A stretch of 64,000 nt of DNA. Origin: Arenicola marina. Taxonomy: Eukaryota > Annelida > Polychaeta > Arenicolidae. Shown here piece by piece: positions 1-64,000 of this stretch. How positions within the stretch are numbered: position 1 is the stretch's first letter; the number at the start of each line of letters is the position of its first letter. The notes beneath the pieces were generated by a model, which saw only the letters and a list, made by a program, of their open reading frames with translations, had not been told where the DNA came from and searched no databases. The stretch lies in NCBI GenBank assembly GCA_964019135.1, contig OZ025248.1, positions 37,379,670-37,443,669 of the forward strand. Direction: 5' to 3'. The translations under genes and the position numbers were made by a program.

Positions 1-539
1 CACAAAGGACGGATATTAATCAAATCATGTCTTGTGTCAGCAATCGCAATATGACTCATAGCATTTCCAGGTAAACGGGGAATTCCTTTTGTGAAAACGG
101 TTAGTCGCTGAATCACCCGGCCGCCTACCGTGCGCTTTCAGCGATGTCGGCATTTAGCCCAGATATTCATCATGTAACGGCCGTTAGCTGGTCAGTTCAC
201 ACAATGGTTGCTGGGACAACCGGTGAAAATGGCGATTCATGGGTGAGAGATTTAAAGGGAGTTGGGACATATAATTTACCAATCTGAGACAGTGGCGCCC
301 CCATACAGAACCATCTCACAGAGCTGTTTGGCGTCTCAAAACGAGTCGGTTGCCTTGTTGGTCTCGGCGTTCATTTGACCAGTAATCGGATCAGATGCCG
401 GCTTGTTTGAGGTTTCCAAGTGACTTTCTAACACGTCATATATATCTTCATTGTTAGTCGCGGAGTTTCTCAATGATTTTTTCGCAGTGACGAGACTCGA
501 AAAAGAAGAGGAATGAAATGTTGGTATATTAGGCCATCG

Positions 540-705
540 TAATGCACGCGAAGACTTAATGGGGACTTCTCAGATAAAAGATATGCTTCTGGGTCAAGCA
601 TGCCCCTTATGGAGCTGCCGGGGTGCGAACCCATGGCCTGTTGAACTACAGCTCAGCCTGCTTACCAACTGAGCAACTTACCCACTGGGGAGTCCCCTCG
701 TCGTG
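540..705 (-). repeat. tRNA-derived SINE relic, copy 1
   Basis: Read on the minus strand, this has a tRNA-like head with an A-box-like TTGCTCAGTTGG (665-676) and a B-box-like GGGTTCGCACCC (621-632), followed by a body of about 80 bases ending near 540. The box spacing suits an RNA polymerase III internal promoter. It is not a working tRNA gene because the acceptor and anticodon arms do not pair convincingly. The same insertion lies at the same place in copies 4 and 5, and partly in copy 3, so it predates the duplications. The parent tRNA is not identified. Confidence 0.6.
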
Positions 706-975
706 CGGCCTCCTCTCTTCGATGGTATCATCAAGGCTGCTGAACAGATTCATGTGATTGGAGGCCGCTGAGCACAGCCGAAAACAGAGCTTAGGTCCCA
801 GCAGAGAAGCCAGCCAAGGAAATTAAAGGGTTGGCGCATGGGTTGGGGAAGGCCGGGGTACCTGCCGGTAAACACGGAGACCGGAAGTAATCTTTATGTT
901 ACATCCTGGCGCCTGGCGCAATTGACCTGAAGGCTTCCTACATACGTACAGGCGTACGTGACGCCTCAAAGATAT

Positions 976-1470
976 TATGTTTTTATGTTGCTCGCTACGA
1001 ATTCGCAATGATAAGCTGGCTCGTCCGCAGCTTGTTTCCTGGCAAGAAAACAGAACACAATGTATGGGATTGGAAAGGGCAAATTTATTTGCCGAGTGAG
1101 AAAGACACTACATGGCAAGCAAATTGTCAAATTAATTAAATAAAAGTGGCGGAACACTTCCCCACTAACTGGCGCAACACTTCGCCAGTAATTGGCGGAA
1201 CGCATCGCCAATAAACGTGAATTTGATCCCGTGTTATTTTGACATATTTTTTCGCTTAACTCTTCCATTGTGATCATTCGACAACAGAATGTCTATATTT
1301 TTCAAATTCTGTGTCAAAAATTCCATATTCAATCTAAAAGAACCCTCGAAAACCCTTCGTGACCCCAGGACCGTTGGGGTCAACCGTGAGGTGGGTGGCG
1401 TGGGGCAGAGGTGATGCGAGGAACGAGCTCCCTTTGCCGGCAGAGATCAAATTTGCATACATACTATGAG
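976..1470. other. Foreign segment replacing 2-3 kb of unit in copy 1
   Basis: After GCCTCAAAGATAT, copy 1 leaves the sequence shared by copies 2, 4 and 5 and rejoins near GTGAAGCCTTTGCCCTTTAA (about 1,493), the equivalent of 16,853 in copy 2. The replacement contains three 23-bp hairpin units (1,147-1,215). Read in reverse, it also contains a stretch (about 985-1,120) that aligns with 57,688-57,815 of copy 5, including AAATTTGCCC and GAGCCAGCT. It is therefore a dispersed element present in both orientations. Its class and exact ends are not resolved; 1,340-1,440 shows nothing I recognise. Confidence 0.55.
1147..1215. repeat. Three 23-bp hairpin repeats
   Basis: Units at 1,147-1,169, 1,170-1,192 and 1,193-1,215. 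Each starts TGGCGSAAC; the second and third carry CGCCA downstream, so a TGGCG/CGCCA stem can form. In reverse orientation they resemble the 33-34-bp units at about 57,470-57,664, with around 10 bases missing per unit. Confidence 0.75.
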
Positions 1471-3694
1471 ATAACTATTGACTTCTTTTGAGTGAAGCCT
1501 TTGCCCTTTAAAAAAACAAATAAATTATTTCCTTCAGCTTGACAGAAACGTATTATACCGCCGTTGTCCGAAGAAGCGTATTGGTGGCTATTAATGCACG
1601 TTTAAAAGTATTTTACTCATCTCTCCTTTAATGGAATTCAACAACGATGTACTGCCATTTTCAGAGAGGGTGGCTGATTATTGTTAACGCCACGCATTAC
1701 GTCCCAGAATACAATGCAGACAAACCGACGACATCTCTTAAGCTTTGATTTGGAAACATTGCTTATATGACGATGACGATGACTGGTTTGGCAGGGTCAT
1801 CATGCAGAGGGATCATTGTGGCCGAGCACCGTTACCACCAAATAAACATCAACTTTGCCGATCTACCCTCGGGTATCAAGCGGTGAGCCGACAGCAATCC
1901 CCTTCTGACAGATCACCCAGATTGAGATCCATCCATTCAGCCTCTCATCAATGCAGATTCGGCAAATACTCGACCTAGCAGCCAGGGCGGAACTGGTATG
2001 ACGTCATATCCTGGTGACAATGGCGCCGTCGCTAGTACGTTCCAAATGGCGACACAGTCGACTAATGACGACTGAGATGACGTGAGATTTGAACTGCTCT
2101 GAGCCTAAGCCAATGCGCAGTTAACGCAAATAGTTTTACAATAAAACATGGCCGTAACAATGCAGATATATTACGCGCTGTATAAACTGTTCACGATGCT
2201 TGAAGACTTGGTCATCTGACAGAATGTAATGACGGCCAGTAATAGTGCACTGGCCTATAGATATACGAGTCACGGTGGTTATAAATCACTCCATCCATTA
2301 CCCACCGCGGGCGATTCAACGCGTGAACCATGTGATGAACGCCCCGTCCATATGGGCTATTTGTAAAAGCTAGTCTCCGCTATTAACAGAAGACAAATTG
2401 CCTCAACATCCAGTAGTTAATTCCCTTGCTTATTGCCTGTGAAATGAAAAAGTTCTATACGAGAGGAGGGCGATCACAGTCAGACATGCAGGCACGCGCC
2501 CTACTGGATATCGCATTTGTTGCCGGACATGTAAATTACGTGCGAGAAAACTCTCTGTTCTAGAGCTACTTCACAACTCGCGGCTCCCCACCGATAAAAC
2601 TTTATCGGCTGCTCGTCGTAAACAAAACCTGTTCCTGTCACTGATAGTGCTGGGGGACACGACTGCAGACCGTAGGCGATTGGGGATGAGAAAGGGGGGT
2701 GGAGTCAATGGTGATCTCTATCAGCATGTTACTGCAATGCGTCTACACTAGGTTCAAAGTCGACTGGGGGGTGGACCTGTGCAGGCAGCGATATCACACC
2801 GGCTAGGACTAAGACTAGGACATAAACTGAGATTCTAAGTAGGCTGAAGCAAGCCATGGATCAAAATGAAAACAGTACATTTTCTGCGGAACTAGATTTC
2901 TCACCCATTGAACTGGCTTCTTTGGCTCAATACCTGGATTAAAATACCCAAATCATATATGTATGATATAATTTTTTGAAACTATACCCATCGTAATAAT
3001 CACACCATTTTGTGCTTCACAGAGAGAGCAAATCACCTGCTGCCCAGAGAAATAGGGACTTCCATGTCGCGTCAAATTACGCCAGCTAGCCTCGACCTCT
3101 CGTAAAGAGGGCCGCGGGAGAAATGTTCGCCTGCAAGGCGGTCTCAAGAGAAGCCAGACTGTGCTTCCAGGGTCTGTTCATGCCGGTCACCCTGTGTCGG
3201 GAATCTCACCAGGGTAGCATTTCCCAAGTACTGGTCCCCACCCAGTCCAAGTGACGCTGGGCATGAGTTTTACATTCTGTTGCGCATTTTGTTTTTCATT
3301 TTACCCGAAATTCAACATATAATTAGTCAAATTTCAATTCAAGAGCAATAACGCGACCCACATTTCCACAATTTTGCTCACTTACTCCCAATCACGTCTT
3401 TACCAACCTTTCGCGTATAATAACACCGACACGATAGACACATTTAAAATAAGTACAACGGTAGTAACCACCCAAGCAAATGAGACCCAACGGTCATGCC
3501 GTCATGTCAACAAGTACTATCGTCTAATAATAGCTCACACATTACTCATATATATTATTCAGATTTTCGGTGGGAAATAAGGGCAATAAATTATGAACAT
3601 GACTGGTCTATCTTTTATTTCATAATAAAAGGATAACCTAAAATGAAGTCATTCGCTCCAGAAACATGTTCTGCCAGAGAAAGCATTTTTTCCC

Positions 3695-3904
3695 GTGCGC
3701 TATCTACACAAGTACTTTATATCTAACCGCGAGACGCATACCAGGTACGCCAGCGGCATGGTGGCTGCACGGTTATCTGGTGGAGAACACGATCTGGATG
3801 CCTTTATCAGCAACTGGCGCGACATGGCACTGCGGCTTCTAGCAGTGAATGATCTCAGACGAAATGCTCTAACGAGGGTTGAAGGCTTAGAAAATGAGCT
3901 GTGA
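3695..3904 (+). other. Short conserved plus-strand frame, copy 1
   Basis: A 69-codon frame ending in MALRLLAVNDLRRNAL, then TRVEGLENEL and a stop. Copy 3 (35,645-35,869) keeps nearly the same protein end to end, with SNRETHAWYARGMVSARLSG and the same C-terminus. Copies 2 and 4 keep the first half (GMVSARLSG) but then carry an extra T-rich stretch and end in SSSE. Copy 5 keeps only the C-terminal half. I do not recognise the product. The frame may be a relic exon or may be open by chance in a conserved repeat. No ribosome-entry or splice evidence settles it. Confidence 0.22.
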
Positions 3905-5030
3905 CCTATCAGATTCGACTTCATGGTCCACGAGGAAACCGTTAATGCTAGGTGTGGGTCCCCGTTAAGGGACCACGGGTAGGGCCTGGGGGTGGATTTG
4001 TGGCCCAGTCCCCAGCCGCCCCTGGAGCACTTTCAGCGTTAAAATTTATGGTGCACTTATTATGTAGTCACAGGAGTGCTGATTCGAGGCGCGTGGTTGG
4101 TCTGGCGAATGGCGTCTGCTGACACTCTGCTTCGTATCCCTGGGCAGATCATACCAACACCCTTACACACACACACGACACACTAGGGATCTTTCCTTCT
4201 TTCAGTTCACTTTAGACTATGATGGTTGTAGGTTTATGTAAGCTACTGCCCATATAGAATGATCTCTGCAAGGGGCAGTGCAAAATTTAAAAAGTGTTTC
4301 ATTGAAAATGCTGTAAAATACCACCTGCTGGTATCAGTCATATGCAAGCACAAGACGTAGTTTTGGCAGCTTTATCATTACAAAGGTATTACAAAGGTTA
4401 CGAAGCATTATTTTGCCCTTAGTGCAAGCTTGCCTGAATGGAAAAATACGCACATGATCAAACACTGGCTTAGCGTACGGGCTTAGCGCACGCACCATAC
4501 AAAAATGCATGGCAGGAACAACCCCCATTATTTCTTTCAACAGTCAGCCAACCCAGGCGCTACCAGTCACCGCGGGTTCCCTCACATCAGCTCCATGAAT
4601 CCCCAATAAACAGGGCAACAGAAGCATGTGGGGCAATGAAACCATCACACATCACGTCCCAGGCAGGTATATACGGAGCGGCATCCTTGTGGCCAGCTTC
4701 CTCAGATGTTTTTTCTCTCTAAATGTGACTCCTTGGTATGTCTTGTTAATGCGTTAGACGTCTGAGAATGTAGGATGTGAGGGTGTGGGTGTAGCGTCAG
4801 TAGGGGGCGGTGGCAACGTCCCCAGCAGCCCTTCTATCTATCCCAACCTCAACGGGGGCCATGCAATCTTCCCCGCCCTCCTCAGCACCACCTGTCATCG
4901 CCAGTGCCTTGTTACTCCTTGTTTGGCGTGAGGAAGAAGCCCTGGGTCCACAACGTGACGGGGGTCGCGCGACATGCGGCCTCACCCGAACGCTTTCACC
5001 GCTGAGGCCCCCAAGAAGACTAGTAACAGA
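3740..5030 (+). repeat. Block conserved in all five copies
   Basis: This part of the unit is retained in every copy (about 19,060-20,470, 35,690-37,045, 49,450-50,830 and 59,570-60,960), while most other parts are missing from at least one. It includes GACGAAATGCTCTAACGA, a GTCCCCGTTAAGGGACC imperfect hairpin (3,959-3,975), GAGGCGCGTGG, a (TA)n tract of variable length in the other copies (for example 36,197-36,208), and the exon-like minus-strand segment near 4,570-4,720. Retention may be chance or may mark the functional core of the unit. No gene is assigned. Confidence 0.6.
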
Positions 5031-6807
5031 CTGTCGTGGGTTAAAGCAATATATTCCGTAACTTTTTGTATTACCAACCTCTTCTCCATGTCAAATAAGT
5101 ACACTCTGTCTTGAATTTAAATCCTAAAAGCTTGTGGGCTATCCGGAGAGAAGCAATTTGGTCACCGGAGCAGAAGTTGGTGGCCGGCTTTATATCCCTT
5201 GCGCGCCTGTTCGCAGTTCGCTATTTTGTGTGTGATGTCGACCGCGGCTCGCTATCAGGTCCGCGCGCGATAAAAATAGACCGCGCAGTTTTATGTTGAA
5301 ATGTTTGTTTTACAGGCTCAAAGAGATATAAAACATATGCATCATAATTTTTCAGATACTTTTAGTCTTGATTCTAAAATGTAAAAAATCTAAGATGGCG
5401 CATGTAAGTATATTGCTTTAAGTCGCACCGTGTTCCTTTCTCTACTGTACCTCCACAAATAGTGATTCAATTCCGTCGTATAGAACAACGTGGCATCACA
5501 TATCGTAATTCTCACACATTAATAAGCATTTTATAAAAATAAAATATATAGATACTTTCAATTACTGTACTTAATACATTGTGAAAGGGAATTAATATGT
5601 TTGCATCAAGACTTTGTCCTACATCTCAACATGGCTCTACGAACGGTTTCCATTAATAAACAACTGTAATGTTAGCCCGTAACGAGATGCCCAAGTTGTA
5701 TAGCCCAACACGGGGAGAACCTGCGATCCTCTGATTGGATAGCTAATTTGTCGGATACCGGGGTAACTGATGTCCGCATAATCACTCAAAAACATGTATA
5801 CCAAGAAAAATAAACCTTTCCCGCCTTCATAATGGTAAGCTATAAATGGTAAGCATGTCAACAAAATATTTTCAGAACAAAGGTTTGGTTGGGTAATTAT
5901 TTATTCGAGTGAACAATGGTAATTGCATGACGCAAGTAGTCCGGACAATATATTTGAAACAATATAAATTCCTGTGAACCCTGTCTGTGGTTTATTTCCA
6001 TCAAATGGAGATGATATAAAGATTCGGCGTATATTCAAGCTAAATTGCCCACTTGAATATGAGAAGGCTGCAGAGACTGTGGTACCATATTACATAATTT
6101 GGTCTTCCGATGATTAATGCGCTAGGTGGCCTGGCCGTCTTTCGGGACAGGCCATGTACCTGACTCGCGCATGCGCCCGGGATTGCCCTCAGTCTGATCT
6201 ATATACATGTGTCTGCCGACCAACCACCAGACAATCATTTCACTTCCGTCCCATTACAGCATGGAAAGGGTTACATTCCCCCCTCCTGTTCCAAGCAATT
6301 AATTACTGGGTGTGAAAAAAGGGACGTTTCTAATAGCTATAACGAAGTCAAACGAGTGAAGGGTGGAAAGCAAAAAAAGAACTGGTTGATCTAATGAATA
6401 CTTAAGCGGGCAAGAGAAAAGCAGACTTGTTTGAAGCAACTTGTTTGTGACCGGGCTATGTTTACTGGAAATGTCCCTGGTGGAGCAGCCAGACGGCTGC
6501 TCCCTGCCCCACCTGCCACCCCAAAATGAAATCCGACATTTCGTTGACTTTCTGGCTCCAAAATTGTCTTTCTAGGTTTCTACTCGGCAGGTGGCCAGTT
6601 ATTTCCAGTTGCTTTCATTGTATTATCACGCAGGTCAATTTGTCAATGAGGTTATACCTCATTTTGCTCAACCATGTCAAAGTGTTTAAATCAATTATCA
6701 CCCACACATAATCCCATGCGGTCGTACTGCATATAACCTTCGTATCGCCTGAGACAACATTAATGTGGTACTCGTTAAGCCATGGCAGGGTAGGCTGAAA
6801 CCATCCT

Positions 6808-7297
6808 GAGATATCAGTAATATGGATTGCGCCAGCGGTACAGGTCAAGCCATGGCCGAGTGAGCTGAAGCCATCCTGAAATATCAGTAATATGGATTGC
6901 GCTAGCGGTACAGTTAGAGCCATGGCCGAGTGAGCTGAAGCCATCCTGAGATATCAGTAATATGGATTGAGCCAGCGGTACAGGTCAAGCCATGGCCGAG
7001 TGAGCTGAAGCCATCCTGAGATATCAGTAATATGGATTGCGCTAGCGGTACAGTTAGAGCCATGGCCGAGTGAGCTGAAGCCATCCTGAGGTATCAGTAA
7101 TATGGATTGCGCTAGCGGTACATGTCAAGCCATGGCCGGGTGGGCTGAAGCCATCCTGAAATATCAGTAATATGAATTGCGCTAGCGGTACAGTTAGAGC
7201 CATGGCCGAGTGAGCTGAAGCCATCCTGAGATATCAGTAATATGGGTCGCACTATCGGTACATGTCAAGCTATGGTCGAGCTGGCTGAAGCGATCCA
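6808..7297 (+). repeat. 70-bp tandem array, 7 units, copy 1
   Basis: Seven units start at 6,808, 6,878, 6,948, 7,018, 7,088, 7,158 and 7,228, each exactly 70 bp, with a partial unit just before them. The unit contains ATATCAGTAATATGGATTGC, GCTAGCGGTACA and GCCATGGCCGAGTGAGCTGA. A variable site alternates between a GTCAAG form and a TTAGAG form from unit to unit, giving a 140-bp dimer periodicity. Copy number elsewhere is 3 (copy 5), 1 (copy 4) and 0 (copies 2 and 3). Overlapping frames on the minus strand are by-products. Confidence 0.95.
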
Positions 7298-7535
7298 CCT
7301 GAAGTCCAATGTGACGATGCTCGTCGTCGTGACCCCATTCGGCAGCCTACGCAGTAGATTGCTGGGGTCATAGGGATTGCTTTCATGGAGCTGTCATCGC
7401 ATTGTCTCTATGGTAACATGGCATATAACACCAATTCATCCATGGATCCATCAAGTCTCTTACTCTGATCTGAGTCTTTCTGTACTCAGGATTTACACCC
7501 TTTCCGCCAGCCCACCCCACCCTCAACGGTATCCC

Positions 7536-7618
7536 AGGTTCAACCACACACCCCACACCCCACACCCCACAAACAACAATTCACACCCTACACACCACCC
7601 CCACCAATCACCGCCAGC
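7536..7618 (+). repeat. C-rich CCACACCCCACA tract, copy 1
   Basis: A run of ACCCCACACCCC-like repeats with an irregular period of about 5-8 bases. Matching tracts lie at 24,728-24,893, 38,668-38,812 and 62,382-62,512, and copy 4 breaks off inside its tract near 52,716-52,736. The C-run clusters could form i-motifs, with G-quadruplexes on the other strand; that is inference. Confidence 0.8.
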
Positions 7619-8029
7619 CACGTAGTGCAGTGTTATTTTATTGTCAACCTCCTTTTCACTTGCCAACAACGACGAGGCTCCAGCTATACGGTCCGCCCGG
7701 AAGTGCCAGATAGCTACAAAAAGCCAGCCCTGACTGACCACCCCAGTGCCATCCCCTGGGGGCGTCACACGCTTCCCGCGCACCAATCGAATCTCTCAAC
7801 CGTTAATTTATTATCTACAAACCCCCAGTGCCAAAAGGGGGTACAGACGGAAAGTGAGTTAAGGATCATGTCTACGATAAAGAATTAGACGCCGAGACAT
7901 GTGGTCTCATGGCGCACACAAAAACTGTAATCTTTATTAAATTTATTATTGTTGAATTACAGCAAGCATTATATTGCACATATAGCCAGGTGCGACATGA
8001 AGAAGATGCGCCACTTAATTCCGTTGTAG

Positions 8030-8311
8030 CTAATGTAAGAACAGCTGCCTGACGCAAGAACCCAGTAAGTGCTGGTACGGGCAGTTCATAAAAGACGGAA
8101 GCAAAAATGCGCACATGTCGGCCACAGGTTTTCGTGTTTTATCCAGAGCCATGTCTATGGCGTTCGCCGCGATATTCCACCGGCACTCAGGGATTCCGCG
8201 GTACTTCGCTAATAGCAACTGTATTGCTTTAGTGGAATCATACCCGTGTCTTTTTTCCGAGATATCAAACTGGAGAGCACTATCTATAGTCTGAGATAAA
8301 AGCGCAGCCAT
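8030..8311 (-). pseudogene. Conserved minus-strand frame of unknown product, copy 1
   Basis: A 93-codon frame starting MAALLSQTIDSALQFDI and containing GYDSTKAIQLLLAKYRG, then WNIAANAIDMALDKTRK and PYQHLLGSCVRQL. Composition is protein-like, with no repeat underneath. Homologous codons stay in frame in copy 2 (25,351-25,537: GYDSTKALQLLLAKYRG, WNIAANTIDMALDKTRK) and copy 5 (62,994-63,165: WNIAANPMDMAQDKTRK). Copy 3 has a deletion and a stop. A start ATG in a plausible AATATGG context exists only in copy 1; copies 2 and 3 have a nearby stop. I recognise no family. It is the best coding-relic candidate, but a second frame over 7,872-8,114 is equally open in three copies, which weakens it. Confidence 0.3.
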
Positions 8312-9076
8312 ATTTCAATTATAGGAGCCAAAAGCTGCAGTAATGTATGGTGCATTAAAATCGATTCTCGTAGGTAACTTAGAAGCACAAGCTTCCATTA
8401 CCAGACAAAAGTGCGTGAGGGGGGTGGGGCTTTTAGGGTTTTGGGGGGTGGAGGGTTAACAGAGTGGCGAAGGAGAGGATTTCGGGTGGGGAGGGTGGGG
8501 GTGTACAATAGTGAGCGACATGACCAACACGGGTGCAATACTGCGAATATGAGGGTACATCGGGCGGAGCGGATGGATATATTTAACTATGCCCCCCCCC
8601 CCACCCTACGTTACCTGGCACCTGCCACCCTCCCGTCTAGACCCAACGTCATTTGCATATGTATTCTGCCAGATGGGCCATGATCATCGTCAGCTAATGC
8701 TGACCGGATTAAACCACCAATTGAGTCTTTCCATCATGACAAAGGCACGTATTGCAAACGGTTCAAAATAAATCTCATCAGCTATTATTTGCACCACGAG
8801 ATGCAAACATAATTTCGCGAAAACTTGTATTTTCGCTTGTTTTTAGGTTTTTCAGTAGAGATACGCTCACATCCTCAAATATTGACCCCATTATAATGGC
8901 AAACATATGTCCGGGGCCCTGCCTTCCTCACTGTTTACTATGATAAAGGTCATAGAACCATCCTCACCCGATGTAGGCGGGGAAAAAAAGTTCAACGCCA
9001 TTGCTGACAGCTCCGGAGACCGATAATTACCGGAGATGTCAAATCCCGGAGCAACAGTTTCTCCACCAACAATGGC

Positions 9077-9145
9077 GACCCCATGACAGTATGGAATGTG
9101 ACCCCATGACAGCATGGAATGTGACCCCATGACAGCATGGAATGT
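9077..9145 (+). repeat. 23-bp triplet specific to copy 1
   Basis: Three units of GACCCCATGACAGYATGGAA plus TGT at 9,077, 9,100 and 9,123. Copies 3 (about 40,164) and 5 (about 63,878) have a single unit before GTAAGCC. This is a recent local amplification in copy 1. Confidence 0.92.
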
Positions 9146-10195
9146 AAGCCAAACAAATCCCACGACAGGATTGAATCAGATCGTTCAAACAACACGGACA
9201 TCAAGCGTCCATTCGGGTTTGCCCTTTTACTCCGAGACATTTTAACTGCCCCGCACTGAATTCTCTCATTTCCTCTCACGTGATCGGTCTGGCGGCTGCG
9301 TGTTGGCTTGAGGTATTTTGCAATGAGGGTTTATCGTTAGTTTGCCGTGGCGAGAGGGTCTATACATACCCCGGACAATGGTGTCATTGATCGGAGAGGT
9401 GCTGCGGGAGGCCATCGGTCGTCACATTGGACGCACCGAGTTATGGCCCTAAGCCAGGAACCTGAATGTTCATCATTTCCCATCAGGAAGTCTGCATTGG
9501 ATTGCATTCAATGATCTGTCTGCGTCATTGTCTACATCGCTGGGGCTTTTTTTAACTGTAACTGTCGCAGCATCTTTTAATACGATGGCGGATTCGGAAT
9601 GCATAGAAAGTTGCACCCCCATCATTCCTCTCCCTAGATTAAAAGATTCTGAATCTGTCCGTGGGATACAGGTTATATGCGGATGCCCATTTCCTTAAAA
9701 CGGCTCACGGAAGGGTGGTGTCCTCTTTCCAAACGCCATCCTGAAGGCCTATGACACTCAGCCTCGATATCGATTGGCTTCCCTCTCCACCCTATACCAC
9801 TAGGTTCCTGGGTTGGGATTAACCGGGACACACCCCACTTTCTGATATATCTTGGCTCGGTACCCTATCATATATCGGATATACAAGGCGCATTAGAATG
9901 CATTGTATATTTTGATAACATCGATAAAGTGTCTACACCCTTGTGACGATGACCTATGTCATTCCCCTTTTATACTCTCTGAGCTACTTACCATGTGTTG
10001 CTCGAACATGTGAATTGTTTTTCATCAACCCTCCAATTAGGTACGGCTTCCAAGTACCCACTTACGGTGTTCTGAGAGACCGCCCCATTCCTTTCCCGTC
10101 CCCAACCCCCTTCCCCGCCCCTAACTACCTTCTCATCCTAAGTCCAAGAAGCGAGTTGGGAAGGGGTGTCCCCCTTTGGTAGCCACCAACAATCA

Positions 10196-10495
10196 CTGGC
10201 AGGAAATGTCGTCTGCTGTCAGTGGCATGGAATATTGTCTGCCGCTAGTCGCAGGAAATGTCTTCTGCTGTCAGTGCTAGGAAATATCGTCTGTTGTCAA
10301 TGGCAAGAAAGGTCGTCTGCAAATGTCGTTTGCTGTCAGTAGCAGAAATGTCGTCTGCCGCTAGTGTCATGAAATGTCTGCTGCTAGTGTCATAAAATGT
10401 CGCCTGCCGCTAGTGGCAGGAACTGTAGCCTGATGTCAGTGGCAGCAAAGGTCGTCTGTCGTCTGCTGCTCGTGTGGTATAAAAGGTCATCTGCC
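10196..10495 (+). repeat. 26-bp tandem array, about 11 units, copy 1
   Basis: Degenerate 26-bp units with the core AAATGTCGTCTGCTGTCAGT and a GGCAGG or GGCATG end. Several units are shortened (near 10,315 and 10,375). The array ends at the conserved CCTCCTACRCACAGGGA sequence, as in copy 2. It is missing in copy 3, and the region is not reached in copies 4 and 5. Confidence 0.9.
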
Positions 10496-11257
10496 ACGAG
10501 GGGCCTCCTACGCACAGGGAGGCCGTGTTGCGCTTCTCCTGGCTATGATACCATTGATTACAAAATTACACCGAGTCGTACTCACCGTCTTTATACGACC
10601 GCATAAATAGGCGACTTTACCATACGCTGTGCTGTGCTGTGCCGATCTGTTGCGTTCACCCTTCCGCCGCTTTCCTCTTGGGTCATTCCCGGTCTTTTTG
10701 TGTATCTTCCTCTCTGAGGACCCCCTTTTCCCTCTCCCCGGCGGCTGGCTAAACTTCCTCAGTCGTTCAGCATACTTTTTTTTTCTAACATTTTACAATT
10801 TCATGTGCCATAGATTTGATCATTTTCATTTCCGGTTGGCACACTATATACATAGCCGGGTATTGATATTCTCAAATTTGCAGCCGGTATCCCACGATAG
10901 GATAGGCCCACCACGAGGGGCTCTGGTTGAAGAACTGCACTTGAAACGCCCATTTGGTGCTCAGTAAGTACAAACCTGGGATTCGCAGACGGACGGATGG
11001 CATCAACCATCAACCAGATAACGGGAAGGGAAGGGCGGCCCGATACCGGGCCAGACTAGGCGGGCGTAGAAAATAAATTGACGCACTTACCTGATAGGTG
11101 TCCTAGATCCACTATGCGGCAAGACGTGATCACGTCTATGTGGTCATGTGCACAGATTGGCTCATGATGGGTGACTCACTTGGTCAGTCAATCAGGGCAA
11201 TGGAGGGGAAATAGAAAGACATGTAAATGTTCGTGTCTACGGGATCATGTCAGCATT

Positions 11258-11405
11258 AAAGGTATCTTGGGCTACAAGAAAGTCTCCTGACACAATGACA
11301 TGGGGCTGGATGACACGTGACCTGGACGCGTGTACCTTGGCGCAGACCGTCGTCCTGTTGATATGAAGCTCAGCCTGCTAGCCACCGAGGGAGGCTCGCT
11401 GAGGG
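11258..11405 (-). repeat. SINE relic of the same broad family, copy 1
   Basis: The plus strand contains CCTGTTGATATGAAGCTCAGC followed by a CACCGAGGGAGG head, resembling CCTGTTGAACTACAGCTCAG in the 540-705 element. A left end like GGTATCTTGGGCTACAAG is shared with positions 17,080 and 28,266. Orthologous relics lie at 28,266-28,412 in copy 2 and 41,318-41,470 in copy 3. It is an older or diverged SINE copy, and its family name is not known to me. Confidence 0.45.
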
Positions 11406-14400
11406 CCATAGCAAAGAGTTGCAGTGGAGAAATCGGATTCGTGCAAGTTGATGAGAAAAGTAAACAATTAATACCAACAAGATACCGCTTCCGCGAGTTC
11501 TTAGACCAAGACATCAATATAGTATTTTCCACTTCTCGGTATCGTAATTAACTAGCAGAAGGCAGTCATTCTTCCATTCAAACAAAAATACGCTGAACAA
11601 AAATGAAATCTTAGCTGTAGACATGATTTTTTTTATATTCCGGAACCAAATCATTACCAATAATATTATCTTTCATATAGGATAAAACAAGTTTCTTAAA
11701 TTCATGGACGATGAGTTTCATAACAGAAATAAATGGGATATGGGAATCAATTCAATACATTTATTTACCTTGAAGGCCTATTTTTATGTTATGTATGGGA
11801 GAGTGAAAGCACGTCCACGGGATAACAGCCCACTCTTTCTTTCATATATGCAAGGCGACTGAGAAATATGCTAGAACGTTGTTCTTCATAATATCGCGAA
11901 CCATAGCCTTAATCCATTGTTGCATTGTTGAGTGATAAGTGGGTTACACACCTTATGGCTATAAGCTATAAATGCCTTGGTGTCACTGATATGCTGTAAG
12001 TGGAGTTCATGCTACACGTACAGCTTCATCATGGGTCTGGCCTTCATGGGTCTCGTCAGCGCTATTTCATTTGTCTATAATGTTCGGGGGCCGCTCTGGT
12101 TTGACTCGGCTAATGCCTAACATTGACGCTTGGCACGAACAACGTTGCGTCAGCGATATATCGAGGACTGGTTTCGTGAGGCCGAATATTACTTAGAGCT
12201 GTTCGGAATTAGCAAAATCCATTTATCTATCAGCTGTTATGACAAGAACGTAGGTTTTGGCCTGTTGCCAGAGTCTACCTGGACAGACCATAATGATTTG
12301 GACGTGTCTTTGTATCGTTAATCACTTGAATGGTGCAGCGCCTATTAATAGCACCTGTATTCGGCAGAAGTTGTCTCACGGGGGTACCTAAATATCGTGT
12401 GTATGGCCCTAAAGTAATTGAGACGTTAGTTGCCCATAAAAAAAGCAAACACAATTATAGACGAAGAGGGAAAAATTCGTTTTGCCTACTTATGTTGCGG
12501 CGCATGCAGACTATTATTTCCGGTGGAGGGGAAGTTGATTGATGGTAAGTGACGCATTACACATAGACAAAGTACTACCTGCAGTGTTTCATTAGCGCTC
12601 GACGTTTAACGTACTTCTTATCTTTATTATGCTTAAGAACCATATAAGCAAAATGAAAGTGTAATAAAGGTCTTAGTACTTCCGCTGAATGAAATGGTCA
12701 ATAAAAAAAACACATGAATATTTTTTATTCGTGGCATAATGATCTCACTTGGTCCTAATCAAACTAGATCTAACGGGCAGTGTTTAATCGAATCCTCGTC
12801 AGTTCGGGGTGTGGTTTTTTCAGCGTCTGGAGCAGAGGGAAGGTGACATTCTACTCCGGAAATGGTGGGCGCGATGGCTCGGTCGATGTTTAATGGAAGA
12901 CACCAAAGAGCCCAGGGCCAAAAGGGACTTTCTAAAGAGTTGCATATGTCTCCGGAAGATGATAGGTCTAAAGGAGATAAAACGAATCACGGATAAGAAC
13001 TCAATCCACTAGTGTTAGTGGAAAAAGGTTTTAATTCGTTTGCAATGAGATGAAAAAAATATTACATTTGGCAGCGAAAACACACCCATGATTTTGAACG
13101 CCTAAGCCGCATGTTGAGCCTCCCATCTTGGTTACTACCACTTCCTTGTTACTGAATGACCATGTAGATGGGAAAGTTCATGGTTCCACTTCCATTCCAT
13201 TCCATTCATCCACCTAATGTATTCAGCACAATAGGGAGTAGACTGATTATATAATCACAAGTATAGAAAGACGTCTTTTTGTTGTGAACAGCGACACACT
13301 TTGCATCAGAAGCTGCAACAGCTGCAACCACCGTACATCAAGCGTGAAACAGAAGCAAAGAGACATCTAAGTGGCATCAACAACCGTTGTCGAGAGTGCA
13401 TGATTCAAATACAAATCATTCCAGTAAACCTGAGAAATACAAATAGATTGAGATTCCAGCGATATCAATACTAACCTGCTTGGAGGCAGGGTCTTGTCTT
13501 GCCGGGTTAAGGCATCCCAGGAATACGCAACTCACCGTTGTATCTCTGGGTCTCAATGTGAGCCTCGGTCTGACGCCGTCCAGCTGTTGACCTACATCCT
13601 GTGCGGACGAAAAGTTGCATCCATGACATGCCACAAAGGATGGATATTAATCATATCATGTCTTGTGGTGCCGCGCCACCAGCCGCAATATGACTCATGG
13701 CATTCCCAGGGAAAGCCTGAATTCCTTTTGTGAAAACGGTTAGTCGCTAAATCACCCGGCCGCCTACCGTCCGCTTTCAGCGATGTCGGCATTTAGCCCA
13801 GATATTCATCATGTAACGGCCGTTAGCTGGTCGCTTCACACAATGGTTGCAGGGACAACCGGTGAAAATGGCGATTCATGGGTGAAAGATTTAAAGGGAG
13901 TTGTCGCAACGTGGACATATAATTTACCAATCTTAGACAGTGGCGCCCCCATACAGGACCATCTCACAGAGCTGTTGGGCGTCTCAAAACAAGTCGGTTG
14001 CTCTTTTTGGTGTCGGCGTTTATTTGACCAGTAATCGGATAAGATACCCACTAGGAAGTCTCGTTTTCGTGCGGCCTCCTTTCTTCGATGGTATCATCAA
14101 GGCTCCTGAATAGATTCATGTGATTTGAGGCCTCTGAGCACAGCCTGAGAACAAAGCTCCAACCAGATAAGCCAGCAAACGAAATTCAAGGGTTGGCGCA
14201 TGGGTTGGGGAAGGCCAGGGTACCTGCCGGTAAACACGGAGACCGGAACTAACCTTTATGCTACATCCTGGCGCATGTTACAGTTGGCCTGAGGGCTTCT
14301 TATATACGGCGTGTACGTGACGCTTCAAAGAGATACGTTGTTGTAGCCCAGGCATATGAGATGCATTAAAACTCATGTTTGTTCCTCACGAGATGATTAG

Positions 14401-15059
14401 CAGAAAACTAATATAAAATGTATTAATAATCGCCTACCATTCCATATAATCGACCAGTATTCTATCGTATTGAGGCCGTTATATCATTTTATTATATATA
14501 CGTCATCTCACACGAACTTTGTTCAAAGCCAGGTCAGGTAAGTTATGGTTAATGCCTTCAACAAGCGGGCCAATGTTACCATGCTAAATCTGTGTATGCA
14601 GTTGAGGTGGAATAAGCGAGGGGTTAGTCTGCATTTGTTCAGCGTCAGCACTACTCGAATTATCTCTCAAAAATATATTCCAAAATTAAAAGCAAATTCT
14701 GTTTCTAGCTCGGCGCGAATTAGCATGGTATCCTTTATCATTGCTTCCGCATTTTTTCATCGTTAATTGATGTGATCCGTGTACATAATATCCACGCTAA
14801 CTTCAATAAGCTCCGGATCCAGCAACAGCAGCAAACCATGTAACCCATGATCATAGTAGGTGATTCATTGTTCCAACCACACTGGGAATCTGGATGGATT
14901 AACTCATCCATAATTGTGACTGTACAACAATTCAATCTGCGCGGTATTGAGACATACTTAGTAGATTGGCCAGCAAGCAATGGACAAGAAGGGCATAGAT
15001 TGGCATGGCACACACGGCGTCCCTCGTGATCGGGTGATATCTACATCAGTCCAGAATAG

Positions 15060-15112
15060 CAAACAATCCTCCTCTTCAACCCCAACCCCCTCCCCCCACC
15101 CCCACACACAAA
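15060..15112 (+). repeat. C-rich tract upstream of acceptor-like site, copy 2
   Basis: CCTCCTCTTCAACCCCAACC followed by runs of C and then CACACACAAAAGCACAACAT. The orthologous tracts at 32,164-32,205, 46,723-46,795 and 54,190-54,225 differ greatly in C-run length. Each is followed 30-40 bases later by the acceptor-like TTTGCNTTTCCAGGAA site. Confidence 0.8.
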
Positions 15113-15153
15113 AGCACAACATATCTTGATCTCGTCGTTGTTTGCTTTTCCAG

Positions 15154-15345
15154 GAACCACCGGCCTGCATGGTACGTGGCAGAACACCAGGTCGCAATGG
15201 GCATGTCACATACAATCACGGCCAATCTTCCAAATCTTGCCACCCATCGCGCTGGCGGCGGAATGTTTTAGAGACAGCTACGGGATGTTGCGATGCGTAA
15301 TGAATATGGGACGACGATGGATGGATTTAGGTGTCAGGTGATTGG
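15154..15345 (+). other. Acceptor-flanked, exon-like segment, copy 2
   Basis: A strong 3' splice-site-like sequence, GTTTGCTTTTCCAG|GAACC, precedes a conserved stretch whose frame reads TTGLHGTWQNTRSQW. Orthologs follow the same signal in copies 3 (32,262), 4 (46,830) and 5 (54,266). In copies 3 and 4 the frame starts GITGLHGTWQNTR, which recalls the first strand of avidin-family proteins (pattern TGTWxNxLGS). It is one residue short, and the later signature strands are not convincingly present. Copy 1 lacks the region. Treat this as a possible relic exon with a speculative avidin-like assignment. Confidence 0.2.
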
Positions 15346-17077
15346 ATCTGCCTTTGTCATTACCACATGGAATGAATCACTCGGGCTTTTGTCAATGATT
15401 ATCCCTCGTGTGTACACCGTCGAGTGTTCCACAAGTGTGCTAATAACTACAACGCGTAGGCCACCCATGCTGCATCCATCTTACTAAAGCAATGGATTGA
15501 CCACCAGCTTGTTAATTACTTGATAGCTATCGTTGGTTAAACAGTACACTCACCTGACCTACTGTACAAGACATATCTGTAACTACATGTCAACGTATTA
15601 CTTCACTTTTATTTCCCTTCAATGAACTCCGATCCGAGTGGGGGGGGAAAGGACTATTATGGTGATGGTGTAGCTCCGTCTCAGATATAGTGGGTCCTTG
15701 TGACTGTCACGCCCACCCCACTCCACGCCCACACACCCTCTGACACGATGGCTTAATAATGATTAATAGGGCGGCATGCGTGCACCATGTGTTTGGCCTC
15801 ACTACTCAGAAGTGAAGTCAGAATGTATGAAACCCTTGACTGATCGATCGCCAGGATTGACTTACTCTCCTGGTGAGACTGGGAGCAAGCAAGGGATGAG
15901 GGTAGTAGGGGGCCTCCTAAGAGCCTAACGACACGTGGATCGATGGTTCGAGCCGTGCTGTGGCCCTGTCTGTGTGGTTGCAGGATAAAGATCCCATGTC
16001 CTTCCTCGCAAAGAGTACGGGCTTACCCCCCAGGGACATGGCTCCACTCTCCGTTCCTTCTCCGACTGACGCAATATGACCAAAAGTGGTTAAAACTTCC
16101 TCCATATACAACCTGTCAGCAGAAGAGAGGTGGGGCGGGGCGCATGTTTGGCCAATGCGGCCAACACTCATTACTCCTCAATGTCCAGAAATGAAACCAT
16201 GTCTCACTTGGTGATCGGGATTCATGGGTTACCAAAGTGACTCAATAGCATTTCATTTCCATTTTCGGAATATATAATGGAAACCTTGAACACCCAAGCC
16301 CAGCCCCATGCCACCCTCCCATCTCCCTCCCATCCCCAACCTGCTTTATACACGGCTTTCGTGCATAGTCATCATTTCTGGAACTATCCCTGGAAATTGC
16401 TTCAGCGTCGTCGAAATAAACCTCATGTACTAGTTAATTACACCCGTCATTACGCAAAGTGGCCACAAGCTTTTCGCAGTCAACAACGGAAGTTTAAAAA
16501 TAGAATAATGACGTAAAAAGTCAACTCTGTTATAAAGTACAGTTTCATGGCAGTTCTCACATTGTATTTAATCATAGCTTGACGTTGGTTTGACAGGTTT
16601 GTAATTAGTAAGATGAAAATTAACGAAACAAAATAAGTCATTGCGTAAAAATAACATTTAATTATTTACACGTTTTCACCTTGAACGATGCCGTGCTCTG
16701 GATGTAATTAGGTAGCGTATTAATTCATCGCCCCATCTTCGTAAAGCGTAAGCCTTGCACACGTGAGACAGCTGAGACAGCTATTGGCTTGTTTTGGGTG
16801 AATGCAATGCCCTCAGCGCAATTTTTGTAATGATCTGTTTCCGAGCCTTTGCCCTTTAAAAAAAGAACACATATATACTTTCCTATAGCTTGAAAGACAT
16901 GCATTATTCCGGCCTAGACCAAAGAAACACATTGGTGGTTAATAACGCACGCTTAAACGCAACAATGATGTATTGCCAGCTGCATAGAGGGTTTATTGCT
17001 CACACCGCAAACCGCTAAAGACCGCAGAGAAAAAATGAGATTGAAAATTAAATGGAAAGTTGGACTTTTTTTTTGTG

Positions 17078-17195
17078 GACATGAAAGGTAAACTGGGCCA
17101 CGCAACAACCTGTGATAATGGAAGGGGAGCTGGACAAAGATCAGATGCAGCTGCCGCGGAAAACAACACGACCTGTTGATGTACAGCTCTGGGGC
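17078..17195 (-). repeat. SINE relic, copy 2 (third insertion site)
   Basis: Starts with CATGAAAGGTAAACTGGGCC and ends around CCTGTTGATGTACAGCTC, the two hallmarks shared with the other SINE relics. Orthologs are at 34,093-34,233 (copy 3) and 56,153-56,295 (copy 5). The presumed copy 1 site is disrupted. The tRNA-like head is poorly preserved. Confidence 0.42.
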
Positions 17196-20032
17196 TGTCG
17201 TCATAATCGCTACTTGGGCTACGCCACTAGACTTACTGCTAAGTGGAAGATTTATCGAGTTCAAAATACATAAGTAGTCACCCAAAATTAGATTTTCTGA
17301 ATTAAGAAAATGATCAAATGACATTAAAGAGGATTTTTTCTGCCATCTCTTCAGCCTTGATTTGGAAACATTGCGTTTATGATGATGACGATGAGAGAGA
17401 CACGTCATTAGTTGTCATCATGAAGAGGGACAATTGTGGCCGAGCACCGTTACCACCAAATAAATATCAGATGGAATGGTGGCACCCTTGTCATGTGTAC
17501 TTAGCCTAATTACCTGCTTGAGACCACAAATAACGACACATGACATATTCTTATTGAAGTGGTGAGCCGACAGCCGACAGCATCATTACACAGAAATCCT
17601 GTTGGATATCGCATTTGTTGCAGGAAGTTAATTACGTGTGAGAAAACTCCCTTGGCTAGATATACATCGCCACTCGAGGCTCTCCACAGGCAAAACTTTA
17701 CTGGCAGTTCGTCGTAAACAACACTGTTCCTGTCACTGATGGTGCTGGGGGACACGACTGCAGACTGTAGGCGACTGTATGCGATTGGTGGGGTGAAAGG
17801 AGGGTGTAGTACATGGTGATCTCTGTCAGCATGGCACTGCAATGAGTTTAGAATAGGTTCAAAGTCCACTGGAGAGTGGAGCTGCCCAAGTAGCGATATC
17901 ACCACAGCCATCGGCTAGGCCAAACACTGAGATTCGAAGAAGGCCGATGCAAGCCATGGATCAAAATGAAAAAAGTACATTTCCTGCGAAACTAGATTTC
18001 TCACTCATGGAACCTGATTCTTCGGCTCAAAACACGGATCCAGTCCTACAGTCATACATTAACTGAGAAAGCAATAGTTAAAAAATACCATTCACATAAT
18101 TATCACGCACCAAAAATGCAACAGGCTGTGATTCTGTTTACTACCGCTAGGGACGTATGAGATTACGAACAAGAGGCGCTAACCGTGTGTAACTTCCGCC
18201 ATGAACACCGCCCCTGGCATCGAACAACATCTTGGAACAAGGTGAAGATTGCGATATCATGGCATCAGCCCCCTGTAGCCGGACGTGACTTGCCCGCTTA
18301 GCACACCTTCATTAACCAAGAGATACAAGAGAGAGCAAATCGCCTGTTGTCCCGAAACATTGACTACCAAGTCGCGTCAGATCACGCCAGCTCGCGACGA
18401 CTTATCGTAAAGAGGGCCTCGGGGTAAAGGTTCGCCTGCAAGGGCGTCTCAAGAGAAGCCAGACTGTGATTCCCGGGTCTTTTCATGCCGGTCACCATGT
18501 GTCGGGTGTCTCACCGGGGTAGCATTTTCCCTAGTATTGGTGCGCCAAGTCCAACTGGGGCCGAGCATGAATGTTACATTCTGTTGCGCATTTTCTCGTT
18601 TTATTTTACCCATTTTACCCAACTTAGGATTAGTCGAAGCACCACGTGGCATTTCATTTCAAGAGTAATAACCCCTTTGAAAGCGTCGTTTCTCCAACGC
18701 GACCCACATTTCTACAGTTTTACTCACTTACTCCCAATCAAGTTTTCACTATACACATCGAGTGCAAGGGCACTGAAACGATAGCCAGATTTAAAAGTAA
18801 GTGCAATGGGAGTAACCAACCAAGCAAATGGATCATGCGGTCATCAACAAGTACTATTGTCTCGTAATAGCTCACACATTACTCATATATAATATTCAGA
18901 TTTTTGGCAGGAAATAAGGGCAATAAAATATAAGCATGCCTCATCATTTATTCCATAATAAAAAGACCTAAAATAGTCATTCGCTTCAAAAACGTTTTCT
19001 GCCACTGAAATCAATTTTTCCGCGAGCTATTTACACCAGTGTTTGAAATCTAACCGCGTGACGCATGCCTGGTACGCCATAGGCATGGTGTCTGCAAGGT
19101 TATCTGGTGGAGAACACGATCTTACGACCTTTATCAGTAACAGGCGCTCGCAGTGGTGCGCGAAATGTTTTCTCCTTTTTTTCACCGGGCGGCATGGCAC
19201 TGTGGCTTCCAGCAGTGAATGATCTCAGACGAAATGCTCTAACGAGGGTTGAAGGCTTAGAAAATGAGCTGTGACGGCCGATCAGATTCGACTTCATGGT
19301 CCCTGAGGAAGCCGTTAATGATAGGTGTGGGTCCCCGTTAAGGAACCACGTGTAGGGCCTGGGGGTGGGGCTAGGGGACTGTGGCGCCGTCCGACAGCCG
19401 CCCCTGGAGCACTTTCAGCGTTAAAAGTTATGGTGCACTTATTATGTAGCCACAGGAGTGCTGATTCGAGGCGCGTGGTCGGTTTAGGGAATAGCGTCGG
19501 CTGACACACCACTTCATTTCTCCGGGCAGGTCATACCAACACTGTTACACAAACACGTGTAACATTCGTTTCCTTTTTATTCTCTGTTGGTCCATTTTGG
19601 ACTATGATAACGTTTGGTGTGTTTAAGCTATCGCCTGTGTATATATATTATCTGCGAGTGGCATCGCAAAATTTAGTTTCATTAAAGAGGTTGTAAAATA
19701 CCACCTGCTGGCATCAGTCATATGCAAGCGCAAGAGGTAGTTTTGGCCGCGATAAAGCGTTATCATTACAAAGGTATCGTTACGAAGCCATCATGTTGCT
19801 CTTAGTGCAAGCTTGCCCGAACGGTAATATACGCACATTATCAAACACCAATATATGCCTAACCCTTGGACGACAAGAGGATGATCTGCGGATGCCAAAT
19901 CTCCAATATACTTTGAAATGCATCAATGAATAAGCAAAGCTATTAGAAAGGACTTGCGTGCGTCAAACCCCCGATTGTTGCTTTTAGCAGTCCGGGAAGC
20001 CAGACGCTACCGGTCACCGCGGGTTCCCTCAC

Positions 20033-20180
20033 ATCAGCTTCATAAATCCCCAATAAACAGGGCAACAGAACCACGCATGGCCAATGAAACCATCAAGCAT
20101 GGCCTCTAACGCACATTTAATGCCCCGTATATACCGAGCGGCATCCTTGAGGCAAGCTTCCTTAAATGTTTTTTTTTTCT
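20033..20180 (-). other. Exon-like minus-strand segment, copy 2
   Basis: Read on the minus strand, the segment follows an acceptor-like ACATTTAGAG, runs about 148 bases in one open frame containing KTFKEACLKDAARYIRGIKC and later PVYWGFMKLM, and ends at a donor-like GAT|GTGAGG. Copy 5 (about 60,470-60,625) has the same frame with KTFKEACHKEDARYIQGIKC but has lost the GTGAGG donor. Copies 1 (4,570-4,722) and 4 (50,375-50,530) keep most of the frame and the donor. Copy 3 (36,565-36,723) is shifted out of frame. I recognise no family. It could be a relic exon or a chance frame. Confidence 0.25.
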
Positions 20181-21008
20181 CTAAATGTAACTCCTTGGTA
20201 TGCTTTGGTAATGCGTTAGGCCGACGTACGTGTGCCGTCAAGAGAGGAGCCGGGTGAAGTGGGGGTCGGCGGTGTGTAGCGTCAGTAGGGGGCGGTGGAA
20301 ACGTCCCCAGTAGCAGCACCACCTGTCAGCACCACCTGTCATCGCCAGTGCTTTGCTACACCTAGTCTGGCGGGGGGGAGAAGCCCTGGGTCCCCAACGT
20401 GACGGGAGTCGCACGACATGCGGCCTCGCCCGAACGCTTTCACCGCGGATGCCCTCAAGAAGACTACTAACAGACTGGATTTTAGGGACTAATAAGAAAC
20501 AGGGTTTATACGCACTGATCAAAAAATTAATCATGAAATATATCTATACTTTTAATTACTGTACTTAATACATTCCGAAAGGGAATTAATATTTTGCCAT
20601 CGTGACTTTATCCAGCACCTTAGCATGGCACTAACAACTGTTTTTACTGATAAGCTACAGTAACATTGAATACAAACACTTTCTGTGATTTAATACCATT
20701 TCAATTAAAACCAGATGAGATAAGGTTTCGGCGTATATTCCAGCTTACCGTATTATAGCATTTGGTCATCCGATGTTTAATGCGCTAGGTGGCCTGGCCG
20801 TCTTCCGGGACAGACCGTCTACCGGACTCGCCCTCAGTCTGACCTATATACACGTGTCTCCCGACCTACTACCAGGCAATCATTTCACATCGGCCTGGTT
20901 TGGGCATTGGAAGGTGTTCATTCATCCGTCTTTCCCAAACAAATGAACTCTCTTGAGTTGTTTACCAGGAAGCCAGGAAATCTGCAAACATGTCATATCG
21001 CGGGTTAG

Positions 21009-23590
21009 GATGTGGGTCGGGTGTAGGCTGGGTGTGGGTCGGGTGTTGGCTGGGTGTGGGTCGGGTGTAGGCTGGGTGTGGGTCGGGTATTGGCTGGGTG
21101 TGGGTCGGGTATTGGCTGGGTGTGGGTCGGGTATTGGCTGGGTGTGGGTCGGGTATTGGCTGGGTGTGGGTCGGGTATTGGCTGGGTGTGGGTCGGGTAT
21201 TGGCTGGGTGTGGGTCGGGTATTGGCTGGGTGTGGGTCGGGTATTGGCTGGGTGTGGGTCGGGTATTGGCTGGGTGTGGGTCGGGTGTAGGCTGGGTGTG
21301 GGTCGGGTGTAGGCTGGGTGTGGGTCGGGTGTAGGCTGGGTGTGGGTCGGGTATTGGCTGGGTGTGGGTCGGGTATTGGCTGGGTGTGGGTCGGGTGTAG
21401 GATGGGTGTGGGTCGGGTATTGGCTGGGTGTGGGTCGGGTGTAGGCTGGGTGTGGGTCGGGTATTGGCTGGGTGTGGGTCGGGTGTAGGCTGGGTGTGGG
21501 TCGGGTATTGGCTGGGTGTGGGTCGGGTATTGGCTGGGTGTGGGTCGGGTATTGGCTGGGTGTGGGTCGGGTATTGGCTGGGTGTGGGTCGGGTGTAGGA
21601 TGGGTGTGAGTCGGGTATTGGCTGGGTGTGGGTCGGGTGTAGGCTGGGTGTGGGTCGGGTATTGGCTGGGTGTGGGTCGGGTGTAGGCTGGGTGTGGGTC
21701 GGGTATTGGCTGGGTGTGGGTCGGGTATTGGCTGGGTGTGGGTCGGGTATTGGCTGGGTGTGGGTCGGGTGTTGGCTGGGTGTGGGTCGGGTATTGGCTG
21801 GGTGTGGGTCGGGTGTAGGCTGGGTGTGGGTCGGGTATTGGCTGGGTGTGGGTCGGGTATTGGCTGGGTGTGGGTCGGGTGTAGGCTGGGTGTGGGTCGG
21901 GTATTGGCTGGGTGTGGGTCGGGTATTGGCTGGGTGTGGGTCGGGTATTGGCTGGGTGTGGGTCGGGTGTAGGCTGGGTGTGGGTCGGGTGTAGGCTGGG
22001 TGTGGGTCGGGTGTAGGCTGGGTGTGGGTCGGGTGTAGGCTGGGTGTGGGTCGGGTGTAGGCTGGGTGTGGGTCGGGTGTAGGCTGGGTGTGGGTCGGGC
22101 GTAGGCTGGGTGTGGGTCGGGTGTAGGCTGGGTGTGGGTCGGGTGTAGGCTGGGTGTGGGTCGGGTGTAGGCTGGGTGTGGGTCGGGTATTGGCTGGATG
22201 TGGGTCGGGTGTTGGCTGGGTGTGGATCGGGTATTGGCTGGGTGTGGGTTGGGTATTGGCTGGGTGTGGGTCGGGTATTGGCTGGGTGTGGGTCGGGTAT
22301 TGGCTGGGTGTGGGTCGGGTATTGGCTGGGTGTGGGTCGGGTATTGGCTGGGTGTGGGTCGGGTATTGGCTGGGTGTGGGTCGGGTGTAGGCTGGGTGTG
22401 GGTCGGGTATTGGCTGGGTGTGGGTCGGGTATTGGCTGGGTGTGGGTCGGGTGTTGGCTGGGTGTGGGTCGGGTATTGGCTGGGTGTGGGTCGGGTATTG
22501 GCTGGGTGTGGGTCGGGTATTGGCTGGGTGTGGGTCGGGTATTGGCTGGGTGTGGGTCGGGTGTAGGCTGGGTGTGGGTCGGGTATTGGCTGGGTGTGGG
22601 TCGGGTATTGGCTGGGTGTGGGTCGGGTGTAGGCTGGGTGTGGGTCGGGTATTGGCTGGGTGTGGGTCGGGTGTAGGCTAGGTGTGGGTCGGGTGTTGGC
22701 TGGGTGTGGGTCGGGTGTTGGCTGGGTGTGGGTCGGGTATTGGCTGGGTGTGGGTCGGGTGTAGGCTGGGTGTGGGTCGGGTGTAGGCTGGGTGTGGGTC
22801 GGGTATTGGCTGGGTGTGGGTCGGGTGTAGGCTGGGTGTGGGTCGGGTGTCGGCTGGGTGTGGGTTGGGTGTAGGCTGGGTGTGGATCAGGTGTCGTTGA
22901 GTGTAGGTCGGGTATTGGCTGGGTGTGGGTCGGGTGTAGGCTGGGTGTGGGTCGGGTGTAGGCTGGGTGTGGGTCGGGTGTAGGCTGGGTGTGGGTTGGG
23001 TGTAGGCTGGGTGTGGATCAGGTGTCGTTGAGTGTGGGTCGGGTATTGGCTGGGTGTGGGTCGGGTATTGGCTGGGTGTGGGTCGGGTGTAGGCTGGGTG
23101 TGGGTCGGGTGTAGGCTGGGTGTGGGTCGGGTGTAGGCTGGGTGTGGGTTGGGTGTTGGCTGGGTGTGGATCAGGTGTCGTTGAGTGTGGGTCGGGTATT
23201 GGCTGGGTGTGGGTCGGGTATTGGCTGGGTGTGGGTCGGGTGTAGGCTGGGTGTGGGTCGGGTGTAGGCTGGGTGTGGGTCGGGTGTAGGCTGGGTGTGG
23301 GTTGGGTGTAGGCTGGGTGTGGATCAGGTGTCGTTGAGTGTGGGTCGGGTATTGGCTGGGTGTGGGTCGGGTATTGGCTGGGTGTGGGTCGGGTATTGGC
23401 TGGGTGTGGGTCGGGTGTAGGCTGGGTGTGGGTCGGGTGTAGGCTGGGTGTGGGTCGGGTGTAGGCTGGGTGTGGGTCGGGTGTAGGCTGGGTGTGGGTC
23501 GGGTGTAGGCTGGGTGTGGGTCGGGTATTGGCTGGGTGTGGGTCGGGTATTGGCTGGGTGTGGGTCGGGTGTAGGCTGGGTGTGGGGCTG
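21009..23590 (+). repeat. G-rich 22-bp minisatellite, about 117 units
   Basis: An uninterrupted array of a 22-bp unit built around GTGTGGGTCGGG and ending TATTGGCT or TGTAGGCT. The two unit types are mixed without a simple rule over most of the array. Each unit has three G-triplets, so the plus strand should form G-quadruplexes readily (inference). Because 22 is not a multiple of 3 and the unit lacks stops, many frames stay open over hundreds of bases on both strands; these are not genes. The array lies inside copy 2, between ATCGCGGGTTAG and GGGGCTGCAA, the same two flanks that bracket a 2.5-unit version in copy 3 (37,914-37,968). Confidence 0.97.
22884..23341 (+). repeat. Higher-order repeat inside the 22-bp array
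   Basis: A distinctive 21-bp unit with GGATCAGGTGTCGTTGAG occurs at 22,884, 23,015, 23,168 and 23,321. The intervals are 131, 153 and 153 bases, that is one 21-bp unit plus five, six and six 22-bp units. Each block also carries a GGGTTGGG variant unit just before it. The 3' end of the array has therefore been amplified in blocks of six or seven units, while the 5' part has not. Confidence 0.92.
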
Positions 23591-24119
23591 CAATTCAAGG
23601 ACGGTATGGAGCGAGGTTAGAGGGAGGGGGTGGTGATGTAGCTATGACGCTGTGGCGCTGTCGGGGAATCAAGAGAAGAGCGCGTTTGATAAGACGTGTA
23701 GGAAGCAGGTGCGATGCAATTTTGCTGTTCTGGTCGACCGGCAGACTTCGTTCCAAGCAATTAATTTCTTTGGATGTAAAAGGGGACGTTTCTGATTGCT
23801 GTAGCGAGTTAAACGAGGCGGGTGAAGGGTGGTAAACAACAAAAAACAACAACCCTGGTTGATCCAATGACTAGCTAAGTGGGCAAAGGAAAAAGCAGAC
23901 TTGTTTGAAGCAACTAGTTTGTGACCTGGTCATGTGTACTGGGAATGTCCCTGGTGGAGCAGCCAGACAGCTACGCGGGATTCCTCACGTACAACTCTAA
24001 TACTACAGTCCCAGAACGGCTGTTTACGGCACGTCTGGATACCTGTTTTGTCTTGCTTACATTTAATTCACTTTTGGGAGAAGACCTCCCTCCTCAATGA
24101 TCCCAGACCCTGCCCCTCC

Positions 24120-24140
24120 TGCCCCCCCCCCCCCCCCTCC
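24120..24140 (+). repeat. Poly-C run, copy 2
   Basis: A run of about 17 C interrupted only at its edges, in CTGCCCCTCCTG context. Similar runs mark the same place in copy 5 (about 61,409-61,430), while copy 4 has shorter C runs (51,740-51,780). Run lengths here may carry sequencing error. Confidence 0.75.
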
Positions 24141-24727
24141 GGCCCTCTCAAAATGAAATCCGACAGGCTGTTTACTTTCGGGCTCCAAAATTGTCTTTCT
24201 AGGTTTCTATGTGAGGCAAACTATTTCCAGTTGCTTTCATCGTATAATCACGCAGGTCAATTTGTCAATGAGGTTAGACCTCATTTTCCTCACCCCTGTC
24301 AAAGTTTTTGAAACAAATGTCACCCCCACATAATGCCATGCGATCGTACCATTTGTATATAACCTTCGCATTGCATGAGAAAGCAGTAATATGATACTCG
24401 TTACGCCATGGCCGGGTGGGCTGAAGCGATCCTGAGACAGGATCTGGGTATGATGCCAAAGGATATAGTGGTGTTTAACCGAGTCGTCGCAGTCGAAACC
24501 TATTAATGATAAAGTTATGGCTGCATGGTGATTTATGAAGTTTATCTCGCTGGTTCCTCCATAAGGATGACCCGATAGCTTGCAACGATTAAGAGCGAGT
24601 GACCATGGAGTGACTCCATTCCGCATCCTCCGCAGTGGAGAGATGGGGTCCTGGGGATTGCTTTATGTTGCTTTCAACTCGTTGTCTCAGTGATCTTTCT
24701 GTACCCATGGTACACACTCTTCCCGCC

Positions 24728-24893
24728 ACCCCACCTCACCAACCTCACCCCCGCGATATCCTACGTTCAACCCCACACCCCACATACTACATCTCTCATC
24801 CCACACTCCACACCCCCATATCCCATACCCCACCCTCCATACCCAACACCCCATACCCTACACACCACATCCAACACCCCATACCAGCCAAGT
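24728..24893 (+). repeat. C-rich tract, copy 2
   Basis: Ortholog of the tract at 7,536-7,618, but longer and more degenerate, with CCCATATCCCATACCCCACC and CCATACCCAACACCCCATAC. Length differs in every copy, as expected for slippage. Confidence 0.8.
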
Positions 24894-25350
24894 ATTGCAC
24901 TGATATGTTTTGCGATCAACCAGGTTTAACGTTGACCATGATTCCTTCGCCCTCGCCATGTGACTAACCAACAACGACGTGGTTCACCAGAGGGAGCCAC
25001 CAGACGACGGGCCGATGGGAGGAGGCTCCAGCTATACGGTCCGCCCGGAAGTGCCAGACAGCTACAAAAAGCCAGCTCTGACTGAGCGCCATCAGTGCCA
25101 TCCCCTGGGGCGTCACACGCTTCTCGCGCTCCAATCGAATCTCGCAGCCGTTATTCCATTATCCACAAACCCCCAGCGCCAAGAGGGGGTACAGACGGAA
25201 AGTGTGTTCAGGGTCATGTCTACGATAAGGAATAAAACGCCGAGACATGCGGTTTGATGGCACACGCAAAAACTGTAATCTTTATTAAATTTATTATTGT
25301 TGAATTACAGCTACTAGTAGCTAGTTTAAGAATAGCTGCCTGACGCAAAA

Positions 25351-25537
25351 TCACAGTAAATGCTGGTACGGGCAGTTGATAATAGAAGGAAGCAAACATG
25401 CGCACATGTAGGCCACAGTTTTTCGGGTTTTATCCAGAGCCATGTCTATGGTGTTCGCCGCAATATTCCACCGCCACTCAGGACTTCCGCGGTACTTCGC
25501 TAATAGCAACTGTAGTGCTTTTGTGGAATCATACCCC
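25351..25537 (-). pseudogene. Remnant of the conserved minus-strand frame, copy 2
   Basis: Homologous to the 8,030-8,311 frame. It reads GYDSTKALQLLLAKYRG, SPEWRWNIAANTIDMALD and CPYQHLL before an early stop. The upstream start region is interrupted by TAG stops. Several differences from copy 1 change amino acids, so there is no obvious sign of purifying selection. Confidence 0.28.
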
Positions 25538-26932
25538 CGTCTTATCTCCCCGAGATTTAAAACTGAACAAAACTATCTATAGAGATAAAAGCGCAGCCAT
25601 ATTTTTATTATGGGAGCCAATATCTGAAGTAATGTATGGCGCATTAGTGAAAGAGATTCCCACAGTTAACTTGAAACGCCCCTACCCGGTTCTTGTGCAG
25701 ACATATAATCCTACCATATGGTCGTCATCAGCCCGCGTTGGTAGGATAAAACCACCATTGTAGTCTTTGCATCATGACAAAGGCACGTATTGCAAACGGT
25801 TAAAAACATATTTCTTCGGCTATTATTTTCACCACCAGATGCAAAGTTTATTTCACGGCACACCGGTATTTTCAAATATTGACCCCATTATAATGGCACA
25901 CACACGTCCGGGACCCTGCCTTCCTCACTGCTTACTTCACAAGTCATCAAGTTCATAGATTCATCCTCATCGCGGTGGCGGTGGCGAGACGGTCTGTACA
26001 TGCCCAGGACAATGGTGCCATTGACCGGAGAGGTGCTGCGGGAGGCCATCCGTCGTCACATTTGGCGCACCGAGTTTATGGTCCTAAGCCACGAACCTGG
26101 AAGTACGTCAATTGCCATCAGGATGTCTAGAGTGGCTTGCATTCAATCATCTGTCTATGTCATCGTCTACATCGCTGGAGCTTTTTTTAAATGTAACTGT
26201 CACAGCATCCTTTAATACGATGGCTGATTCGGAATGCATAGAAAGTTGCATCTCCGTCCTTCCTCTCCCTAGATTAAAATATTCTGAATCTGTCCTTGGG
26301 ATACAGGTTATATGCGGATGCCCATTCCCTTAAAACGGCTCACGGAAGGGTGGTTTCCTCTCTTCCAACGCCATCCTGAAGGCCTATGACACTCAGCCTC
26401 GATATCGATTGGCTTCCTCACCATCCTCAACCACTATGTTCCTCTGTTGGGATCAACTGGACCAGCCCAGCATTCCAAAGTGATACATCTTTGCTTTGAA
26501 CCTCTTGTCACAAATTGTATAATTAAGTAATGTATCATGTCGAAATGACGCAGCCTAAATACAAGATACATTAGAATGCATTGAATATTTTGATAACGTC
26601 GATATTTATACGATGAGTTTATACGCCCTTGTGACGATGACATTACCATGTCCACTTGTATACCCTTTGACTCATTTATCGTGTGTTGCTCAAACATGGG
26701 GATCGCTTGCCATCGACCCCCGAATAAGATGCGGCTTTGTCATAAAGATAAGTGCGTCCTTGTTAAACACACTTTCAGGTACCCACTTTGGGAGTACTGA
26801 CAGACTGCGCCTTACCCCCACCTTCCGCTCCTCCAACCCCCTTCCCCTCCCCCAACCCTTTCAAATGCCCAGTCCCAGCTGCGAGTTGGGAAGGGGTGTC
26901 CCCCTGGTGTATCCACAAACAACTACTGGCTG

Positions 26933-27438
26933 AAAATGTCGTCTGCAATCAGTGGCATGAAATGTCGTCTGCTGCTAGTGCCATGAAATGTCGTCTGCTG
27001 CTAGTGACAGGAAGTGTCGTCTGCTGTCAGTGGCAGGAAATGTCGTCTGCTGTCAGTGGCATGAAATGTCGTCTGCTGCTAGTGGCATGAAATGTCGTCT
27101 GCTGTATGGGGCAGGAAATGTCGGCTGACAGAGGCATTAAATGTCGTCTGCTGCTAGTGACATGAAGTGTCGTCTGCTGTCAGTGGCAGGAAATGTCGTC
27201 TGCTGCTAGTGACAGGAAGTGTCGTCTGCTGTCAGTGGCAGGAAATGTCGTCTGCTGTCAGTGGCATGAAATGTCGTCTGCTGCTAGTGGCATGAAATGT
27301 CGTCTGCTGTATGTGGCAGGAAATGTCTGCTGACAGAGGCATGAAATGTCGTCTGCTGCTAGTAGCAGGAAATGTCGTCTGCTGTCACTGGCAAGACATG
27401 TCGTCTGCTGCTAATGGTATGAAATGTGGTCTGCCTCC
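26933..27438 (+). repeat. 26-bp tandem array, about 19 units, copy 2
   Basis: Same family as 10,196-10,495. Units with GCTGCTAGTG and GCTGTCAGTG alternate irregularly. A block containing GACAGGAAGTGTCGTCTGC at 27,006 recurs at 27,211, and the shortened unit with CTGACAGAGGCAT also recurs (27,123 and 27,331), showing a block duplication of about 205 bp within the array. Overlapping plus-strand frames are repeat by-products. Confidence 0.92.
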
Positions 27439-28145
27439 TACACACAGGGACGCCGCTTTGCGCTCCTCCGCCAGACAGTTTGAGAATCTACTGGGCTGTG
27501 ATACCATTAATTTTAAAGTTACGCTGACTTGTACTTTAACCGTCTTTATACTACCCCAAAGATCCTTAAAGTCTAACGCCAAAGACACTTCAATCAATAC
27601 ATATTAACTGTTTTACAATAAGCTGTGCTGTCGCATTCATTCTTCAGCCGCTTTCCTCTTGGGTAACTCCGGATCTTTTAGTGTCTCTTCCTCTCTGATG
27701 GAGGCTCACTCCCTTCTCCCTCTCTTTCGGCGGCTTGCTCCTCTTCCACACTCTTACACACATATGTTTTTCGCCACAATTTTATGGCCATGGATTTGAC
27801 CATGTTCATTTCCGATCGACACACTATATATACCCGGGTATTGATATTCTCAAATTTGCAACCGGCATCCCGCGATAGGCTAACATAATTGTCAGGACGG
27901 ACAACATATACGCTTCGCTATATATGTCTGCTGTGACACTGTGACTGCCCCACCGTGTCCCTCAGCCCATATGTTGCTCCCCTCTCGTCTTTCACCTCCG
28001 GTCAGTCTTTTGCTCTATCAATTCTCAACCCATTAGCTCGGCCGGTCTTTTTCCTAATCCTTTATCTATCGGTCCGCTTTTTGCCCGCTTTGTTTCTTTT
28101 TCTTTCCTCGGTCCGGTTTATTGTTCCCCAAATTCATATTTCCTC

Positions 28146-28196
28146 CATGTCTATCTTCCCACCATGTCTATCTTCCCACCATGTCTATCTTCCCAC
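28146..28196 (+). repeat. 17-bp triplet, copy 2
   Basis: Three perfect units of CATGTCTATCTTCCCAC at 28,146, 28,163 and 28,180. It is a small local expansion in a pyrimidine-rich stretch. Confidence 0.95.
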
Positions 28197-28265
28197 CAGT
28201 CCATCCTTTACGCAGCCCATCTTGCCCCAAGCATCAGTTTAGATAAAGACACGAGACATGTAATG

Positions 28266-28412
28266 TGAATGTAAACTGGGCCACACAAGAGTCTCACGGT
28301 ACAATGATATGGGGCTTGATGACACATGCCCTGGATGCATGTACCTGGGCGCACACCCACGTCCTGTTGATCTGTCGCCCTGCCTGCTTACCACCGAGGG
28401 AGGCTAGCTGAG
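28266..28412 (-). repeat. SINE relic, copy 2 (ortholog of 11,258-11,405)
   Basis: The minus strand reads a tRNA-like head with GGTGGTAAGCAGGC and later GTGGGTGTGCGCCC at the B-box position. The far end reads GTAAACTGGGCCACACAAG on the plus strand, which is also seen at 17,087. This shared far end is the best evidence that the 11,258, 17,078 and 28,266 sequences belong to one SINE family. Confidence 0.45.
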
Positions 28413-31400
28413 AGCCATAGAAAAGACCGTAGAGAAATGGAACTGATGTGAGAAGTACGCAATTAATTCCAACAATATACCGCTTCTTCGAGTTCTTACC
28501 CCAAGGCATCAATGTAGTATTTTCTACTTCTCGGTATCGTAAAGGACTACCCGAAGGCAGTCATGTTTCCATTCCCGCGAAAAAACGCTTGATTCGAAAA
28601 TGAAATCTTTGCCGCAGACACGAGTTTTCTTCAATTCCTGAATCAAAGTACTTCTTATAATATTAGTTTTCCTAAAGGATAAAAAACTTACTGAAATAAG
28701 TATTTATTTATGAATTTGTTTATTTATTTACTTTGAAGGCTTACTATTATGTTGAGGGAGACTGAGAAAGATGCTACCACGTTGTGACTTATAATATCGC
28801 GAGCCATCACCTTAATCCATTGTTGCCTCGTTGAATTATATAGGTATAAATGCCTTGATGTCACTGATGTGTTGCAAATGGAGCGCATGCTACACGTACA
28901 GCTTCAACATGTGTGAGGGGCCTGGCATGGTGTTCATCAGCGCTATTTGATTTGCCTATTTCGCTCTTGTTTGCCTATGCTTATGACTAACATTAACACT
29001 TGGCACGGACAACGTTGCGTCAGCGATATCGAGGACTGATTTTGTGAGGTCAAATAGCTGTTCTGCATTAGCGAAATCCATTTATCTATCAGCTAAATTG
29101 ATAAGCACGACGATACGCTGAAGCGGAGGGGAGATGAAGAGTGAGTGGGCTGTAAAGTGCATGATATGACGCTTGGTGGGGGGGCGGGGGGCTGACAATC
29201 TATTACGGAATCACTAGTCGCTACTGGTCGGGTTCCCGGTACGCGGCAAAACTATATATTGTTCCGACATAAAGTTCTACGAGACGAATCGCTGTTCGCT
29301 CCAAGCGAGAAGGAAGCTTCCAGGGCTGTGTCGCTGTGCGCTGGTTACCTGCCATATTATGAATTCCTGTGTGGAATCTACAGAATCCGTATTTCAATTA
29401 CCCACATGGCCTGGCAGAGACGCTTTAGCAACTGTATAATTATTTGTTGATGGCATCATATATAAAACAAGTGGAATTACGCAATGCCTTTAGCTGCCTG
29501 TATATGTTTTTTTAATTCTTCGTTTGGATACAATTATTCATGCAATGGACAAATTTGGTGGTACATTCATGAATAGTAATATTGTGAGAACAAGTAACGT
29601 ACGTTTTAGCCTGTTGGCACAGCATAATGATTTGGCCACGTCTTTGTATCGTTTATCACTTGAATGGCGCTGCCCTTATTGAAACCACCTGTATTTGGCA
29701 GTAGTTGCCTCACGGCGGTACCTAGGTATCGCGGGTATGATCTTAAAGTAATTGGGATGTTCGTTGTTCATAAAACAAGCAAACACAATTATAGACAAAG
29801 AGAAAGAGATTCGTTTTGCCGCATCCCTCCTCCCCAACCCACGCCTTCCGCTTTCACATACTATACGCCGCAGCCAGCATCCTGAGCAGATAACTCAGCA
29901 TCATCAACTGAAGCAGTGCCATAAGATTGTCAACAATGTTATTCATCCGCGAATAATTAACAAACCTGACAAAAAACGTCAGGTTTACTTCTGAATAAAA
30001 ACCAAACCGTCGTAAAAATTATATGAGAAAGGGGAGTTATGTTACGACGCATGCAGATTATTATTTCGGGTGGCGGGGAAGTTGATTGATGGTAAACGAC
30101 GCACTACACATAGCCTAATCACTGCCAGCGGTTTTTGATTAGCGTTCGGCGTTTAACTTATAGTTTTGTTCTCCATTTGGCACCTTTATTAGACTTAACC
30201 CACCATATACGCAAAGTAAATGGATAATGCATGGTCTTAATAATTCAGTTGAATGGAATGCTATATCGTGCTGTGAAAATAACACATTATTTAGAGATAT
30301 TTATTATTCTTATTTTACATTCGGTGTCTTTGGAAACGAACCCGGAGTTGTCGGACCTACACGGGGAAACAAGGGAGAAGCAGGGTGTCCGGAGCGACAG
30401 TGCCGGGATGTGGTGGTGAACTGCGAGGTGGCATTCTACTGGGGAAATGGTGGGTGTGATGGCTCGGTTTATGTCCAAAAGAAGACACCAAAGAGCCCCT
30501 GGTCAAAGGGGACTTCCTAAAGAGTTGGGTGTTGGCCCCCGATACGGGTCTGGAGCCATAACTATTACACATCGGCCTCAGGGGATCAGCCGACGCCCAA
30601 GCATATAGCCCCTTCCGAGACTTTGTTTCGTTTATCACAGCATTGTCATAAAAACTATATGTTTATGGCGCAGTCATTTGTAAAGTGTTTTCCATTATTT
30701 CTAATGCAAATCCGCTGAATAATTCCAGCTAAGCACCACACCACACACCTGCGGTGCCCAATGTGACAGGTGACGTTTATCATATCTAAGACGACAGGTC
30801 TAGAGGACCTAAATCGATTGATTCATAAGAAACCGATCCTTTGGGAATGGTGGCCATGTTTCATATTTTTGAGTTGCAATGAATGAAATATTACATGGAA
30901 ACATTTGGCAGCGAAAAATTAATTAATGGCCATTAATTTATTCGCATCATTGTTACGGCCAGTTCCTTTTTACTGAATGACTACTTAGATGGAGAAGTCC
31001 ATGGTTTAGCTTCCACCCGCCATCGGAAGGTTGTTTCACACATAACTCACTTCCCTACTCCTTCGTGGACCGACATAGAACATAGCTGGAGATGAATCGG
31101 CTTTTGATCCACCCAACATATTCAGCACAATATGCAGTAGATTATGTAATCACAAGAAGAGAAAGGCGTCTTTCTGTTGTGAACACCGACACAATTGATA
31201 AATATTCCTATGGCAATAAAATAGGCCACAGTAACGGTGACCCGCGAGGGAATCTGATTAAATATACCCAGTGGGTGTATGTTAAATCAATTTGCCTTTG
31301 TCCCTCTGGTAGCAATGATGCATTACGCAATAACATATGGATATGTATACAACACATCACCGAATGAGACCTTGGGGATGAATGAAGCCTCGATGGAACA

Positions 31401-31834
31401 AACATCAAAGTTACATTAACTACCGTTGTCGCGATTTAATAATTTACATACAAACCATTCCACTGGACCTCACAAATGGGTTGCTATTCAAGCGATATCA
31501 ATACCTGCTTGGAGGCAGGGTCTTGTTTTGCCGGGTTAAGGCATCCCAGGAATACGCGACTTGCCTTTATATTTCTGGGTCTCAGTAATCAGATGCCGGT
31601 TGTCTGAGGTTGCCAAGTGACTTTCACGTCATATACATATGTCATTTAATAACAAATAATCTAGAGGATAGGGAGATTGCCCCGCTTTTAATCCCAAACT
31701 AAAGCCGGTTAGTGCGTTTACCTACACTAAATAAAACTAGATTATTGTAGAGCTGTCGCATTTCTCATTTTGATTTTTTCGCAGTGAGGAGACACAAAAA
31801 CAACGAATAAAATGTTTGTATTTTAGGCCACATT

Positions 31835-31945
31835 ACCGCACTCAACGGCTAAATAGGGCCTTCTGAGACAAAGATATGCGTCTGGGTGAAACGTGCCCCA
31901 TATGTTACAGTAGATGCCCGGGGTGCGAACCCTTTGATCTGCAGT
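31835..31945 (-). repeat. tRNA-derived SINE relic, copy 3 (partial)
   Basis: The body of the same SINE as at 540-705, including the B-box-like GGGTTCGCACCC in reverse (near 31,920-31,931), is present. The A-box half is missing, and the sequence jumps from here to the TTGTAGGTCATTCATTG block. It is orthologous within the unit to the copy 1, 4 and 5 elements. Confidence 0.55.
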
Positions 31946-32261
31946 TGATCTCATTGTTGTAGGTCATTCATTGTTCGAACCACACCGGTCATCTGGATGG
32001 ATTAAGTCAGTGTGACTGCCCAACAGATCAATCTGCCCGGTATGCAGACACACTTAACAGTTGATTGGCCATGGAGAGCAATGGACATGGAAGGCATGGA
32101 ATGGCATGGTACACACGGCATCCCACGTTAGCGGGTGATATCTACCTCAATCCAGGGTCAAACACCCCTGCCCCAGCCCCCCCCCCCCCCGCCCTCCGCC
32201 CGCCCCACGACACACACTCAAGCCCAACATATCTTCATCTGCTCGTTGTTTGCCTTTCCAG

Positions 32262-32450
32262 GAATCACCGGCCTGCATGGCACGTGGCAGAATACCAGGT
32301 AGCAATGGGCATGTCACACACGATCACGGCCGAGCTTCCAAATCTCGCCACCCATCGCGCTGGCGGTGGAATGTTCTAGAGACATCCACGGGAGTTTGCC
32401 TTGCGTAATGAATATGGGACGACGATGGATGGTTTTAAGTGTCAAGGGAT
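32262..32450 (+). other. Acceptor-flanked, exon-like segment, copy 3
   Basis: Follows TTTGCCTTTCCAG and reads GITGLHGTWQNTR before an in-frame stop at the next codon (AGG TAG). A second frame (AWHVAEYQVAMGMSHTITAE) is open longer but is also closed by a stop, near GGGMF. It is not an active exon in this copy. Relation to other copies as described for 15,154-15,345. Confidence 0.2.
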
Positions 32451-32930
32451 TAGATCAGCCTTTGTCGTTACCATCTGTAATAATGAAATGAGGCGCTCAT
32501 TAAACCCCGTGGTTCTCGTTTGTACCTTTAGCACAAACCATATTGTGATCCACAAGTAACGTGTGGACTGACAAGATCCAGTCACTAACAATAATAACTT
32601 GGCCATTCCCCTCGCACCCTTTCTTGATATGGCAGTGAATGGACCAGAACGTTGACAATTACTTGATAGCTGTCGCTGGTGAATTAGTATCCAATTAACG
32701 TCCTTTACATTGAACATATACAGCTACATGTTAGCGTATTATTTCACATTGATTTGTATTCCCCTGCAATTAATTCCAAGCCGCGGATTGCCAGGGAGAC
32801 AGAATGGCCTTTGATGCTAATTAGTGGGGGAGGGGGATGAGTGACTATTATGTTAATGACGTAGCTCAGAAACGACAGGTCTTTGTGACTGTCACGCCCA
32901 CACACGTACCACCTGACCCGGAAATGTAGT

Positions 32931-33026
32931 AACGACTAATATGTTAGGCCTCACTACTATGAAGCGAGGTCGGTATGTACGTATCCTTGGATCGCAAGAA
33001 TGAGGGTGGGCTGGGAGTACTTCACC
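32931..33026 (+). repeat. 96-bp internal duplication, first copy (copy 3)
   Basis: The sequence from AACGACTAATATGTTAGG to GGGAGTACTTCACC recurs at 33,917-34,012 with only a few mismatches, 986 bases downstream in the same orientation. Other copies have one version at this point of the unit (for example around 15,755-15,890, diverged). Confidence 0.9.
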
Positions 33027-33916
33027 CTGAAGAAGGGCGAGGCGGCGCCGCCATGAAGTGATTTCCTAGTATGTTTGGCGATTGCAGCCCATACGCATTC
33101 CTCATCATTGTTCGAACATCAACCCTCCATGGCTCACCTGGTAAACAAGATTCATGTGTTCCACAAGCGACTTAGCCCACCAGCATTCATTTCAATTTGC
33201 GGAATATATAATGGAAACTGGAAACACCCAAACCCAGCCCCCTGCCTCCCACCCATCTTCTTTCAATCCCCAACTTGCTTTACACACGGCTTCCGCGCAT
33301 AGACATGGCTATCAACTGGTCGCTCCCTATGAAGGTAACGACTGACATTTCAATGTTATCGCCGGGTTAATGGATTGCAGTCGGTTTCATGCCACGCACC
33401 GGTCCTGAGGGAAGGCCGACAATGGAGATCGCTCGTGGTACTGCCAGAGACTACTTCAAAGGCCGTCCATTATCATATTGTACGACAAACCTAGAGGTGA
33501 CGGCACTTACTCTTCTTGAGTGACAAACTGCAGGCCGCCGCGGCATCAGGATGTTCCAGGGAGGGGGTGAGGGGAGGCAATGTAGATGGGGTCGATTTGG
33601 ATGTGAGAGGGTCGCTACTTCCCACTCTCGGCGTACGTACGTGTTGCGTGACCACCTGTCGTATATGGATCCTGGCACATATTCGTAATGACTTCCCTAG
33701 CGATCGTACGTTTTAGCAACGCGGAGGCAAAATTAAGTTATAGAGTGAGATTTAGGCCCTGTGAAGACGGGCGGGGTAAAGGAGCGTAATGGAGTCGTTA
33801 ATATTTAAAGTCCTGCAGCTCATCTGGCGTGGCTAGTAGTGAGTCTATAATACCCCATCCGATGGTTCGCTGGAACGGTCCCTGGATATCGCTTCAGCGT
33901 CGTCGAAATAAATATT

Positions 33917-34012
33917 AACGACTAATATGTTAGGCCTCACTACCATGAAGCGAGGCCAGTATGTACGTATCCTTGGATCTCAAGAATGAGAGTGGGCTGG
34001 GAGTACTTCACC
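33917..34012 (+). repeat. 96-bp internal duplication, second copy (copy 3)
   Basis: Near-identical to 32,931-33,026. It is inserted right after the CGTCGAAATAAA sequence and joined to a fragment (AACTGGAAGCC) before the TTCCGCCCTTGTCC block. It replaces the roughly 450 bases (TTAATTACACCCGTCATTACG onward) that copies 2, 4 and 5 have here, so it marks a deletion with filler copied from nearby. Confidence 0.85.
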
Positions 34013-34092
34013 GTCAAACTGGAAGCCTTATTCCGCCCTTGTCCAGAGAAACACATTGGTGGTTGTTGAAGAGTTGAAGAGTTGTTTTGTGT

Positions 34093-34233
34093 ACATGAAA
34101 GGTAAATTTGCCAAGCAACAACCTGGGATACCTGAAGAAGTGTTGGACAAACATCAGACGCAGCTGTCGCGGAAAAACACGACCTTTTGATGTACAGCTC
34201 AGGCCGCTTGCTTAGTGAGATGGGGAGGCTCCT
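34093..34233 (-). repeat. SINE relic, copy 3 (third insertion site)
   Basis: Ortholog of 17,078-17,195. On the plus strand it contains TTGATGTACAGCTCAGGCCG followed by CTTGCTTAGTGAGATGGGG, which aligns by eye with the head of the 540-705 SINE. Confidence 0.42.
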
Positions 34234-35644
34234 TAATAGATAGAATGATCATAGTCACTGGCACATAATGTGAGGTTCTGACAACCAACACCGCATGTTG
34301 TCTTCTGATGGTGTCATCCGTCATCTTGCTAGCGTGGTGGCCACGGAGCTCATGTGTCCCTTTAATTATGACATTTATTATGACATTAAGATATGTTTTA
34401 TGACCATAATGAACATTATCACCCTCACACAATGTGACAACTGGGATCATGCCGCCAGCGAAAGCCCACACGCTTCCTGCCGAATATCGCATTTGCTGCA
34501 GGACATGTTAATTACGTGTGCGAAAACTCGATGCTCTCCACAGACAAAATTTTACCGGCCGGTCATCGTAAAAAAACCTGTTCCTGTCACTGATAGTGCC
34601 GGGGGACACGACTGCAGACTGAAGGCGATTGGGGGTGCGAAAGGGGGGTGGTGTACATGGTGATCTCAGCATGGCGCTGCAATGAGTTTACAATGGGTTT
34701 AAAGTCCACCGGCGGGTGGAGATGCGCAAGTAGCGATATCATCACAGCTATCGGCTAGGACAAAAACTAAGATTCGAAGGTGAGAAATGTTGGACTATCT
34801 TCTATGTTAGTGTCCAGGAAATAGATTACAGTAGTAAATGGTAGGCGTGAGTATTATGTGAGCTATGCTGGAACTATGCTCAATCAATGTCTTGCCACAA
34901 TTCTCTTCTGCGCCGGTCATATACGGTACTTATTGCTAAGCAAAGCCACTGAACGCTAAGTATAACACATTGAACGCCTTTTCCCGGCTAGTATTACAAA
35001 AAAATACCACTCACCCAATTATCACTCATCAAAAACACATGTTGTGAATCTGTTTACTACCTCCAGGAGCGCGAGAGGCTACGAAGAAGGCGTTTTCCGA
35101 GTGTAACTTTTTCAGGAATACCGCCCCTGGCGTCAAACCACATCTTAGACTAAGGTAGAGATTGCAACAGGTTGTGCACCCATACCATGGCATGCGCGCC
35201 CTTTAACGGAAGCGAGGTGTCCACTCAGCACACCTTCATTAACCAGAGATACGAGACAGAGAGAAATCGCCTGTTGCCCAGAGAAACAGGGACTGCCGGG
35301 TCGCGTCAAATCTCGCCAGCTCGCGTCGACCTCTGGTAAAGGGGGCCGAGGGGCAAAGGTGCGCCTGCATTTATTTGACCGAAATTTAACTTATAATTCG
35401 TCAAATTTCCATTCACGAGCTATAACGTGAGCCACCAACGGTGACGCTGCCACGTCAACAGGTACTATCATCTAATAATAGCTCACACATTACTCATATA
35501 TATTATTCAGATTTTCGGCCGAAAATAAGGGAAAAAATGAACATGACTGGTCTTTTATCTTTTTTTTATTTCATAATAAAAGGATAACCTAAAATAGAGT
35601 CATTCACTCCAGAAACATGTTCTGCCACAGAAATCAATTTTGCC

Positions 35645-35869
35645 GTGCTCTGTTTACACCAGTGTTTTATATCTAACCGCGAGACGCATGCCTGGTACGC
35701 CAGAGGCATGGTGTCTGCACGGTTATCTGGTGGAGAACCCGATATTACGGCCTTTATCGGCAACAGGCGCCCTCCAGTGGTGCGCGCGATGGCACTGCGG
35801 CTTCCAGCAGTGAATGATCTCAGACGAAATGCTCTAACGAGGGTTGAAGGCTTAAACAATGAGCTGTGA
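35645..35869 (+). other. Short conserved plus-strand frame, copy 3
   Basis: The 74-codon counterpart of 3,695-3,904, with the same stop and the C-terminus VNDLRRNALTRVEGLNNEL. It is the longest version, because the T-rich stretch present in copies 2, 4 and 5 (for example 19,162-19,193) is absent here. Product unknown. Confidence 0.22.
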
Positions 35870-37913
35870 CGGCCGATCAGATTCGACTTCATGGTCCCTG
35901 AGGAAGCCGTTAATGATAGGTGTTAGTCCCCGTTAAGGGACCACGTGTAAGTCTTGGGGGTGGAGCTGAGGAACTGTGGCGCCGTCCGACAGCCGCCCCT
36001 GGAGCCCTTTCAGCGTTAAAAGTTATGGTGCACTTATTATGTAGCCGCAGGAGTGCTGATTCGAGGCGCGTGGTCGGTTTAGGAAATGGCGTCTGCTGAC
36101 ACACTGCTTTATTTCCCCGGGCAGGTCATACCAATATTGTTAAACACACACACGTAACATTCGGGTTTTCATTCTCTGTTGGTCCATTTTGGACTATATA
36201 TATATATTATCTGCGAGTGGCACGAGTGGCATCGCAACATTTGTGTTTCATTGAAGAGGTTGTAAAATATCAACTAAAATAGTTTTGGCCGTGATATAGC
36301 TTTATCATTACAAAAGGTATCGTTACAAAGCCATCATGTTGCTCTTAGTGCAAGCTTGTCTGAACGGTAATATACGCACATAATCAAACACCAATATATG
36401 CCTAACCCTTGGATGACAAGAGGATGATCTGCGGACGCAGAATCTCCAATATCCTTTGGAATGCATCAATGAATAAGCAAAGCTATTAGAAAGGACATGC
36501 GTGCGTCAAACCCCCGATTGTTGCTTTTAACAGTCCGGGAAGCCAGACGCTACCAGTCACCGCGGGTTCCCTCACATCAGCTCCATAAATCCCCAATAAA
36601 CAGGGCAACAGAACCATGCATGGCCCATGAAACCATCACATATGACGTTAATCCACATTTAATGCCCCGTATATACCGAGCGGCATCCTTGAGGCAGGCT
36701 TCCTTAAATGTTTTGTTCTCTGTAAATGTAACTCCTTGGTATGTCTCGGTAATGCGTCAGGCCGATGTGCGTGTGCTACCAAGAGCGAGGCGGGGTGCGG
36801 TGGGGGGCGGGGGTGTAGCGTCAGCAGGGGGCGTGGAAACGTCCCCAGCAGCCCTTCTATCTATCCCAACCTCCACGGGGGCCATGGAATCCTCCCCGCC
36901 CTCCTCAGCACCACCTGTCATCGCCAGTGCCTTGTTACACCTCGTCTGGCGGGAGGAAGGAACCCTGGGTCCACAACGTGACGGGGGTTGCACGACATGC
37001 GGCCTCACCCGACCGCTTTCGCCACCGAGGCCCCCAAGAAGACTAATAACATACCGGATTGTAGGGACAAATAAGAAACAGGGTTCTTACGCACTAATCG
37101 AAAAATAAATCATGAAATATGTCGATACTTTCCATTACTGTACTTAATATATTCCGAAAGGGAAATTATATTTTGACATCAAGACTTTGTCCAGCACCTC
37201 AACATGGCACTAACAACTGTTTTTGCTGATAAACTGCAGTAACATTAGCCCATAACGAGATCCCTAAGTTGTACACAATTAACGCAACGGGGTGAACCCG
37301 CGACCCTCTAGTTGGACAGTTAAGTTTTTTGACAACTAAACTGATGTGCGCATAATCACTCAAAAACATGTATGCCAAACAAAATAAATCTTCCTCGCCT
37401 TGATAATGGTAAACCATATACGGTAAGCATATCACAAATCTTTTCGATCTAAAGTGTTCTTTACTTATCTAATCCAGTGAATTTGGCCAGTTGCATGACG
37501 CAAGAATATAAGTTAAGAATACAAACACTTTCTGTGATTTAATACCATTCCAGTTAAAACCAGACGAGATAAGGTTTCGGCGTAAATTCCATCTCAATTG
37601 TTGACTTGAAGATGGAAAGGGTGCGTTGACATCCTCCAGAGACTCTGGTACCGTATTATAGTATTTGGTCATCCGATGTTTAATGCGCTAGGTGGCCTGG
37701 CCGTGTCTTCCGGGACAGACCGTCTACCGGACTCGCCCTCAGTCTGACCTATATACACGTGTCTCCCGACCTACTACCAGGCAATCATTTCACATCGGCC
37801 TGGTTTGGGCATTGGTAGGTGTTCATTCACCCGTCTTTCCCAAACAAATGAACGCTCTTGAGTTGTTTACCAGGAAGCCGCAAATCTGCAAACATCCCAT
37901 ATCGCGGGGTTAG

Positions 37914-37968
37914 GATGTGGGTCGGGTGTGGGATGGGTGTGAGTCGGTTGTGGGCTGGGTGTGGGGCT
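37914..37968 (+). repeat. Seed-like 2.5-unit form of the 22-bp repeat, copy 3
   Basis: Two 22-bp units (GATGTGGGTCGGGTGTGGG and GGTGTGAGTCGGTTGTGGG starts) and a half unit, flanked by ATCGCGGGGTTAG and GGGGCTGCAA exactly as in copy 2. The variant GGATGGGTGTGAGTCGG seen here also survives within the big array near 21,598-21,614. Copies 1 and 4 lack the whole surrounding block. Confidence 0.88.
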
Positions 37969-38667
37969 GCAAGGCAAGGTGTGGGGCGGGATTAGGGGGA
38001 GGTGGTGGTGATGTAGCTGTAACGCTGTGGCGTTGTCGGTGGATCAAAAGAATGCAGTGCGTTTGATAAGACGCGTGTAGGAAGCAGGTGCGATGAGATT
38101 TTTCTGTTCTGGTCGACCGGGAGATTTCGTTCCGAGCAATTAACTACTTTGGATGTAAAAAGGGACGTTTCTAATTGCTGTAGCGAGTTAAACGAGGCGG
38201 GGGAAGATGGTAAACAAAAAAAATCAACATCCGTGGTTGATCCAATGAATAGCCAAGTGGGCAAGGGATGGCGATGCCCGTCGTTGCATCTTCAAAATGT
38301 AATCAATGAGCATTATGTTGTGTGGCGTGGACGGTGTATTAGACTGGGCGCAGCTGTTACTCGCCTGCGGTAGTATAATTCACATCACGTCGCCGAGACA
38401 ACCCCGCGTCGTGTACACACGTGTCCATAAACTCAATGTCTTAAACCCCAGCTCTGGCTGGGTATCATGCCGAGGGATAACCTATACATGGTAAAGTCAT
38501 GGCTCATGGTGATTTATGAACTTTATCTCGCTGGTTCCTCCATAAGGATGACCCGATAGCTTGCAACGATTAAGAGCGAGTGACCTTGGAGTGACTCCAT
38601 TCCGCAGCCTCCGCAATGGAGAGCTGGGGTCCTGGGGATAGCTTTATGTAACTTTCAACTCAACACT

Positions 38668-38812
38668 CATCCGGCCACCCCACCTCCAAACTCCCACATC
38701 CACGATATCCCACGTTCAACCCCAAACCCCATATTCTACATCTCTCATGCCACACTCCACACCCCCAAATCCCACATCCACACCCCCACACCACACCCCA
38801 TACCAGCCAGCA
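38668..38812 (+). repeat. C-rich tract, copy 3
   Basis: Ortholog of 7,536-7,618 with CACACCCCCAAATCCCACAT and CACACCACACCCCATACC. It lies about 70 bases before the conserved GACCATGATTTCTTCCCCC sequence, as in copies 2 and 5. Confidence 0.8.
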
Positions 38813-41317
38813 CTGCACCGGTATTTTTTTTGTCAACCTGGTTTCACGCAGACCATGATTTCTTCCCCCTCGCCAGGTGACTGACCAACAACGACGTGGT
38901 TCACCAGAGGGAGCCACCAGACGACGGGACGATGGAAGGAGGCTCCACCAATACGGTCAGCCCGGAAGTGTCAGACAGCTACAAAAAGCCAAGAGAGGGT
39001 ACAGACGGAAAGTGTGTTAACGGTCATGTCTAGGATCAGGAATAAGACCCCGAGACATGCGGTCTCATGACACACAAAAACCTTATTACATTTATTATTG
39101 TTGAGTTACAGAAAGCATTATATAGCCAGGTGCAACGTGACGAAGATGCGCCACTCAACTCTGTTGTAGCCAGTGCAAGAGTGGCTGCCTGACGCAAGAA
39201 CCCAGTAAATGCTGGTACGGGCAGTTGATAAAAGACAGAAGCAAAAATGCGCACACGTCCGCCCCAGTTTTCCGTGTTATATAAGACTTCCGCGGTACTT
39301 CGTTAATAGCAACTGTAATGCTTTAGTGGAATCACACCCGCGTCTTTTTTTTCACTCCGCGATATCAAAATGGAGAGCACTATCTATAGAGATAAAAGCG
39401 GAGGTATATTTCTATTATAGAAGCCAATATCTGAAGTTATGAATGGCGCATTAGTGAAATAGATAGCCACAGTTAACTTACAAGCACGAGCTTCCTTTAC
39501 CGGACAAAAGGTGTGTGAGAGAGGGGCGCTTTTTTAGGGCGTGATGGGAGGTTGAAGGTTAACAGAGTGGCGTAGGAGAGCACTTTGGGTCGGGAGAGGG
39601 AGGGGGCGGGGGTGCAAAAGTGAGCGGCATGACCAACACGGCTCCAACAATGCAAACAGGGGGGTAAGGCGAAAAATACTATTTCCTCACCACCATACCC
39701 TTACCTCACCAAGGTACCGACCTGCCCCCACGCCCAATGCCTCTACCCGGTTCATTTGAATACATATAATCCTACCACATGGTCATCATCAGCCCACGTT
39801 GGTTGGATAAAACCACCACTTTGGTCTTTCCATCATGACAAAGGCACAAAGGCAAACGGTTAAAACTAAATTTCTTCGGCCATTATTTTCACCACCAGAT
39901 GCAAATTTAATTTCACGGCACACCAGTATTTTTTTCCAATATTGACCCCATTATAATGGCAAACACAGTCCGGGGCCCTGCCTTCTTCACTGTTTACTCC
40001 AAAAGTGATCAAGTTCATAGATCCATCGTAATCGCATGCAGGCGGAAAGAAAAAACAACTGTTTAAAGCCACTCTTGAGAGCTCCGGTGATCCACAATAA
40101 CCCGAGCCGTCAGATCAAGAGGAGACACGCGTCCGCAGGTAGAGTTTCTCCACCAACAATGGCGACCCCAGAACAGCCTGGGATGTAAGCCAAACAAATC
40201 ATACGAAAGGATTGCATCAGATTGTTCAAACAACACGGACGTCGAGCGTCCGTTCGGGTTTGCCCTTTTACTCCGAGACATTTTAACTGCGCTGCGTTGA
40301 ATTCTCTCATTTCCGCTCACGTGATCGGTCGGGCGGCTGAGTGATGGCTTGAGGTATTTCCCAATGAGAGTTTATCGTTAGTTTGCGGTGGCGAGACGGT
40401 CTGTACATACCCCGGACAATGATGTCATTGATCGGAGAGGTGCTGCGGGAGGCCATCCGTCGTCACATTGGACGCATCGAGTTATGGTCCTTAGCCAGGA
40501 ACCTAGATGTACATCAAATCCCATCAGAAAGTCTGAAGTGGCTTGCATTCACCCCCCCCCCCCTCCTCTCCCTACCTTAAAAGATTGTGGATCAGTCCGT
40601 TGGATACAGGTTCCATACGGATGCCCATTCCCTTAAAACGGCTCACGGAAGAGTGGTATCCCTCTCCCAACGCCATCCTGAAGGACTTTGACGCTCAGCC
40701 TCGATATCGATTGGCTCCCCTCTCCACACTTACCGCTAGGTTCCTCGGTTGGGATAACCTGGACAAGGTACATTAGAATGCATTGAATATGTTGAGAACG
40801 TCGATAAGGTTTCTACACCCTTGTGACGATGACATGTGTCTGTCCGTCTGTTCATATTCCCAACGGCCCTAATTGAACGGAGCCCGTCTTCCCCCCAGAT
40901 GTCGACTTAAAAAGAAAATAGAATCCTGCGATAGTAGCGACCTGAAATTGGTTGAAGGACGGTATTCCTTAAAGACTGTCTGTTTGCGCGAGACACGACA
41001 GGGAAGGCGTTTGAAGGGCTCTGGTTTGAAGAACTGGACTTGAAACGCCAATCTAGGCGTTCAGTGAGTACAAACCAAACTTTCGCAGTCGGACGGATGA
41101 CATCAACCATCAACCCGGGAAGGGAAAGGGCGGCCCGGTACCGGGCCAGACTAGGCGGGAGCGGAATATTGACGCACTTACCTCATCGATGTCCTAGATC
41201 CATGTGATCATGTACAGAGATTGGCTCATGATCGATGACTCACTTGGTCAGTCAATCAGGACAATGAAAGGGAAATACAAAGACAATGTAAATGTTTGCG
41301 TCTACGCGATCATGTCA

Positions 41318-41470
41318 GCATGAAAGGTAACTTGAGTCACCAGAAAGTCTTCTGACACAATGTCATGGGGCTGGATGACACGTGACCTGGACGAGTGTAC
41401 CTTGACGCAGACCCAAGTCCCGTTGGTCTGTAGCTCAGCCCGCTAACCACCGAGGGAGGCTCGCCGAGGG
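41318..41470 (-). repeat. SINE relic, copy 3 (ortholog of 11,258-11,405)
   Basis: Same position in the unit as 11,258-11,405, with CATGAAAGGTAACTTGAG at the far end and CTCAGCCCGCTAACCACC near the tRNA-like head. It is decayed. Confidence 0.45.
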
Positions 41471-42685
41471 CCATAGCAAAGATTTACAGTAGCGAAATGG
41501 AACTCGTGCAAATTGATGAGAAAAGTAAACAATTACTACCAACAATATACTGCTTCCGCGAGTTCTTAGACCAAGGCATCAATATATTTTCCACTTATCG
41601 GTATCGTAACTGACCAGCAAAAGCAGTTACCCTTCCATTCAAACGCAAAAACGCTGAACAAAAATAAAATCTTAGCCCTAGACACGATTTTTTTTTTCAA
41701 TTCCGGAACCAAATCATTACCAATAATATTATCTTTCATATAGGATAAAAACTGTTTCTTCAATTCATGGACGATGAGTTTTGTATCAACAGACATAAAT
41801 AGGATATGGGGATCAATTCAATACACTTCATTTATTTACCTTGAAGGCTTACTTTTATGTTCATGGGTTGGTTGCATATTCAGAACGCTTTAACCTCTTT
41901 TTGTCATATCGTGACAATAGGAGAAGGAAGGGAGAGTGGAGGCATGTCCTGGTGATAACATCCTACTCATTCTTTCATATGCAAGGGGACTGAGAAAGAT
42001 GCTAGCACGTTGTGAGGTATAATATCGCGATTCATCGCCTTAATCTATTGTTGCATTGTTAAGTGATAAGTGGGTTACACACCTTATGGCGTAAGCTATA
42101 AATGCCTTGATGTCACTGATATGTTGTAAGTGGAGTTCATGCTACACGTATAGCTTCATCATGGGTCTGGCCTGGTGTCTCATCAGTGCTATTTCCTATT
42201 GTCGATAATGTTTGGGGGCCGCTTTCATTTTCCCAAGCTTACGCCTAAGGCACGAGCAAGGTAGCGTCAACGATATATCAAGGGTGGTTTTGTGAGGCCA
42301 AATATTACTTAGAGCTGTTCTGAATTAGCGAAATCCATTTATCTATCAGCTGATATGATAAGACCGACGGAGTTTTGGCTGGCTGAAGCGGTGCGCCCAT
42401 GAAGAGTGGGAAGGGAACGGGGTGGATGAGGTGGTGGAAGAAGGGGGGCTGACAATCTATCACGGAAACACTAGTTGTGGGTGGTCGGTTTTCCGGCACG
42501 CGGCAAAACTATAAATGGTTCCGGCATGAAGTTCTACGAGACAAATCACCCTTCGCTCGCAGCCAGAAAGCAACTTCCCCAGCCGTGTTGCTGCGCGCTA
42601 GTTACCTGCCATATTATGAATTCCTGTGTGGAATATACAGAAACCCCATTTCAATTACGCACACGGCCTGGCAGAGATTACCTAA

Positions 42686-42726
42686 TTGTCAAGCAATCAT
42701 ACAGCAACTGTATGATTGCTTGACAA
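42686..42726. repeat. Perfect 19-bp inverted repeat with 3-base loop
   Basis: Arms 42,686-42,704 (TTGTCAAGCAATCATACAG) and 42,708-42,726 pair perfectly around CAA. The right arm corresponds to CAACTGTATAATTATTTGTT in copy 2 (29,431-29,450). The left arm has no counterpart there; copy 2 has only about nine unrelated bases. The left arm therefore looks copied from the right in inverted form by template switching during replication. Confidence 0.93.
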
Positions 42727-42783
42727 GGTGATGGTTTCATATATAAAACAAGTGGAAATTACGCCATGCGTGTAGCTGCCTGT

Positions 42784-43032
42784 CACAGGCACAGTAAATC
42801 AGTGGAGGGGGGAGGCCGGGGGGGGGGGTAGGGGGCCCCACAACGCATACTAAACACACAAGGTGTCCAACTCCCGCTGGAACTGAGCGACAGGCACCCG
42901 CTTCAACCCCCAATATCGCACCTCAGTTCGAGCGGCAGTTGGACACCTTGTGTCTTTAGTATGCGTTGTGGGGCCCCCTACCCTCCCCCCCCCCCCTCGG
43001 CCTCCCACCTCCACTGATTTACTGTGCCTGTG
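42784..43032. mobile_element. hAT-like MITE, 249 bp, with 8-bp target duplication
   Basis: The element begins CACAGGCACAGTAAATCAG and ends with its reverse complement. The terminal inverted repeats extend about 105 bases with few mismatches and include G/C homopolymer runs, around a loop of about 35 bases. It is flanked by CTGCCTGT (42,776-42,783 and 43,033-43,040). Copy 2 has the uninterrupted site CTGCCTGT at 29,494-29,501, so the insertion happened after copies 2 and 3 separated. An 8-bp duplication and short C-starting termini suit the hAT superfamily; other 8-bp families are possible. It encodes nothing and would need a transposase from elsewhere. Confidence 0.88.
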
Positions 43033-45544
43033 CTGCCTGTATATGTTTTATTCAGTCCAGTGTTATTCAAGACATGCAATTGAAAGATTAGTGGTGAATC
43101 CATGAATAAGTAACTACATTTTAGCTTGTTGGCACAGCATAATGACTTGGCCACGTATTTGTTTCGTTAATCACTTGAATGGCGCAGCGCTTATTAAAAG
43201 TACCTGTATTCGGCAGGAGTTGTCTCACGAGGGTACATAGATACCTTAGATATGCCTTTAAACTAATTGAGATATTAGTTCTCCATCAAAATAACCAACA
43301 CAATTGTAGAGTTATGTTGCGACATATGCAGGATATTATAACGTTTTCTATGTGGCATCCTTATTAGGACGAAACACTTCATAAGCCAAATAAATGGATA
43401 ATACACGGTTTTTGTAATTCCACCGAATAAAGTGATAAAGGAGTTAGCGTAAATTAAAACAACACATGGTACCGATTTCATATATTTGTTATTTGTGGCA
43501 CAATGATCTCACTTTGTATGTCCCTTGGTCCTGATCAAACTAAATCTAACAAGAAATGTTCCCCTTATGAAAATTCTCTTCAGTTCGGGGCGTGTAATTT
43601 TCGGCTCTAGGGCAGAACTACTACATTTGGTTGGAAACGTACCCCGGGTTGTCCGACCTACCCGGGACAACAGGAGAGAATCAGTAGGTCCCGGAGTGAC
43701 AGAGGCGGGTTGTGGCGATGGATTCTACTCAGGAAATGGCGGGTGCGTTGGCTCGGCCCATGTTTAGTGGAAGACACCAAAGAGCCCCGGGCCAAAGAGG
43801 ACTTCCTAAAGAGTTGGGTGTTGGCCCTCAATACGGGCCTGGGGCCATAACTATCACACACCGGCCTCATGGAATCAGCCCAAGCCCCAGCACATAGCCC
43901 CTCCGAGTATTTCTTGATCACAGCAGCGGCATATAAACTACATGTGTATTGCGTGCAGTCATTTGTAGAGTGTTTACCATTTTTCCTAATGCGAATCCGC
44001 TATATACATTCCACCTAACCTCCGCACCACCCACATGCGGTCCGCTATATGACATAGTGACAGCATATGTATCCGTAAGATGACAGGTCTAAAGGAGCTA
44101 AATCGATTCACGCATAAAAAAAACGATCCCCTGGAGTTGGTTGAATAGTGTTTGAATTTGTTTGGGGTGCGATGAAAGAAATATCACACAGAAACATTTG
44201 GAAGTAAAAACAAACATATGGCGCTGAAAACGGGAGCCGCGTGTTGAGCATACAGTAATGACCATTAGTTTGTTCTCATCATTGTTACGGCCAGGTCCCT
44301 TTTACTGAATGACCATGTAGATGAAGCAGTCCATGGTTCAACTTCCACCCGCTATCGGAAGTTTGTTTCTCACATAAGGCACTTCCCTACTCCTTCATGG
44401 ACCGACATATAGAGACACCTGGTCATAGGCCGGTTATTCATCCACCCAATGTATTCAGCACAATATGGAGTAGATTGACCATATAACCACAAGAAGAGAA
44501 AGGCGTCATTCTGTTGTGAACAGCGACACACTCTGCAACCGAAGCAGCAACAGCTGCAGCCACCGTACATCAAGTGTGAAATATTCATATGGCAATGGCA
44601 TAGGCCACAGTCACGGTGCCTCGCGAGGGAGTCTGATTAAATATACCCAGTGGGTTTATGTTATATCAATGTCACTTTGTCTCTGTGGCAGGCAGCCATG
44701 ATGCATTACGCGGTAATATATGGGTATGTATACAACACATCAGAGAAGGAGACCTTGGGTCTCGAGATTGAATAATACATATGCAAACCTTTCCACTGAA
44801 CCTGACCAATCGGTTGAGATTCCAGCGATATCAATATTAACCTGCTTGGAGGCAGGGTCTTGTCTTGCCGGGTTAAGGCATCCCAGGAATACGCGATTCG
44901 CCATTAAATCTCTGGGCCTCAGCAGAAGCCTCGGTCTGACGCCGCCTAGCTGTTGACCTACATCCTGTGTCGACGAAAATTTGCATTAATCGCGTGCCAC
45001 AAAGGACGCCTATTAATCATATCATCTCTTGTGGCGCCGCGCCACCACCCGCAATATGGCTCCTGGCACTTTCAGGTCAAGCGGAAGTTCCTTTTGGGAA
45101 AACGGGTAGTCGCTTAATAATCCGGCCGCTTACCTTTCGCTTTCAGCGACGTCGGCATTTAGCCCAGATATTCATCATGTAACGGCCGTTAGCTGGTCAG
45201 TTCACACAATGCTGGCTGGGACAACCGGTGAAAATGGCGATTCATCGGTTGGAAATTTAAAGGGAGTTGTCGCAACGTGGACATATAATATACCAATATC
45301 AGACAGTGGCGCCCCCATACATGACCATCTCACAGAGCTGTTGAGCGTGTCAAACGCGTCGGTTGCCTTTTTTTGGTGTCATCATTCATTTGACCAGTAA
45401 TCGGATCAGATGCCGGCTTGTTTGAGGTTTCCAAGTGACTTTGTAACATGCCATATATATCTTTGTTAGTCGCGGAGTTTCTCAATGATTTTTTCGCAGA
45501 GGCGAGACCCGTAAAAGAAGAGAAATGAAATGTTGGTAATTTAG

Positions 45545-45710
45545 GCCACCGAAATACACGCAAAGGCTACATTAGGCCTTTTGCGACAAAGATATGCGTC
45601 TGGATGAAACTTGCCCGACATGGAGATGCCAGGGCGGGAACCCATGGCCCGTTGAACTACAGCTCAGCCGGCTTACCAACTGACCCACCCACCTACCAGG
45701 GAGTCCCCCT
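45545..45710 (-). repeat. tRNA-derived SINE relic, copy 4
   Basis: Same position in the unit as the element at 540-705. The A-box region has drifted (CCAACTGACCCA on the plus strand) and the B-box region reads GGGCGGGAACCC on the plus strand. It is decayed and unlikely to be transcribed by RNA polymerase III. Confidence 0.55.
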
Positions 45711-46722
45711 CGCCCTGCGGCCTCCTCCTTATCGATGGTGTCATCAAGGCTGCTGAAGAGATTCATGTGATGGGAGGCCGTTGATCACAGCCGACAAAGC
45801 TAAGGTCCAGCTAGAGAATCTAGCCAAGGAAATTAAAGGGTTGGCGTATGGGTTGGGGAAGGCCGGGGTACCTGCCGGTAAACACGGAGACCGGAAGTAA
45901 TCTTTAGGCCACATCTGGCGCTTGTAGCAATTGACCTGAGGGCCTCTTACATACATGCAGGCGTACGTAACGCCTTAAAGGAGATATGTTGTTATAGCCC
46001 AGGCATATGAGATGCCTTAAAACTCATGTTTGTTCCTCACGAGATGATTAGCAGAAAACTAATGAAAAAGGTATTAATAATCGCCTACCATTCCATGTAA
46101 TCGACCGGTATCCTATTGTATTGAGGCCGTTACATCATTTTATCATACATACGTCATCTCACACGAAATTCGTTCAAAGCCAGGTCAGGTAACTGGTTAA
46201 TGTCTTCAACAAGCGCGCCAATGTTACCATGTTAAGTTTGTGTGTGCAGTTGAGGTGGAATAAGCCAGGGGTTAGTCTGCATTTGTTCAGCGCCAGACCC
46301 TCTACTCGAATTACCTCTCAATAATATATTCCAAAATTAAAAGCAAATTTAGTTTCTAGCTTGGCACGAATTAGCATGGTACACTTTATCATTGCTTCCG
46401 CATTTTTTCATCGTTAATTGGTGTGATGCATTTATATATAATCCACGCTGACTTTAATAAGCCCCGGATCCAGCAACAGCCGCAAACAATGTAAACCCTG
46501 ATCATTGTAGGTCATTCATTGTTCCAACCACACTGGTAATCTGGATGGATTAACTCATCCCAACTCATCCCAACTGCTCAACAATTCGACTTGTCCGGTG
46601 TGCAGACACAGTTATCAGTGGATTGGCCACCAGGCAACGGACCTGGAAGGCATGGAATGGCATGGTACACACGGCATCCCACTTGAGTGGGTGATATCTA
46701 CATCAACCCGGAGTCGAACACC

Positions 46723-46795
46723 CCTGCCCCCTGCCCCCTCCCCCCCCCCCCTCCCCGCCCCCCCCCCCCCCCCACACACACACACTCAAGCACAA
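46723..46795 (+). repeat. Long poly-C tract, copy 4
   Basis: CCCCTGCCCCCTGCCCCCTC leads into two long C runs and then ACACACACACACTC. It is the longest version of the tract that precedes the acceptor-like site in copies 2, 3 and 5. Overlapping proline-rich frames are by-products. Confidence 0.8.
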
Positions 46796-46829
46796 CATAT
46801 CTTCATCTTTTCGTTGTTTGCGTTTCCAG

Positions 46830-47082
46830 GAATTACCGGCCTGCATGGCACGTGGCAGAATACCAGGTCGCGATGGGCATGTCACACACAATCACGGCCA
46901 AGCTTCCAAATCTCGCCCCACATCGCACTGGCGGCGGAATGTTTCATCGACATCCACGGAATCTTGCTGAGCGTAATGAATATGGGACGACGATGGATGG
47001 ATTTAAGTGCCTTGTGAATGAATCAGCCTTTGTTGTTACCTTATGGAATGAAGAACCCAGGTGTTGTCCACAAGTATCCTAA
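46830..47082 (+). other. Acceptor-flanked, exon-like segment, copy 4
   Basis: Follows GTTTGCGTTTCCAG. Two overlapping frames are open: one with ITGLHGTWQNTRSRW and, further on, LLSVMNMGRRWMDL; another with RPAWHVAEYQVAMGMSHTIT, then NEYGTTMDGF and SAFVVTLWNE before a stop at 47,080. Because two frames are open at once, at least one is accidental. This is the longest open version among the copies. Confidence 0.22.
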
Positions 47083-50000
47083 TCAATATAACGTGTAGGC
47101 CATATATGCCGCATCCATCCTACTAGAGCAGCGGATTGACCACCAGGCTGTTAATTACTTGACTACTATCCTGCTGGTGAAATAGTACCTACCTGACCTT
47201 CTTTACATGACATATATGTAACGACGTGTTGGCGTATTACTTCACATTCACCCGTTTGTATCTCCCTTCAATGAAGTCCAATCCGTGCGGGGAGAGAAGG
47301 TAGATGACTATTATGTTGATGGTGTAGCTCAGAGATATCAGGTATTCTGGCTATCACGTCCACCTCACCCCACCCCACATCCACACAGCCACTGACCCGA
47401 TGGCTTACTAATGATTATTAATGAGTAATATGCGTGCACCATGTGTGTGGCCTCGCTCCTCTGAAGTGAAGTCACAATTTATGAATCCTTGGACTGATCG
47501 ATCGCCAGGATTGACCTACTCTCCAGGAGCGAGTTGGCGCATCCAAGGAATAAGGGTGGGAGGGGGTACTTTCACCGTTCCAAAGGCGTCAAGCCGAAAG
47601 CACCGTTCATCTGAGGATGGGTGAGGCGGAGCGCATTGGGGGCCGCCATGAATTGATACCCTAGTAAGTTTGGCCATTGCAGCCCACACTCATTACTCAA
47701 CAATGTTCAGAAATCAACCTTCCCAGCTCACCGGGTAAGTGGGATTCATGTGTTTCCAAGGTGACTTAGCTCGCCAGAATATCATTTCAATTTTTAGAAT
47801 ATATAAAAAATACCATGTGCACCCAAACGAAAGCCCCATGCCTCTGTCCCATCTCCCTCCAATTCCCAACCTGCTCTACACATGGCTTGCGTGTAAAGTC
47901 ATCGTTATCAATTAGTCTAAATGACTGAGATTTCAATGTTATCGCTGGGTTAATGGATAGTAGTCGCTTTTATGCCACCCACCGGCCCTGAATGAAGACC
48001 GACAATGGAGATCGCTCGTGCTACTGCCAGAGACTATTTCAAAGGCCGTCCATTATCATATTCTGTGACAAACCGAGAGGTGACGGCACTTACTTACCTT
48101 GAGTTACAAACTGTAGGCGCCGTGGCATGAAGATGCTTCTGGGAGGGAGGGGAGTTTGGGCCGGAGTGGAGAAATGGAGACGCAGGGTTGTCGGACTGGG
48201 GTGAAGTTGGAGGGTGGGGGGTCGACGTCGCCCACTCTCGGCGAATGCACGTGTTGCGGGACCACATGCCGTAAATGGATGCTGGCAGATGTTCGTAATG
48301 ACTTCCCTAGCGATCATAAGTTTTAGCAACGCGGAGGCAAAATGAAGTTACAGAGTGAGATTTTGGCCCTTTGAAGACGGGCGGCATAGAGGACATGAGG
48401 GCTTAATGGAGTCGTCAATATTAAAAGTCATGTCGCTCATCTGGCCTGGCTAATAGGGGGTCTATAATCCCGCATCCGATGGTTTGCTGGAACTATCCCT
48501 TGAAATTGCTTCGACCGCGTTGAAATAAACCGCATGCAACAATTAATTACACCCGTCATTACGCAAAGTGGCCACAAGCTTTTCGCAGTCAATAACGGAG
48601 GTTTTAATATAGAATAATGACGTAAAAAGTCTACTCCATTATAAAGTATAATTTCATTGCAATTCTCAGAATGTATTCAATCTTAGCTTGGCGTTGGTTT
48701 GTCAGGTTTGTAATTATTGGGATGAAAATAAACGAAAACTTGTCAATTATTGCGTAAGAATCACACTTAATTATTTACAAGTTTTTACCTTGAACGGATG
48801 CCGTGCTCTGGGTAATTAGGTAGCGTATTAATTCATCACTCCATCTGTGAGATAACTATTGTCTTGTTTTTGGTGAAGCCTTTGTCTGACCGGGGTAGCA
48901 CTTTCCCATGTATTGGTCTCCGCCAAGTCCAACTGGCGCCGGGCATGAATGTTACATTCTGTTGCGCATTTTGTCGCTTCATTTTACCCAAAATTCAACT
49001 AATAATTAGTCGTAGCACCACGAGGCATTTCATGTCAAGGGCAATAACCTTCGGAAAATGTCGTTCGTCCAAGTTAACGCGACCCATATGTCCACAGTTT
49101 TGCTCACTTACACCCAATCATTTTTTCACCATACACATCGAGTATCATGGCACTGACATGATAGATAGGGTTAAAGCAAGTACAATGAGCGTAACTAACC
49201 AAGCGAATGAGACTCATCGGTCACGATGCCATGTCAACAAGTATCATCATCTCATAATAGCTCACACATTACTCATACATATTATTCAGAATTTTGGCAG
49301 GAAATAAAAGCTGTAGTAAGTAAAGTAAGAGTATGCCTGGTCTATTTTATTTGTTTCGTAATGAAACGTCAATCGCTCCAGAAACGTTTTCTGCCACTGA
49401 AAACATTTTTTTCCCGTGCTCTGTTTACGCCAGTGTTTTATATCTAACCGCGAGACGCATGCCAGGTACGCCAGCGGCATGGTGTCTGCACGGTTATCTG
49501 GTAGAGAACACGATCTTACGGCCTTTGTCAGCAACAGGCGCTCGCGGTGGTGCCCGAGATGTTTTTCATTTTTCAGGGGGCGGCCTGGCACTGCGGCTTC
49601 TAGCAGTGAATGATCTCAGATGAAATGCTCTAACGAAAGCTGAAGGCATAGAAAATGAGCTGTGCCGGCCTCATGGCTCCTGAGGAAGCCGTTAATGATA
49701 GTTGTGAGTCGCCGTTAAGGGACTATGTATAGGGCCTGCGGGCGGAGCTGGGGTACTGTGGCGCCGTCCGACAGCTACCCCTGAGCACTTTCAACGCTAA
49801 AAGTTATGGCACATTTATTATATAGCCACATGAGTGCTGATTCGAGGCGCGTGGTCGGTCTGGGAAATGGCGTCTGCTGACACACTGCTTTATTTCCCCG
49901 GGCAAGGCACACACACGTAACATACGGTTCTGTTTCTTTCCTCTGTTGGTCCATTGTGAACTATAATAACGTGGGGTGTGTTTAAAATACCGCCTATATA

Positions 50001-52093
50001 TATATATGATCTGTGAGTGGCAGATAATCCCAAAATGTATGTATCATTGAACAAATTGTAAAATACCACCTGCTGGCATCAGTCATATGCAAGCGCAAAG
50101 GATAGTTTTGGCCGTGATGTAGTTTTATCATTACAAAGGTATCGTTACGAAGCCATCATTTTGCTCTTAGTACTTGTCTGAACGGTAATATACGCTTATA
50201 ATCAAACACCAATATATGCCTAACCCTTGGATGACAAGAGAATGATCTGCGGACGCAAAATCTCCAATACCCTTGGGAATGCATTAACGAATCAGCAAAG
50301 CTATTATAAAGGACTTGCGTGCGTCGTTTGTTGCTTTCAACAGTCCGGGAAGCCAGGCGCTACCAGTCACCGCGGGTTCCCTCACATCAGCTCCATAAAT
50401 CCCCTATAACAGGGCAACAGAAGCATGCGGGGCAATGAAACCATCACACATCACGTCCAAGGCACATTTAATGCCCGGTATATACGGAGCGGAATCCTTC
50501 TGGCAAGCTTCCTTCAATGTTTGTTCTCTCTAAATGTGACTCCATGGTATGTCTTGTTGATGCGTTAGACGTCTGATGATGTACGTTTGCTGCCAAGAGG
50601 GCGCGGGGTGCGTTGGGGACGGGGGGAGGTGGGGTCGTAGCGTCATTATGGGGCGGTAGAGACGTCCCTAGCAGCCCGGCTATCTATCCCGACCTCCAGG
50701 GGGGCCATAGAATCTTCCCCGCTCTCCTCAGCACCACCTGTCATCGCCAGTTACTCGCCTTGTCACGCCTCGTCTGACGGGAGGAAGGAGCCCTGGGTTC
50801 ACAACGTGACGGGTCGCACGAGAGCACTAGTAACAGACTTTCGTGAGTTAAATGGCTCCGTGTTCCTTTCTCTACTGTACCTCTGCAAATAGTGATTCAA
50901 TTCGGTCGTGTAGAACGACGTGGCATTTGTAATTCCCACGCATATTTTAAATATCGATTTGGGCTTCTGAGTTTTATGGAAATCCAGTAACAGGATTAAT
51001 AAGCATGGTCATAAAATATATAGATACTGTCAATTACTGTACTGAATACTTTCTGAAATGGAATTAATATTTTTCCGCCTTGAGAATGGTACATTATAAC
51101 TGGTAAGCATCTCAAAAAATATGTTAAAAACAAAGTTTTGTTGGGTATTAATTTACTCGGGTGAACAATGGTAATTGCATGACGCAAGTTGTCGGGACAA
51201 AGTATTTGAAATAATATAAATTCTTGTAAATCCTGTCTGTGGTTTATTTCCATTCCAGTTAAATGGAGATGAAATAAAGATTCGGCGTATATTTAAGCTA
51301 AGATGCTGACTTGATGATGAAAAGGCTGTGCCATCCTCCAGATACTCTGGTACCACATTACAGTATTTGGTCTTCCGATGATTAATGCGCTAGATGGTCT
51401 GGCCATCTTCCAATACAGACCGGCTACCGGACTCGTGCATGCGTTCGGGACTGCCTTCAGTCTGACCTATATGCATGTGTCTGCCGACCAACCACCAGAC
51501 AATCATTTCACTTCCGCCTCATTGCAGCATGGGAAGGGTTACTTGTCACTTGTTCCAAGCGATTATTATGGTTGCGAAAGGGGACGTTTCTAATGGCTAT
51601 AACGAAGTCAAACGAGGCGAGTGAAGGGCGGAAAGCAACAAAGAACTGGTTGATCCACTGAATAGTTACGCGACAACACAACATACATCACTGGCGGAAC
51701 CAGTGGGTGGTGAAGTTGAATTCGCTTTTTGGAGAAGACCCCCTCCTCCCTGCTCCCCCCACTCCTGCCACCCCCCTTTCAACCCACGTCCGGACCCTTT
51801 AAAATAAAATCCGACATTTTGTTTATTTTCTGACTCTAAAATTGTCTTCCTAGTTTTCTATTTGAGGTAGGGGCCAATTATTTCCAGTTGCTTTCATTGT
51901 ATCATCACGCAGGTCAATTTGTCAATGAGGTTATACCTCATTTTGCTCACCGATGTCAAAGTTTTTTAAACAAATATATTACCCACACATAATCCCATGC
52001 GGTCTTACCATGTGTGTATATAACCTTCAAATCGCCTGAGACAGCAGTAATATGATACTCGTTACGCCATGGCAGGGTGGGCTGAAGCGATCC

Positions 52094-52150
52094 TGAGATA
52101 TCAGTAATGTGGATTGCGCTAGCGGTACAGGTCAAGGGCTGAAGCGATCC
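52094..52150 (+). repeat. Single 70-bp-family unit, copy 4
   Basis: One unit with GAGATATCAGTAATGTGG and GCTAGCGGTACAGGTCAAG, lacking about 13 bases of the usual GCCATGGCC part, so 57 bp remain. It is followed directly by the unique sequence (CAATGTGACGATGC) that also follows the arrays in copies 1 and 5. Confidence 0.85.
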
Positions 52151-53237
52151 GCCTGGAGTTCAATGTGACGATGCCCGTCGTTGCATCTCCAACATGTAAT
52201 CAATGAGCATTATGTTGTGTGGCGTGGACGGTGTATATTTAAGACTGGGCGCAGCCGTTCCTCGTCTGCGGTAGTATAATTCACATAACGCCACCGAGAG
52301 AACCCACATCGTACACACGTGTCTCTAAACTCGGTATGTCTTAAATCCCGGCACCGGCTGGGTATGATGTTGAGGGATATGGTGTTGTTTAACCGAGTCG
52401 TCGGGGTCGAAAACTATCCATGGTAAAGTCATGTCTGCATGAAGATTTACGACGTTTATCTCGCTGGCTCCGCCATAAGGATGACACGATAGATTGCAAC
52501 GGTTGCCTTGGAGTGACTCCATTCCGCAGCCTTTGCAGTGGATTGCTGGAGTCATGGGGATTGCTTCATGTAGCTGTTATCTCACTGTCTCTGTGGTAAC
52601 CTGTTGGTCGAGTCCAGAGCATGACGTAAAAGTGGCATAAAACACCAATTTACCCATCGATCCATCACGTCTCTTACTGCGGTCTGAGTCTTTATGTACC
52701 CATGGTTCACCACCTTCCCGCCACCCCACCCCACCTCATATCATGTCGTGTGGCGCCGCACAATATGGCGCATGGCATTTCCTGGTAAACGGGGATTTTT
52801 TTTCCTTTCGTGAAAACGGTTAGTCGCTGAATTACCCACCCACCTACCGTCCGCTTTCAGCGATGTGGACATTTAGCCCAGATATTCATTATATGACGGC
52901 CGTTAGTTGGTCGGTTCACACAATGGTTGCTGAGACAACGGCGAAAATGATTCATGGGTGAGATATTTAAAGGGAGTTTTTGCCAGGTGGACATAGAATT
53001 TACCAATCTCGGACAGTGGCGCCCCCATACAGAACCATTTCACAGAGCTGTTCAGCGTCTCAAAACGAGTCGGTTGCGTATTTGGTGTCAGGGTTCATTT
53101 GACCATTAATCGTATCAGATGCGTGCTCGTTTGAGGTTTCCAAGTGATATTATGAGATTTCAGAACTGTCGCATTTCTCGATGATTTTTTCGCAGTGGCG
53201 AGACTCGAAAAAGAAAAGGAATGAAATGTTGGTATGT

Positions 53238-53402
53238 TCGGCCACCGTAATGCACGCGAAGGCTACACAAGGCCTTCTGAGACAAAGATATGCATCTGGG
53301 TGAAACATGCCCCATATGGAGATGCAGGGGTGACAACCCATGACCCGTTGATCTACTGCTCAGCCGGCTTACCAACTGACCCACTTACCCACTAGGGAGT
53401 CC
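53238..53402 (-). repeat. tRNA-derived SINE relic, copy 5
   Basis: Same position in the unit as the element at 540-705, with the body (ACAAAGATATGCATCTGGGT) and a drifted head (CTTACCAACTGACCCAC on the plus strand). The B-box region has changed to GGGTGACAACCC on the plus strand. In copy 2 the matching element has been deleted, leaving only a short stub near 14,047-14,065. Confidence 0.55.
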
Positions 53403-54265
53403 CCTCGCCCTGCGGCCTCCTCTCTTCGATGGTGTCACCAAGGCTGCTGAACAGATTCGTGTGATTGGAGGCCGCTGATCGCAGCCGACGACAAAGCTTA
53501 GGTCCAACCAGAGAAGCCAGCCAAGGAAATTAAAGGGTTGCCGTATGGGTTGGGGAAGGCCGGGGTACCTGCCGGTAAGTAATCTTCATGCTACATCCTG
53601 GCGCCTGTCGCAATTGGCCTGAGGGCTTCCTACATACGTGCATGCGTACGCGACGCCTCAAAGGATATTGCGTTGTTATAGCCCTGGCATATGAGATGCT
53701 TTAAAAACTTCTGTTTCTGATCGAGGCATGATTAGCGAAAAAGTAATATGAAATACGTCTGCCATTTCATGTAATCGACCCGTATCCTATCATATTGAGG
53801 CCGTTATATCATTATATCATATATACGTCATCATCCGACACGAACTTCGTTCAAAGCCAGGTCAGGTAAGTTATGTTTAATGTCTTCCACAAGCAGTTAC
53901 CAGGCTAACTCTGTGTGTGCAGTTTAGGGGGAATAAACGAGGTGTTAGTCTGCGTTTGTTCAGAGCTAGCACCTCTACCCGCATAACCTGTCAGATATAT
54001 ATTCCAAACATGGATGAACTCATCCATCAGTGTGACTGCCTGGCTAACAATTCAATTTGCACGGTATGCCGACTCACTTATCGGGGGATTGGTCAAATAG
54101 ACAAGGACGACGTAGATTGGCAGGGCACACCCGGGATGTCAGTTGTCTGAGCGGGTGATATCTACATCAATCCAGGATAGCAGACAATCTTCTCCCCCCC
54201 CCCCACTCTACCCACCCACACAAAAGCACAACATATATCCGTCTTCTCGATGTTTGCTTTTCCAG

Positions 54266-54455
54266 GAACCACCCTCCTGCATGGCGCGTGGCAGAATACC
54301 AGGTCGCAGTGGGCATGCCAGACAGAGTCATGGGTAAGCTACCAAATCTCGCCACCCATCGCGCTAGAGGTGGAATCTTTTAGAGACATCCACGTAATGT
54401 TGCGGGGCGTAATGAATAAGGGACGACGATGGTTGATTTCATGTGTCAGATGAAT
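54266..54455 (+). other. Acceptor-flanked, exon-like segment, copy 5
   Basis: Follows TGTTTGCTTTTCCAG and reads TTLLHGAWQNTRSQW, with LRGVMNKGRRW downstream. The segment is more diverged than in copies 2 and 4. The acceptor-like signal itself is well kept. Confidence 0.2.
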
Positions 54456-56152
54456 AGATCTGCCTTTGTTGTTACCATCCGGAATGAAGCATTCAGGCTC
54501 TTATCAAACTTTTGCTCGCGTTTGTACGTTTAACACACACCACCGTGTGATCCAAAAGTAGCCTAATAACTATAATGTGCAGGCCATTCATCCCGCATCC
54601 GTCCTTACTAGAGCGCTGTATTGACCACCAATGTTAATTTCTTGACAGCTATCGCTGTTGAAATAGTACCCCCCCGTGACTTACTTTAGCTGGTATATAT
54701 GTAACTACATGTTAACGTATTTCTGCACTTTGACCCGCTTGTGTTTCCCTTCAATGAACTCCAATCCGTGCGGGCGGAGAAGGTGGATGACTATTATGCT
54801 GATGTTGTAGCTTAAAGAAAACAGGTCATTGTGGCTGCCACGATCACCCCTCCCCACGCAAACACCCCCTCTTACCCGGAATTTTAATAATGATTAATAG
54901 GCCGGCACGCGTGCACCATGTGTGTGGCCTCACTGCTCTGAAGTGAGGTCAGAATGTATGAATCCTTGGCCTGATCGATCGCCAGGATTGACTTACTCTC
55001 CTGGTGAGCCATGGCGCATGTAAAGCATGAGGGTGGGAGGGGGGTACTTCCGCCATTTCAAAGACAGGAAACCGGAAGCACCGTTTGGCTGACGATTTTG
55101 GGGAGGAGTGCATGGGGATCGCCATGAAGTTTGGTCATTGCAGCCCACGCTCACTACTCATCAATGTTCAGACATAAATCATCCCTAGCTCATCTGGTAA
55201 ACATGCCTCCCTCTAATCTCCATCCAATCCCCAACCTGATTTACACACGGCTTCCGTGCATAGTCATCGCTATCAATTAGTCGCCGGGTTCATGGATTGC
55301 AGTCGGTTTATGCGATCCACCGGTCCTGAAGGAAGGCCGACAATGGCGATCGCTCGTGGTACTGCCAGAGACTACTTCAAAGGCCGTCCATCATCATATT
55401 CTAAGACAAACCTAGAAGTGACGTCACTTACTCTCCTTGAGTAGTCCTCCATCCGATGGTTCGCTGGAACTGTCCCTGGAATCGCTTAAACGCCATCGAA
55501 ATAAACCGCATCTAATAAATTATTACACCCGTCATTACGCAGTGGCACAAAGCTTTTCGCAGTCAACAACGGAGTGTGTAAATATAGGATAATGACGTAA
55601 AAGTCATAGCTTGTAGTAAGTTTGACAATTTTTTTTAAATATTTGTATGAGAACGAACGTAAACTTTGTAGCAAAGTATTGCGTAAAACTTACAATTAAT
55701 TATTTACACATTTTTCATTTAAAACGGTTGTCGTGCCATGGATGTAATTAAGTAGCATATTAATTCATTATCTGCGCAATACGTTAGCCCTACATGTGTA
55801 CCAAGAGATAGCTTTTGACTCTAATGATCTGTTCCAAGGGTTTGCCCTTGAAAAAAGAACAGATAAATAATTTCTCCTAGCTTGAAAGAGATGCATTATT
55901 CCGGCCTTGTCCGGAGACACACTTTTGGTGGTTACTAATGCACGTTTAAAGGCAACAAAGATGTATTGCCATTTTCAGAGAGGGTAGCCGATTATTTCTC
56001 ACACCGCCCATTATGCCACATAATACAATAGTAGACAAACCAAAGTGGGATTGGTTGACCCCTACATTTAGCACCTACAAGCACCACATAACCAGTGCAC
56101 ACAAATGAAACGAAGATGAAAATGGAATGGAACGTCGAAGAGTTGTTTTGTG

Positions 56153-56295
56153 TAAATGAAAGGTAAACTGGACCAAGCAACAACCTGGGATACCGGAAGA
56201 AGTGTTGGACAAACATTAGATACTGTCGCGAAAAAACACGACATTTTGATGTACAGCTCAGGCCGCTTGCTTAGTGAGATGGGGAGGCTCCTTAA
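56153..56295 (-). repeat. SINE relic, copy 5 (third insertion site)
   Basis: Ortholog of 17,078-17,195 and 34,093-34,233, with ATGAAAGGTAAACTGGACC at one end and TACAGCTCAGGCCGCTTGC at the other. The next 100 bases, to about 56,400, also match copy 3 (34,234-34,345). Confidence 0.42.
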
Positions 56296-56935
56296 TAGAA
56301 TGATCACAGGCACTGGCACATAATGTGTGGTTCTGACAACCAACACCGCATGTTGTCTTCTGATGGTGTCATCCGTCATCTTGCGAGCGTGGTGGCCATG
56401 GAACATTAATGACATTAATTATAAAATTAAGACATGTTTTATTTTCCTGCTTATTAATGACGTTTCGATTAAACACAAGGGTTCCATGTTGTTTTTCTCA
56501 ATGTAATAGTAATATGGGCCGTTAAACTACAATAAAACCAAGCGAATCAACCAGACGGGAACGAAATAATAATTCTGATTACTCAGAATTTACTTTATGG
56601 CTGCGCGGAGAATTATTGGAGTACTACATTATGGGAATACTTGTTGGTATCACCCCTACCCGATGGTGAGAAGAACGAATGGACTCGTCCAAGTAGAATC
56701 CCCCTGACAACGCGGATTGTTTACCGATTAGCGTCAACCGCGAGACGATGTAGCGGCAGTTTACACGGGGGTTCACCTGATTCTCAACCACCAACGAAAT
56801 GAACCACCTCCTCCACACCGCCTCCACTTTGCATCGACGAGAGTCCACAGGTCTGAGCATAATATCATGAAATGTCTGCTGATAAGAGGTCATTAGGTTT
56901 AAGCAATAATAATACAGTATGCAACTAGATGAGAT

Positions 56936-57290
56936 GTGCTTACGAGCTATTTAAATATCGTATATAATCATTCTATCATTAAGCCATATTATTATTAGTA
57001 TTACAGCATATGCGAGTGGATAATTTCAGAATTGTCTGCAGAAAGGAGTTATTATATTGTAAAATATAATACATTTTGAAATGTGATGACCCGTATTTGT
57101 GAGGCATTTATATATCGTATATAAGTATCTTTATATCACGTCTTATTGTAATTTTTATCTCGGCATATGTATTTGGATAATTTCAGAAATATCTACTAAA
57201 CTAAGTTAAGTTTAAAGAAATAATTCATAGTAAACTATGATGATCCCTAGATCAGTGATTTCCATATTTGTACGAGGCGTTTGTCCCCTC
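56936..57290. repeat. Degenerate AT-rich monomers of about 160 bp
   Basis: TTTAAATATCGTATATAA (around 56,950) recurs as TATATATCGTATATAAG (around 57,107) at a spacing of 157 bases. GTGGATAATTTCAGAA recurs as TTGGATAATTTCAGAA, and a third, poorer start (CATATTTGTACGAGGC) lies near 57,262. Two and a fraction monomers are visible. Nucleosome-scale length and AT-richness resemble satellite DNA, but the array is too short to classify. Confidence 0.65.
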
Positions 57291-57469
57291 AACTTCCCTG
57301 CTATGTATGAAGGCAACATTCATTTTTTTATGGCCTTTCATAAATATCCATAGTGGACTGCATAATGTGGTGTGTATATATATATATCAATAAGTATACA
57401 TTAATATTTGCCTGTCTAACATCTGATTGCCACAGATGTGTATTACATTTAATTTGTGTTTGCCACTAT

Positions 57470-57664
57470 ATTTGTCATTAGCGAGGTGTTTTCGCCTCAA
57501 CAATTTGCTTGGCGATATGTTTTCCGCCAAATGTTTTTCCATTTGCGACGTGTTTTTCGCCACATGTATATTAGTGGCGATGTGTTTTACCCGCCACATC
57601 TTTATTACTGGCGGTGCTGTTTTCCGCCACATGTTTATCAGTGGCGATGTGGTTTTTCCGCCAC
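57470..57664. repeat. 33-34-bp hairpin repeats, about six units
   Basis: Read on the minus strand, about six units start GTGGCGGAAAA or similar and contain TCGCCAC some 17 bases on, so each unit can fold into a GTGGCG/CGCCAC hairpin. Five units are 33-34 bp long. Thirty-three bases equal eleven codons, which explains the open, periodic frames here on both strands. The family also occurs at 1,147-1,215. Confidence 0.82.
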
Positions 57665-57815
57665 TGATACTCTTGAACCTTTGGAATCTTGCAATAAATT
57701 TGCCCTATCCAACAACTTACATAACTCTTTGTGTTATTCTATTACAATACAGGTAAGGGGCTGCGCGCGAGCCAGCTATATCACCCTTTCGTAGTGCAAG
57801 ACATAAATGCTATTT
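57665..57815 (+). other. Tail shared with the copy 1 foreign segment
   Basis: GCAATAAATTTGCCCTATCC, then CTCTTTGTGTTATTCT and GAGCCAGCTATATCACC, align with the reverse complement of about 985-1,120 in copy 1 (AATAAATTTGCCCTTTCC, CATTGTGTTCTGTTTTC, GAGCCAGCTTATCATTGC). The two lie at different points of the unit and in opposite orientations, as expected for dispersed copies of one element. Confidence 0.6.
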
Positions 57816-59041
57816 CTGAAATGAAACCAAAGCTCAAAGCGTAAATCGATTAGAAATTTAATATAATAATAGTTCATCGGCCTAAGATATACTAGCCAAG
57901 GCGGTTATAACTCACTCTATGTTACGATGGGATATAATACCAACTCCATCCTTAATTCGTTAAGGGCGATTCAACGCGTGAACCATGCGATGGATTCCCC
58001 GTCCATATGGGCTATTTGTAGCAGATAGTCTCCGCCATTAACAGGAGACATGCCTCAACACCCAGTAGTTAATATTCTTGCTTTTTGCTTGTCAAATGTA
58101 AAAGCTCTATACGAGAGGGGGGGGGGGGCGATCCAAGTCAACCAGAGTGTTAAATATGCCAAACAATGAACATCTTTGATCCAGTTGTTCTTATCACCCT
58201 CACACAATGAGACAACTGTAGTCATGCCGCCAGCGAATGCCCACACGCGTCCTGCCGGATATCGCATTTGCTGCCGGACATGTTAGTTAGGTGTGAGAAA
58301 ACTCTCTGTTCTAGAGCTACTTCACAACTCGCGGCTCTCCACCGACAAAACTGTATCGGCTGCTCATAAACAAAACTTGCTCCTGACATTGATGGTGCTG
58401 GGGGACACGACTGCAGACTGTAGGCGATTGGGGATGAGAAAGGAGGGTCGGGTCAGTGGTGATCTCTATCAGCATGGCGCTGCAAAGCGTCTACAATAGG
58501 TTCAAAGTCGACTGGGGGGTGGACCTGTGCAGGCAGCGATATCACACCGGCTAGGACTAAGACTAGGACATAAACTGGGATTCGAAGTAGGCCATGGATC
58601 TAAATGAAAAAAGTACATTTTCTGCGAAACTCGATTCCTCACCCATTGAACTGGCTTCTGTGGTTCAATACCTGGATCAAAGTACCAAAATCATATATTT
58701 ATGATATAATTGTTTGAAACTATACCCATCGTAATAACCACACCATTTTGTGATTGCACATTCCCTGTAGACTACCACCAGCAATAGTCAGCATAAGACT
58801 CACGCACTCACTGTGATTCTGATACCGTCTCTGGAGTGAAACAAAGTCCTTGCACCAAGGTAGATATTACAATATATTGTGCACCTATATGATGGCATGC
58901 TCGCCCTGTAACCGGAAGCGAGGTCTCCGCTCAGCACACCTTCATTAATCCGAGATACAAGAGAGCGCAAATCGCCTGTTGCCCAGAGAAACAGGGACTT
59001 CCTTGTCTCGTCAAATCACACCAGCTCGCGTCGACCTCCCG

Positions 59042-59103
59042 CACAGGCACAGTAAATCAGTGGAGGGGGGAGGCCGGGGGGGAGGGGGGGGTAGGGGCCT
59101 GTG
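59042..59103. mobile_element. 62-bp deletion derivative of the MITE
   Basis: Begins CACAGGCACAGTAAATCAG like the 249-bp element, runs through its G-rich left arm, then joins directly to CCTGTG. It is flanked by its own 8-bp target duplication ACCTCCCG (59,034-59,041 and 59,104-59,111). Empty sites are ACCTCTCG at 3,095 in copy 1 and ACCTCTGG at 35,329 in copy 3. It therefore transposed independently in its shortened form. Confidence 0.87.
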
Positions 59104-60469
59104 ACCTCCCGTAAAGAGGGCCGCGAGGCAACGGATCGCCTGAAACGGCGTCTCAAGACAAGCCAGACTGGGTTTCCAAGGTCTGTTCATGCCGGTCACC
59201 ATGTCTCGGGTGTCTCACCGGGATAGCATTTTTCCAAGTATTGGTTCCCGCCAAGTCCAACTGGAGCTGGGTAACAGTCTTACATTGTGTTTCGCATTTG
59301 GTCGTTTCATTTTACCCGAATTACAACTTACAATTAGTCGAAGCACCACGAGGCATTGCATTTCAAGAGCAATAACCTTCTGAAAAACGTCGTTCGCCCA
59401 GGTTAACGCAACCCACATTTCCACAGTTTTGCTCACTTTCTCCCAAGTAAAGGCACGCGTGGTCTATTTTGTGTCTATAATGAAACGGAGTCATTCGTTT
59501 CAGAAACATTTTCTGCTACAGAAATTAATTTTCCCGTGCACGGTTATCGTGCACCGTGCACGCTTATCTGGTGTAGAACACGATCTTACGATCTTTATCA
59601 GCAACAGGCGCTCGCAGTGGTGAGCGATTTGTTTTCTTTCTTTTTTTCACTGGGCGGCATGGCACTGCGGCTTCCAGCAGTGAACGATCTCAGATTAAAT
59701 GCTCTAACGACGGTTGAATGCTTGGAAAATGAGTTGTGACCGCCGATCAGTTTCGACTTCATGGCCCCTGAGGAAGCCGTTAATGATAGGTGTGGGTCCC
59801 CGTTAAGGGCCTGGGGGTGGAGCTGGGAGACTGTGGCCCAGTCCCGCAGCCGCCCTTGGAGCACTTTCTGCTGCACTTATTATGTAGCCACAGGAGTGCT
59901 GATTCGAGGCGCGTGGTCGGTCTGGGGAATGGCGTCTCCTGACACACTACTTTATTTCCCCGGGCAGGTCACACCAACGCTGTTAAGAAGCACACACGTA
60001 ACATTCGGTTTTTGTTCTCCTCTGTTGGTCCATTTTGGACTATGATAACGTGTGGTGTATGTAAACTACCGTCTGTGTGTATATATATTATCTGCGAGTG
60101 GCATCACAAAATTTATGTTTCATTTAACAGGTTGTAAAATATAAGATGAGTGCTGGCATCAGTCATATGCAAGCGCAAAGGGTAGTTTTGGCCTTGATAT
60201 AGCTTTATCATTACAAAGGTATCGTTACGAAGCCATCATTTTGCTCTTAGTGCAAGCTTGTCTGAACGATAATATAGGCACATAACCAATCAGCCTAACC
60301 CGTGGGTGATAAGAGGATGATCTGCGGTCATAAAATCTCCAATATCCTTTGGAATGCATCAATGAATAAGCAAAGTTATTAGAAAGGACTTGCGTGCGTC
60401 AAACCCCCGATTGTTGCTTTTAGCAGTCCGGGAAGCCAGACGCTACCAGTCACCACGCGGTCCATCCCA

Positions 60470-60625
60470 TCAGCTCCATAAATCCCCAATAAATAGGGCA
60501 ACGGAAGCATGTGGGGCCAATGAAACCATCACACATGGCATCTAACGCACATTTAATGCCCTGTATATACCGAGCGTCCTCCTTGTGGCAAGCTTCCTTA
60601 AATGTTTTTTTCTCTGTAAATGTGA
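60470..60625 (-). other. Exon-like minus-strand segment, copy 5
   Basis: Counterpart of 20,033-20,180, with an acceptor-like CATTTACAG and the frame KTFKEACHKEDARYIQGIKC then CPIYWGFMELMG. The donor-like GTGAGG of the other copies is changed here to a GGGATGG context, so the frame runs on to a stop near 60,450. Most differences from copy 2 leave the frame open, but I have not tested selection. Product unknown. Confidence 0.22.
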
Positions 60626-61712
60626 CTCTTTGGAATGTTAATGCGTTAGGGGAATGTACGTGCGCTGTCAAGTGATGGGCGGAGTGATGTGGGCGCGGAG
60701 TAAGGCGGGAGTGGGTAGCATCAGAAGGGGACGTTAGAAACGTTCCCAGCAGCCCTGCTATCTCCACGGGGGCCATCTTCCCGCCATCATCGGGGAATCT
60801 TCCCCGCCCACCTGTCATCGCCATTGCCTTGTTACACCTCGTCTGCATAGAGGAAGAAGCTCTGGGTTCACAACGTGACAGGGGACGCACGACATGAGGC
60901 CTCATCCGACCGCTTTTACCGCGGAAGCCCCCAAGAAGACTAGTAACAGACTGTCGTGGGTTAAGTCGTACCATGTTGAATATCGAGTCGTCCGACGACT
61001 AAACTGATGTCCATATCATCACTCAAAAACACGTTTAACAAACATAAGGTATACATCTCAAATCCAATAAATAGCTAGGTTGGCAAGGGTAAAAGCAGAT
61101 ATGTTTGAAGCAACTTGTTTGTGACCGGGCCATGCGTATTGGGAATGTCCCTGGTGGAGAAGCCAGAGTACTACTCGGGATTCCTCACGTACAACTCTAA
61201 TACTACAGTCCCAGCACGGCTGTTTGCGGCATGTCTGGATGGCTACCATGCCAAATAGAAGCAAAACAACATACATCCCTGGCGGAACCAGTGGGTGGTG
61301 GGGGGAGGAGGAGGGCACAGGGTTCGTCTACCTATTTTGTCTTGCCTAAGTTGAATTCACTTTTTGGAGAAGACCCCCCTCCTCCCTGGTCCCATCCCGT
61401 GCCCCTCCGCCCCCCCCCCCCCCACCCCCCTCTCCTCGCTCCTCTGAAGTTAAATCCGACATGCTGTTGACTTTTGAACTCCAAAATCGTTTTCTAGATT
61501 TCTATGCAAGGCAGGGGCAGATTATTTCCAGTTGCTTTTATCGTATCATCACGCAGGTCAATTTGCTAATGAGGTTAAACCTCATTTTCCTCACCCATGT
61601 CAAAGTTTTTAAAACAAATATCACCCCCACATAATCCCATGCGATCGAATCGCCTGAGACAGCAGTAATATGATACTCGTTACGCCATGACCGGGTGGGC
61701 TGAAGCGATCCT

Positions 61713-61922
61713 GAGACAGCCGTAATATGGATTGCGCTAGCGGTACAGGTCAAGCCATGGCCGGGTGGGCTGAAGCTATCCTGAGATATCAGTAATATGG
61801 ATTGCGCTAGCGGTACAGGTCAAGCCATGGCCGAGCGAGCTGAAGCCATCCTGAGATATCAGTAATATGGGTCGCACTATCGGTACAGGTCAAGCCATGG
61901 CCGGGCGGGCTGAAGCGATCCA
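61713..61922 (+). repeat. 70-bp tandem array, 3 units, copy 5
   Basis: Units begin at 61,713, 61,783 and 61,853, again exactly 70 bp. All three carry the GTCAAG form of the variable site, so the alternating dimer seen in copy 1 is absent. The last unit has GTCGCACTATCGGTAC, shared with the last unit of copy 1, which suggests the array edges are ancestral and the interior was amplified. Confidence 0.93.
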
Positions 61923-62381
61923 CCTGAAGTCCAATGTGACGATGCCCGTCGTTGCATCTCCAACACGTAGTGAGCAATGAGCATTATGTGGTGTGGCGTG
62001 GACGGTGTATATATTAGACTGGGCGCAGCTGTTACTCGCCTGCGGTAGTATAATTCACATCAGGCTACCGAGACAACCGGCATCGTGGACACACGTGTCT
62101 CTGAACTCAATGATCTGGCTTAAAGCCCAGCTCTGGCTGGGTATGATGCCGAGGGATATAGTGATGTTTAACCGAGTCGTCGGGGTCGAAACCTATTCAT
62201 AGTAAAGTTCCTCTATAAGGATGACCCGATGGCTTGCAACGATTAAGAGCGAGTGACCTTGGCGTGACTCTATTCCGCCTACTCCGCAGTGGAGAGATCG
62301 GGTCCTGGGGATTGCTTTGTGTAGCTTTTAACTCATTGTCTCTGTGGTCCGTCTGTACCCATGGTACACACTCTTCCCGCC

Positions 62382-62512
62382 ACCCCACCTCCCCACCCCC
62401 ACCCCCACGATATCCCACGCTCAAACCCACCCCCCACCCCCCACATCCTACATCTCTCCTGCCACACTCCACACCCCCACACCCCACACCCCACACACCA
62501 CACCCCATAGCA
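62382..62512 (+). repeat. C-rich tract, copy 5
   Basis: Ortholog of 7,536-7,618 with ACCCCCACCCCCACGATATC and CACACCCCACACACCACACC. The long frames on both strands here come from this biased composition. Confidence 0.8.
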
Positions 62513-62993
62513 GCCAAGTATTGTACCGACATTTTTTGCGGTCAACCAGGTTTCGCGCAGACCATGATTCCTTCCCGCTCGCCATGTGACTAACCAACAA
62601 CGACGTGGTTCGCCAGAGGGAGCCACCAGACGACGGGCCGATGGGAGGTGGCTCCACATATACGGTCTGCCCGGAAGTACCAGACAGATACAAAAAGCCA
62701 GCCTTGACTGAGCACCACCAGTGCCATTCCCTGGGGGCGTCACACGCTTCTCGCGCACCAATCGAATCTCTCAACCGTTATTCCATTACCTACAAACCCC
62801 CAGTGCCAAAAGGGGGTACAGACTGAAAGTGTGTTAAGGGTCATGTCAACGATAACGAATGAGACCCCGAAACATGTGGTATCATGGCACACACAAACTG
62901 TTATCCGTATTACATTTATTATTGCCGAATTACAGCTATATATTCCGCATACAGATAGGTGCGACGTGACCGAGATGCATTGTAGCTAGTGTA

Positions 62994-63165
62994 AGAGTAG
63001 CTGCATGAAGCAAGAACCCAGTAAGTGCTGGTACGGGCAGCTGATAAAAGACGGAAGCAAAAATGCGGACACGTCGGCCACAGCTTTTCGTGTTTTATCC
63101 TGAGCCATGTCCATTGGATTTGCGGCGATATTCCACCGACATTCAGGACTTATTTCTATTACAAT
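62994..63165 (-). pseudogene. Remnant of the conserved minus-strand frame, copy 5
   Basis: Homologous to the middle and end of the 8,030-8,311 frame, reading SPECRWNIAANPMDMAQD and SAFLLPSFISCPYQHLLGS. The N-terminal part is missing because the unit carries a deletion just beyond 63,150. Product unknown. Confidence 0.25.
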
Positions 63166-64000
63166 ATTTGAAGGAATGTATGGCGCATTAGTGAAGTAGT
63201 TTCGTAGTTAACTTGAAAGCACGATGTTCCTTTAGCGGTGTGTATGGGGGGGGGGTGCTTTTACGGTTTTGGGGGATGGAGTGCTAACGGAGTGGTGAAG
63301 GAGAGTATTTTGTGTGGGGAGGGTGGTGGGTACAATAGTGAGCGACATGACCAACACGGTTCGAAATTGTACCATTTCCACCCTATCACCCCCCCCCCTC
63401 ACCCCCACACCCAAGGCCCCTACCCGGTTTATTTGCACACATATAATCCTACCACATGGTCATCATCAGCCCATGTTGGACGAATTAAACCCCCACTTTA
63501 GTCCTTCTATCATAACTAAGGCACTTATTGCAAAAGCTTCAAAATAAATCTCATCAGCTATTATTTGCACCACAAGGTGCACAGTTCACTTTGAGGAAAA
63601 CTTGTATCTGTTAATTTTTAGGTTTTTCAGTAGGGATACGATTACACCAGTATTTTCAAATATTAACTCTATTATAATGGCAAACCCATGTTCGGGGCCC
63701 TGCCTTTGTCAGTGTTTACTACACACGTGAACAAGTCCATGGATCCACCATCAGCAGGCTGAAATAAACAGAAATGTTCAACGCCACTGCTGACAGCCCC
63801 TGAAATACACAGTTACCGGAGATGTCAGATCCCGAAGAGACATGTGCCCGGAGCTACAGTTTCTCCGCCAACAATGGCGATCCCGTGACAACGTGAAATG
63901 TAAGCCAAACAAATCCCAGGACATAATTGCATCAGATCGTTCAAACCATCCGTCGCTTAATTGGATGCACCGAGTTATGGTCCTAAGCCAGGAACCTGGG

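What the first reader, a model, noticed from the sequence alone, without database searches (positions are those of the whole stretch)
1..64000. A gene-free macrosatellite with a unit of about 13.5 kb fills the whole window
At least four and a half head-to-tail copies of one very long unit are present and no intact gene is visible. Units this long in tandem are unusual outside rDNA and known macrosatellites, and this one matches neither rDNA nor any gene cluster I recognise. Both ends of the window lie inside a unit, so the array is larger. It may be heterochromatic, sex-linked, centromere-adjacent or a source of long non-coding RNA; which of these is unknown.
Basis: partly seen in the sequence, partly recalled or inferred. 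Interest (0 to 1): 0.85.

Follow-up and report, generated by a model that had tools for sequence, protein, structure and literature searches.

The report
Decayed tandem cluster of 13-kilobase duplications
The window is part of a cluster in which one long stretch of animal DNA without recognisable genes was copied head to tail several times at a single place on one chromosome and has since drifted apart; it is a real repeat, but most likely an old duplication rather than a new kind of working element.

Summary
The repeat is real: with short tandem repeats masked, 53,294 of 59,816 window bases lie in same-strand self-matches, and 5 of 5 Markov controls have none. The window holds four copies and most of a fifth, 7.7-18 kb long and 75-94% identical per block. 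The cluster spans about 128 kb, includes inverted copies, and 35 of 35 matches to four unit pieces lie there. A different cluster with units about 12 kb apart lies to its left. No Rfam match reached gathering; 117 ORFs gave only five weak Pfam matches; shared open frames do not exceed controls. One 25-codon window exceeds its control but is broken in most copies. Divergence is uneven beyond permutation, so local constraint is not excluded; closest relatives change from block to block, which alone could cause that. Best reading: an old local duplication cluster, macrosatellite-like in scale but not in homogeneity. RNA, chromatin and population data were not available.

The parts
1..13631 (+). 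copy 1 of the long unit (used as reference; the phase is arbitrary, set by the window edge)
   Evidence: matches to its start recur at 13632, 44998 and 52736
13632..31650 (+). copy 2 (about 18.0 kb; longer partly because of the 22-bp minisatellite)
   Evidence: right boundary approximate
31651..44997 (+). copy 3 (about 13.3 kb)
   Evidence: left boundary approximate
44998..52735 (+). copy 4, short (7.7 kb): no match to unit 7522-13631 of copy 1
52736..64000 (+). copy 5, cut by the window end; continues to about position 69,030 outside
6777..7296 (+). 70-bp minisatellite inside copy 1; the same repeat lies at 61684-61921 in copy 5
10193..10432 (+). 26-bp minisatellite inside copy 1; counterpart 26934-27434 in copy 2
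21008..23586 (+). 22-bp GC-rich minisatellite, about 117 units, in copy 2; about two units at 37916-37963 in copy 3
42784..43032 (.). foldback (inverted-repeat) element inserted in copy 3, with relatives on many chromosomes
   Evidence: sub-gathering MIR1858 matches on both strands
36497..37108 (+). longest ATG-started ORF outside the minisatellite (203 aa); stops and frameshifts in other copies, no Pfam match assigned

Best explanation
A stretch of about 13.5 kb of DNA without a recognisable gene was duplicated in tandem several times at one locus, probably by unequal exchange. Copies exchanged pieces for a while, part of the cluster was inverted, insertions and deletions changed copy lengths, and exchange then largely stopped, so that the copies now drift mostly without constraint. 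Shown: tandem and inverted copies, single locus, mosaic relationships, no gene recognised. Inferred: unequal exchange as mechanism, mostly neutral drift, and that homogenisation has ceased. It most likely does nothing that depends on the sequence of the unit as a whole.
For: Tandem copies plus an inverted block. 35 of 35 matches to four unit pieces at one locus, all first-look candidates scored. The closest partner of copy 1 changes with the block: copy 2 (94%), copy 5 (91%), copy 3 (90%), copy 4 (89%). 117 ORFs (56 + 61) gave five single Pfam matches with E between 0.0062 and 0.049. Longest frame shared with at least 3 other matches: 60 codons on the real strands, 80 in the reversed and complemented controls. 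No Rfam match at gathering, no tRNA. No pair of copies exceeds 94% in any of 13 blocks.
Against: Identity along copy 1 is not even: its spread (sd 0.039) was reached by 0 of 1000 column permutations, its highest 80-column window (0.955, unit 13449-13528) by 7 of 1000 and its lowest by 9 of 1000; other high windows are unit 814-893 (0.953) and 3825-3904 (0.944). Block-wise exchange between copies could cause this, but so could constraint. One 25-codon window near 60,438 exceeds the codon-score null (21.3 against 16.4). The 25-codon test has limited power. No expression, methylation or population data. Two such clusters side by side hint that the region favours long duplications.
Confidence: 0.66

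Rival explanations
1. Graveyard of an intron-rich gene: the unit once carried a gene with short exons, the tandem copies became pseudogenes, and the remaining exons are too short or broken to be recognised.
For: Tandem gene clusters can have units of this size (general knowledge). The block at unit 4520-5044 has a stretch of about 35-40 codons that stays similar in 6 copies, and the codon score there exceeds the controls. The 25-codon test would miss many short exons.
Against: Only five weak single Pfam matches among 117 ORFs of at least 60 aa. Protein searches with two ORFs match only this locus (5 of 5 and 13 of 13 matches), and 13 of the 16 matches other than the queries themselves contain stops. 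Stops and frameshifts differ among copies.
Confidence: 0.14
2. Functional non-coding array: each unit carries a promoter or protein-binding site, and the array makes long non-coding or small (piRNA-like) RNA, or acts as a chromatin boundary as DXZ4 does.
For: Single locus and long units; internal minisatellites kept in several copies; windows with identity of 0.93-0.955 at unit 13449-13528, 814-893, 3825-3904 and 7695-7775, the highest reached by only 7 of 1000 permutations. DXZ4 shows that an array without an obvious protein can act this way (PMC3218863 passages).
Against: The high windows are short, and block-wise exchange between copies could produce them. CTCF-like sites are not clearly enriched in the window: 20 against 13.1 expected, reached by 7 of 100 shuffles (recalled vertebrate consensus). 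Copies are not homogenised.
Confidence: 0.14
3. Centromere-adjacent or sex-linked heterochromatic array.
For: The locus is near the middle of the 77.0-Mb sequence C1, and a second repeat cluster lies beside it.
Against: Centromere position and sex linkage are unknown. Apart from minisatellites and a dispersed element, the right flank (about window +132 to +164 kb) shows no comparable long self-duplication, and a globin-domain ORF lies at about window +134.7 kb.
Confidence: 0.05
4. Assembly artefact.
For: Long tandem arrays are prone to misassembly (general knowledge).
Against: Copies differ by 6-35% per block with private insertions; 264 kb without any N.
Confidence: 0.01

Closest known systems
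Local tandem segmental duplications / low-copy repeat clusters
   Same: Long units, few copies, one locus, mixed orientation, mosaic relationships and strong divergence
   Different: No recognisable gene in the unit, whereas many studied clusters carry genes (general knowledge)
Macrosatellites (D4Z4, DXZ4, RNU2, SST1)
   Same: Unit of kilobases (2 to more than 12 kb; passage in PMC3218863), head-to-tail order, single locus; DXZ4 is likewise without an obvious protein
   Different: Copies are 65-94% identical per block over the cluster, truncated and partly inverted; polymorphism and transcription unknown; no clear CTCF-like enrichment
Ribosomal DNA
   Same: Unit of many kilobases in tandem (general knowledge)
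   Different: No Rfam match at gathering in the window

Membership tests
Macrosatellite | unit of about 2 to more than 12 kb repeated head to tail | tested here: met
   unit lengths vary and part of the cluster is inverted
Macrosatellite | array restricted to one or a few loci | tested here: met
   35 of 35 matches at one locus; one search scored only 37 of 4911 candidates, and its listed matches elsewhere all fall in one foldback element
Macrosatellite | homogeneous, uninterrupted units (usual feature; DXZ4 is called a large homogenous tandem repeat in the abstract start of PMC3491370, listing only) | tested here: not met
   65-94% identity per block, insertions, truncations and inversion
Macrosatellite | copy number varies among individuals | not testable with these tools
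   only one assembly is held
Ribosomal DNA | carries rRNA genes | tested here: not met
   0 matches at gathering score; at E<=0.1 only sub-threshold MIR1858 matches
Tandem protein-gene cluster | copies share coding exons in frame | tested here: not met
   shared frames no longer than controls; only five weak Pfam matches among 117 ORFs; one 25-codon outlier, broken in most copies; limited power for very short exons
Local tandem segmental duplication cluster | several diverged copies of a long segment confined to one locus | tested here: met

The most novel reading that the evidence does not exclude
The unit is a non-coding element whose tandem arrangement matters: an invertebrate counterpart of DXZ4-type arrays (a transcribed or chromatin-organising array with units about four times longer), with the short high-identity windows as its working sites, and this part of the chromosome is a hot spot that built two unrelated arrays of 12-14-kb units side by side.
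Probability: 0.1. Interest if true: 0.65.

Novelty: new member of a known kind. Interest (0 to 1): 0.28.

Why it matters
It shows how a long stretch without recognisable genes can be amplified at one locus, exchange pieces between copies, and decay, leaving a record of duplication, exchange and inversion. If the units proved to be transcribed or to organise chromatin, it would be a natural comparison for mammalian non-coding macrosatellites. As it stands it is a reminder that a long-period repeat pattern need not mean an active satellite.

Tried and rejected
Rejected: rDNA or another known structured RNA (0 Rfam matches at gathering; at E<=0.1 only MIR1858, below its gathering score and on both strands of the foldback element). 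tRNA genes (0, ARAGORN with the bacterial code). Coding unit: all-copy codon score with reversed and complemented controls (a first version without such controls was dominated by minisatellites), shared-frame test (its first version, timed out), Pfam on 56 of the 67 ORFs of at least 100 aa in the window (the 11 left out overlap the 22-bp minisatellite) and on 61 of the 62 ORFs of 60-99 aa in or just beyond copy 1 (the one left out overlaps the 26-bp minisatellite, count). The scans gave five single-member matches with E-values 0.0062-0.049, which I regard as chance; their scores against the curated cut-offs were not shown. The simulated positive control shows the 25-codon test is weak: 37% of strongly constrained 25-codon exons (omega 0.05) pass the null maximum of 16.3. 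CTCF-like sites: not clearly enriched.

Literature: searches were listings; I saw passages of PMC3599962 and PMC3218863 and the outline with abstract of PMC3018141. None of these searches was aimed at the species, which is unnamed, so I make no claim that the locus is unpublished.

Full report
OBSERVATION. Self-comparison of the window gives long same-strand matches at offsets near 13.6, 31.3, 45.0 and 52.7 kb from the first copy. With short tandem arrays masked, there are 133 same-strand and 2 opposite-strand match pairs at E<=1e-10; the same-strand ones cover 53,294 of 59,816 unmasked bases, and 5 of 5 order-2 Markov sequences gave none. So the repeat is far beyond chance. It is less regular than described: copies start at about 1, 13,632, 31,650, 44,998 and 52,736, and their lengths run from 7.7 to about 18 kb. 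Copy 2 is long partly because of a 2.6-kb array of a 22-bp repeat, and copy 4 has no match to unit 7522-13631 of copy 1.

EXTENT. The window is G000:C1:37,379,670-37,443,669 in a genome of 867,369,267 bases in 762 contigs; C1 is 77.0 Mb. I fetched 100 kb on each side. In window coordinates the cluster runs from about -3.3 kb to about +125 kb: a partial copy to the left, the five copies of the window, another forward copy to about 80.3 kb, inverted copies from about 80.5 to 113.6 kb, and a partial forward copy to about 124.9 kb. Open frames that look like reverse transcriptases lie between pieces of unit near 92.9-96.3 and 115.2-116.9 kb (a Pfam RVT_1 match was obtained for the second, the first was not scanned). 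One mid-unit block occurs 8 times (6 forward, 2 inverted), another 7 times, some of these incomplete.

UNIQUENESS. Four unit pieces searched against the whole genome, all first-look candidates scored, gave 12, 8, 7 and 8 matches; all 35 lie at C1:37.379-37.492 Mb. The search skips very common words, so this is not proof of absence elsewhere. A whole-copy query scored only 37 of 4911 candidates and its list was cut; in the rows listed, matches outside the locus all fall in an inverted-repeat element inserted in copy 3, which has relatives on many chromosomes. The 22-bp minisatellite has looser relatives on many chromosomes (40 of 117 candidates scored).

WHAT IS IN A UNIT. Rfam: no match at gathering score in the window. 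tRNA: none. Pfam: 56 ORFs of at least 100 aa and 61 ORFs of 60-99 aa gave five matches, one ORF per family, E between 0.0062 and 0.049, which I treat as chance. Two ORFs used as protein queries matched only this locus (5 of 5 and 13 of 13 matches; 13 of the 16 matches other than the queries themselves contain stops). Frames that stay open and in register with at least 3 other matches reach 59-60 codons on the two real strands and 80 in the reversed and complemented controls. A codon-substitution score gave one outlier, a 25-codon window near 60,438 (18.8 and 21.3, against null maxima of 16.3 and 16.4). The complement control is itself highest at the same place, the 60-codon score there is 12.5 against a null maximum of 11.1, and translation of copies of this block shows stops or frameshifts in most. 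The test is weak for short exons, so a former short exon there is possible.

HISTORY. In 13 blocks aligned across 4-8 copies, pairwise identity ranges from 65 to 94% (75-94% among the five copies of the window), and the nearest relative of a copy changes from block to block: copy 1 is closest to copy 2 in unit 1-420 (94%), to copy 5 in 2493-3000 (91%), to copy 3 in 3100-3900 (90%) and to copy 4 in 4520-5040 (89%) (several tree splits have low support). This mosaic pattern fits past exchange among copies. Since no pair exceeds 94% in these blocks, exchange seems to have stopped long ago (inference). Identity along copy 1 (7,289 columns covered by at least 4 other matches, mean 85%) is uneven: its spread was reached by 0 of 1000 column permutations, its highest 80-column window by 7 and its lowest by 9 (with 200 permutations no window exceeded the highest permuted value). 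The highest windows are unit 13449-13528 (0.955), 814-893 (0.953) and 3825-3904 (0.944). Constraint and block-wise exchange both predict such unevenness, and I could not separate them without a related genome.

NEIGHBOURHOOD. Left of the cluster, from the end of the fetched DNA (-100 kb) to about -12 kb, lies another cluster of diverged units, many pairs about 12 kb apart, in both orientations. A 3-kb piece of it has 20 matches: most in that stretch, smaller ones at C1:37.11-37.27 Mb and one of 0.7 kb on C14. The two clusters share only 9 short matches (up to 234 columns, 66-83% identity). The right flank from about +132 kb has minisatellites and a 0.86-kb element also found in the left cluster, but no comparable long self-duplication. 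A 3-kb piece of it carries a dispersed repeat, and an ORF with a globin domain (E 2.4e-17) lies at about +134.7 kb.

INTERPRETATION. The evidence best fits an old local tandem segmental duplication without a recognisable gene, once exchanging pieces, now decaying. By unit size and single locus it resembles macrosatellites (PMC3218863 passages; PMC3599962 passages), but it lacks their homogeneity, and polymorphism could not be tested. Limits: one assembly, no RNA, chromatin or population data, no related genome, and no genome-wide scan for similar clusters.

Noticed in passing
C1:37,279,670 to about 37,367,000 (window about -100 kb to -12 kb; L009-L018): A second cluster of diverged units, many about 12 kb apart, in both orientations; some pairs reach 93-94% identity; smaller matches continue to C1:37.11 Mb.
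   Followed up: partly
window about -65,540 (minus strand), in the left cluster: A 25-codon window whose codon score (15.3) exceeds the controls of that cluster (12.5 and 11.4); it lies in an element of about 0.5 kb that recurs several times in the left cluster.
   Followed up: no
window 21,008-23,586: A 22-bp GC-rich, strongly strand-skewed minisatellite of about 117 units in copy 2, with about two related units in copy 3 and looser relatives on many chromosomes.
   Followed up: partly
window 42,784-43,032: A long foldback element; on many chromosomes matches to its arms occur in opposite orientation about 0.7 kb apart, suggesting a larger relative with long terminal inverted repeats.
   Followed up: partly
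L026:660-1811 (+), window about +134.7 kb: Open frame with a globin domain followed by a repetitive tail containing a 27-bp tandem repeat.
   Followed up: partly
L021:8901 onward into L022, minus strand (window about +92.9 to +96.3 kb): An open frame of 1119 codons that looks like a LINE reverse transcriptase (recognised by eye, not scanned), lying inside the inverted part of the cluster.
   Followed up: no
L045 (match G000:C762:7161-8501): Mitochondrial COX1 reads TGA as Trp, has five AGA codons where Ser fits and no AGG; with the protein's general look (recalled) this suggests an invertebrate, perhaps a lophotrochozoan.
   Followed up: partly
window about +125.8 to +131.9 kb (L025, L026): A 6.2-kb minisatellite with a 17-bp period, about 373 units, just beyond the right end of the cluster.
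   Followed up: no
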